Shown here: one piece after another, positions 1 to 38,066 of the stretch
Layout: every line of letters begins with the position of its first letter
How positions within the stretch are numbered: position 1 is the stretch's first letter
Assembly: GCA_031270325.1 (NCBI GenBank)
Contig: JAISXW010000005.1
Span: 1-38,066, forward strand
Direction of reading: 5' to 3'
Length of the DNA: 38,066 bases
Origin: Streptococcaceae bacterium
Lineage (GTDB): Bacteria > Bacillota > Bacilli > Lactobacillales > Streptococcaceae
Program-made: the position numbers and the translations under genes
The notes under the pieces: generated by a model
Told to the model about the DNA's origin: nothing
Database searches by the model: none
Seen by the model: only the letters and a program-made list of their open reading frames with translations

Positions 1-189
1 ATCAATACCCCAATCTTGGGAATAAAAGACCCGATGTTCGGTATCAATACCCCAATCTTGGGAATAAAAGACCCGATGTTCGGTATCAATACCCCAATCT
101 TGGGAATAAAAGACCCGAAGTTCGGTATTAATACCCCAATCTTGGCTATAAAAGACTCGATGTCGGGAATAAAAAAACTGACTTCGGCT
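1..189. repeat. 21-bp tandem array D (alternating two-unit type)
   Basis: Nine consecutive 21-bp units run from the first base, alternating two types so that the larger period is 42 bp. The first type carries the dyad CCCAA-TC-TTGGG; the second carries CCGA-TGT-TCGG (one copy CCGAA-G-TTCGG). Units decay toward the right edge: 148-168 and 169-189 are divergent, and 190-210 is a barely recognisable tenth copy that contributes the -35 box of the next gene. The array is cut by the window start, so its full length is unknown. It can be read as a repetitive 7-residue peptide pattern, but there is no ribosome binding site and no sign of selection for protein. Confidence 0.9.
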
Positions 190-204
190 GAAAAAGTCCT
201 AATA

Positions 205-233
205 TTGCCTATCGAGTTAATATGGGGTATACT
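205..233 (+). promoter_or_regulatory. Sigma-70 promoter of the HAD phosphatase gene
   Basis: TTGCCT (205-210), a 17-bp spacer and TATACT (228-233) form a good vegetative promoter. Transcription would start near 240, giving a leader of about 40 nt with AAAGGAG before the ATG at 280. The -35 box sits in the last degenerate unit of the adjoining repeat array. Confidence 0.7.
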
Positions 234-279
234 AACAATAAGGCGAGTTAAATGACAAACTTAACAAAAGGAGCTTGGT

Positions 280-1107
280 ATGAAAGAAATCGTACTGGAT
301 ATTGATGGAACACTACTTAACAGCGATAAAGTAATCACACCTAAAACAAAATCAGCGCTAATAGAAGCACAAGAAAGTGGTATTAAGGTCATTTTAGCAT
401 CGGGCAGATCGACAAATGGGATGCTGAAATTTGCGAAAGAGTTGCAGATGGCTCAATATGATGGATTATTGGTTGCTTACAACGGGGCAAGGGTTACGGA
501 TGTTCAAACGGGTGAGGTTTTATTTGATCAGTCCATTCCAAAAGGCTTAGCCCAATCGGTATTGGAAAAGTTGAAATCCTATGATTTAATCCCAATGATT
601 AACGATGATCAGTATATGTATGTTAATAATGTCTTTGGTGGGATGATTGATGTCTTTGGTAAACAAGCTAATATTATTGAATATGAATCACGTGGTGGGA
701 ACTTTTTACTTTGCGAACAAGAGGATTTAGCTAAATTTGCAGATTTTCCATTGAACAAGATTTTGGTTGCTGGAGAAGCGGATTATCTGCAAGCTGTTGC
801 AGATGAGATTTACGCCCCTTTCAAAGCACACTTAACGGGCGCCTTCTCTGCACCGTTCTATTTTGAATTTACCGCTAAAGGCATTGACAAAGCAAAAGCC
901 TTAGATGTGGTGAATACAAGGCTAGGTATTGAGGCGAAAGATGTTATTTCATTTGGCGATGCACAAAATGATGCGACCATTATCAACTATGCTGGTTTAG
1001 GTGTTGTAATGGGAAATGGCACAGAAGCGATGAAGGCGAGTGCAGACTTTGTCACAAGCTCTCACGATGAAGATGGGATTGCTGTGGCATTGGCTAAATT
1101 TTTATGA
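280..1107 (+). CDS. Cof-type HAD-IIB family sugar-phosphate phosphatase
   Basis: A 275-residue cytoplasmic hydrolase of the haloacid dehalogenase superfamily, Cof/YidA-like. Motif I is DIDGT (nucleophile D7, acid D9), the motif II region is ILASGRS near residue 40, and the C-terminal GDAQND holds the Mg-binding aspartates. The middle third (about 80-200) is the C2-type cap expected of HAD-IIB proteins. Length is normal for the family. The ATG at 280 follows AAAGGAG at good spacing. Family members dephosphorylate sugar phosphates, pyridoxal phosphate or FMN, and the substrate cannot be read from sequence. It is monocistronic, with its own promoter and terminator. Confidence 0.9.
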   Translation: MKEIVLDIDGTLLNSDKVITPKTKSALIEAQESGIKVILASGRSTNGMLKFAKELQMAQYDGLLVAYNGARVTDVQTGEVLFDQSIPKGLAQSVLEKLKSYDLIPMINDDQYMYVNNVFGGMIDVFGKQANIIEYESRGGNFLLCEQEDLAKFADFPLNKILVAGEADYLQAVADEIYAPFKAHLTGAFSAPFYFEFTAKGIDKAKALDVVNTRLGIEAKDVISFGDAQNDATIINYAGLGVVMGNGTEAMKASADFVTSSHDEDGIAVALAKFL

Positions 1108-1139
1108 GCGATTGGCGGGAGGGGTGGTAGATTAGACGA

Positions 1140-1167
1140 GGCTTGCAGGTTGATGGCAAGCCTTTTT
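1140..1167 (+). terminator. Intrinsic terminator after the HAD gene
   Basis: GGCTTGC (1140-1146) pairs with GCAAGCC (1156-1162) across a 9-nt loop and is followed by five T. It lies 33 bp after the HAD stop codon. Confidence 0.8.
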
Positions 1168-1201
1168 AGGGTGTTCCCATATGCGCACTCGGACACCGAT
1201 A

Positions 1202-1278
1202 GTCCTCCCCTCTAACCAACCAGGCCTTAGCAGTTGGCTATCACGGGGTTTGTTTTTCCGAAAATTCAGAGGGGAGAC
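1202..1278 (+). other. Foldable leader before the solute-binding lipoprotein gene
   Basis: The 222-bp gap between the HAD gene and the lipoprotein gene holds a nested inverted repeat. The outer arm is GTCCTCCCCTCT (1202-1213) against AGAGGGGAGAC (1268-1278), with one bulged C. The inner arm is CCAAC (1216-1220) against GTTGG (1232-1236). The upstream GGGAGGGG (about 1117-1124) could compete for the same CCTCCCC strand. I see no T-box AGGGTGG motif and recognise no known riboswitch. It may be a cis-regulatory RNA, but no clear promoter was found. Confidence 0.35.
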
Positions 1279-1329
1279 TTTGTGAGAGAATAGGAACAGG
1301 AGTAAAAATACCGATAGGAGCTATGTAGT

Positions 1330-2151
1330 ATGAAGAAATCAACAGCCATTTTGACAGGAGTGCTAGCTTTAGCTGCGGTTAGCTTACTTGCTGCCTGCAC
1401 GAGCCAAGCCAAGCCGGCAACAAGTCAGAAAAAGCAAGTCACAGAAATCACGGTCGGCACGGCTGGGATGCCCAAGCCTTTTTCTTATAAAACGGCAGAC
1501 GGCAAGCTGACAGGCTATGATATTGAACTAGCCAAGAAGATTGATGCCGCCTTGCCTGATTACAGCTTCAAGTTTGAAGTGACAGAGTTTCCGACAGTTC
1601 TTGCTAACCTAGATACTGGTCGCTTCCAACTGGCTGCCAATAACTTTGGCTACAAGGCTGAGCGAGCTGAAAAATACATTTATTCAGAGCCGATTGCTAG
1701 AAATCCTAGTGTGCTAGTGGTTAAAAAGGATAGCTCGATCAAGCAATGGGCCGATATTGCCGGCAAGAAAACAACCGCAGAGACAGGGACGACCTACGGC
1801 AATTCACTAGAAGAATTTAACAAAACAGCGGCGAAAGCAGTGAGTTTTGCCTATACCGAAGCGGATCTGACGACACAATTGCAACAGGTAGCAGATGGGC
1901 AACTTGATTTTAAATTACAAGATTTGGTCTCAGCGACACAAATCATCAAGGCAGCTGATCTCAAAGAGTTGAAGGTGATTGACATCAGTGATGAGCGCGA
2001 CAATCCCAACTCTCACTTCCTCTTTCCTAAAGATGCAGATCAAAAATTTGTCAAGGCAGTCAATCAACAAATCGAGAAGTTTAAAGCTGATGGCACACTC
2101 AAAGCCTTGTCTGAAAAAGAATTGGGTGGTGATTTTACACCAAGCAAATAA
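1330..2151 (+). CDS. Amino-acid ABC transporter substrate-binding lipoprotein
   Basis: A 273-residue extracellular solute-binding protein of family 3 (SBP_bac_3). The signal peptide ends in the lipobox LLAAC, so Cys23 would be lipid-anchored to the outer face of the membrane. The mature part opens with the usual ITVGTAGMPKPFSY strand and has the TGYDIELAKKI and TGRFQLAANNFG segments typical of cystine or polar amino-acid binders. No permease or ATPase gene is adjacent, so it is an orphan receptor or serves a transporter encoded elsewhere. The preferred ligand is unknown; cystine-type is only a guess from overall resemblance. AGGAG stands 7 nt before the ATG. A structured leader precedes it. 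Confidence 0.85.
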   Translation: MKKSTAILTGVLALAAVSLLAACTSQAKPATSQKKQVTEITVGTAGMPKPFSYKTADGKLTGYDIELAKKIDAALPDYSFKFEVTEFPTVLANLDTGRFQLAANNFGYKAERAEKYIYSEPIARNPSVLVVKKDSSIKQWADIAGKKTTAETGTTYGNSLEEFNKTAAKAVSFAYTEADLTTQLQQVADGQLDFKLQDLVSATQIIKAADLKELKVIDISDERDNPNSHFLFPKDADQKFVKAVNQQIEKFKADGTLKALSEKELGGDFTPSK

Positions 2152-2325
2152 GATTGCCCTCAATTTTATAGGCAGAATATTAGTCAAGCCCTAGCTTTTG
2201 CGATAGAATGAGAGTGTAAAGTAAATAGCTAGTTTGAATGTAATGGCAGTGATTGACGAACGTTCGCCAGCCAGTAGGTCAACGGCGTTGGTCAATCAGT
2301 TGAGACAGTTTAAGGAGAATAGAGT

Positions 2326-2937
2326 ATGGCACACACACTTCCAGAACTACCTTACGCATACGATGCGTTAGAACCGTTTTTTGATGAAGCAACGATGAGA
2401 TTGCACCACGACAAACACCATGCGACCTATGTCGCAAACCTGAATGCAGCGATTGATAAGCATCCAGAATTAGCTGACAAATCAGCACTTGAGCTGGTCA
2501 AAGACTTGGCTTCAGTCCCTGAAGATATTCGGACGGCCGTTCGCAACAATGGTGGCGGTCATGTCAACCATAGCTTTTTCTGGGAAATCTTAGCCCCTCA
2601 AGCAGGTGGCAACCCGACTGGTGAGATCGCTGATGCTATCTCTGCTCAATTTGGCAACTTTGAGGCTTTCAAGGAAGCTTTCAAAACGGCTGCAGTTGGT
2701 CGTTTTGGTAGTGGTTGGGCATGGCTAGTTGTCGATGGCAAGGGCGAACTCAAAGTGACATCGACTGCGAATCAAGATAACCCAATTTCAGATGGGGAAA
2801 TACCAGTGCTAGGCCTTGATGTTTGGGAACATGCTTACTACCTAAAATATCACAATGTCCGCCCGGACTATATCGCAGCTTTCTTTGAATTAGTCAACTG
2901 GGATAAAGTCAACGCACATTTTGCAGCAGCACAATAA
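2326..2937 (+). CDS. sodA: Superoxide dismutase (Mn/Fe family)
   Basis: A 203-residue cytoplasmic enzyme converting superoxide to hydrogen peroxide and oxygen. The metal ligands are visible as H27, H82, D165 (in [10 protein letters not shown]) and H169. [10 protein letters not shown] and the C-terminal [13 protein letters not shown] segment are family signatures. The Gly-Gly around residues 76-78 and Gln150 are the pattern of the manganese form. Length is standard. A good AAGGAGA site precedes the ATG. The 175-bp upstream gap includes a 10-bp palindrome CGAACGTTCG near 2258, a possible operator. It has a strong terminator and is transcribed alone. Confidence 0.95.
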
Positions 2938-2958
2938 AAGGTGACCCCAGTGTCACAT

Positions 2959-2988
2959 AAAAAGGATGATCTCAGGGTCATCCTTTTT
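2959..2988 (+). terminator. Intrinsic terminator of sodA
   Basis: AAAAAGGATGA (2959-2969) pairs perfectly with TCATCCTTTTT (2978-2988) across an 8-nt loop. Its A-rich left arm would let it work in both directions. Confidence 0.9.
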
Positions 2989-3051
2989 ATTATCCTGATC
3001 AAGCTCTATTTAGGGCTTTTTTGGGTGTGCTGCTGAGTTTTAAATTCCAAA

Positions 3052-3090
3052 CCTTACATTTTTGTAAGGGATTCGGCAAGAAATGTAAGG
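3052..3090. promoter_or_regulatory. Three-half-site operator candidate upstream of the WxL locus
   Basis: CCTTACA (3052-3058) is followed by TGTAAGG at 3063-3069 and again at 3084-3090. The first two half-sites form a palindrome with a 4-bp centre. The outer two form a 10-bp-arm palindrome, CCTTACATTT / AAATGTAAGG. The two TGTAAGG copies are exactly 21 bp apart, on the same helix face. TTGAAA at 3091-3096 could be a -35 box. The position, about 100 bp before the first WxL-locus gene, suits a regulator binding site; which regulator is unknown. Confidence 0.45.
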
Positions 3091-3190
3091 TTGAAAGGGA
3101 GATTTTATGTGAAAATAAGAGTATGGGTATAGACCAGTACGGGATTAGGGTCAAGCGGTAAGTTGTAAAGGTGAGGTGTGGTGCATTCAG

Positions 3191-4174
3191 ATGGCAAAAA
3201 AGATGATAGCGATACATATAGGCTTGGGACTTGGCGCATTCTTGCTCATGATTTTGTTCTTTGTAGTAAATATCAGGCAGACGACAGGAACGGAGAAAGT
3301 TATCAGAGTTAGTCGGCAGACCTCAAGATTGCCAGTTAATCGTAAGGTCAATCCTAAGCTAGTCAAGGCAAGTCCTGCGGCCTTTGGGGTGACGGTGATG
3401 CCATCGGACTTTCAGATTAATCCCAAGCTTTCTTATTATGACTTGTTGGTCAAACCAAAACAGGCGCTGGCGTTGGCGGTTACGATCCAAAATTCATCGG
3501 ATGAACCAGCAACATTTAGCCTAGCATTAAATACTGCTGGCACAAATGATAACGGTATCATTGATTATACTAGCGAGCAGCTTCCAAGTTTACCGGCAGG
3601 CTATCTGCGAGATACACCAGTCTTGGCTGACATCGCGAGGCTTGAGCAGGATATGGTTACCGTCTTACCTAAGGGGAGTGTGACGGTGCCGATCAAAATT
3701 CAAATGCCGGATCAGAGCTTTAAGGGGATGATTTTGGGCGCCATTCATGTCTTGAAATTGGCTGACGATAGGTCAGCAGGGCAAGCTGGTCTTAGCAACC
3801 GTTATGCCGTGGTCAAGGGGGTCGTCATCCGTGAAAGCTTAGAGCAAGTCCCTCCTAAGCTGATCCTCAATGCGCTTGACTATCAAAAGCAAGCCGATCA
3901 GCTGATGATTCAGGCGCAGTTGATCAATGCAAATGCTAGTCATATTGCGCATCTGAGCCTCAAAGTCACAGTCATTGAGCAAGCGACTGGCCAAGTCGTG
4001 TCTCGACAGGATAGTCAAGCGCTGGAGATGGCACCCAATTCGAGCTTTAAGTATCGTTTTGCTGTGGCATCAAGTCGGCGCTTAAAGGGAGACTATCGAC
4101 TGGCAATCACAGCATCAGACCAAGCTGGGCATAGCTGGCAGTTAGAAAAAGAGCTGACAGTGGTTGGGGATTAA
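3191..4174 (+). CDS. WxL-interacting protein (DUF916/DUF3324), N-terminally anchored
   Basis: About 327 residues. An uncleaved-looking hydrophobic segment near the N-terminus (about residues 5-26) is followed by an extracellular part. That part has a DUF916-like domain (FQINPKLSYYDLLVKPKQAL through the GMILGAIHVL strand) and a DUF3324-like domain to the end. In known WxL systems these proteins bind WxL proteins and peptidoglycan. It lacks the usual C-terminal membrane helix and basic tail, unlike its paralogue at 6894-8018. An in-frame GTG at 3176 overlaps the AAAGGTGAGG sequence, so ATG 3191 is preferred although the spacing is long. Its stop lies 19 bp before the next gene. Confidence 0.8.
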   Translation: MAKKMIAIHIGLGLGAFLLMILFFVVNIRQTTGTEKVIRVSRQTSRLPVNRKVNPKLVKASPAAFGVTVMPSDFQINPKLSYYDLLVKPKQALALAVTIQNSSDEPATFSLALNTAGTNDNGIIDYTSEQLPSLPAGYLRDTPVLADIARLEQDMVTVLPKGSVTVPIKIQMPDQSFKGMILGAIHVLKLADDRSAGQAGLSNRYAVVKGVVIRESLEQVPPKLILNALDYQKQADQLMIQAQLINANASHIAHLSLKVTVIEQATGQVVSRQDSQALEMAPNSSFKYRFAVASSRRLKGDYRLAITASDQAGHSWQLEKELTVVGD

Positions 4175-4193
4175 ATGGAAGAAAGGGAGTTGG

Positions 4194-4766
4194 ATGATAG
4201 TTTCTAAGGCAGTACTCAAGTGGTGTGTGATGGTTCTGACTGTAAGCTACAGTTTGTCAATAGAGAGCATCAAGGCTAACACGGTTGTCACGAACGTTGA
4301 ATGGGACTTCATTACAGCAGGAAGTTGGGATGCTTTAAATTTTTCGGGAGAATTACCATCTCTGGTCTTTCCTTCGGCGCGCGTGACGGATAAGATTTTG
4401 ACAACAAATGCAAGTGGTCGAATCCAAATTATTGATTATCGTGGCGTGACGAGTGGGTATAGTGTCTTGGCAGAGGCATCAGATTTGGTAGAGGGACAAG
4501 GTGATACCTTACCGATTAAAAGTTTTCGTTTATCTGTGGTTGATTCATCTGGGATACCGGGTGTGACTGATTCAATCGTCAAGGGTTTGCAAGATGTTGA
4601 GATATACAAGCAGGCTGGGAAAGTGATTTATGGTCAGGGAAATACCAATGGTTTTTCGATTAGTGGTGAGATTAGTGCAGTCATTGAATTAGAGGCTAAC
4701 CAGCAACCGAAAGTGAATGCTCAATATCATGGGACGATTACTTGGACCTTACAAGATGTGATGTGA
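4194..4766 (+). CDS. WxL-domain surface protein, small
   Basis: A 190-residue secreted protein. GAAAGGGAG 5 nt before ATG 4194 selects this start over an in-frame ATG at 4164. The signal peptide covers about the first 28 residues (ending near SIESIKA). The rest is a single WxL-type domain: the C-terminal motif is GTITWTLQDV with W184. The first WxL-domain aromatic position is SGYSVLAEASDL, where Tyr replaces the usual Trp. WxL domains attach non-covalently to the cell wall. It is translated as part of the same operon as the DUF916 protein upstream. Confidence 0.8.
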   Translation: MIVSKAVLKWCVMVLTVSYSLSIESIKANTVVTNVEWDFITAGSWDALNFSGELPSLVFPSARVTDKILTTNASGRIQIIDYRGVTSGYSVLAEASDLVEGQGDTLPIKSFRLSVVDSSGIPGVTDSIVKGLQDVEIYKQAGKVIYGQGNTNGFSISGEISAVIELEANQQPKVNAQYHGTITWTLQDVM

Positions 4767-4796
4767 ACAGGTATCAAGGGTAAGTTAGGAGGGAAA

Positions 4797-5030
4797 ATGA
4801 AAACGTTTTTAGCCGCGCGGCTAGTTCAACTCAGTCCAACAGTCTTAATTATGTCGGCTAAAACTGGTGAACTCTACGAATGTCAGATGGGCGCATCGCT
4901 TAAGCGGTTATTGCTGTCGACAACTGTGGTCTATGATCAGCTGATTTTGGTAGGGGAAGAAACGGTGCCTTATTACTTTAAGGTATCCAGTTTTCAGCAA
5001 ACGACACATAAGTGTTATCAACAGGGGTAG
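4797..5030 (+). CDS. Unknown 77-residue protein in the WxL operon
   Basis: I do not recognise this protein. It has a very strong ribosome binding site (AGGAGGGAAA), lies 30 bp after the WxL gene, and its stop is 3 bp before the next start, so it is very likely translated. There is no signal peptide or convincing membrane helix. The sequence alternates strand-like stretches (LVQLSPTVLIMSAKTGELYEC, then a segment around residues 36-60), suggesting a small beta-rich cytoplasmic protein. Two cysteines (29 and 73) are visible. Its place between secreted WxL proteins suggests a regulatory or folding role, but that is inference only. Confidence 0.6.
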   Translation: MKTFLAARLVQLSPTVLIMSAKTGELYECQMGASLKRLLLSTTVVYDQLILVGEETVPYYFKVSSFQQTTHKCYQQG

Positions 5031-5033
5031 GAA

Positions 5034-5843
5034 ATGCAAAAAGAAATCACAAGTGTTAAAATCCTGTCGGCCATCTTGCTGATTAGTGGCTTGGCGAGTT
5101 TACAAGGGGTGTCTGCTAGATCATCAAGTATTTTGGCAGATCAGTTGGTAAAAGTTGAAGAAAAAGGTGAACTTAATCTGCCAGAAAAGAGTCGTGTTTC
5201 AGAGTCCGCCTCCGACCAAAGCGACAAAGAAGAGCAGGCACAAGTGGATTGGAAAATGACGGTAACAGAAAACAAGCCAGTTCGATTGCCGCAACTGAGA
5301 GCGTGGGATGGCTTTGCTCCTAGTAATACTGGTGGTTTCAACTTGGCTAATATGGGCAGTTTAACTTTTGACAAGTTATTGAATGGTCAGGAGCAGCGAA
5401 TTGAGCGAAAGACCAAGTCCTACACCATGTTTGATATGAGCTATACGTCAAAGAAAACAGACTTTGTTGGGATTGCCTTTGGGATAGGAAGTGACCGGAT
5501 AGCAGGAACAACGATTAACATTGAGTGGTATTGCAAATATGGTGATCTGGTACCAGTCAAGCTCTCTACGGGTAGGAACTATCTGATTCAAGAAGCCTAT
5601 GTACCTGATAGTGCTAAGGATGTTAGGATTGCTTTTACAGATAAGTTTGATATTTACGGTGTTGTTAAGACGACTGGTGGTATAGCTGGGCTCAAGAAAG
5701 GGCAATATCGCGTGCCCTTGACTTACACCCTTGTTACGAGAGATGGCAAGGCGGATACATTGGGGACTGGCGATTATCCTGCTGAGCAAAATGTCTATCG
5801 ATTAGCGATTGATCCGACTGCTGTTGGCGTGTTTGTGAGTTAA
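5034..5843 (+). CDS. WxL-like surface protein with Tyr-x-Leu instead of Trp-x-Leu
   Basis: A 269-residue secreted protein with a signal peptide (about residues 1-29, ending near GVSARSS). An acidic linker rich in E, K and S follows (about 35-75), then a domain with the NLANMGSLTF segment typical of the start of WxL domains. At the position of the C-terminal WxL motif it reads GQYRVPLTYTLV, with Y231 in place of Trp, and a 35-residue extension follows. The equivalent in the next gene is GNYTGQVTWTLV. It may be a diverged WxL protein with altered wall binding. It starts 3 bp after the 77-aa gene stop, so translational coupling is likely. Confidence 0.65.
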   Translation: MQKEITSVKILSAILLISGLASLQGVSARSSSILADQLVKVEEKGELNLPEKSRVSESASDQSDKEEQAQVDWKMTVTENKPVRLPQLRAWDGFAPSNTGGFNLANMGSLTFDKLLNGQEQRIERKTKSYTMFDMSYTSKKTDFVGIAFGIGSDRIAGTTINIEWYCKYGDLVPVKLSTGRNYLIQEAYVPDSAKDVRIAFTDKFDIYGVVKTTGGIAGLKKGQYRVPLTYTLVTRDGKADTLGTGDYPAEQNVYRLAIDPTAVGVFVS

Positions 5844-5997
5844 GGAAGAGTGGTCATGAAAGGGGGTGGTTGACCGAGTATCTGAGTCTAGTAAACAAAG
5901 CAAGTTGGGCTGGAAAAGGCCGATCCGACCAAGTTGCTGAATGTACCACATGAACAAGATGCTTAGGCATCAAAAGAAGAAAAGGAGATGAAAGACA

Positions 5998-6840
5998 ATG
6001 CGAAACAAAAAAGGGATGCGCGTGATAGCGCTCGGGACCCTTGCTCTGCTTACAGTAGGACAGGTGGCAATCGTGTCGGCTGCAGAGGTTAAAAGTGCCC
6101 AAACTGGTGTGACGGTTGATTTTGGTCAAGTAGACGCACCACGTCCGCCAAAAGAACCAAGTGTCTTGACAACAGGTGTGATGACAGACCCAAGCGCTGA
6201 GACAACAGAAGAAAATACCAATCTCAACGGTACGGGCGATTTAACCTTTACCCAAGTACCCAAAATCTTTAACTTTGATAAAGGTCATGCGATTTCTGGA
6301 AACGGGTTTACAGGTGCTAAGGCACTGTCAGCGTTAGATAATCAGTCAGTTGGTGGGCAACAAACGGTTCAGGTCTATGATGGCCGGATTGGCTATGCTT
6401 CAGGCTGGAAAGTGACGGCAGAACTGTCAGACTTGAAATCAGGTACTAATCAACTGGTAGGCGCAACGATTACACTGCCTGTTGGTCAACTTTCAAACAA
6501 ATGGCTTGGCAACGCGGTAGCAGGAAGCAATCTCGGTGGTACTTTTGCTAAAACGAGTCAAGCCAAAGACACGATTATTGGGAATGCGGCAGTCAGCCTG
6601 ACAGCAGGTGGCAGTGCTGTTGATTTCCTTGAAGCAGTCGATGCCAAAACTTTAGGGGTGGCGACTACGGGACAGGAAATAGCTGATTTATCAGATCAAG
6701 ACAAGAAACTCTTGGGCTACAGTTACAGCTCAAGATTCTGGGCGCCAAATGAAGTGACTTTAGACGTACCAACAATCCCAACCAAAGGCAATTACACTGG
6801 TCAAGTGACTTGGACGTTGGTAGCTTCTGCCAACTTCTGA
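5998..6840 (+). CDS. WxL-domain surface protein (canonical)
   Basis: A 280-residue secreted protein with a clear signal peptide (residues 1-29, ending IVSAAE) and AAGGAG before the ATG. A short proline- and threonine-rich linker (45-75) leads to the WxL domain. GDLTFTQVPKIFNF opens the domain, SGWKVTAEL carries the first Trp (W137), and GQVTWTLVASANF at the extreme C-terminus carries the second (W272). This is the best-preserved WxL protein of the locus and would bind peptidoglycan or the partner DUF916 proteins on the cell surface. A 154-bp gap without a clear promoter separates it from the previous gene. Confidence 0.9.
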   Translation: MRNKKGMRVIALGTLALLTVGQVAIVSAAEVKSAQTGVTVDFGQVDAPRPPKEPSVLTTGVMTDPSAETTEENTNLNGTGDLTFTQVPKIFNFDKGHAISGNGFTGAKALSALDNQSVGGQQTVQVYDGRIGYASGWKVTAELSDLKSGTNQLVGATITLPVGQLSNKWLGNAVAGSNLGGTFAKTSQAKDTIIGNAAVSLTAGGSAVDFLEAVDAKTLGVATTGQEIADLSDQDKKLLGYSYSSRFWAPNEVTLDVPTIPTKGNYTGQVTWTLVASANF

Positions 6841-6893
6841 TGGTTGAGGTGTTGATCATAGGGCATAGGGCAAAAAAGTAAAGGGAGAAGGGC

Positions 6894-8018
6894 TTGAAAT
6901 TGAAACGGATAGTCATGGGCGTGAGCGCTTTGCTCTTGGGGATGACTTTTGCCGCTGGTGTGGTTGGGGCGGATAGTTCGGTTAGCTTTGGTGTTCAAAA
7001 ATCGAATGAAGGCGATAGTCAAGGTAGGAATGCTGGTTATTTTGATTTAGTAGTCAAGCCGGGCGATGAGTTGACGATCGAAACCAAGGTTTTTAATCGG
7101 GGACAAGATGCGATTGATGTGGTGCAGCAGCTGTTTTCAGCCTACACCAATGCGAGTGGCAGCATTGACAATAGCTCAAAAGCTAAGAAATACGACCCCA
7201 GTTTGACGACTAAGCTGACGGATATTGCTGCGATCCATGCCTCAGATATCAAGGTCGAGTTGGCAGCTGGAGAGACACGGTTGGTCAAGGTGACAATCAA
7301 AATCCCTGAGACTGCGCCAGATGGTGTGATTCTCGGCTCATGGTACTTCAGCTTGGCAGATGATCAGGCGGTCAAGGCTGGCGCTGTGCCAGAGGGGATT
7401 AGCAATCGCTATGGTTACGCCATTGGGATCAAGCTCACGGTCAACAAGGAAATCGCTAAGCCCAACCTCAACCTGACCAGTGTGACGACAGGGGAGCATG
7501 ACTATCAGAAAGCCATCTTTGCCAATTTTCAAAACGATCAGCGAGCGATTTTGTCGCAGTTGAAGATAACGGCAAAGGTCACCAAGCGAGGTGCTTATGA
7601 GGTTCTTTACCAGCAAGAGATGCCAAAAGTGACGATGGCACCGAATTCCAATTATGCCCTACCGATTAAACTCGGCAAGGAGCAGATGAAAGCCGGTACT
7701 TACACGATGCGGGTCAAGGCTGAGACAACAGACCCTAAATGGCCAGAAAAGACATGGACTTGGGATATGGACTTTACCGTCCTCAAAGCCGATGCCGATG
7801 CTGCCAATCAAGCGGCCATTCGAGACCCCAAAGCTGAGCCGTTTCCATGGCTAACCCTCGTCATCGCTCTCGGACTACTCTTAATCCTCCTGATTATTCT
7901 TTTATTTATCCTCCTTTGGAAACGCAGCAAGAAAGAAGACGACGAGACCGAGACCAACCAAACCCCATCCCAGACCAAAGCTGAAAAAGCCAAGAAAAAG
8001 AACAAATACAAACACTAA
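6894..8018 (+). CDS. WxL-interacting protein (DUF916/DUF3324), C-terminally anchored
   Basis: A 374-residue cell-surface protein in the classic WxLIP layout: signal peptide (1-26, ending GVVGAD), DUF916-like domain (about 28-160), DUF3324-like domain (about 170-300), one transmembrane helix (about 319-342) and a highly charged Lys/Glu cytoplasmic tail. The start is a TTG at 6894 with AAAGGGAG at proper spacing; the next in-frame start lies inside the signal peptide. Segments such as FDLVVKPGDEL and SNRYGYAIGIKL align by eye with the N-anchored paralogue at 3191-4174. It probably presents the WxL proteins encoded upstream at the wall-membrane interface. Confidence 0.88.
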   Translation: MKLKRIVMGVSALLLGMTFAAGVVGADSSVSFGVQKSNEGDSQGRNAGYFDLVVKPGDELTIETKVFNRGQDAIDVVQQLFSAYTNASGSIDNSSKAKKYDPSLTTKLTDIAAIHASDIKVELAAGETRLVKVTIKIPETAPDGVILGSWYFSLADDQAVKAGAVPEGISNRYGYAIGIKLTVNKEIAKPNLNLTSVTTGEHDYQKAIFANFQNDQRAILSQLKITAKVTKRGAYEVLYQQEMPKVTMAPNSNYALPIKLGKEQMKAGTYTMRVKAETTDPKWPEKTWTWDMDFTVLKADADAANQAAIRDPKAEPFPWLTLVIALGLLLILLIILLFILLWKRSKKEDDETETNQTPSQTKAEKAKKKNKYKH

Positions 8019-8041
8019 GGTGTCGTCCGCCGTATGGTAAC

Positions 8042-8107
8042 TCAAGTGCAGGCCTGTATTTGCCAAAGTGTAGGCCTGTACTTACCAAAGTGTAGGCCTA
8101 CACTTTG
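8042..8107. repeat. 22-bp palindromic array A (three units)
   Basis: Three 22-bp units sit at 8042-8063, 8064-8085 and 8086-8107, all centred on AGGCCT. The third is a perfect 22-bp palindrome with half CAAAGTGTAGG; the other two have drifted from symmetry. The array lies in the 147-bp gap between the WxL-interacting protein gene and the HU-like gene. Confidence 0.85.
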
Positions 8108-8121
8108 ATACCTGTATCAAA
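8104..8121. promoter_or_regulatory. 18-bp palindrome before the HU-like gene
   Basis: TTTGATAC-CT-GTATCAAA is a perfect 8+2+8 inverted repeat, 44 bp before the HU-like start codon. It overlaps the TTTG end of the last palindromic repeat unit. It could be an operator for the HU-like gene; no factor is known and no clear promoter boxes are visible beside it. Confidence 0.4.
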
Positions 8122-8165
8122 CATTAAGACTTTATACCCACAATTTTAAAAAGGGAGAAATACTC

Positions 8166-8549
8166 ATGACGATTAATTATGTAGTTAAACCTAGGAAAAA
8201 TATCAATGACCCTTACGCACCCCAGCGTTATTACGCAATGGCCAAGGCGCGTGGGGATGTCAATTTGAAACAGCTGGGCAAGGAAATTACCCAGCGGTCG
8301 ACGGTCAACCATGCCGATACTTTGGCAGTTTTGGAAAGTTTGACCCAGCTCTTAGGGGAGCATATCATGGCCGGCGACATCGTGCGCCTGGGTGATTTGG
8401 GCGATTTTAGAATCACTCTATCCAGTGCCGGCACAGCGACAGCCGAAGAGTTCACATCGGCTCAAATCGAAAAAGCTAGAATTCGTTTTCGGCCTGGTCA
8501 AGACCTCCGAGAAGTCCTGCAAAATTTAACTTATAAAAAGGAGAAATAA
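8166..8549 (+). CDS. HU-like DNA-binding protein (HU_rel / TIGR01201 type)
   Basis: A 127-residue cytoplasmic protein resembling the putative histone-like DNA-binding family known mainly from Bacteroidales, rather than the about 90-residue canonical HU. Supporting segments are an N-terminal extension ending in PQRYYAMAKARGDVNLKQL, a helical RSTVNHADTLAVLESLTQLL, the HU-like turn GDIVRLGDLGDFRI, and a C-terminal KARIRFRPGQDLREVL. It starts after AAGGGAG. No signal peptide is present, which is odd within a locus of secreted proteins. It is followed by the CscD-like gene after 24 bp, so the two are probably cotranscribed. The family match is by eye; horizontal origin is possible but unproven. 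Confidence 0.75.
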   Translation: MTINYVVKPRKNINDPYAPQRYYAMAKARGDVNLKQLGKEITQRSTVNHADTLAVLESLTQLLGEHIMAGDIVRLGDLGDFRITLSSAGTATAEEFTSAQIEKARIRFRPGQDLREVLQNLTYKKEK

Positions 8550-8573
8550 AACGGGTCACTGAAGGGAGAATTG

Positions 8574-8984
8574 ATGAACTCACGACACAGGTTTACCTTG
8601 ATTGTCGCTTTAGTGTTGCACCTCCTGATCATGCCAGCAGATTTAGCGCTTGCCGATCAGACGACAGATGTCAAAATTACGCTGCAAGTCCCAAGCAGTC
8701 CGCCAACAGTTGCGGTTCGGCAAAAGCTCTTACAAAAAGCTGGAGAAAGAGGATTTTGGTTGCTACCAGTGCTGGGGATAGAGCTGATGACCGGCGTGTT
8801 GCTCTGGATTGTCATCAGATGGCAAAAACCAGAAATTAGGGACAAATCAAGTCAACAAGCTAAGGGCAACTCGGTTGCCGCCAATAAAAGCATAAAAGCT
8901 CATTCGCCTAAGGGGAATGAGCAATCGGTAGAGCTACTGATTGACAGAAAAGAAAAAGTGCGACAAGAACTCGCACTTTTTTAA
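8574..8984 (+). CDS. CscD-like small surface/membrane protein with decayed sortase signal
   Basis: A 136-residue protein with a signal peptide (1-27, ending LALAD), a short exported segment of about 25 residues, and one membrane helix (about 61-80). Small LPxTG proteins of this size and layout are common in WxL/Csc clusters. Here the sequence before the helix is LLQKAGERGF (52-61), where LPxTGE would be expected, so sortase recognition seems lost. A polar tail of about 50 residues follows the helix, much longer than a sorting-signal tail. The ATG at 8574 (after GAAGGGAG) is preferred to the adjoining TTG. The last codons are made from the terminator hairpin, which suggests the tail is a read-through extension. 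Confidence 0.65.
   Translation: MNSRHRFTLIVALVLHLLIMPADLALADQTTDVKITLQVPSSPPTVAVRQKLLQKAGERGFWLLPVLGIELMTGVLLWIVIRWQKPEIRDKSSQQAKGNSVAANKSIKAHSPKGNEQSVELLIDRKEKVRQELALF
8953..8982 (+). terminator. Terminator overlapping the end of the CscD-like gene
   Basis: AAAAAGTGCGA (8953-8963) pairs perfectly with TCGCACTTTTT (8971-8981), ending in six T. The stop codon TAA begins at 8982, so the whole hairpin is translated. A second hairpin, GCTCATTC / GAATGAGC (8898-8922), lies upstream within the same reading frame. Confidence 0.85.
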
Positions 8985-8994
8985 GGAGGAGAAA

Positions 8995-9493
8995 ATGAAA
9001 TTAAAAACTATTTTAGGAACTTTGGCTGTTGGTGTCATACTTTTAACGTCACTATCGCCGGTGGCAAATGTTGTTTTAGCGGATGAAGTTTCTCAAAGTA
9101 CATCAACTGTGTCAAATGATGCGTCTGGCTATAAAGTTGAAGCGGTTGCCGTTGATGAACAAGGCATAGAATATCCGTATAACCCGAGCTTGCGCTTTAA
9201 TTCCAGTGTGATCAGCATTGGCATAAAACTGACGTTACACTTCAAAATCTGACGGAAAACAGTTAAGGCAAGCCCTTGTGAGTTGTAGAGGTGTAGGTAC
9301 CGTATCATCTATTTGTATTGTACTAGGTGCTTCAGCAACTGGTCCAGTAGGAATCATAGTCTCTAGTTTTGTAGCGAAGGGAGCAGATAAATTAGTAAGC
9401 CGGTTCAATGAGTCAATTTCCGCAATTGATTCTCATCCTAGTAAAGGGGCTATTGATATGTACTTAGATCATGTGACTTGGAAAGCATCTTGA
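8995..9493 (+). pseudogene. Secreted-peptide gene, apparently frameshifted (two fragments)
   Basis: The first frame (8995-9252) starts after AAGGAGGAG, has a clean signal peptide (1-30, ending VVLADE) and stops after 85 residues. The second fragment (open from about 9233 to 9493) has no ribosome binding site. It encodes a Gly/Ala/Val-rich hydrophobic run, VLGASATGPVGIIVSSFVAK, ending in MYLDHVTWKAS. The junction 9226-9264 can be read through by restoring one A in an A-run and a second small shift, giving a single precursor of roughly 160 residues. The hydrophobic glycine-rich C-part and the tiny membrane protein just downstream are reminiscent of bacteriocin-immunity organisation. I cannot assign a family. 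It may also be two genuine small genes. Confidence 0.45.
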
Positions 9494-9746
9494 GAATAGT
9501 TTATGATTAATTGTTTACTTATCGGTTTAGCGATCTATACGATCTATCGTGGATTATTTGACAAAATAGATGAAAATTCTAGAAAGATGTATAAAAACCC
9601 CAGATTGTGGTATATCGTTGCAGGTATTATAGTCCTCACATTATCTATTTTTTTATGATATATCTAACTTAGTTTATTTTTGTTATAGTGCGATTGATAT
9701 GTACTTAGATCATGTGATATGGAAAGGATCCTAAGGATAAATTATG
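9452..9746 (+). repeat. Direct duplication with 241-bp period
   Basis: The 54-bp stretch 9452-9505 recurs at 9693-9746 with few differences, and the similarity extends downstream through each following small gene. Both copies encode the end of the secreted protein (MYLDHVTWKAS and MYLDHVIWKGS, each followed by a stop) and then a small membrane protein whose ATG lies 51 bp from the repeat start. This is a tandem duplication followed by divergence. Confidence 0.85.
9503..9658 (+). CDS. 51-residue two-helix membrane protein (immunity-like)
   Basis: Translation from ATG 9503 gives 51 residues: a hydrophobic helix (MINCLLIGLAIYTIY), a charged central loop with FDKIDENSRKMYKNPRLW, and a second hydrophobic helix to the end. 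The loop positions both helices in the membrane as a hairpin. The ATG is 9 bp after the stop of the secreted-peptide fragment. Ribosome binding is weak (TTGAGAATAG). Size and context resemble small bacteriocin immunity proteins, but this is by analogy only. The relic copy at 9744-9942 supports it as a real coding gene because the loop KNPRLW is conserved while the helices drift. Confidence 0.6.
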   Translation: MINCLLIGLAIYTIYRGLFDKIDENSRKMYKNPRLWYIVAGIIVLTLSIFL

Positions 9747-9942
9747 CTAGACAACATTTTATTTATTTTGCTGTTTGCTCCACCACTTTCCCTGATTTAT
9801 TGCGGGGTGTTGAATAAGATAGACGGAATTAATAGAAAGATCTATAAAAATCCATAAAAATCCTAGATTATGGCATATATTGATTGGGATATTACTAGTT
9901 ATTTCTCTACTCATTTTACGTTTTTTACGGATTATTTATTAA
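9744..9942 (+). pseudogene. Second copy of the small membrane protein, frameshifted by a 10-bp duplication
   Basis: From ATG 9744 the frame reads MLDNILFILLFAPPL, then a loop with KIDGINRKIYKNP, and stops after 37 residues. The stop is caused by an exact tandem duplication of ATAAAAATCC (9844-9853 and 9854-9863). Removing one copy restores KNPRLWHILIGILLVI and a second membrane helix ending at 9942, about 62 residues in all. The mutation looks recent because the rest of the frame is still open. Confidence 0.75.
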
Positions 9943-9989
9943 ACCTCCAAAGTTAGAATCTATACTGATAACTTGACGCATACATCAAG

Positions 9990-10017
9990 CCATGAGCAAT
10001 CGGTTATTTGCTCATGG
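9990..10017 (+). terminator. Hairpin after the small membrane protein cassette
   Basis: CCATGAGCAA (9990-9999) pairs perfectly with TTGCTCATGG (10008-10017), with an 8-nt loop, followed by only three T. It may be a weak terminator backed up by the next hairpin. Confidence 0.5.
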
Positions 10018-10036
10018 TTTGCTGGTTAAGATTTAG

Positions 10037-10062
10037 AAAATCAGCCTCGGGGTTGATTTTTT
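10037..10062 (+). terminator. Terminator directly abutting the tsaE promoter
   Basis: AAAATCAGCC (10037-10046) pairs with GGTTGATTTT (10051-10060), with one G-U pair and a TCGG tetraloop, and ends in a T-run. The T-run passes straight into the extended -10 box of tsaE. Confidence 0.7.
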
Positions 10063-10070
10063 GTTATAAT
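10062..10070 (+). promoter_or_regulatory. Extended -10 promoter of tsaE (leaderless mRNA likely)
   Basis: TGT-TATAAT ends at 10070 and the ATG begins at 10078. With a usual 6-8 nt from -10 to start site, transcription would begin at or next to the A of the ATG. No Shine-Dalgarno sequence and no good -35 box is present. Confidence 0.7.
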
Positions 10071-10077
10071 AAAAACT

Positions 10078-10509
10078 ATGAAATTAAATGAAACGCAATT
10101 GTTGGCATTTGGCGAAAGTTTGGGTAGGAGATTAGAGGCGGGGGATGTCCTTGTTTTAACAGGTGAGCTAGGAGCTGGGAAGACGACCCTTACCAAAGGC
10201 TTAGGTCTGGGACTTGGCATTCATCAAATGATCAAAAGTCCGACCTATACGATTGTTCGGGAATACCAAGGCCGTCTGCCGCTCTATCATATGGATGTTT
10301 ACCGGATTGGAGATGATCCGGATTCGATTGATTTGGATGAGTATTTGTTTGGCGATGGGGTGACGGTTATCGAGTGGGGGCAGCTGCTCGGACAGGATCT
10401 GCCAGACAGTTATTTGGAAATTATCTTGGACTATCTAGATGTAGATGATGCACGAGAAGTCACAGTGGTAGCGCACGGCGCACATTATCAGTCCTATCTG
10501 GACGTGTGA
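10078..10509 (+). CDS. tsaE: tRNA threonylcarbamoyladenosine biosynthesis ATPase TsaE
   Basis: A 143-residue cytoplasmic P-loop protein that works with TsaB and TsaD to make the t6A37 modification of ANN-decoding tRNAs. The Walker A motif is GELGAGKT (29-36), and SPTYTIVREYQG with the YHMDVYRI strand are family signatures. DEYLFGDGVTVIEWG holds the Walker B-like region. Length is typical. The ATG lies only 7 nt after the -10 box, with no ribosome binding site. The downstream GNAT and LytR-family genes follow the order usual in streptococci and lactococci. Confidence 0.95.
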   Translation: MKLNETQLLAFGESLGRRLEAGDVLVLTGELGAGKTTLTKGLGLGLGIHQMIKSPTYTIVREYQGRLPLYHMDVYRIGDDPDSIDLDEYLFGDGVTVIEWGQLLGQDLPDSYLEIILDYLDVDDAREVTVVAHGAHYQSYLDV

Positions 10510-10554
10510 GCGAGGCAAATGGCTGATTGGCAGACGAGTGATGAAGGAGTAGTT

Positions 10555-11070
10555 GTGACAGAAGTAATCGTTAGAGAGGCTCAGGCCAGTGATGCGCAAA
10601 ATTTGATTGCGTTTCTAAACTGTGTCGGCAAGGAATCGCATTTTTTGACATTGGATGAGGCGGGGATTTTGATGACGGACTCACAGATGTCCGACTATCT
10701 CACTCAAATCGCAGCAAAGGACAATAATGCTTATTTTTTGGCGCTAGTGGGTGACGAAATTGCGGGTGTTGTCAGTTTGACCGCTGATTTTCATGAGCGC
10801 ATTCGACATATTGGCGATTTGTTCATTGTGGTCAGAAAAGAGTATCAAGGGTATGGGCTTGGTCAGATTTTATTGGCAGATATGTTGGCATTTGTTTCGG
10901 AGGTTGGTGTGATCAAGCGTCTCGAACTTCAAGTCCAAAAGCGGAATGAAAAAGCGATTCATCTCTATCAAAAACATGGCTTTGAGATCGAAACGGTCAG
11001 AAAATATGGCGCTAGAGATGAGCAGGGGCAGCTGATTGATGTCTTAGAAATGGTTCAATTTTTTGATTGA
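10555..11070 (+). CDS. GNAT family N-acetyltransferase
   Basis: About 171 residues. The start is probably GTG 10555, which follows AAGGAG at 5-nt spacing; the in-frame ATG at 10519 has only a weak site. The GNAT fold is shown by the acetyl-CoA loop in VVRKEYQGYGLGQILL (R/Q-x-x-G-x-G type) and by the C-terminal ELQVQKRNEKAIHLYQKHGF strand-helix pair seen in RimI- and phosphinothricin-type acetyltransferases. It transfers acetyl groups to an amine, substrate unknown. It lies 45 bp after tsaE, with which it is probably cotranscribed, as in related genomes. Confidence 0.88.
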   Translation: MTEVIVREAQASDAQNLIAFLNCVGKESHFLTLDEAGILMTDSQMSDYLTQIAAKDNNAYFLALVGDEIAGVVSLTADFHERIRHIGDLFIVVRKEYQGYGLGQILLADMLAFVSEVGVIKRLELQVQKRNEKAIHLYQKHGFEIETVRKYGARDEQGQLIDVLEMVQFFD

Positions 11071-11104
11071 AATCGCACTAAGCTGGGGCTTTCGCACGAT
11101 TTTT
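11071..11104 (+). terminator. Hairpin after the GNAT gene
   Basis: AATCG (11071-11075) pairs with CGATT (11097-11101), with an inner AAGC/GCTT stem, followed by T residues. It directly follows the GNAT stop codon and is imperfect. Confidence 0.5.
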
Positions 11105-11136
11105 AAGATTACAAGTTGGTAACAATGTTGGAAATT

Positions 11137-11167
11137 GCGGGTTTGCACCTGCTTTTTTTGGTAAAAT
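11137..11167 (+). promoter_or_regulatory. Small terminator fused to extended -10 promoter of the LytR-family gene
   Basis: GCGGGT (11137-11142) and ACCTGC (11147-11152) form a 6-bp stem with a TTGC loop, followed by seven T (11153-11159). The last T begins TGG-TAAAAT (11159-11167), an extended -10 box. The gene's ATG at 11174 is 6 nt further on, so the transcript would have no leader. Confidence 0.6.
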
Positions 11168-11173
11168 GGAACA

Positions 11174-12454
11174 ATGAATAGAAGTGAACGAGTTTCCCGA
11201 AAAGAAAAGTACGGGCATAAAAAAACAAAAGACCAGAAGTTTAAAAAGAATGGTAAGCCTAAGATGCGGCTTTGGAAGAAGCTTTTGATTAGTGCTTTGG
11301 TCACAGTCTTGCTCTTGGCTGGTGCGGTATTTGCTTATGCTACGATCGTCTTGAATCGGACAGAAACAGTGATGAAAACGACTTTTTCTGATTTGGGACT
11401 GAAATCAAGTAAAAAGTCAGATGACATCATTAAGGCAACCAAGCCCCTAACGGTCTTGTTGATGGGTGTTGACACGGGCGATGGTGCGCGGACTGATCTT
11501 TGGTCAGGTCAGTCAGATACGATGATCGTCATGACCATTAACCCTAAAACCAACACGACAACCATGGTATCTTTGGAAAGAGATATGTTGACGGATATCG
11601 TGGATAAAGATGGCAATGTGACGGACACTGCCAAATTAAACGCTGCCTATGCAGGTGGCGGCGCAGTCTCAGCTGTGGCAACGATTCAGCAGCAGATTGG
11701 TTTAGATATTGACAAGTATGCCTTGATTAATATGAATGGGCTTAAAGATTTGGTTGATGCTGTGGGTGGGATTGAGGTCAATAATACCTTAGGCGCGACC
11801 ATCTCAATTGAAGAAACCGAGCCGGACTATACTGCAACGGTTGAACCAGGCAAGCAGCATATCAATGGCGATCAGGCGTTGGTTTATGCGAGAATGCGAC
11901 ACCAAGATCCAGAGGGTGACATTGGTCGTCAAGCTCGACAGCGTGAGGTGATTGGTCAGATTGTGGGTAAAATCTTGAGCTTGAATTCGGTCACCAAGTA
12001 TGAAAAGATTTTACAAGCCATTTCAGGCAACATGAAAACAGACTTCGCTGTCACAGGAGATTCTTTGAAGAGTTTGCTCGGCTATAAAGATGCTTTTCAA
12101 AAAATGCGGTCAATTAAGCTACAAGGGATTGGCGAGATGATTAATGGTGGCTCTTATCAAGTGATGCCAGCCAAAAATTTGCTCAGCGTTCAAAATGCTT
12201 TGCGCCTATCACTTGGCAAGCCGACAATTGACAGTTTATCGCCTCAGATCATTACTTTTGAAAATTATTACGGTGGCTACGCAGCAAATGCGATTACACC
12301 AACGGTCACAACGACGGTCAATGGTAAATCGACGGAAAAGCTTTTGTTGAAAGATGGCACAGAAAGCGAGACTGAAAAACCCACTGCGGCCAGTGATTCT
12401 GACGCAACGTCAGAGCAACAGTATGATGCCTATGGCAACCCCATCTCTCAATAG
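11174..12454 (+). CDS. LytR-CpsA-Psr (LCP) family cell-wall polymer transferase
   Basis: A 426-residue membrane protein: basic cytoplasmic tail (1-32), one helix (about 34-55) and an extracellular LCP domain. Visible LCP features are TVLLMGVDTGDGARTDLWSG, the DTMIVMTINPKT strand, SLERDM, and GDQALVYARMRHQDPEGDIGRQARQREVI, which carries the conserved arginines that bind the polyprenyl-pyrophosphate substrate. LCP enzymes attach teichoic acids, capsule or rhamnose polymers to peptidoglycan. A Ser/Thr-rich C-terminal tail (about 390-426) follows. There is no ribosome binding site before ATG 11174, and the promoter geometry predicts a leaderless mRNA. Orthologues follow tsaE-GNAT in streptococci. 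Confidence 0.92.
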   Translation: MNRSERVSRKEKYGHKKTKDQKFKKNGKPKMRLWKKLLISALVTVLLLAGAVFAYATIVLNRTETVMKTTFSDLGLKSSKKSDDIIKATKPLTVLLMGVDTGDGARTDLWSGQSDTMIVMTINPKTNTTTMVSLERDMLTDIVDKDGNVTDTAKLNAAYAGGGAVSAVATIQQQIGLDIDKYALINMNGLKDLVDAVGGIEVNNTLGATISIEETEPDYTATVEPGKQHINGDQALVYARMRHQDPEGDIGRQARQREVIGQIVGKILSLNSVTKYEKILQAISGNMKTDFAVTGDSLKSLLGYKDAFQKMRSIKLQGIGEMINGGSYQVMPAKNLLSVQNALRLSLGKPTIDSLSPQIITFENYYGGYAANAITPTVTTTVNGKSTEKLLLKDGTESETEKPTAASDSDATSEQQYDAYGNPISQ

Positions 12455-12499
12455 GTTGACGAAACTACTAGATTTTGATAGAATTTAGTAGTTGTAATT

Positions 12500-12573
12500 G
12501 GTCTCATAGCTCAGCTGGATAGAGCATTCGCCTTCTAAGCGAACGGTCGCAGGTTCGAATCCTGCTGGGATCA
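12500..12573 (+). tRNA. tRNA-Arg (anticodon UCU)
   Basis: A full cloverleaf is readable: acceptor GGTCTCA pairing with TGGGATC plus discriminator A, D-arm GCTC-AGCTGGATA-GAGC, anticodon arm TTCGC-CTTCTAA-GCGAA with anticodon TCT, and T-arm CGCAGG-TTCGAAT-CCTGCT with the GTTCGAATCC consensus. CCA is not encoded. It lies 45 bp after the LCP gene, an arrangement conserved in relatives. Confidence 0.97.
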
Positions 12574-12584
12574 TATTAGCAAGC

Positions 12585-12617
12585 AAGACTTCTCACGGAT
12601 ATGGTGAGGGGTCTTTT
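12585..12617 (+). terminator. Terminator after tRNA-Arg
   Basis: AAGAC-TT-CTCAC pairs with GTGAG-GG-GTCTT around a 7-nt loop, followed by a T-run. It probably ends the tRNA transcript. Confidence 0.75.
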
Positions 12618-12619
12618 TG

Positions 12620-12795
12620 CAACTCGCCGGTAGGACTTGGTCAATTCATCGGCAAGACTTGGACAACTTGCCATGGTAAGTTGTCCAAAACACCATGGGA
12701 ACTTGGTCAAACTACCATGGTAATTTAGACAAACTACCATGGTAATTTGGTCAAACCACCATGGTAAGTTGACTCAAGTACCGCGAGACTTTGGG
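12620..12795. repeat. 22-bp palindromic array B (eight units)
   Basis: Eight contiguous 22-bp units start at 12620. The central ones are near-palindromes built as CAAACTACCATGGTAATTTG plus two linker bases; the outer units at each edge are degenerate. The array sits between a tRNA terminator and a convergent gene. Positions 12693-12749 match 31441-31497 in array C with one mismatch in 57 nt. It carries no plausible gene. Confidence 0.92.
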
Positions 12796-12805
12796 AAGTC
12801 AACCT

Positions 12806-13180
12806 CGAAGCCAGTCTGAGCACGACAAAGGGATGAAACTGATTGAACACTTTGTATTGGCAGACAAGGTATGATCATGCCGAGAGCTACATTCAGGGAT
12901 AACCTCTTGACCTCACACGAGCCATCACGCAATTGTCAAACATTTAGCCAACCCCCGCCCTCTCAGTCAGATAAATTTATTGTGGAGTGGAGAGCTTTGG
13001 CTCAAAACAGCTGTGGTATAGAGACAACTGGCGAGACCTTAGGCTCGACAGTTAGCCGGAAAAGCGGAGCTTTGTTTCCTCGGCATAGCCCGCCTCGTCA
13101 CAGTTTTTAAGCTTATGGTGGTGGTGTGTCACCACGCAGTTTTGAGCCAAAGGTTGGAACGTAACCATAGCTTTTAGGGT
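12806..13180. repeat. Dispersed folded intergenic repeat, copy 1
   Basis: Three blocks recur in the same order at 21174-21354: ACGACAAAGG to GAACAC (12822-12850), TAGGCTCGACAGTTAGC (13040-13056) and CCATAGCTTTTAGG (13165-13178). Within this copy CTTTGGCTCAAAAC (12995-13008) pairs perfectly with GTTTTGAGCCAAAG (13139-13152), enclosing smaller hairpins such as GTGGTG/CACCAC. The fold suggests an RNA or a structured mobile repeat. No promoter or coding gene is convincing in the roughly 480 bp between array B and the yidC terminator. Confidence 0.55.
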
Positions 13181-13233
13181 TGAAAATTTATGAAATGACC
13201 GTGCCAGCCAGCCTTAGCTGCTAAAGGTGCATC

Positions 13234-13273
13234 AAAAAAACGATAGGTCGTCTATCTCGCGAGCTATCGTTTT
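13234..13273 (-). terminator. Terminator of yidC
   Basis: AAAACGATAG (13237-13246) pairs with CTATCGTTTT (13264-13273). On the minus strand the stem is followed by seven T. Confidence 0.85.
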
Positions 13274-13280
13274 GTGTTTA

Positions 13281-14210
13281 TCAGCGGCGTTGTTTACCGG
13301 CATTTCGATTTTTCTTTGAGGTGTTGATGCCTGTGTTGAAGGCTTGTTTGGCTTTTGCCACGTCTTGAGGTGTGACATCTTTTAAACCGGCTGTTTTGAT
13401 AATCGGTGGATTTTCTTCAAATTCTCGGTCGATTTTTTCTCTTAAGTGCGGTTTGATCATGAAGGTGACAATCAGTTGTTGGATCACACCGAAGACCCCG
13501 CCGATTACCCAGTAGAGTGTGACACCAGCTGGTGAGCTGAAAGAGAAGAAGATAATCATCAAGGGACTCATGTACATCATCGTCTTCATCTGTTTCTTTT
13601 GCTCCTCATCAATCCCAATCGTTGAGATGTAGCTTTGGAGGAAATAGAAGACTCCGGCGATAATGGTTAAGATGAGACTCGATTTGCCCAAGTCAATGCC
13701 GAAGAAAGTAGCGGTAGCAATTCCCTTTGTATAACGTGCTGCAAAAAAGAGGGCAGAGAAGAATGGCATTTGAATCAAGAGAGGCAGACAGCCCATTGAT
13801 CCGAGCATGTTGACACCATTTTCTTTTTGAGCCGCCATCAGTTCAGCCTGAGCTGCCATTTTTTCTTCGTTTGAGGTGGCCTGTTTCATCTTGTTTTGAA
13901 TTGGCTCCAAAACAGGTTTAAGATAGCGCATCTTTTCTTGCATATAGCTAGATTTGTAGGCTTGATTCAGACCAAGTGGTAAGATAATCAAGCGCACAAT
14001 GAAGGTTACCAAGATAATGGCAAAGCCGAAACCAAAGCCGAGGTTGTGGGCGAAGAATTCAACGGCAGCACTCATCGGTTTGACGAGAATGTTGTAAACC
14101 CAGCCTTGACCGGTTGGTTGACCATTTTTTGTTTGGACACAGCCGGTCAAAAAGAGTAGGGCTGTGAGCATCAAGCTAGAGAGTAGCAGGCGTTTAGTTG
14201 ATTTTTTCAA
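13281..14210 (-). CDS. yidC: Membrane protein insertase YidC (YidC2/OxaA2-like)
   Basis: A 309-residue lipoprotein insertase that places proteins into the membrane alone or with SecYEG. It has a lipoprotein signal with LTGC (Cys24) and a first core helix containing the essential groove arginine R73 (TFIVRLIILPL). A charged cytoplasmic hairpin of about 85-130 and four further helices follow. The tail is basic, ending KKNRNAGKQRR. The start is TTG with AGGA 5 nt before it. It is not next to rnpA, and the positive tail fits the second YidC paralogue of streptococci and lactococci. It lies downstream of pgm with its own extended -10 promoter. Confidence 0.92.
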   Translation of the reverse strand: MKKSTKRLLLSSLMLTALLFLTGCVQTKNGQPTGQGWVYNILVKPMSAAVEFFAHNLGFGFGFAIILVTFIVRLIILPLGLNQAYKSSYMQEKMRYLKPVLEPIQNKMKQATSNEEKMAAQAELMAAQKENGVNMLGSMGCLPLLIQMPFFSALFFAARYTKGIATATFFGIDLGKSSLILTIIAGVFYFLQSYISTIGIDEEQKKQMKTMMYMSPLMIIFFSFSSPAGVTLYWVIGGVFGVIQQLIVTFMIKPHLREKIDREFEENPPIIKTAGLKDVTPQDVAKAKQAFNTGINTSKKNRNAGKQRR

Positions 14211-14301
14211 GATTTTCCTAATTTCTAATGGGCTGCTAAGTGGCTGATAGCGTTGTGCAACCGTATCAGTTTTAGTAGCAGTCTAAATGAGATATGTTTC
14301 T

Positions 14302-14310
14302 ATTTTACCA
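14302..14310 (-). promoter_or_regulatory. Extended -10 promoter of yidC
   Basis: Read on the minus strand, TGG-TAAAAT lies immediately after the eight-T tail of the pgm terminator. It would give a leader of about 85 nt before the TTG start of yidC. Confidence 0.6.
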
Positions 14311-14314
14311 TAAA

Positions 14315-14359
14315 AAAAACAAGTTTTTCAATAAGTTCTGATATTGAACACTTGTTTTT
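14315..14359 (-). terminator. Terminator of pgm
   Basis: AAAAACAAGT (14315-14324) pairs with ACTTGTTTTT (14350-14359), and an inner TTCAATA/TATTGAA stem extends the hairpin. On the minus strand a run of T follows the stem. Confidence 0.85.
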
Positions 14360-14375
14360 CCAGATAAGGTTTAGC

Positions 14376-16079
14376 TTATTTGATGAAGGCTTTGATTTCA
14401 GCATCAAAGGCAGCGAGTTTAGCAGCAGAGGCGTCATTTGTCTCAGCCACAGCAGCTAAGTAGAACTTGATTTTGGGTTCTGTACCTGATGGGCGAACCG
14501 CTATCCAAGAACCGTCTGCTAGATGGTATTTGAGGACGTTTGATGGCGGTGTTGTCATCTTGTCTACGTGACCATCAGCAGTCGTTGCTGTGTTGTTGAG
14601 GAAGTCTTCTGTCAAAGCGACTTTGATCCCGTTAAATTCAGTCGGTTGATTGTTGCGGAATTTATCCATGACCGCCTTGATTTGTGCCGCTCCGTCAATC
14701 CCCTCTAAAGTAACAGAAATCGTGTTTTCGAGGTAGTAACCGTACTCGGCATAGATGTCTTGGATACCATCGTATAAGGTCTTGCCAAGAGATTTGTAGT
14801 AAGCTGCGACTTCACAGACGAGTAGTAAGGCTTGGATCGCATCTTTATCACGGACGAAAGGTTTAATCAAGTAACCAAATGATTCTTCAAAGCCAAGCAT
14901 ATAAGTATGCGAACCAGTTTCTTCAAAGGACTGGATTGTCTCGGCAATGAACTTGAAGCCTGTGAGGACGTTGAACATTTCAACACCATAAGATTTGGCA
15001 ATCGCTGTGACCAATTCTGTGGAGACGATTGATTTGACGACAGCGGCATTTTCAGGTAGCGTGCCAGCTTGTTTGTGGGCTTCGAGGATATATTTGGCTA
15101 GGACAGCACCGATTTGGTTGCCAGAAAGTGGTTGGTAGTCGCCGTTTGGCAGGCGTACTTCAACACCGATACGGTCAGCATCTGGGTCAGTCGCAACGAG
15201 CATATCGGCATTGACTTGACGTCCTAGCTTTTCAGAGAGTTCAAAGGCTGCTTGGCTTTCTGGATTTGGTGATTTCAGTGTTGGGAAGTCACCATCAGGA
15301 ATCGCTTGGGCTTCAACGACTGCAATCTTCTCAAAGCCCGCTTGTGCCAATGTCTTACGACCCAGCATTTCACCAGTTCCGTGGAGTGGTGTAAAGACGA
15401 TGTTCAAGTTTTTACCGAAATCATCAATGATTTGTTGGTTGATCGTGACAGATTTGACGTTTTCCAGATACTTCTTGTCAATCTCATCTCCGATAACCGT
15501 AATCAAAGCGTTGTCTTCATCAGCACGTGCGATATGGAAAATATCATCAATGTCCTTGATATACTCTGTTAATTTGTCGGCATCTTCAGGCGGCATTTGT
15601 CCGCCATCTTCGCCATAAACCTTGTAACCATTGTAAGGCGCAGGGTTATGAGAGGCGGTAATCATGATCCCTGTCAAAGTGCCAAGTTCACGAATGGCAA
15701 AGGATAATTCAGGTGTCGGACGTAGGGATTCAAAGACGTAAGAAGGAATATCATGTAGGGCAAGGACGCGTGCCGCATCAAAGGCAAATTCACGTGAAAA
15801 GTGACGTGAATCATAAGCGATGGCAACGCCACGTTTCTTGTCATCTCCTTTTGAGTCCATTAGACGGGCAAGCCCCTCTGTTGTTTGACGCACCGTAAAG
15901 ATGTTCATCCGATTGGTACCGGCACCGATCAGACCACGTTGACCAGCGGTCCCAAATTCGAGGGAGGTATAGAAAGCATCCTCTTTTGTCTGCTCGTCCA
16001 TAGCTGCTAGTTCTGTTTTGAGGTAGTCAGGTAGTTCGGCAAAATCAGCCCATTTTTGATAAGTTTCTTTATAAGACAT
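14376..16079 (-). CDS. pgm: Phosphoglucomutase / phosphomannomutase, alpha-D-phosphohexomutase family
   Basis: A 567-residue cytoplasmic enzyme interconverting glucose-1-phosphate and glucose-6-phosphate, supplying UDP-glucose for wall polymers. The phosphoserine loop is TASHNPAPYNGYKVY, the Mg loop is ATDPDADRIG, the sugar loop is GFEESFGYL, and the phosphate-binding RPSGTEPKIKFY lies near the C-terminus. The open frame extends 47 codons upstream to 16220, but that part has no resemblance to the family and crosses a terminator and promoter. ATG 16079, after AAGGAGACAAGG, is the true start. It lies upstream of yidC with separate signals. Confidence 0.93.
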   Translation of the reverse strand: MSYKETYQKWADFAELPDYLKTELAAMDEQTKEDAFYTSLEFGTAGQRGLIGAGTNRMNIFTVRQTTEGLARLMDSKGDDKKRGVAIAYDSRHFSREFAFDAARVLALHDIPSYVFESLRPTPELSFAIRELGTLTGIMITASHNPAPYNGYKVYGEDGGQMPPEDADKLTEYIKDIDDIFHIARADEDNALITVIGDEIDKKYLENVKSVTINQQIIDDFGKNLNIVFTPLHGTGEMLGRKTLAQAGFEKIAVVEAQAIPDGDFPTLKSPNPESQAAFELSEKLGRQVNADMLVATDPDADRIGVEVRLPNGDYQPLSGNQIGAVLAKYILEAHKQAGTLPENAAVVKSIVSTELVTAIAKSYGVEMFNVLTGFKFIAETIQSFEETGSHTYMLGFEESFGYLIKPFVRDKDAIQALLLVCEVAAYYKSLGKTLYDGIQDIYAEYGYYLENTISVTLEGIDGAAQIKAVMDKFRNNQPTEFNGIKVALTEDFLNNTATTADGHVDKMTTPPSNVLKYHLADGSWIAVRPSGTEPKIKFYLAAVAETNDASAAKLAAFDAEIKAFIK

Positions 16080-16170
16080 CCTTGTCTCCTTATGATTGAT
16101 ATGAGTGCAGTGAGCTACTGCCAAAGCCCAAGTGAGAAACTTGGCATGAACGCGTTGCCATGATAAGACT

Positions 16171-16202
16171 ATTTTAACAAAAAAAAGCGTGAATTTCACG
16201 CT
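16171..16202 (-). promoter_or_regulatory. Terminator of the ECF S-component gene fused to pgm promoter
   Basis: On the minus strand AGCGTGAAATTCACGCT (16186-16202) forms a tight hairpin followed by eight T (terminator). The T-run then continues directly into TGT-TAAAAT (16179-16171), an extended -10 box placed about 90 nt before the pgm ATG. Confidence 0.65.
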
Positions 16203-16233
16203 AAAACCTAAGATATTCACAAAGCAGCCGCCT

Positions 16234-16815
16234 TTATTTTTTTAATTTTATTAGGACGGGGACAAGGCTTGCGCTTAAAATCGTAGCTGCTATCGCTTCA
16301 GCGATTGAATTTGTGGCAATGATTGAGGCAATCAGGGCTTTGAAAGACATATTGAGCTGGTCGTGGAAGAATAAAAAGGCGGCGCTTAGAACGAGGACGG
16401 TGTTCGTGGCAGAGCCAACAAAACCACCGAGACCAGCACCCAAACGATTTTTACTGAGTTGATAGATGAAAAACGGCAGGATACCAATCAAAATCCGAGG
16501 GACAAAGGCGACCACAAGAGACCAGAGATTGCCATGTGGTGCAAAAGGGGAGAATAGAAAAGAGGTCGGAATCGGTGTCAGCGTAGAGTTCAAAAAAGAG
16601 ATGAACCCCATGATGAAACCAAGCCAAGCGCCTTTTTTCCATCCTAGTGTGATCGAGCCGATAATCACTGGGATATGGACTAAAGTCGGTTGAATCGGAA
16701 ATGGCCAGATACTATAAATGATTTTTGAAAGTAGCTGGATGACGATCATAATCGCAATGAAAATACTGAGAATGGCGATGTCAGCAGCTTTGGAATTTTT
16801 GGGAGAGTGTGTCAT
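16234..16815 (-). CDS. panT: ECF transporter S component (pantothenate-type, PanT-like)
   Basis: A 193-residue membrane protein with about six hydrophobic segments. The N-terminal segment IAILSIFIAIMIVIQLLSK and the P-x-x-HIPVIIGSITLGWKKGAWLGFIMGF region are typical of ECF substrate-binding subunits, which share an energising module encoded elsewhere. It lies next to coaC and coaB, the first steps after pantothenate phosphorylation. This is the basis for calling it a pantothenate transporter, as in related lactic acid bacteria. The start ATG has no clear Shine-Dalgarno sequence. It is 136 bp after coaC and probably cotranscribed. Confidence 0.8.
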   Translation of the reverse strand: MTHSPKNSKAADIAILSIFIAIMIVIQLLSKIIYSIWPFPIQPTLVHIPVIIGSITLGWKKGAWLGFIMGFISFLNSTLTPIPTSFLFSPFAPHGNLWSLVVAFVPRILIGILPFFIYQLSKNRLGAGLGGFVGSATNTVLVLSAAFLFFHDQLNMSFKALIASIIATNSIAEAIAATILSASLVPVLIKLKK

Positions 16816-16951
16816 GAGATATGTAGGTGAGTTGGCTCAAAAGCGAACTCAATTCCTTTCCTATGAGATGCCAGCAAGGGCTGGGGGAGTGTGTGAAGTG
16901 TCACGTTAAGTGATCGTGTAGCTTGACCGTCAGATGTGGCTAGGCAGTCAA

Positions 16952-17503
16952 CTAAAGCGATAAGGTGTGGCAAGCTTGTTGCACTGCTTGCACGATGTCC
17001 TCGACATTAGCCAGCGCCCCACGGCCGAGATCGCCACAAGCTAGCATAGCGACTTTGGGTTCGATTTCTGTGAAACCAACCGTGGCTAAAGTCTGGATAT
17101 TAGCTTGGGTTAAGGGGTTGAGGTACATATTGGTATTCATGGCAGGAGCAATCAGTTTTTTGACGTCCTGTGGCAGTGCTAGGGCGACAGTTGAGACGAT
17201 GTCGCTAGCCCGCCCTTGTGCTAAACGGGCGATCGTGTCAGCAGAGGCTGGGGCAACTAGGAAGAGTTCGGTCTCCTTTGCCAAGTCAATATGGTTGACC
17301 ACATCAGCCCGATCTTCAGCCATGACATTGGTATGAACAGGTCGTTTGGATAGGACTTGGAGGGTCATGGGGGTGATAAAGGCTTGGGCTGCATCAGTCA
17401 TCAAAACGGTCACGGTATGGCCGAGTTTACCCAAGGCAGAGGTCAGATCAGCAGCTTTATAAGCAGAGATACTACCGGTTACGGCGAGTGTGATATTGGT
17501 CAT
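16952..17503 (-). CDS. coaC: Phosphopantothenoylcysteine decarboxylase
   Basis: About 183 residues from ATG 17503, chosen because GAGGAAAG precedes it and the protein then begins MTNITLAVTGSISAYKAADL, the flavin-binding opening of the family. The HIDLAKETELFLVAPASADTIA region contains the catalytic histidine, and PAMNTNMY is the PxMNxxMW-type substrate motif. LACGDLGRGAL supplies the conserved cysteine. It decarboxylates phosphopantothenoylcysteine to phosphopantetheine in coenzyme A synthesis. The gene overlaps coaB by 32 bp; separate coaB and coaC rather than a fused coaBC is normal in streptococci. Confidence 0.93.
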   Translation of the reverse strand: MTNITLAVTGSISAYKAADLTSALGKLGHTVTVLMTDAAQAFITPMTLQVLSKRPVHTNVMAEDRADVVNHIDLAKETELFLVAPASADTIARLAQGRASDIVSTVALALPQDVKKLIAPAMNTNMYLNPLTQANIQTLATVGFTEIEPKVAMLACGDLGRGALANVEDIVQAVQQACHTLSL

Positions 17504-18185
17504 AGCTTTCCTCACTTTTGGCGACAATTAAGTCGGCGATTTCTAGTTTTGTGTCGGCCTCTAGGATCGTCTCTTGACTGACTAATAGGCCGTGGTGTTT
17601 GGTTGCGGTGATGTCGGTTAAATCATTAGCTAAGATGTAATCCGCCTGATTGCTGGTTAAGGATTGCCTTGCGCTATCAATCAGCTGCGCCTTAGGCACA
17701 TTAACCAAGAGTTTGAAGCCAAATAAAATAATGTCTGGCTTGAGCTTTTTGATGCTGGCAATGACCTTGGGGGTCTTCTTTAAAAATAACACTTGATAAT
17801 CGGCTTCAGAAGCGATTTTTTCTTCGGCATTGCTTTGGCTCAAAAACTCCTGAATATCAGGCGACTTAGCGACAGTCTTTAGGTCTGTGAGGTAGACGGG
17901 GGTATAGTCGGAAACAGCCATGCTGTGAATCAGGACATCGGCTTGTGGCACCCATTCATTGATGGCAGCAATCAGACTGGCCACGTCAGAGATTGGCAAT
18001 AACGTGAGCTTGGGATGGGGGTCAGGGAGGACAGCACCAGCACCGGCTAATAAAATAACTTCATGATTTGTCTTTAAAAAACGTTCGGTTAGGATTTTTC
18101 CTAGCCGTCCTGTTGCGAAATTAGTAATCCCACGAACTCTGTCAATAGGCTCTGTTGTCCCACCAGATGTGATAAGAATGCGCAT
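17472..18185 (-). CDS. coaB: Phosphopantothenate-cysteine ligase
   Basis: About 237 residues from ATG 18185, which follows GAAAGG; a 20-codon upstream extension is unlikely. MRILITSGGTTEPIDRVRGITNFATGRLG is the hallmark CoaB opening, and HSMAVSDYTPVY and the lysine-rich stretch LKKTPKVIASIKKLKPD are also characteristic. The enzyme joins cysteine to 4'-phosphopantothenate using a nucleotide triphosphate. It is the first gene of a minus-strand operon with coaC and the S component. An extended -10 promoter lies just upstream. Confidence 0.93.
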   Translation of the reverse strand: MRILITSGGTTEPIDRVRGITNFATGRLGKILTERFLKTNHEVILLAGAGAVLPDPHPKLTLLPISDVASLIAAINEWVPQADVLIHSMAVSDYTPVYLTDLKTVAKSPDIQEFLSQSNAEEKIASEADYQVLFLKKTPKVIASIKKLKPDIILFGFKLLVNVPKAQLIDSARQSLTSNQADYILANDLTDITATKHHGLLVSQETILEADTKLEIADLIVAKSEESYDQYHTRRNR

Positions 18186-18212
18186 GATAAGCCTTTCAAA
18201 TTTGTTTTTATC

Positions 18213-18221
18213 ATTATAACA
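18213..18221 (-). promoter_or_regulatory. Extended -10 promoter of coaB
   Basis: On the minus strand TGT-TATAAT (18221-18213) lies 27 nt before the coaB ATG, leaving a leader of about 20 nt that contains GAAAGG. Confidence 0.6.
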
Positions 18222-18275
18222 TAAAAGTAAAGCGCTGTGAAACATCTCGTTTATCGTCTTGTAACATGTTTGTAA

Positions 18276-18304
18276 TTGACAAAAATAAATAACAAGTATA
18301 TAAT
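18276..18304 (+). promoter_or_regulatory. Near-perfect sigma-70 promoter of the small KOW-like gene
   Basis: TTGACA (18276-18281), a 17-bp A/T-rich spacer and TATAAT (18299-18304) are both exact consensus hexamers. Start of transcription would be near 18311. It is the strongest-looking promoter in the window. Confidence 0.9.
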
Positions 18305-18336
18305 ATAAACATAACGTCAGGAAAGGAGTTATGAAT

Positions 18337-18513
18337 ATGGAACTTGGTAGTATTATAACCTGTCAGCCTGTTTCTTTTTCTGAAAAAATAACAGGTATCG
18401 TCAGGAAAAAATATGAACACACGGTTTTGGTAGAAGTAACAGCTTGTGAAGATGATGTGCAACACGTCTTCATGACACAGTATCCTTTCGTTTTAGTTAA
18501 AACGGCGTACTAA
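18337..18513 (+). CDS. Small DUF2187/KOW-like protein
   Basis: A 58-residue cytoplasmic protein. ATG 18337 is preferred over ATG 18331 because AAGGAG ends at 18328. The core ITGIVRKKYEHTVLVEV is a short beta-barrel-like pattern seen in DUF2187/KOW-type small proteins of lactic acid bacteria, which may bind RNA or ribosomes. The perfect promoter implies high expression. Neighbouring coaB is divergent. Family assignment is by resemblance only. Confidence 0.6.
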   Translation: MELGSIITCQPVSFSEKITGIVRKKYEHTVLVEVTACEDDVQHVFMTQYPFVLVKTAY

Positions 18514-18565
18514 GTTGCAAAGTTTTTAGTTTCAAATTTCTCGAGGCAGCGAGAAGCACATAATC

Positions 18566-18642
18566 TGATTTTTCCAGAAAACAAGACACTCTACAAGGGG
18601 AAGCGTTGACTGATTCTTCTAGAAAACAAGCCACTCTACAAG
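18566..18642. repeat. 45-bp direct repeat, two copies
   Basis: A 32-bp segment of the form TGATT-TTCNAGAAAACAAG-CACTCTACAAG occurs at 18566-18597 and 18611-18642, a 45-bp period. It lies in the 264-bp gap between the small KOW-like gene and the tautomerase gene. Apart from this repeat and the terminator, I see only a short CCGCC/GGCGG pairing near 18668-18705 in the gap. Confidence 0.7.
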
Positions 18643-18742
18643 AAAAATCTCTACATAGTTTAATCTGCCGCCACATATCATCGGAATGACATCACATAGC
18701 TTTGGCGGTTTGCCACTGTAAGTGATGCCTTCCAAGGCAACC

Positions 18743-18770
18743 AAAAAACGAGTGTGAGGCTCGTTTTTTT
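18743..18770. terminator. Bidirectional terminator between convergent genes
   Basis: AAAAAACGAG (18743-18752) pairs with CTCGTTTTTT (18760-18769) around a 7-nt loop. The A-tract and T-tract allow termination of the tautomerase gene from the right and of the KOW-like gene from the left. Confidence 0.85.
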
Positions 18771-18777
18771 GATTGTC

Positions 18778-18963
18778 TTAATTGGCTTTTTTAATTTCGC
18801 CTGCTGGGAAGTAAGTCCCTTCTTTTAGGTCGTTGATAAAGACATGGATGGCGGATTTTGGCGCACCAGTATTTTTGCTGACCGCCTCAGTAATATCACG
18901 AGCCAGTGCAATTTTTTGAGCGTCAGTTCGCCCCTCAAACAGATCAATGTGAACAAATGGCAT
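18778..18963 (-). CDS. 4-oxalocrotonate tautomerase family protein
   Basis: A 61-residue cytoplasmic enzyme. ATG 18963, after GAGGAATTC, begins MPFVHIDLFEGRTDAQK, so Pro becomes the N-terminal catalytic residue after methionine removal; an upstream ATG would bury it and is rejected. The conserved arginine of FEGR and the TGAPKSAIHVFINDL strand fit the 2-hydroxymuconate tautomerase-like family, which works as a hexamer. The physiological substrate in lactic acid bacteria is unknown. Single-gene transcript. Confidence 0.9.
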   Translation of the reverse strand: MPFVHIDLFEGRTDAQKIALARDITEAVSKNTGAPKSAIHVFINDLKEGTYFPAGEIKKAN

Positions 18964-19086
18964 CTTGAATTCCTCTTTTCTTATGATGACCATATTTTGT
19001 CACACTTTGTCAGGAAATTCAAGTCTTAGCTCAATGCTGCGGGGTTTGAGCAGGCTCTGATGTGACCATGCATGCCTGAAAAAAGA

Positions 19087-19464
19087 GTCTCGCTTGCATG
19101 AATAAAAGTCGCACTTGAATGATAAAGAGTCGGCGTTGGATAAAAAAGAGTCGCCGTCGAGCAAAAAAGATGCGGCGTTGGGCAAAAAAGAGTGTCCGTC
19201 GTGTAAAAAAGATGCGGCGTTGATCAAAAAAGAGTATCCGTCGGGTAAAAAAGATGCGGTGTTGAACAAAAACGAGTCGCCGTCGTGTAAAAAAGATGCG
19301 CCGTTGATCAAAAACGAGTCGCCGTCGTGTAAAAAAGATGCGGCGTTGGGCAAAAACGAGTCGCCGTTGATTAAAAAAGAGTGTCCGTCGTGTAAAAAAG
19401 ATGCGGCGTTGATCAAAAAAGAGTGTCCGTCGTGTAAAAAAGATGCGACGTCGATCAAAAAAGA
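19087..19464. repeat. 21-bp tandem array E with phased A-tracts (18 units)
   Basis: Eighteen 21-bp units start at 19087, most ending in AAAAAAGA. They alternate mainly between a GTCGCCGTCGTGT-type and a TGCGGCGTTGATC-type head, so the dominant period is 42 bp. A partial unit continues to about 19480. Because 21 bp is two helical turns, the A5-A6 tracts fall on the same face, which predicts strong intrinsic curvature. Unlike the other arrays there is no good dyad in the unit. Long reading frames cross it on both strands but only as 7-residue repeats of low-complexity Lys/Ser/Asp. Confidence 0.92.
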
Positions 19465-19479
19465 TGTGGCGTTGGGCAG

Positions 19480-19625
19480 GTCAAATCGTAAAAGATGACA
19501 CAATTCAAGGGTGGGCTATGGATGTTGAACGGTTGAAAAAAAGGTATATGTTCACAGATGACTACTTTGACCGACAACTTCAACTTATACGTGAAATCCG
19601 ACTTTCTGAACGTAAATTTCACTAG
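19480..19625 (+). pseudogene. C-terminal fragment of a RhuM-family gene
   Basis: The frame reads GWAMDVERLKKRYMFTDDYF and then DRQLQLIREIRLSERKFH before a stop. The YFD-x-x-L-x-x-IREIRxSERxF pattern is characteristic of the RhuM virulence-protein family, where about 300 residues are usual and the sequence normally continues into a QKITDIYATS-like segment. Only some 45 residues remain, fused upstream to the tandem array. No ribosome binding site is present. It is a remnant of an accessory island that also carries abiE. Confidence 0.6.
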
Positions 19626-19637
19626 ATTAATGACAGG

Positions 19638-19725
19638 ATATGCTAACAAACAGTCAAGCTGTTAGCATATTGTTTTTGACTTGGTGGGAATGATATGCTA
19701 ACATTGAAGTAAGTTGTTAGCATAT
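19638..19725. promoter_or_regulatory. abiE promoter with two identical-arm operators
   Basis: Two inverted repeats with identical 11-bp arms, ATATGCTAACA and TGTTAGCATAT, lie at 19638-19670 and 19693-19725, 55 bp apart centre to centre. Between and within them is a promoter: TTGACT (19676-19681), 17-bp spacer, TAACAT (19699-19704), with the -10 inside the left arm of the second repeat. AbiEi antitoxins are known to repress their own operon by binding paired inverted repeats, and this layout fits that well. Confidence 0.85.
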
Positions 19726-19743
19726 TGTTTAGGAGGTGGTTTG

Positions 19744-20325
19744 ATGGGGCAAGTAAGTGAGTATATTGATCGGAATAAAGGGTTTGTGACTTTTAGTCAA
19801 GTTAAAGAATCCGGAGTTCCTTATCGAGTGATTAAGAAGATGTTAGATGAGGGGACGATTGAAAAAGATGAGCCGGGGATTTATCGACTGCCTGATGCTT
19901 ATGTAGATGAGTTATTTGTCTTGCAGTATCGCTATCCCAAAGGTGTTTATGCGCTTGAGACGGCTTTGTGGTTGCAAGGGCTATCCTTGACCGTGCCGTC
20001 TGAACCTGTCATGAGCTTTCCCTATGGGACCAATACCAAGCTGCTCAAAGCTGCGGGTCTAAAACCAGTGATTTTACGGGCTAACTATGATGTAGGAATT
20101 GTTGAGGTAGCGACTCCTGCGGGTCAACAAGTCAGAGTCTATGAAATAGAAAGAACACTGGTTGAAATGCTTCGACCGATATATAAGTCGGATGTGCAAA
20201 TCATTGGTCCGGCTTTTAAGGCTTATACTAATAGCGGTCGCATAGACTATGCCAAGCTATTCAAGTATGCCAAACTATTTAAGGTTCAGGAAAAAGTGCA
20301 AGCTTATTTGGAGGTTTTAGAGTGA
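19744..20325 (+). CDS. abiEi: Type IV antitoxin AbiEi, transcriptional autorepressor
   Basis: About 193 residues. ATG 19744 follows AGGAGG at 7 nt; an earlier in-frame start overlaps the operator and is rejected. The N-terminal domain (MGQVSEYIDRNKGFVTFSQV and the following PYRVIKKMLDEGTIEKDEPGIY) is the winged-helix AbiEi_4-type DNA-binding domain. The rest (ALETALWLQGLS, then ERTLVEMLRP) is the antitoxin domain. It neutralises AbiEii and represses the operon at the upstream repeats. The stop overlaps the GTG start of abiEii in a GTGA junction, so translation is coupled. Confidence 0.92.
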   Translation: MGQVSEYIDRNKGFVTFSQVKESGVPYRVIKKMLDEGTIEKDEPGIYRLPDAYVDELFVLQYRYPKGVYALETALWLQGLSLTVPSEPVMSFPYGTNTKLLKAAGLKPVILRANYDVGIVEVATPAGQQVRVYEIERTLVEMLRPIYKSDVQIIGPAFKAYTNSGRIDYAKLFKYAKLFKVQEKVQAYLEVLE

Positions 20326-21200
20326 GATATAGCAATGCCAATAGCTTCAAAGCAAAAATTAAAAATATAGCAAAAGTAAAAGGCGTTCCGCCGCAACAGG
20401 TTCAACAAAATTATCTAATTGAGCAAATACTCCGTAAGATTGCATCTAGTGATTATAAAGATAGTTTTATAGTTAAAGGAGGGTATCTGATTAGCAATAT
20501 TATCGGTATTGATAAACGGACGACGATGGATTTGGACGTGACATTGAAAGGTATGGCATTATCGGAAGACAAGATACGGGCTATCTTTGATGAAGTGTTC
20601 AAAAGTTCTGATGGCGATGGTTTTTATTTTGAGATTGACGCACTTCAATCTATTCGGAGGGATGACATCTACGGTGGTTTTGAATTAAAAATTAAAGCTC
20701 AATTTGATACTTTACGAGAAGTTGTATTTATTGATGTCACAACAGGTGACAAGATCACTCCAAGGGAAATTGAATTTTCGATTCAATCGATTTTTTCAGA
20801 AGATGACATCAAAATATTTTCTTATAACTTAGAAACGGTTCTGGCTGAAAAATTGGAAGCAATTATCAGTAGAGGTGAGGGGTCAACTAGACCGCGTGAT
20901 CGTTATGATATGTTTACGATTTGGAAATTACAAAAAGAGACAGTTGATTTGATAACTTTGAGAGAAGCGCTAGTTAATACAGTGACAAAACGAGGTACTA
21001 TGGTCGAGCTTAAGAATTGGCAAGAGCAGCTTGCATCAATTTATCAATCAGACTATCAACGTCAACTGTGGAGGAACTATCAAAGAACTTTTAAATACGC
21101 TACTGAAATCAGTTTTGAGGCGTCGGTTGATGTGGTAGCAGCAGTACTAAAAGAGTTAAAACAAACTGACTTAGCCAGCCCCAATACGACAAAGGCATGA
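20322..21200 (+). CDS. abiEii: AbiEii nucleotidyltransferase toxin
   Basis: A 292-residue toxin of the AbiEii/AbiGii (MenA-like) nucleotidyltransferase family, giving phage abortive infection. Motif I is KGGYLIS (G53, G54) and the metal-binding acidic pair is TMDLDV (D70, D72). ETVLAEKLEAIISRGEGSTRPRDRYDM contains the conserved lysine and the third acidic region. The GTG start overlaps the antitoxin stop. The final nine codons (about 21174 onward, LASPNTTKA) lie inside a dispersed intergenic repeat, so the natural C-terminus may have been replaced when the island inserted. The catalytic part is intact. Confidence 0.92.
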   Translation: MRYSNANSFKAKIKNIAKVKGVPPQQVQQNYLIEQILRKIASSDYKDSFIVKGGYLISNIIGIDKRTTMDLDVTLKGMALSEDKIRAIFDEVFKSSDGDGFYFEIDALQSIRRDDIYGGFELKIKAQFDTLREVVFIDVTTGDKITPREIEFSIQSIFSEDDIKIFSYNLETVLAEKLEAIISRGEGSTRPRDRYDMFTIWKLQKETVDLITLREALVNTVTKRGTMVELKNWQEQLASIYQSDYQRQLWRNYQRTFKYATEISFEASVDVVAAVLKELKQTDLASPNTTKA

Positions 21201-21354
21201 AAAATGATTTAACACACGCCGCCTCTCAGAAATAGGCTCGACAGTTAGCTCGGAAATCGAAGATCGGAACGGAACTTACGCTGTCAGGCTAGCTCTCTCT
21301 TTGAAAGCCGCTCCATCTCGTGAGTGCGTCATACCTCAAGCCATAGCGTTAGGC
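21174..21354. repeat. Dispersed intergenic repeat, copy 2 (shortened)
   Basis: Blocks ACGACAAAGGCATGAAA to TTAACAC (21186-21215), TAGGCTCGACAGTTAGC (21233-21249) and CCATAGCGTTAGG (21341-21353) match copy 1 at 12806-13180 in the same order. The first and second blocks are 17 bp apart here versus about 190 bp in copy 1. Its left end overlaps the last codons of abiEii. Nothing else is evident in the 262-bp gap before the PHP gene. Confidence 0.55.
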
Positions 21355-21462
21355 AGGCAAACGTGCTAAAATAAGGAAGAAAAAGAAAATCGCTCGAGGA
21401 AAAACAATCGCACGTTGGCGCATTGATGTATTGGTTTGGGGCGCTTTGGGAAAGGATATGAG

Positions 21463-22245
21463 ATGACGGCTTATTATGATCAGCATTTGCACACGCACCA
21501 TTCTTATGATTCGGAGGCTGAGTTTAGTGAGTATTTGGCGCATACGACGGGTTATGTCGTGACCACTGAGCATTTTGATGTGGCCAATCCAGTGACTGGG
21601 CAGACAGATGCGCCTGATTATGCGCAGTATGTTGCAGAGATTGACCGGCTGAATCAGCGTTATCAGGGACGCGTTTTGAAAGGGATTGAGATCGGTTATT
21701 ATCATCCGAAAGCTGCGGAGATTTTAGCCTACTTGGCGGATAAAAGCTATGATTTGAAACTGTTGTCGGTGCATCACAATGGTGCGTTTGATTATTTGGA
21801 TGACTTCGTTGCAGCCATGGATTTTGATGATGTGTTTGGGCGTTACTTGGCTGAGCTAGAACAGGCGATTGAGCAAAATGATCAAATTCAAGCGCACGTT
21901 TTGGCGCATTTTGATTATGGGATTCGATTGTTTGATGTGGCGCGGGGGGATTTAGAGAGGTATGAGCAGCGATTGATTGAAATCTTTCAGAAAATGATCG
22001 ATGCTGATCTCGCCTTTGAAATTAATGCCAAGTCGACTCATTTGTATGGTCATTTAGCTCTCTATGCCTATGCCATTGAATTGATTCAAAAGCTTGGTGG
22101 GACTTTGTTTACACTAGGTTCAGATGGTCACAAGTTGGCTCACTATGAACTGGGCTTTGACGAGTTAAAGCCGTGGCTGAAAGCTCAGGGAATCAATCAG
22201 TTGGTCACCTTTCGAGCTGGTAAACGTTACTTTGTTACGATTTAG
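21463..22245 (+). CDS. PHP-domain histidinol-phosphatase family hydrolase
   Basis: A 260-residue cytoplasmic metal-dependent phosphoesterase. The metal ligands stand in the usual order: DQHLHTHHSYD near the N-terminus, TTEHFD (near 40), GIEIGYY (near 80), SVHHN (near 110), HVLAHFDYGIR and finally GSDGHKLAHYELGF, which supplies the last Asp and His. The ATG at 21463 has AAAGGA at 8 nt. HisJ-type histidinol phosphatase is the nearest named family, but no his genes are adjacent, so the substrate is open. It ends at a terminator shared with the next promoter. Confidence 0.85.
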   Translation: MTAYYDQHLHTHHSYDSEAEFSEYLAHTTGYVVTTEHFDVANPVTGQTDAPDYAQYVAEIDRLNQRYQGRVLKGIEIGYYHPKAAEILAYLADKSYDLKLLSVHHNGAFDYLDDFVAAMDFDDVFGRYLAELEQAIEQNDQIQAHVLAHFDYGIRLFDVARGDLERYEQRLIEIFQKMIDADLAFEINAKSTHLYGHLALYAYAIELIQKLGGTLFTLGSDGHKLAHYELGFDELKPWLKAQGINQLVTFRAGKRYFVTI

Positions 22246-22252
22246 TAATATT

Positions 22253-22297
22253 TGACCCTGAAACGCAATGTTTAGGGGTCTTTTTTTGTGATAAAAT
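22253..22297 (+). promoter_or_regulatory. Terminator of the PHP gene fused to extended -10 promoter of the 3D-protein gene
   Basis: GACCCTGAAAC pairs with GTTTAGGGGTC (22253-22280) and seven T follow (22281-22287). TGA-TAAAAT (22289-22297) comes at once. The next ATG is at 22306, 8 nt after the box, and no Shine-Dalgarno sequence precedes it, so a leaderless transcript is predicted. Confidence 0.7.
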
Positions 22298-22305
22298 AGT
22301 CCGGT

Positions 22306-23337
22306 ATGAAGAAACGACGATTAGGAGTGCTACTGTCCTTGCTATTGCTGACACCATCTCTTTTGGTTCCGGTTTTGGCTGAGGATAAGCAAACGACTTA
22401 TGACGCTCAAATATCGGCGGCGCAATCTCAAGCGAGCGGTATTCAAGCGGAATTGCAAACGACTTTGGCAGCGGTCAATCAAGTCTATCAAAAAGCCTAT
22501 GCGAGTCAGCAGGCAGTCGCTGATGGCCAAGCAAAAATAGCGGCAACGACTGCTAAGATTGGCGAGACGGAGCAGGAGTTGCAAGACCGTCAAGGCATTA
22601 TGGCTGAGCAAATGCGACAGTTACAGATCAATCATATCGAGTCAAGTTTTTTTGCAACCATTCTATCCTCGGATAGTTTGTCGGATATGATTACCAGAGT
22701 GTTTAGCTTAAATACTTATCACAAGATGCAAGAGGAAAAAATGACGAGGCTTGATCAGAGCAAAAAATCTCTGTCACATCTCCGATCAGACCTAGAAAAA
22801 CAGCAGCTTGAACTAGAAAAAAATGAAGCAAGCTATCACAGTCAGTCGGCTGATTTAGAGGGCAAGTTGACGGGGCTTCAGGCTCAGCTAGTTGCTAATC
22901 AAGCGGAACTTGTTGCACTGTCTAGCTCAAAGGCTGCTGAGGAAAAGCGCCAAGCAGATGCTCTAGCAAGAGAAAGTGCCAGTTCAGTAGATGAACCAAC
23001 GCAAACTGACGGTTTTACACCGGTTACGCCGGGTGGGGATTCTGGAAAAAGCATGACTGTCTCGACAACGGGATATTCATCTGACGGTGCTGATGGCTTG
23101 ACACCGGGGCATATCACTGCAATCGGGATTGATCTCTGGGTCAACCCCATGTGTATTGCAGTTGATCCCAGTGTCATTCCTCTTGGGTCGATGGTCGAAG
23201 TGCCGGGTTACGGCATTGCCATTGCCGGTGATACAGGCGGCGCAATCAAGGGCTACAAGATTGACCTACATTTCAAAACGACTCATCAAGCAATCAACTG
23301 GGGTCGCCGAACAGTTAAGATTAAGATTATCAGCTAA
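22306..23337 (+). CDS. Secreted coiled-coil protein with C-terminal 3D (RpfB/YabE-like) domain
   Basis: A 343-residue exported cell-wall protein: signal peptide (1-25, ending VPVLAED), a long coiled coil (about 30-215, rich in Q, A, E and K), a Ser/Thr/Gly linker (220-245) and a 3D domain (about 250-343). The 3D domain has the three aspartates typical of the family in GIDLW, IAGDTGGAIKG and KIDLHF. Such domains are found in lytic transglycosylase-type proteins, and the coiled coil resembles those of PcsB- and CwlO-like wall hydrolases. It probably remodels peptidoglycan. It has no ribosome binding site and a predicted leaderless mRNA. Confidence 0.85.
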   Translation: MKKRRLGVLLSLLLLTPSLLVPVLAEDKQTTYDAQISAAQSQASGIQAELQTTLAAVNQVYQKAYASQQAVADGQAKIAATTAKIGETEQELQDRQGIMAEQMRQLQINHIESSFFATILSSDSLSDMITRVFSLNTYHKMQEEKMTRLDQSKKSLSHLRSDLEKQQLELEKNEASYHSQSADLEGKLTGLQAQLVANQAELVALSSSKAAEEKRQADALARESASSVDEPTQTDGFTPVTPGGDSGKSMTVSTTGYSSDGADGLTPGHITAIGIDLWVNPMCIAVDPSVIPLGSMVEVPGYGIAIAGDTGGAIKGYKIDLHFKTTHQAINWGRRTVKIKIIS

Positions 23338-23367
23338 GTGCTGGGCAAGACTTTGGTAAATTTGAAT

Positions 23368-23422
23368 AAAACAAAACACTCTGTAACCGCAATAAAGTGC
23401 CGGTTACAGGGTGTTTTGTTTT
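23368..23422. terminator. Strong bidirectional terminator
   Basis: AAAACAAAACAC-T-CTGTAACCG pairs with CGGTTACAG-G-GTGTTTTGTTTT around a short loop. It serves the 3D-protein gene (plus) and zwf (minus), whose stop codon overlaps its edge. Confidence 0.9.
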
Positions 23423-24905
23423 ATTTTAATAAGCCACGTTCTCGATACCAGACATCAGGCTGCCAGATCCAGCTGGTCTTGTACTGAGCCAGTAGATCGA
23501 AGCTTTCCTTTGGCCCCATAGAGCCGGCAGGATAGTAATAGAGTGGCACTTTGTCTGCCTGCCAAGTCTCAACAATTTTATCAATCAATGTCCAAGAGGC
23601 TTTAACTTCATGCCAATGACTAAAGTTAGTCGCATCGCCGTTTAAGACATCATACATCAGCTTTTCATAGGCCTCAGGCGAATTTCCCAAGGCATCCGCA
23701 TTGTGTCGGAAGTCTAGTTTGACAGGCTCAATGGCAAAGTTTTTGCCGACTTCTTTGCCATTGACTTGTAGTGAAAAGCCTTCGGTTGGCTGGATGTAAA
23801 TCGTTAAGATATTTTGCGCAATGGCTTGGTTGAAAATATTGACATCAGCTTTAAAGACGATATTGATTCGCGTACCTTTTTCTGTCAAGCGTTTGCCTGT
23901 TCTAAAAAAGAAAGGCACGTCTTGAAAACGATCGGTATCGACAAAAAAGACGCCGCTGGCAAAGGTATCAGTTTTAGAATTTGGCTTGACTGATGGTTCG
24001 TCGATGTAAGCGGGATAGTCATATTCATTGATATGACCGGCTTGATATTGGCCTCGAATGAAATGACTGGTCACAGCGGTTTCATCAGGTAGGCGCAAAT
24101 TCTCAAGGACTTTGATTTTCTCTGGCAAGACATCTGCGCTTGAAAAGGAAGCCGGTTTATCCATTGCTAGAATTGATAAGACTTGCAAAATGTGATTTTG
24201 CACCATATCTTTGAGCGCACCAGATTGGTCATAATAGCCGCCACGATCCTCAACACCGATGGACTCTGCAAAGGTAATTTGGATATTGTCAATAAATTCG
24301 CGATTCCAGACGTGTTCAAACAAGACGTTGGCAAACCTGACGGCGAAAATATTTTGAATCATCTCTTTGCCGAGATAGTGGTCAATCCTAAAGATTTGAG
24401 ATTCCTCAAATGTTTCGGCTAAAGCATGGTTGAGCTGTTTGGCAGTTGCTAGGTCAGTGCCAAAGGGCTTTTCAATAATGAGGCGTTCAAAACCTTGACC
24501 ATCGACAATGTTTTCAGACTTGAGATGGTTGGCAATAGTCCCAAAAAATTCCGGTGCCATGGCCAAGAAAAAGACTTTATTATGCTCGGTCTGATATTTA
24601 GCGCATAGCTCATCTTGTAAAGTTTTCAAAGTAATATAGTGTGCCGCATCCTGAACGTCATGACTTTGATAATAAAAATGGGAGGCAAATGTCTGAGCCT
24701 CGCTTTTTGATGTTGTTAAATCAGCAATTGCATCTAAGACGACACCCTCAAAGTAAGCCTTAGTCCACGGTCGTCTCGCTGTACCGATAACTGCAAAATG
24801 CTCTGTCAAAACGCCTGATTGATAAAGGCGGAAAAGAGACGGATAGAGTTTGCGTTTGGCTAGGTCACCACTCGCTCCAAAAATTGTAAACACAACATGA
24901 CTCAT
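23421..24905 (-). CDS. zwf: Glucose-6-phosphate 1-dehydrogenase
   Basis: A 494-residue cytoplasmic enzyme of the oxidative pentose phosphate pathway, making 6-phosphogluconolactone and NADPH. The Rossmann motif is FGASGDLAKRKLYPSLF at residues 9-25, and IIEKPFGTDL followed by RIDHYLGKEMIQN contains the catalytic and substrate-binding residues. GKRLTEKGTRI and the C-terminal YPAGSMGP segments are also typical. Length is normal. It is preceded by GGGAGAAATC and an extended -10 promoter and ends at a strong terminator. Monocistronic. Confidence 0.96.
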   Translation of the reverse strand: MSHVVFTIFGASGDLAKRKLYPSLFRLYQSGVLTEHFAVIGTARRPWTKAYFEGVVLDAIADLTTSKSEAQTFASHFYYQSHDVQDAAHYITLKTLQDELCAKYQTEHNKVFFLAMAPEFFGTIANHLKSENIVDGQGFERLIIEKPFGTDLATAKQLNHALAETFEESQIFRIDHYLGKEMIQNIFAVRFANVLFEHVWNREFIDNIQITFAESIGVEDRGGYYDQSGALKDMVQNHILQVLSILAMDKPASFSSADVLPEKIKVLENLRLPDETAVTSHFIRGQYQAGHINEYDYPAYIDEPSVKPNSKTDTFASGVFFVDTDRFQDVPFFFRTGKRLTEKGTRINIVFKADVNIFNQAIAQNILTIYIQPTEGFSLQVNGKEVGKNFAIEPVKLDFRHNADALGNSPEAYEKLMYDVLNGDATNFSHWHEVKASWTLIDKIVETWQADKVPLYYYPAGSMGPKESFDLLAQYKTSWIWQPDVWYRERGLLK

Positions 24906-24941
24906 AGGTTGATTTCTCCCAAAATTCTTTTACTTTTTTTA

Positions 24942-24970
24942 ATTATAGCAGAAAAAAGGTTTAAAAACCT
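24942..24970 (-). promoter_or_regulatory. Extended -10 promoter of zwf after a small hairpin
   Basis: On the minus strand AGGTT-TTTA-AACCT (24970-24957) and six T are followed by TGC-TATAAT (24950-24942). The hairpin may end the upstream permease operon while its T-tract leads into the zwf promoter. Confidence 0.5.
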
Positions 24971-25006
24971 GTGTCGAGGCGTTTCGGCGAGGAAAGAAAA
25001 AATGCC

Positions 25007-25813
25007 TCAGAAATTTCGATAGACGTACGGATTTGTCGGTTTTTTGACCTGATTTAGATGTTCAGGTTTGACAACCGGTATCTCTCGCTTAAATGGCGTG
25101 TAGTAAGCGAGCTGGATTTTCCCTGTGATTTCGAGCCAAGTATTATCAGGATAGTGGCTGCCATCCGATAGTGTTCTCAGGCCAAAAACACCGGAGTCTG
25201 CAATACAATGGATAATGCCAAATCGAAAGAGGAACTGTGCGTTTTTATCCGTCGGATCATTGTAAACAAAACCAGTGTAAGTGAGTGTTTTACCTTCAAA
25301 AGTAGCAGGGAAATTATAGATAAGTTCCATGATTTCCATATAATTGCCGGTTGTCACATTAATTTTTGAACTGTTTTCGTACTTGGCTAGTTCTTTTTTC
25401 ATGATGCGCTGGTAGGCGGATTTGGTAAAGTAAATACTGGTGTTGGGTTGTAAATATTGAATTTGTGTCCCGTCAGAACTGTCACCAGACCCTTCGGCTA
25501 AAGGAAAATTGAATCCTTTGGCTGAGACAATTGTGGCATCCAGCGTTTTGGTTGGAATAAAAGCCGCTGACAGCAAAGGTATCGCTAATAAAAGCAGTGA
25601 GAAGAAACGTGCTGAACGAGTATGTAAATGACTAGTATGTTCAGCATGTCGCATCCAATTTGTTAATTGGACGATTGCTAAAATCAAGGCTAAAATGGCA
25701 GAGAGAACGGCAAGATAACTATAATGCGTATTGATATATTGATTGAGCTTGCCTGTCAGTTGTAAGTAGAGCATGAGTTCGAAATAACCTGCTAAGATAA
25801 GAAAACGAATCAT
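25007..25813 (-). CDS. TIGR03943 family protein (YcgQ-like, UPF0703)
   Basis: A 268-residue protein with several N-terminal membrane helices (about 3-20, 33-52 and 75-95) and a C-terminal soluble domain with GKTLTYTGFVYNDPTDKNAQFLFRFGIIHC, typical of the family. The domain resembles a nucleic-acid-binding-like beta barrel but is exported or peripheral here. Its start overlaps the preceding permease stop in an ATGA junction. The pair permease/TIGR03943 is widespread in Firmicutes and is thought to transport a metal or small ion; the exact role is unknown. Confidence 0.85.
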   Translation of the reverse strand: MIRFLILAGYFELMLYLQLTGKLNQYINTHYSYLAVLSAILALILAIVQLTNWMRHAEHTSHLHTRSARFFSLLLLAIPLLSAAFIPTKTLDATIVSAKGFNFPLAEGSGDSSDGTQIQYLQPNTSIYFTKSAYQRIMKKELAKYENSSKINVTTGNYMEIMELIYNFPATFEGKTLTYTGFVYNDPTDKNAQFLFRFGIIHCIADSGVFGLRTLSDGSHYPDNTWLEITGKIQLAYYTPFKREIPVVKPEHLNQVKKPTNPYVYRNF

Positions 25814-26724
25814 AAAAAGCTTACCCCCAGACTAATTATCGTCACCAATAGTGAGATAATTGCGATATAGCGCACGATAAATGTTGTCGTAAAATAACGT
25901 TTCATCATCAACAGATTTTTAATATCGACAACTGGACCGAATAAAAGAAAGGCTAGGATAGGTGCTGTGCCGAAAAGACTGAGTAGACTGGCACCGATAA
26001 AGGCATCCGCCTCGCTACAAAGGGAGAGGAGAAAGGCGAAAAGCATCATTAAAAGGATAGCTGTCAACGGATTATGCGTGACAGATGTCAGCAGCCTTGT
26101 TGGCACAAAAACTTGAATGGTAGCAGCGACCAGACTACCAAAAATGAGGTAGCGACCAGAATCAAAAAATTCGTCAACGGCATGTGTCAGTGCAGACCAG
26201 AACTTTTGCCCACGAGAAAGTTGTGTGGTGTGTGGATGTGAGTGCTCATGCGCATGGGCATGAATCTTCGGCTGATCTAGCAAAATAGGGTCATCTAATT
26301 GATAGGCTAAAATGAGTCCAACAATTAGGGCGAGACAAATCGCACCAAGCAAGCGGAATAAGACAAATTTAATCGAGTTACCAAAAGCCACAAAAGTGGC
26401 GAATAGCACAACAGGGTTGATAATGGGGGCTGCGATTAAAAAAGGGATCCCTGTATAGCTCGGCACTTTTTTTTCCAAAAAACGATTGACGATGGGCACA
26501 ATTCCGCATTCGCAAGAAGGGAAGAAGAACCCTGCACTAATCCCAACAAGTACACGAAAGAAACGTTTTTTAGGTAAAAATTTGCTGACGAGATTGGGAG
26601 ATAAGTAGGTCTCGATAAAACCAGAAACCAGACATCCGAAGCAGACAAAAGGTAAGGCCTCGATGATAATCGATAGAAAAATTGCGACTAGTTGGGGAAT
26701 TGTATCTGGAAGATTACTGAACAT
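25810..26724 (-). CDS. Permease of the YcgR/UPF0718 (DUF318) family
   Basis: About 304 residues from ATG 26724; a TTG 7 codons upstream is possible. There are about eight membrane helices. SCECGIVPIVNRFL near residue 77 and LCSEADAFIGASL in the second half are the two half-repeat motifs of the family, each with a Cys. Between the two halves lies the His-rich loop KIHAHAHEHSHPH, a likely divalent-metal ligand cluster. This and the family context suggest metal-related transport. It is translationally coupled to the TIGR03943 gene and overlaps a small gene upstream by 11 bp. Confidence 0.88.
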   Translation of the reverse strand: MFSNLPDTIPQLVAIFLSIIIEALPFVCFGCLVSGFIETYLSPNLVSKFLPKKRFFRVLVGISAGFFFPSCECGIVPIVNRFLEKKVPSYTGIPFLIAAPIINPVVLFATFVAFGNSIKFVLFRLLGAICLALIVGLILAYQLDDPILLDQPKIHAHAHEHSHPHTTQLSRGQKFWSALTHAVDEFFDSGRYLIFGSLVAATIQVFVPTRLLTSVTHNPLTAILLMMLFAFLLSLCSEADAFIGASLLSLFGTAPILAFLLFGPVVDIKNLLMMKRYFTTTFIVRYIAIISLLVTIISLGVSFL

Positions 26725-26911
26725 CGGCAGGCTTTTCAGGAACAACGGTGGGTTTGGCGACTGTTTTCAGAAAATCCTCGGGGGATTTAATTTTTTTGTC
26801 GCTATTTTTTTCAATTTTTTCTATATCCGAGAAGGTAACCTCAGGGGGTAAAGCGGCTAAGTCACCTAAGACTTTATCTAAATCATCTCGTTTTTTAAAG
26901 GTTAAGGCCAT
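26714..26911 (-). CDS. Small charged protein leading the permease operon
   Basis: A 65-residue hydrophilic protein beginning MALTFKKRDDLDKVLGDLAALP, with no membrane segment or signal peptide and a Pro-rich end. I do not recognise a family. Its stop overlaps the permease ATG by 11 bp, suggesting translational coupling and support for it being real. Its own ribosome binding site is weak (AAAGAAAAG). On the minus strand a TATAAT stands about 30 bp upstream with a poor -35, a possible operon promoter. Confidence 0.5.
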   Translation of the reverse strand: MALTFKKRDDLDKVLGDLAALPPEVTFSDIEKIEKNSDKKIKSPEDFLKTVAKPTVVPEKPADVQ

Positions 26912-27013
26912 TTTTATCTTTTCTTTCTATAGGGAGTGATAATTATATTCTACACCATTTTCTTTAAAAATAGCTTAGAATAAACAAAAACATCTTTTTT
27001 TACGGTTAAATGC

Positions 27014-27041
27014 TTGCTTTTTTTCAAAATTGATTTATAAT
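27014..27041 (+). promoter_or_regulatory. Promoter of tuf
   Basis: TTGCTT (27014-27019), a 16-bp spacer and TATAAT (27036-27041). The leader is about 75 nt and includes AAAGGAGA before the ATG. Confidence 0.75.
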
Positions 27042-27121
27042 TAGTAGTATTGGTAGATTGGCTTGTTGCGCAGTCTGTCTAAAAAAATATATTTTTTATT
27101 CTAAAGGAGACATTTTAAAAA

Positions 27122-28318
<1,197 letters not shown>

Positions 28319-28364
28319 TTCATTTTAGACTTCCAAAACTATTTATTGGTCGGACGATAAATAG

Positions 28365-28397
28365 AAAAGCCGTTCTCTTCGGGAGAGCGGCTTTTTT
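28365..28397 (+). terminator. Terminator of tuf
   Basis: AAAAGCCGTTCTC pairs with GAGAGCGGCTTTT, with one G-U pair and a TTCGG loop, followed by T residues. It is a stable and very efficient type. Confidence 0.92.
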
Positions 28398-28441
28398 GGT
28401 TCTGTCAACTTTGCGGTGGTGTGCGTTTAAAAAGAAAAACA

Positions 28442-28462
28442 AAAAGCTCGAGCTGAGCTTTT
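28442..28462 (-). terminator. Terminator of the DUF1831 gene
   Basis: AAAAGCTC (28442-28449) pairs with GAGCTTTT (28455-28462) around a 5-nt loop. On the minus strand the stem is followed by a T-run. It overlaps the stop codon of the gene. Confidence 0.7.
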
Positions 28463-28802
28463 AGTTTTTAACAAAAATATCTCGGTCAACAAGGGCATCT
28501 AGTTGGAAGTAGAATTTTTCTTGAAGTATCTGAGTGGCTTCTGATTTGAAGATGTTGATGTTTTTGAGTCCGGATTGATCAGTGATCGAGAGCTTGAATC
28601 CTGTCAAATCTGCTTTGACAGTAATTTTAAGCATAGGTCCCTCTCCTGAGTTTGGCACGTTTTCTAGGACACGCGTGAGCTCGTAGTTGCCGATTCTATT
28701 TTTGATAAATGTTGTATCGAGTAAGGTATATTTCTTAATGTTTGGGGATAGTTTGTAGGTGTAGCGACTATCCTCGAGGTGTTTTTCGGTTACAAATGCC
28801 AT
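28461..28802 (-). CDS. DUF1831 domain protein
   Basis: A 113-residue cytoplasmic protein belonging to DUF1831 (PF08866), a family restricted mostly to lactic acid bacteria and often placed next to a cysteine desulfurase, hence loosely named an amino-acid metabolism protein. Recognisable parts are TYKLSPNIKKYTLLDTTF, then a central RVLENVPNSGEG and a C-terminal helix ATQILQEKFYFQLDALVDR. It follows the cysteine desulfurase gene by 52 bp, in the operon prs-desulfurase-DUF1831. The function has not been shown; the neighbourhood suggests sulfur transfer. Confidence 0.85.
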   Translation of the reverse strand: MAFVTEKHLEDSRYTYKLSPNIKKYTLLDTTFIKNRIGNYELTRVLENVPNSGEGPMLKITVKADLTGFKLSITDQSGLKNINIFKSEATQILQEKFYFQLDALVDRDIFVKN

Positions 28803-28854
28803 GGTTAAGTCTTTACACGCATCATGAGTTGATGTCGTATAAATGCTCCTTTCT

Positions 28855-29991
28855 TTAATGTGTCAATGAATGATTGGTTACAATAGGTTTTAAAATGCGG
28901 ACAAACTCAGCAATGTCAGCAGAAGTGGTCAAATCAGATAAAGAGATTCTGATGGATTCCTGAAGTTTGACAGAGGAATCGCCCAAGACAGCTGCAAGGA
29001 CGTGCGAGGGTTCGATGGCACCAGCGGTACAAGCAGAGCCAGTCGAAATCGCCACGCCTTGCAAATCTAGTGTCATCAGTAAGAGATCTTGGTTGATACC
29101 TGGGAAACCGAGGTTGAGGACGTGGGGCAGGGTGGCCTCGCCAAATTGATTGAGGTAAAAGTCAAGTCCAGCCAATCCTGAAAGCAACTGTTTGTTAAGT
29201 GCTGAGATTTTGTCAAAGTTGGTGTCAAATTGTTCAGCGGCGATTTGAAACGCCTTTGCCATGCCCACAATGCTGTGAATGTTTTCAGTGCCAGCACGGC
29301 GACCTTCTTCTTGATCGCCACCATGAATCAGGTTGTCAAATTTAAAATCGCCATGATAGAGAAAGCCAACACCTTTGGGGCCGTGAAATTTGTGAGCCGA
29401 GGCTGATAAGAAATCAATCCCTAGTGTGCGGGGTTGAATCGGGAGCTTCCCGATGACTTGGACGGCATCAACGTGGTAGACTGCCTGATGGTCTCGAACA
29501 AGCGCCGCAATGTCGCTAATCGGTAGGAGCTGTCCGGTTTCATTGTTGGCATACATGGTCGAAACGATGAGCGTCTCTTCCCGAAGCGCATGAGCAATCA
29601 AATCAGGCGTGAAGTCGCCATCTGGGTGCGGTTTGACAATCGTGACATCAAAACCAAGGCGGTCTCGCAAATAGGCAACGGTATGCAAAACAGAATGATG
29701 TTCAATCGCTGTCGTCACGATATGATTGCCTTTGTCACGGTTGGCTAAGGCATAGCCAATCAAGGCTTGGTTATTAGCCTCCGAACCACCTGAAGTAAAA
29801 ATCAGGTTTCTGGGTGGGACATCTAAAAGCGTGGCGATCGTTTGGCGTGCTTGTCGGACAAGTTTTCCTGCCTGTCGACCAGCAGCATGAATACTAGAAG
29901 GGTTGCCAAAGGTAGCGGTCAGCACCTCTAGCATGTCTTGTGCGACTTCTGGTAAGACAGCTGTTGTCGCAGCATTATCAAGATAAATCAT
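28855..29991 (-). CDS. Cysteine desulfurase (NifS/IscS-like)
   Basis: A 378-residue PLP enzyme that releases sulfur from cysteine for thiolated tRNA or Fe-S formation. MIYLDNAATTAVLPEV opens the protein; the PLP lysine is in SASAHKFHGPKG, the histidine in TTAIEHHSVLH, and the catalytic cysteine loop is STGSACTAGAIEPSHVL. Length is typical. It lies 58 bp after prs on the minus strand, in a conserved streptococcal order. Whether it acts in tRNA thiolation or cluster assembly cannot be decided from sequence. Confidence 0.95.
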   Translation of the reverse strand: MIYLDNAATTAVLPEVAQDMLEVLTATFGNPSSIHAAGRQAGKLVRQARQTIATLLDVPPRNLIFTSGGSEANNQALIGYALANRDKGNHIVTTAIEHHSVLHTVAYLRDRLGFDVTIVKPHPDGDFTPDLIAHALREETLIVSTMYANNETGQLLPISDIAALVRDHQAVYHVDAVQVIGKLPIQPRTLGIDFLSASAHKFHGPKGVGFLYHGDFKFDNLIHGGDQEEGRRAGTENIHSIVGMAKAFQIAAEQFDTNFDKISALNKQLLSGLAGLDFYLNQFGEATLPHVLNLGFPGINQDLLLMTLDLQGVAISTGSACTAGAIEPSHVLAAVLGDSSVKLQESIRISLSDLTTSADIAEFVRILKPIVTNHSLTH

Positions 29992-30049
29992 AGGACTACC
30001 TATTTCATCAGGGGAGACTTGCGTCCTGATGAGTTTCTATTTTAAAAAT

Positions 30050-31015
30050 TTAGTCAGCTGATTTATTATATTGGAACAGTGGGCTGACTGGTTGGTTCTT
30101 GTGGATGCGAATGATCGCATGTGCCAGTAAGGGTGCTGCACTGAGGTAGTTGATCGTATCAGGTTTAGGCGTATCTGTTTTGACCGAGTCGGTGACCAAT
30201 ACTTCTGAAATATCTGCAGCGTTTAAACGAGCCGCCGCACCGGGTGTAAAGAGACCATGAGAAGCCACGGCGTAGACGTTCTTAGCACCGGCATCTTTGG
30301 CGATAGCTGCAGCGCTTGAGAAAGTTTTACCTGTGTTTAAGATATCATCAATCAAGATGACATTTTTATTGTCAATGTCCCCGATGACATAACCATTTTC
30401 ACGTTTTTGGTCATCGTCAGGATAATCCACGATGGCAAGTGGGCTTTCTAGGTATTCTGCCAGCGAGCGTGCGCGTTTGATACCCGAGTTTTTAGGGGCA
30501 ACAACGACGACATCATCACCGACCAAGCCTTTTTCTTGATAATATTCGGCGAATAAGGGGACAGTGAAGAGGTTATCTGCAGGAATATCAAAGAAACCTT
30601 GGACTTGAACGGCGTGTAAATCGAGGGTTAAAATGCGATCAGCGCCAGCAGTTGTCAGCATGTTGGCAACGAGTTTAGCGGTGATCGGCTCACGTGGCGA
30701 GGCCGTCCGGTCTTGACGTGCATAGCCATAGTAAGGCATGACGACATTAACGGTATTGGCGCTGGCACGTTTGCAGGCATCAATCATAATCAATAGTTCC
30801 CACAGATAAGTGTTGACTGGATAAGACGTTGATTGAACGATGAAAATATCGAAACCGCGGACACTTTCTTCAATGTTGATCTGGATTTCGCCATCAGAGA
30901 ACTGTCGTGAGTTAATCTTGCCAAGTGGAATACCGGTCTCATCGGAAATTTTTTGAGCCAGTTCCAAGTTGGAATTGAGAGAGAAGAGTTTGAGCGCATT
31001 GTCTTTGTAAGTCAT
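30050..31015 (-). CDS. prs: Ribose-phosphate pyrophosphokinase
   Basis: A 321-residue cytoplasmic enzyme making PRPP from ribose-5-phosphate and ATP for purine, pyrimidine, His and Trp synthesis. The signature [14 protein letters not shown] (family DLHAxQIQGFFDIP), the catalytic loop around [18 protein letters not shown], and the PRPP loop [12 protein letters not shown] are all present. It is the first gene of the minus-strand operon with the cysteine desulfurase and DUF1831 genes. The promoter is an extended -10 just upstream, with little recognisable ribosome binding site. Confidence 0.97.
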
Positions 31016-31051
31016 TTTCGTCCATTTCTACAAATTAAATTTACTTCCTTT

Positions 31052-31060
31052 ATTTTACCA
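31052..31060 (-). promoter_or_regulatory. Extended -10 promoter of prs within an inverted repeat
   Basis: On the minus strand TGG-TAAAAT (31060-31052) follows an eight-T run. TTTTACC and GGTAAAA flank the T-run as a 7-bp inverted repeat, so the -10 itself is the right arm. The region 31068-31212 beyond it contains GTCGTA-TC-TACGAC (31093-31106) and no gene. Confidence 0.55.
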
Positions 31061-31212
31061 AAAAAAACGGTAAAAGAATAGCTGCAACCTAGTCGTATCT
31101 ACGACAACTGCATGGAGCAATCAGAAGCGCGATAGGGTTTTAAAAGCAAGTCATCAAGGCAAGGGAGTCACCCTCGCCACATCGCTTCAAAACGGCGTGG
31201 TGACAGGCTTTA

Positions 31213-31521
31213 AAACTTCCCATGGGAACTTGGACAAACTCCCATGAGGATTTGAGCAAACTCCCATGGGGATTTGAGTAAACTCCCATGAGGATTTGGA
31301 CAAACTCTCATGGGGATTTGAGTAAACTCCCATGAGGATTTGAGTAAACTCCCATGAGGATTTGAGTAACCCCCCCATGGGGATTTGAGTAAACTCTCAT
31401 GAGGATTTGGACAAACTCCCATGGGGATTTGGACAACTTCCCATGGGAACTTGGTCAAACTCCCATGGTAATTTAGACAAACTACCATGGTAATTTGCCT
31501 CACTTACCATGGTAACTCAGC
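31213..31521. repeat. 22-bp palindromic array C (14 units)
   Basis: Fourteen units run from 31213; all are 22 bp except one of 23 bp (31367-31389, an extra C). The core is CCCATGRGG or CCATGG, flanked by CAAACT or TAAACT on the left and GATTTGAG or AATTTAGA on the right. Variants partly keep the dyad (CTCATGAG, CCCATGGG, ACCATGGT). The right end, 31441-31497, is nearly identical to part of array B, in the same orientation. It lies between divergent prs and the lipoprotein gene. Frames on the minus strand merely repeat a 22-residue pattern. Confidence 0.93.
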
Positions 31522-31595
31522 TCAAACATCAAGGCAAAAGAAAAATAAGGCACTTCGGCAGGAGGAGGGGCTTTAATAGCCTCTCAGTAAGGGTC

Positions 31596-31624
31596 TTGAC
31601 TTTAAATTTTAAGCATGATAAGAT
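31596..31624 (+). promoter_or_regulatory. Promoter of the two-repeat lipoprotein gene
   Basis: TTGACT (31596-31601), a 17-bp spacer and TAAGAT (31619-31624), with TGA before the -10. A leader of about 108 nt follows, containing a CGAATGGTTG region and the GC-rich inverted repeat GCGCAGCGGTGCGC near 31692. Confidence 0.75.
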
Positions 31625-31738
31625 ATTGGTTGGAAGCGATTGCATAGGGCGGTCGTTCTCGAATGGTTGAACAAAAAAATCGAATGACTGCGCGCAGCGG
31701 TGCGCTCATCACGATCCAAATCAAAAGGAGTCTTATTG

Positions 31739-32863
31739 ATGAAAAAAACAAAACTTATCTCACTCTTGGCAGTTTCTGCCTTATCGGTGACGGTCTTGAC
31801 AGCATGTGGTGGGTCAGCTGATAAAAAAGCAGCTGACAAGACAACGGATACATCCAAGGCAGCAGATGCCTTCACAGGTGCGACCCATGGGACGGACAGC
31901 TTTGACACCTTGTCTAAAGGTTTCGCAGCTAATGGTGCTTGGTTAAATGCGGCGACAAAAGATATTGATGCGTCAGGAAAGGTCTTGAAAGTCGACGGTC
32001 TTTTCGCCGGAGATGGTCAAGTCAATCGGGAACTAGCGCTTTATAAATCGGGTGCGGACCACCAACCAGAAGCGACTTACACGCTGACAGTCGATAAAGT
32101 AGTGGTTAAATCGCCGAACTTTGCCATTGCGCAAGGGACTGTCAAAGGCGATGTTTATGTCAATGCGGCTGGTTTCAAATTTGAAGGCAGTGGTAAGATC
32201 GACGGCAATCTGATTTTCGCTTCGGATGATTTGAAGACAGCCTACGAGTCGCTTGATCCAGCTGATAAAGGCACTGTGACAGGTCAAGTCAAGGTCGAGG
32301 CTTCTGATGTGACGTCCTTTAAAGCGGGTGCCGTAACTGTCGCAGCCAAGGGCGGTGCGATTAGTTATGACAAGGTTGCAGATGTGAAAACTGGCGCGAC
32401 GAAAGGCACCACGAAGTTCGCTGATTTAGCGGATACGTTGGGCAAATCGGGTGCGTGGTTGGCAGCAACGACTGGAGATATCAATGCTTCTGGCAAAACC
32501 TTGACGATTGATGGGACTTTCCTCAGCTCTAAAGGAGAAATTGCCCGTAAATTAGGACTTTATACACAAGATGCCAAACATCAAGTGACTAAGACATTTA
32601 CGCTAACGGTTGCTAAATTGATCGTCAACTCGCCATTTACGGTGATTTCAAATGGTGCGGTTAAGGGAGATGTCTATGTCTCTAAAACGGCGACAGGCTT
32701 TGCGGCTCAAAATGGTAAAGACACCACAGGGCAACAAGTCACAGCGAAGATTGATGGCAACCTGTATTTTGCCACACAAGACCAGCTGGATGCCTACAAC
32801 AAACTGGATGCCACTGCTAAATATGACGTCACAGGCGAAACAGCTGTCAAAGCAGCGAACTAA
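31739..32863 (+). CDS. Lipoprotein with two tandem homologous domains
   Basis: A 374-residue surface lipoprotein: signal with lipobox LTAC (Cys23), a short A/D/K/T linker, then two homologous domains (about 46-185 and 205-370). Paired landmarks are GATHGT/GATKGT, DIDASGKVLKVDGLF / DINASGKTLTIDGTF, RELALYKSGADHQ / RKLGLYTQDAKHQ, TVKGDVYV/AVKGDVYV and KIDGNLIFAS/KIDGNLYFAT. The alternating short strands VKGDVYV...KIDGNL recall bactofilin-like right-handed beta structures. The ATG is chosen at 31739 after AAAAGGAG. I do not recognise a named family; a cell-surface structural or binding role is inferred. Confidence 0.75.
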   Translation: MKKTKLISLLAVSALSVTVLTACGGSADKKAADKTTDTSKAADAFTGATHGTDSFDTLSKGFAANGAWLNAATKDIDASGKVLKVDGLFAGDGQVNRELALYKSGADHQPEATYTLTVDKVVVKSPNFAIAQGTVKGDVYVNAAGFKFEGSGKIDGNLIFASDDLKTAYESLDPADKGTVTGQVKVEASDVTSFKAGAVTVAAKGGAISYDKVADVKTGATKGTTKFADLADTLGKSGAWLAATTGDINASGKTLTIDGTFLSSKGEIARKLGLYTQDAKHQVTKTFTLTVAKLIVNSPFTVISNGAVKGDVYVSKTATGFAAQNGKDTTGQQVTAKIDGNLYFATQDQLDAYNKLDATAKYDVTGETAVKAAN

Positions 32864-32888
32864 AGATAAGCTTGAATAGATGAACTCT

Positions 32889-32911
32889 AAAACGCTGACA
32901 AGCGTTTTTTT
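32889..32911 (+). terminator. Terminator of the lipoprotein gene
   Basis: AAAACGCT (32889-32896) pairs with AGCGTTTT (32901-32908), with a GACA tetraloop, and the T-run continues to 32911. Confidence 0.85.
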
Positions 32912-32986
32912 GCTTGAGTAAAGTCATGGTTAGCCGAGCAGTTAGCAGACTAAATTGACATTAGTCTAAATATGTGGCTACTTTTG

Positions 32987-33077
32987 TGGTAAAATAATAG
33001 GAAGTAATGCTTGTTAGGCTGTGAAGAACTGCTTAACAGATGATAGACTAGCGTTGCAGCCTACTAGCACCTATCAT
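32987..33077 (+). promoter_or_regulatory. Extended -10 promoter and foldable leader of the sseB-cysE-cysS run
   Basis: TGG-TAAAAT (32987-32995) starts a transcript with a leader of about 140 nt. In it ATGATAG-A-CTAG (33040-33051) can pair with CTAG-CAC-CTATCAT (33064-33077). TAGGCTG (33015-33021) can pair with CAGCCTA (33057-33063), which lies in the loop of the first stem, so the two pairings form a pseudoknot or exclude each other. No T-box signature is present. TTGACA at 32955-32960 is too far away to be its -35. Confidence 0.45.
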
Positions 33078-33140
33078 GAGTCAAGCGTGCAATTGCCAGC
33101 TTTGATTGATGGTATCCGCGTGCGGGAAGAAAGGATACGA

Positions 33141-33902
33141 ATGACTGATTATCAATTTAACCCAGAACTAGATGACCGTTTGCGCGATTTTATCGCTCGT
33201 CCGGGTCATTTTATCGCCGACATTGGTTTGGTGCATGCGCTACATCTAATCCCTGTTGTTGCTGTGGCGGAAGCCTTTGTTGTGCCGATTGAAGATAAAA
33301 AAGTCATCCCTGTGTTTACAACTGCTGAGGCACTTGAGACTTTCAAGCAACACATTTCGGAATCCTTGACTTATACCAATCAACCATTCTTGCGCCTTGT
33401 CGAGCATCTCATGACACAAGAATTTGATGCGATTGCCTTTAACTTGCAACCTGCTGGGCAAGATGCCGCCAATACGACCATGTTGCCAAGAGAACATTTG
33501 GTCGCATTTCTTAATCGTTATACAGATGTCCTCAATAAACTGATGGCTTCTGAAAATGAAACTGCCAGTGATCAGGACAAGTACTATCTGATTCCGGCAT
33601 TTGCGAGGACGACTGCTGATGGGGAGATTGCTCGGATTTTTGCGACTTTATCCAAGCCAACGGGAGAGAGTTTTGTCCCTGTCTTTACGAACTTGATGAG
33701 TTTTGCCAAATGGTACCAACATCAAGACTTTGGTCTTCCTTTTCAGGAACATGGTGGCCTAGTCTTGACTTGGCAGTTAAGTGAATTAAAAGCGCCAAGT
33801 GTTGGCAAAAATGAACTAGATGACGTACGAGGTGTCGCAGTTGACCCATTGGATGCAGTTGATTATGAGCAAGCTGTGATCTTGTGGCAAGACCTAGGCT
33901 AG
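33141..33902 (+). CDS. SseB-like family protein
   Basis: A 253-residue cytoplasmic protein. ATG 33141 has AAAGGA 5 nt upstream; the longer frame from 33021 is leader. Two SseB-type strand-helix repeats are visible: VPIEDKKVIPVFTTAEALETF (about 48-68) and SFVPVFTNLMSFAKWYQ in the second half, followed by a C-terminal part containing DPLDAVDYE. SseB-domain genes are commonly found beside pnp-cysE in streptococci; the biochemical role is unknown. cysE follows after 40 bp, with GGAGGG before its ATG. Confidence 0.75.
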   Translation: MTDYQFNPELDDRLRDFIARPGHFIADIGLVHALHLIPVVAVAEAFVVPIEDKKVIPVFTTAEALETFKQHISESLTYTNQPFLRLVEHLMTQEFDAIAFNLQPAGQDAANTTMLPREHLVAFLNRYTDVLNKLMASENETASDQDKYYLIPAFARTTADGEIARIFATLSKPTGESFVPVFTNLMSFAKWYQHQDFGLPFQEHGGLVLTWQLSELKAPSVGKNELDDVRGVAVDPLDAVDYEQAVILWQDLG

Positions 33903-33942
33903 TGGTTTACACGCAAGACGAGACTGAAAGGAGGGAAGATAG

Positions 33943-34536
33943 ATGGGATTTTGGCGAGAAGCGTTCGAGGTTGTGAAAGAAAATGATCCGGCAGCACGTT
34001 ATAATGTTGACATATTGCTGACTTATCCGGGCGTCAAGGCGCTTGCCGCACATAAGGTCTCGCATTTTTTATGGCAACATCATTTAAAATTATTGGGGCG
34101 GATGCATTCGCAATTCTGGCGTTTTTTGACACAAATCGAAATTCATCCCGGTGCTAAGATTGCGAATGGTGTCTTTATTGATCATGGTTCTGGTCTTGTC
34201 ATTGGCGAAACAGCGGAGGTCGAAACGGGTGTCAAGCTATATCACGGCGTGACTTTAGGTGGTACAGGAAAAGATAAAGGCAAGAGACATCCAAGTGTCA
34301 GACAAGGCGCCTTGATTTCTGCACATGCGCAGTTGCTCGGTCCAATTGAGATTGGGGCAAATGCTAGGGTCGGTGCTAGTGCCGTTGTGACCAAAGATGT
34401 GCCAGAAGCGGTGACGGTTGTGGGCGTACCGGCTAAAATTGTCCGAGTACATGGTGTCGCAAGTCCAGAACGTGAACGTACAAAACTGGAGCAGGAACGT
34501 CGTGTGAGTTTCTATGATCACATGAGTGGGATTTAG
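33943..34536 (+). CDS. cysE: Serine O-acetyltransferase
   Basis: A 197-residue cytoplasmic enzyme transferring acetyl from acetyl-CoA to serine, the first step of cysteine synthesis. An N-terminal helical part (about 1-65, with NDPAARYNVDILLTYPGVKAL) leads to the left-handed beta helix with hexapeptide repeats and the signatures EIHPGAKI, DHGSGLVIGETA and GVTLGGTGKDKGKRHP. The short C-terminal tail is of the Gram-positive type. It lies in the order sseB-cysE-cysS, linking cysteine supply to its charging onto tRNA. Confidence 0.95.
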   Translation: MGFWREAFEVVKENDPAARYNVDILLTYPGVKALAAHKVSHFLWQHHLKLLGRMHSQFWRFLTQIEIHPGAKIANGVFIDHGSGLVIGETAEVETGVKLYHGVTLGGTGKDKGKRHPSVRQGALISAHAQLLGPIEIGANARVGASAVVTKDVPEAVTVVGVPAKIVRVHGVASPERERTKLEQERRVSFYDHMSGI

Positions 34537-34566
34537 CTAGCTGGCTTTGGCAAACAGGAGAAGGAC

Positions 34567-35940
34567 ATGATTAAACTTTATAATACCCTAACACGTGAGA
34601 AAGAAGACTTTGTGCCATTGGAAGCCGGTAAGGTTAAGATGTATGTCTGCGGACCGACCGTCTATAATTATATCCACATTGGCAATGCGCGCTCAGTTGT
34701 TGCTTTTGACACCATTCGTAAATACTTAGAATACCGTGGCTTTGAGGTGACTTTCATCTCTAACTTTACAGATGTCGACGATAAAATCATTCAGGCAGCC
34801 AATGAAGCCAAGCTGCCAATTGAAACGATTGTCGAGACTTATATCCAAGCTTTCTATGCGGATACAGCGGCACTTGGCGTTAAGCCGGCAACACGAAATC
34901 CACGTGTGCTTGAATTTATGCCTGAAATTATCGCTTTTATTCAAGAGTTAATCACTAAAGGCTTTGCTTATGTATCTAAAGGCGATGTGTTTTTCCGAGT
35001 TAAAAGATTCACAGACTATGGTCGATTGGCCAATAAAAACTTAGCTGAATTGGCAGCAGGTGCATCCGGCAGAACGGCTACCGTGGTAGTTGATAAGGAA
35101 GACCCGCTTGATTTTGCCCTTTGGAAATCAAGTAAGGCTGGTGAACCTTCTTGGGAAAGTCCGTGGGGTGCCGGTCGACCGGGTTGGCATATCGAATGTT
35201 CGGTCATGGCAACCAGTATCTTAGGTGATACGATTGATATTCACGGTGGCGGTGCGGATTTGGAATTTCCGCATCATACCAATGAAATTGCCCAATCCGA
35301 AGGCAAAACAGGTCAGAAATTTGTCAACTATTGGCTGCACAATGGGTTTGTGACTGCGGCAGATGGCGAAAAAATGTCTAAATCCTTGGGGAACTTTAAA
35401 ACCGTCCATGACATGTTGGAAGTAATCGACGGTCAAATCTTGCGCTTTTTCTTGGTTAGCCAACATTATCGCAAACCCCTTGCCTTTTCAGACGATACGA
35501 TTAAGGATGCTGAAAATAATTTTAAGAAAATCAAAAATGCTTACGAGCAGCTCAAGTTTGAGATTGAGAAGAATCCTGTCGCAGCACAAGTATCAGATCC
35601 CAAAGTTTCGGATTTCCGGCAAGCTTTTATGCGTGAAATGGACGATGATTTCAATATCTCCAACGGTCTAACTGTCTTTTATGACTTGATCAAACATACG
35701 AATAATGGACATTTTTCCGTAGCTGCTCTTGCATTATTTGATGAGATTTTAACGGTTATTGGGATTCAATTTGCGGCGGCAGAGTTATTAGATGCTGAGA
35801 TTGAACAACTGATGAAGGATCGGCAAGTGGCAAGAAACAATCGAGACTTTGCTTTGGCAGATCAAATTCGTGATGACTTAAAGGCGCAAGGGATTTCTTT
35901 ATTGGATACACCGGATGGTGTGAGGTGGACACGTGACTGA
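34567..35940 (+). CDS. cysS: Cysteinyl-tRNA synthetase
   Basis: A 457-residue class I synthetase. Zinc ligand C28 is in [18 protein letters not shown], which also holds the HIGH motif as HIGN (37-40). HIECSVM and [20 protein letters not shown] supply the other zinc ligands, and KMSKSLGN is the second ATP motif. The C-terminal anticodon-binding helical region ends [20 protein letters not shown]. It follows cysE by 30 bp with ACAGGAGAAGG before the ATG. Its stop overlaps the mrnC GTG start by 8 bp. Confidence 0.97.
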
Positions 35941-36334
35941 ATTTCGAGCTGATTTATTAAATGGTATCGCTTTGGCATATGCTGGGGATGCCGTTTATGA
36001 AGTGTTTGTTCGTGATTATTTATTGCGGCAGGGGATTACAAAGCCCGGAGAGCTACAAAAGAATGCGGTAAAGTTTGTCAGTGCCAAAGCACAAGCCTAT
36101 TTGATTTCTGAGATGATAAAAGATGCCGTGTTGACAGATGAGGAGTTGGTTTATTTTAAACGCGGTCGCAATGCCCATAGTAAAACGACAGCAAAAAATA
36201 CAGATGTCGTGACTTATCGGATTTCGACAGGTTTTGAGGCGGTGTTTGGGTTTAATCATTTGACACAAAAAAATGAACGGGTTCATGAGTTGGCAGAGTA
36301 TTGCATTCAAAAAGTATCTGAGCAAAATATATGA
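35933..36334 (+). CDS. mrnC: Mini-ribonuclease 3
   Basis: A 133-residue RNase III-like enzyme without a dsRNA-binding domain, which matures 23S rRNA precursors. The catalytic signature is [18 protein letters not shown] with D19 and E23, and [13 protein letters not shown] and [12 protein letters not shown] complete the fold. GTG 35933, preceded by GAGGTGG and overlapping the cysS end, is the start. The cysS-mrnC coupling is conserved across Firmicutes. Confidence 0.93.
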
Positions 36335-36380
36335 AAAATCCCGATGTTTTATGTAGAATAGTTTATTAAGAGGTTGGGAT

Positions 36381-36752
36381 ATGTATAGAGTAGTTGAAAT
36401 GCGCGGTGATAATGAACCGTGGTGGTTTTTTGAAGATTGGCGAAAGGATATTGTCGCCAAATTTGAATTTGATGATTTTTATGAAGCATTAAAGGTTTAC
36501 AAGCAGGAGTGGCAGCGTTTAGCCCGTGCTTATCCGGAATTTAGAAGCCAAGAAGATTTTCTAGCAGCCTTTTGGACTAAATCGGACACGCGTTGGTGTT
36601 TGGAATGTGATGAAAACTTGCAGCAATATCATGGTTTAATGCTTTTGGAAGACTGGCATCCGGTGGAAACGTTTGAATACCGACCATCGTATGCCAAAGC
36701 AACAGGTTTTCTGCCACATCAATTTTGTCGCTTTAAGGGATTAGTTGACTGA
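36381..36752 (+). CDS. DUF1033 family protein
   Basis: A 123-residue cytoplasmic protein of DUF1033, recognised by MYRVVEMRGDNEPWWFFEDW, a central YKQEWQRLARAYPEF and the cysteine pair in WCLECDENLQQYHGL. The CxxC might bind a metal. Its role is unknown; orthologues occur in streptococci and lactococci. Spacing from mrnC is 46 bp with AAGAGGTTGG before the ATG. The last codons overlap the terminator. Confidence 0.85.
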   Translation: MYRVVEMRGDNEPWWFFEDWRKDIVAKFEFDDFYEALKVYKQEWQRLARAYPEFRSQEDFLAAFWTKSDTRWCLECDENLQQYHGLMLLEDWHPVETFEYRPSYAKATGFLPHQFCRFKGLVD

Positions 36753-36764
36753 CTAATCCTTTTT
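36738..36764 (+). terminator. Terminator at the end of the DUF1033 gene
   Basis: GGATTAGT (36738-36745) pairs with ACTAATCC (36752-36759), followed by five T. The left arm and loop lie within the last codons and stop of the gene. Confidence 0.85.
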
Positions 36765-36832
36765 CTTATTATGACTAAACACCCTTATGTTACCTAGATT
36801 TGTAGCGAGTTCAAAAGCTCTGAGCTAATTTG

Positions 36833-36861
36833 TTTACAAAGGAAAAGTAGTGTGCTAGAAT
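36833..36861 (+). promoter_or_regulatory. Promoter of the nitroreductase gene
   Basis: TTTACA (36833-36838), a 17-bp spacer and TAGAAT (36856-36861), with TGC before the -10. The leader is about 105 nt and includes TAGGAGA before ATG 36975. Confidence 0.75.
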
Positions 36862-36974
36862 TACAGATGTAAACATGAGGCGAGGGTATTAAAGTGTTCC
36901 GATTGCATGGCAAGTCGTGAACCCACTTAGAAGACGTTTTCTAAAAAATATTTTTAAAAATAGGAGAACACATT

Positions 36975-37583
36975 ATGTCATTCTTACAATCATTAGCAAA
37001 TCGTCGCTCTAACTATGTTTTGGGCAAAGATGTGGATGTTGCCAAAGCAACAGAAACAATTAAAGAAGCAGTGAAACAATCACCTTCAGCTTTTAATAGC
37101 CAAACCTCACGTGTGTTGATCTTGGCCGGTGCTGAACATGATAAACTTTGGCATGAGATTGTTGCCACAGATTTGAAAGCTGAAATGGATCGTCAAGGTG
37201 TACCTGAATCAGCTTGGGAAGGTACTAAAGGGAAACTTGATAGCTTTGCGGCTGCTGGTTTGACAGCACTTTTCTTTGAAGATACTGACGTTGTCAAAGG
37301 GCTTCAAGAGCAATTCCCGCTTTATGCGGATAACTTCCCTGTTTGGTCTGAACAGTCAACAGGTATCGCTTCTGTTAATGCGTGGGTCGCATTGAGTGAC
37401 ATTGGTTTGGGTGCTAATTTACAACATTACAACCCAGTTATCAATGATACGATTGCTAAAACGTATGGTATCCCAGCATCATGGAACCTTCGGGGCCAAC
37501 TTGTAGTCGGATCACCTGAGTCTGAAGTAGCGCCTAAAGACTTCATGGCTGATGAAGATCGTTTCAAAGTATTCGGTGCCTAA
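36975..37583 (+). CDS. Nitroreductase family FMN-dependent oxidoreductase
   Basis: A 202-residue cytoplasmic flavoenzyme. MSFLQSLANRRSNYVLGKDV opens with the FMN-contacting arginines, QSPSAFNSQTSRVLIL is the next FMN-binding segment, and GLGANLQHYNPVI and SWNLRGQLVVG near the end are typical of the HBN-type (fatty-acid response/oxidative stress) nitroreductases of lactic acid bacteria. It reduces nitro compounds or quinones using NAD(P)H; the natural substrate is unknown. It is transcribed alone from its own promoter. Confidence 0.92.
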   Translation: MSFLQSLANRRSNYVLGKDVDVAKATETIKEAVKQSPSAFNSQTSRVLILAGAEHDKLWHEIVATDLKAEMDRQGVPESAWEGTKGKLDSFAAAGLTALFFEDTDVVKGLQEQFPLYADNFPVWSEQSTGIASVNAWVALSDIGLGANLQHYNPVINDTIAKTYGIPASWNLRGQLVVGSPESEVAPKDFMADEDRFKVFGA

Positions 37584-37593
37584 AAAGTGAATC

Positions 37594-37637
37594 AATCCAA
37601 AAAAGCTAATCATCTTATGTGGTTAGTTTTTTGGATT
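37594..37637 (+). terminator. Terminator of the nitroreductase gene
   Basis: AATCCAAAAAAGCTAA (37594-37609) pairs with TTAGTTTTTTGGATT (37623-37637), with one bulged G. The stem contains its own T-tract. Confidence 0.8.
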
Positions 37638-37666
37638 GCAAACCAAATAAGAGTTAAAGATATGCT

Positions 37667-37752
37667 AAAAAGTTGCTTTTACGGCAGCTTTTTATTTGAG
37701 TTCATAGCTGTACCGTAAGCGGGAAATCAGATGACGCTCCCGCTTGCTTTCT
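37667..37752 (+). other. Two successive hairpins, possible small RNA or tandem terminators
   Basis: AAAAAGTTGC (37667-37676) pairs with GCAGCTTTTT (37684-37693), with one G-U pair. AAGCGGGA (37717-37724) pairs perfectly with TCCCGCTT (37738-37745), followed by GCTTTC and a T-run. No good promoter is visible. They end directly at the start of array F. Confidence 0.4.
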
Positions 37753-37758
37753 TTTTTT

Positions 37759-38066
37759 GTGGAACTCGTTCTATATTTCGTAGAACCTGTTCTATTATTT
37801 GTAGAACTTGTTCTATTTTTTGTAGAACTTGTTCTATTATTTGTAGAACTTGTTCTATTATTTGTAGAACTTGTTCTATTATTTGTAGAACTTGTTCTAT
37901 TATTTGTAGAACTGGTTTTATTATTTATAGAACGAGTTCTATTATTTATAGAACTCGTTCTATTTTTTGTAGAACTCGTTCTATTTTTTGTAGAACTCGT
38001 TCTATTTTTTGTAGAACTCGTTCTATTTTTTGTAGAACTCGTTCTATTTTTTGTAGAACTCGTTCT
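37759..38066. repeat. 21-bp palindromic array F (14 units plus a partial)
   Basis: Units of exactly 21 bp start at 37759 and run to the window end, where the array is cut. Each has the dyad AGAAC-NN-GTTCT; the centre varies (CT, TT, TC, GA) while the arms are almost invariant, with one broken copy at 37906. The spacer changes from TATTATTTG in the left units to TATTTTTTG in the right units, giving phased T-tracts there. No gene is present. Confidence 0.95.

Follow-up and report, generated by a model that had tools for sequence, protein, structure and literature searches.

What holds the length of a repeat unit constant when its sequence changes? The question is raised by six arrays of contiguous 21- or 22-bp units lying between the genes of a 38,066-nucleotide contig of a Streptococcaceae bacterium (GCA_031270325.1, JAISXW010000005.1; the window). 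The initial annotation attributed them to one shared design, with selection for helical spacing rather than ordinary replication slippage. All six arrays were recovered by TRF where they had been reported, and their units follow one another without unique spacers, which rules out a CRISPR array. The features of the window are:

1..189, + strand: array 1, 21-bp unit with a 42-bp higher-order unit (42 = 2 x 21), truncated by the contig start; TRF 1-163, score 291
8042..8107, + strand: array 2, 22-bp unit, 2.5 copies, AAGTGTAGGCCT family (9 sites in the sample); TRF 8044-8099
12620..12795, + strand: array 3, 22-bp unit, CCATGG family (24 sites in the sample); TRF 12657-12794, period 22/44
12823..13166, + strand: copy of the D element, lying 29 bp from array 3 and detected as a repeated segment of depth 22; HMM match 12940-13168
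19073..19478, + strand: array 4, 21-bp unit, AAAAAAGAGTCGCCG family; TRF period 21/42
31213..31524, + strand: array 5, 22-bp unit, CCATGG family, about 14 copies; TRF period 22/66
37749..38066, + strand: array 6, 21-bp unit, TAGAACNNGTTCTA family, 15.2 copies by TRF, truncated by the contig end

The arrays sit among ordinary chromosomal genes; arrays 3 and 5 form one sequence family and arrays 1, 2, 4 and 6 four others. By eye, the left edge of array 3 (12620-12656) consists of degenerate units. ORFs occur on both strands at one place in array 4, as a unit length that is a multiple of 3 permits. The array 1 family has one further site in our sample (L130:1-268) and the array 6 family occurs at 18 places, some of which, at contig ends, are possibly halves of one array. 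The BLAST anchors flanking array 5 are 641 bp apart here and 290-296 bp apart in four relatives, indicating that the corresponding site in congeners lacks the array. Among 59 genomes searched the array 5 sequence was found only in its own, as were two other array families among 12, and viral contigs held no related arrays for the two patterns searched.

Our sample of the source genome, a draft that is 70.6% complete, comprised 41 stretches totalling 695,247 bases, and 36 stretches from congeners (694,238 bases) served as the genus control. Arrays were detected with TRF, calls were merged into regions and each region was assigned a base period. Many of the stretches from the source genome had been selected for matches in earlier searches, so array density in the sample is overestimated; the scarcity of other periods is unaffected. 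Among the 124 merged regions 50 had a period of 21, 51 a period of 22 and 23 another period. When only arrays of at least 3 copies were counted the numbers were 45, 39 and 10, the last being eight arrays of period 4, one of period 5 and one of period 15. The excess of 21/22-bp periods that the initial annotation had named as a genome-wide check is therefore present in the 695 kb (84 of 94 arrays), and the congeners held no 21- or 22-bp array of at least 3 copies and three 21-bp arrays of about 2 copies. As had been claimed, the arrays are intergenic: 83 of the 84 lie outside ORFs of at least 150 aa, which make up 77% of the sequence (ORFs that were more than 40% array had been removed beforehand as spurious). 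Constancy of period across differing sequences was likewise borne out, since 101 arrays group into 27 families when at least 16 identical positions are required (14 being single arrays), counts that vary with the cut-off; at 15 or more identical positions, 44 arrays of the 21-bp type form 12 families. The period lock thus upholds part of the shared design, but there are two classes with different placement. The 21-bp class has at least 12 families and longer arrays of up to 35 copies in blocks of 60-730 bp. The 22-bp class has few families and often adjoins a BOX-like dispersed repeat, the D element.

An artefact of assembly or binning is extremely improbable. The assembly is a draft whose contigs frequently terminate inside arrays (in seven contigs sampled end to end, 7 of 14 ends do so), but array 5 stands between orthologues of conserved genes and arrays occur in many contigs. 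Nor are they copies of one misassembled stretch, since 2330 of 13949 unit positions differ from the consensus of their own array.

Ordinary slippage with unequal exchange, acting on a founder period that arose by chance and was inherited as the families diverged, would fit the higher-order units of 42, 44, 63, 66 and 84 bp, a slippage-type turnover, as well as the small degree of similarity that 21-bp families still share (10.39 versus 10.08 ± 0.11). We nevertheless agree with the initial annotation in disfavouring slippage, which we hold to be improbable, because other periods are almost absent, the congeners sampled have no such arrays, the 21-bp sites are evenly spaced (see below) and units seldom gain or lose a base. 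Off-register gaps per mismatch in tiled-consensus alignments were 13/1752 for 21-bp arrays, 29/1029 for 22-bp arrays and 53/672 for D copies, and the ratios from plain BLAST differ less (0.034-0.073 for arrays, 0.091 for D copies). In three of four families tested, private single-unit changes also avoid certain columns (TAGAAC, P 7e-13; CCATGG, P 2e-4; GAAAAT, P 0.004); the GAGTTC family gave no such constraint (P 0.29).

A central dyad had been reported in five of the six arrays. Local palindrome P values against 150 shuffled units were 0.04, 0.27, 0/150, 0.99, 0.06 and 0/150 for arrays 1 to 6, which leaves three arrays at the 0.05 level and three without significance. The proposed excess of dyads over shuffled controls likewise held in part: of 14 families, 7 had dyads that exceeded those of column-permuted units (P<=0.01) and the other 7 had none of significance, and for 4 of the 14 cis-compensating changes reached their peak at the centre of the dyad. 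A universal dyad design was rejected, as whole-unit self-complementarity was significant (0.05) in only 13 of 62 arrays and local palindromes were significant in just 27% of 22 arrays and 20% of 40 arrays. As for helical spacing, 21 equals 2 x 10.5, from which a helical register may be inferred, but in the arrays G+C is not phased at 10.5 bp, half the unit length, and AA/TT phasing is ambiguous, the low harmonics of A-runs being raised in general in a check for DNA curved by phased A-tracts.

Dyads of this kind could also act in RNA, as tandem hairpins or terminators co-transcribed with the adjacent genes, and some units do consist of a hairpin and a T-run. Arrays are moreover oriented along the leading strand as judged by GC skew (44 versus 15 of 59 scorable arrays, a count that omits the reference array of each family and arrays with a strand difference of fewer than 3 matches), a bias that is weak in the largest 21-bp family (10 versus 7). 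We regard this explanation as very unlikely: arrays lie in convergent (12/43), divergent (11/42) and co-directional (35/213) gaps alike, several families have no significant dyad, and an Rfam search of the window yielded tRNA only. Stem mismatches were as often G-T as A-C overall (140 versus 141, uneven by family) and so give no sign of RNA pairing.

The strongest signal, beyond the reach of the window alone, is that 21-bp sites are evenly spaced, about 18 kb apart. Arrays less than 1 kb apart being counted as one site, the 21-bp sites of a first contig set (n=19) had a CV of 0.428 against a null of 0.860 (P 0.0005). Evenness was predicted beforehand for a replication set and found there (n=13, CV 0.369 versus 0.757, P 0.003), the 21-bp class having been picked post hoc from all arrays and the replication contigs having already been partly seen. 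Both sets together gave a mean of 17.9 kb and a CV of 0.407 versus 0.840 at random (n=32, 0/4000), and all 14 contigs sampled end to end, 10 of them with at least 2 sites, gave 0.468 versus 0.902 (n=36, 0/4000 with a gap-based null and also with a uniform one). With a merging distance of 2 kb, the arrays of the first set taken as one group were less clearly even (P 0.0235), and the 21-bp class was unaffected. The 22-bp arrays, almost all from the first set, were not evenly placed (CV 0.838 versus 0.825, P 0.57), nor was the D element (P 0.52-0.65).

Even spacing could result from a mechanism that copies arrays, and arrays have indeed been copied about, given that the same families occur at many sites. 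Mobile satellites with target immunity, copied to new intergenic sites and barred from the vicinity of an existing array, would be evenly spaced without any host function. Families are widely dispersed (the TAGAAC family is in 18 places), array 5 is missing from the equivalent site in relatives and no two merged 21-bp sites are closer than 3.8 kb. We consider this explanation unlikely, though a serious contender. Known target immunity is element-specific, whereas the evenness spans different families (27 of 32 neighbouring pairs). Close neighbours are not strictly barred, as eight contigs held four pairs less than 1 kb apart, two of them across families. No transposase is linked to the arrays, Y1, the sole family searched, having 0 matches in the 70.6%-complete source assembly, and the column constraint and dyad compensation are left unexplained.

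The D element is a dispersed mosaic repeat with 76 HMM matches in the 695 kb, in some places on both strands. It adjoins CCATGG arrays at several loci, and of the 21 D sites in four contigs 10 have an array within 400 bp (4.3 under the null, P 0.0035). Together with the 22-bp class it has the make-up of a BOX-like repeat, a composite element that is dispersed and encloses a tandem module. The 22-bp arrays may thus be largely the tandem module of such an element, spreading irrespective of spacing.

Our best guess is that the source genome, which is Lactococcus-like and of the Pseudolactococcus type, carries two superposed repeat systems. We tentatively favour, at somewhat less than even chances, a reading of the 21-bp arrays as interchangeable elements of chromosome architecture and of the 22-bp arrays as a BOX-like module. 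A 21-bp block would stay in register with B-DNA, 21 bp being the smallest whole-number unit able to do so, and on these often dyad-rich blocks a nucleoid protein acting as a dimer, or a topoisomerase that wraps DNA, might assemble cooperatively. Roughly one block would be maintained every 18 kb, of whichever family, which would make the families interchangeable: selection would favour the presence of a phased array at intervals, and unit turnover and copying between sites would renew the sequences. The binding partner, its cooperative assembly and the architectural role are putative. An HU-HIG protein adjoining array 2 was rejected as the partner, since congener G006 has four matches to it at three places, yet no array of at least 3 copies in a 40-kb sample.

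A bolder possibility, which we hold with more doubt, is that interchangeable 21-bp satellite blocks partition the chromosome about every 18 kb and that their geometry and spacing are read, not their sequence. Any of some 12 unrelated sequences would then work as long as its unit spans exactly two B-DNA turns, and the reader, be it the cell or a protein that wraps DNA or forms filaments, would operate a ruler-like domain system. We know of no counterpart for such a system; to our knowledge, bacterial chromosome markers are all read by sequence. The 21-bp arrays hint at an undescribed way to mark or organise a bacterial chromosome. If the geometric reading is true, arrays alike only in unit length, symmetry tendency and spacing would imply a mechanism that senses DNA geometry, and how chromosomal domains are set would become directly testable. 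The source genome also provides a bacterial counterpart to eukaryotic satellite DNA, with the congeners lacking arrays as a natural control.

In literature searched mostly outside subscription journals, we found no chromosomal 21/22-bp arrays described as evenly spaced or period-locked. The remark in the initial annotation that no named system fits does not hold for the 22-bp unit, which recalls the iterons of lactococcal Rep_3 (RepB) theta plasmids: these too are contiguous intergenic 22-bp direct repeats whose sequence varies by replicon. The arrays are iteron-like but fail the iteron tests applied here. In the genus, 7 of 10 Rep_3 loci carry contiguous 22-bp repeats of 3.5-4.6 copies in six different sequences, and a lactococcal plasmid paper describes the same arrangement and links it to plasmid-specific recognition by RepB. 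Each family might have a dedicated reader, an initiator or centromere-binding protein from lost or unbinned plasmids, and persist as decoys or relics. This appears quite unlikely. Contiguous direct repeats of about 22 bp are found in the 22-bp class only and the 21-bp class departs from them; iterons lie beside a rep gene, whereas the 21-bp arrays lie beside chromosomal genes, are evenly spaced and reach 35 copies. Rep_3 had 0 matches in the 70.6%-complete source assembly, and hence no origin beside a Rep gene was found. In a plasmid collection searched with arrays 5 and 6 only, array 5 had no match and array 6 two weak AT-rich ones.

Minisatellites or VNTRs are likewise tandem, turn over in length and form higher-order repeats, but here the period is fixed, the 21-bp class is evenly spaced and indels are few. 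BIMEs consist of REP units, which form one sequence family and are larger than 21 bp. Like the arrays studied here, these enterobacterial elements are palindromic-unit arrays between genes; they have been linked to gyrase, which BIME-2 bind, and possibly to genome organisation (PMC6379681). For the present arrays the lack of 10.5-bp G+C phasing lends gyrase binding no support. REP elements are associated with a REP tyrosine (Y1) transposase, for which the incomplete source assembly had 0 matches. A single palindromic unit shared by a family is not what we found, the 101 arrays falling into 27 families, and the 21-bp unit is locked across at least 12. The pneumococcal BOX element (boxA-boxB(n)-boxC), a species-restricted intergenic mosaic repeat with a variable tandem module (PMC3049150), resembles by description the D element with its 22-bp arrays. 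BoxB is one module type and several 22-bp families occur here; BOX has no bearing on the 21-bp class, and the 22-bp class with the D element would be a novel form of BOX-like repeat, a sort already known.

The six arrays reported in the initial annotation were all recovered by TRF, nearly at the same coordinates and with a base period of 21 or 22 bp. Their sequences had been described as unrelated or only partly related; the arrays at 1-189, 8042-8107, 19073-19478 and 37749-38066 (arrays 1, 2, 4 and 6) are four separate families, and those at 12620-12795 and 31213-31524 (arrays 3 and 5) belong to one 22-bp family, CCATGG (families are named by part of the unit sequence). The window is the entire contig C15, with arrays at both ends, in a draft assembly of 1,471,609 bases and 40 contigs that is 70.6% complete. 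When named genomes were searched with one of its proteins, the four loci obtained were all from Lactococcus (reticulitermitis, raffinolactis, insecticola, hodotermopsidis). BLAST with array 5 gave 79 matches within the genome itself, a count that includes both strands and overlapping places, and none in 58 other genomes.

We ran the tandem-repeat check of periods on part of the genome, 41 stretches totalling 695,247 bases, many picked for matches to known families and others blindly. TRF returned 124 regions after merging, with period 21 in 50, period 22 in 51 and other periods in 23. Among arrays of at least three copies, which cover 3.1% of the sample (a figure inflated by how the stretches were picked), 45 had period 21, 39 period 22 and ten another, so that the shared period claimed for the window dominates the sample as well (84 versus ten). 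The genus controls (36 stretches, 694,238 bases) contained no 21/22-bp array of at least three copies and three 21-bp arrays of about two copies each. No 21/22-bp arrays were found in 120,000 bases (six stretches) from the family's other genera, and a single 21-bp array (3.7 copies) in 20 further family and order stretches (347,527 bases). Tetranucleotide tracts that are both long and perfect (CGTT or TGTC, 10-17 copies) were also observed at four places of the sample (L numbers are sampled stretches); the one within an open frame may be phase variable.

L054:5781-5848, tetranucleotide tract
L048:13993-14032, tetranucleotide tract
L055:14403-14447, tetranucleotide tract inside a 432-aa open frame
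L057:91-143, tetranucleotide tract

Arrays occupy co-directional (35/213), convergent (12/43) and divergent (11/42) gaps, a distribution that speaks against their acting as terminators or promoters. At the array 5 site, the flanking BLAST anchors are 641 bp apart here versus 290-296 bp in four congeners lacking the array. Around array 3, where a tRNA and a copy of the D element also lie (12500-13300), gene order is unlike that of any of the 11 congeners; the flanks are on different contigs there or, in two single-contig genomes, about 0.75 and 0.85 Mb apart. Two features lie downstream of arrays:

8166-8549, gene for a DNA-binding HU-HIG protein (Pfam PF18291), immediately downstream of array 2
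19714-21200, toxin-antitoxin pair of AbiEi/AbiEii type, downstream of array 4

Among the 11 congeners searched, HU-HIG relatives were found only in G006 (four matches at three places).

The two periods define distinct classes. The 22-bp arrays have a median of 7.2 copies, versus 12.8 for the 21-bp arrays, fall into fewer families (five families in 27 arrays versus 12 in 44), and are commoner in some contigs, with 23 in 419 kb (C10, C29, C30, C15) versus 4 in 302 kb (C24, C11, C12, C25). They are often adjoined by the D element, a mosaic repeat that is dispersed and about 280 bp long, with 76 HMM matches in own-genome stretches and none in genus stretches; when 12 genomes of the genus were searched at the DNA level, only its own carried it, apart from a single 24-bp match in one other. 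In four contigs, 10 of 21 D sites were within 400 bp of an array (4.3 expected, P 0.0035). Some D elements contain two or three copies of a 45-bp tandem unit reminiscent of boxB of BOX elements:

L041:5658-5751, 45-bp tandem unit
L051:17500-17592, 45-bp tandem unit
G000:C29:26140-26276, 45-bp tandem unit

In two places (L040:6-754 and L128:4357-4839) two arrays of the GAGTTC family lie in inverted, facing orientation, separated by 6 bp and about 110 bp.

Alignment to the tiled consensus of each gave 13 off-register gaps against 1752 mismatches for 21-bp arrays, 29 against 1029 for 22-bp arrays and 53 against 672 for D copies; pairwise BLAST gave a smaller gap contrast (arrays 0.034-0.073, D copies 0.091). 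Private changes of single units in the TAGAACNNGTTCTA family often fall in the 2-bp dyad spacer (29/71) and rarely in its arms; certain unpaired T's are likewise spared. They avoid TT, AAA and CATG in CCATGG and certain columns in GAAAAT (P 0.004), and show no significant column pattern in GAGTTC. Dyads, which had been claimed for five of the six arrays, exceeded column-permuted units in half of the 14 families (7, at P<=0.01), and within arrays the match between the two arms of a dyad is better than that with arms of other units. This excess peaks at the best dyad centre, of 42-44 possible, in four of 14 families (three 21-bp families and CCATGG), ranks second there in one further family and lies between 6th and 41st place in the remaining nine. 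Dyads are thus genuine and maintained in some families but are not a feature of all. Over nine families, stem mismatches total 140 for G-T and 141 for A-C, although individual families lean both ways (50 v 13 in one, 8 v 31 in another), and so give no overall sign of RNA pairing.

In the first set, four complete contigs, the placement of the 21-bp sites was unexpectedly regular; arrays closer than 1 kb were merged as one site, likewise in the null. No evenness was seen in this set for 22-bp sites (n=19 in the 22-bp test, 18 from this set) or D elements. We predicted evenness in writing and then tested it on four other contigs, parts of which had already been inspected (n=13, CV 0.369 versus null 0.757, P 0.003). 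All eight together gave n=32, a mean of 17.9 kb and CV 0.407 versus 0.840 (0/4000), and adding six short contigs gave n=36 and CV 0.468 versus 0.902 (0/4000, gap-based and uniform nulls). Evenness of the 21-bp sites persists with 2-kb merging (P 0.002, 0.0035 and 0/4000), but that of all arrays jointly is then weaker in the first set (P 0.0235). Four 21-bp pairs in the eight contigs are less than 1 kb apart, two of the same family and two of differing families. As 27 of 32 neighbouring sites differ in family, the spacing rule is not family-specific exclusion; the chief rival explanation is a copying system whose immunity would act across families and so make the spacing. We favour a reading of DNA geometry as the best fit, because the blocks are free in sequence, locked in period, poor in indels and evenly placed. 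The shortest unit of whole base pairs that stays in phase with a 10.5-bp helix is 21 bp, and units of 10, 11 or 22 bp drift; 21-bp blocks would be read by something sensing geometry over 60-730 bp. We tentatively propose a role in chromosome architecture with a cooperative or wrapping partner, giving it slightly less than an even chance.

The statement that no named system in lactic acid bacteria fits overlooked one: contiguous 22-bp repeats occur at 7 of 10 Rep_3 loci of the genus (3.5-4.6 copies, six sequences), and are likewise described for lactococcal plasmids in PMC3138775. These repeats show that a two-turn unit of free sequence can serve for protein binding in these bacteria. The arrays here, however, are chromosomal, include a 21-bp class and differ in spacing, and the 70.6% complete assembly gave no Rep_3 match; on the tests possible they do not belong among the Rep_3-plasmid repeats. 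Two congeners have, about 1 kb from a Rep_3 gene, tandem repeats of 11 bp that are nearly perfect (about 7-8 copies of CTTGGTATTTA; L148:404-478, L151:393-478), a possible partition site. For the 21-bp class the nearest idea is BIME-2 with gyrase, as presented in PMC6379681; the 10.75-bp G+C periodicity reported there for gyrase sites was not seen in the arrays, and they show increased AA/TT power at 10.5 bp (21.3 versus 11.2), an effect that A-runs might equally cause. BOX elements, as described in PMC3049150, are a fair model for the D element and its 22-bp module.
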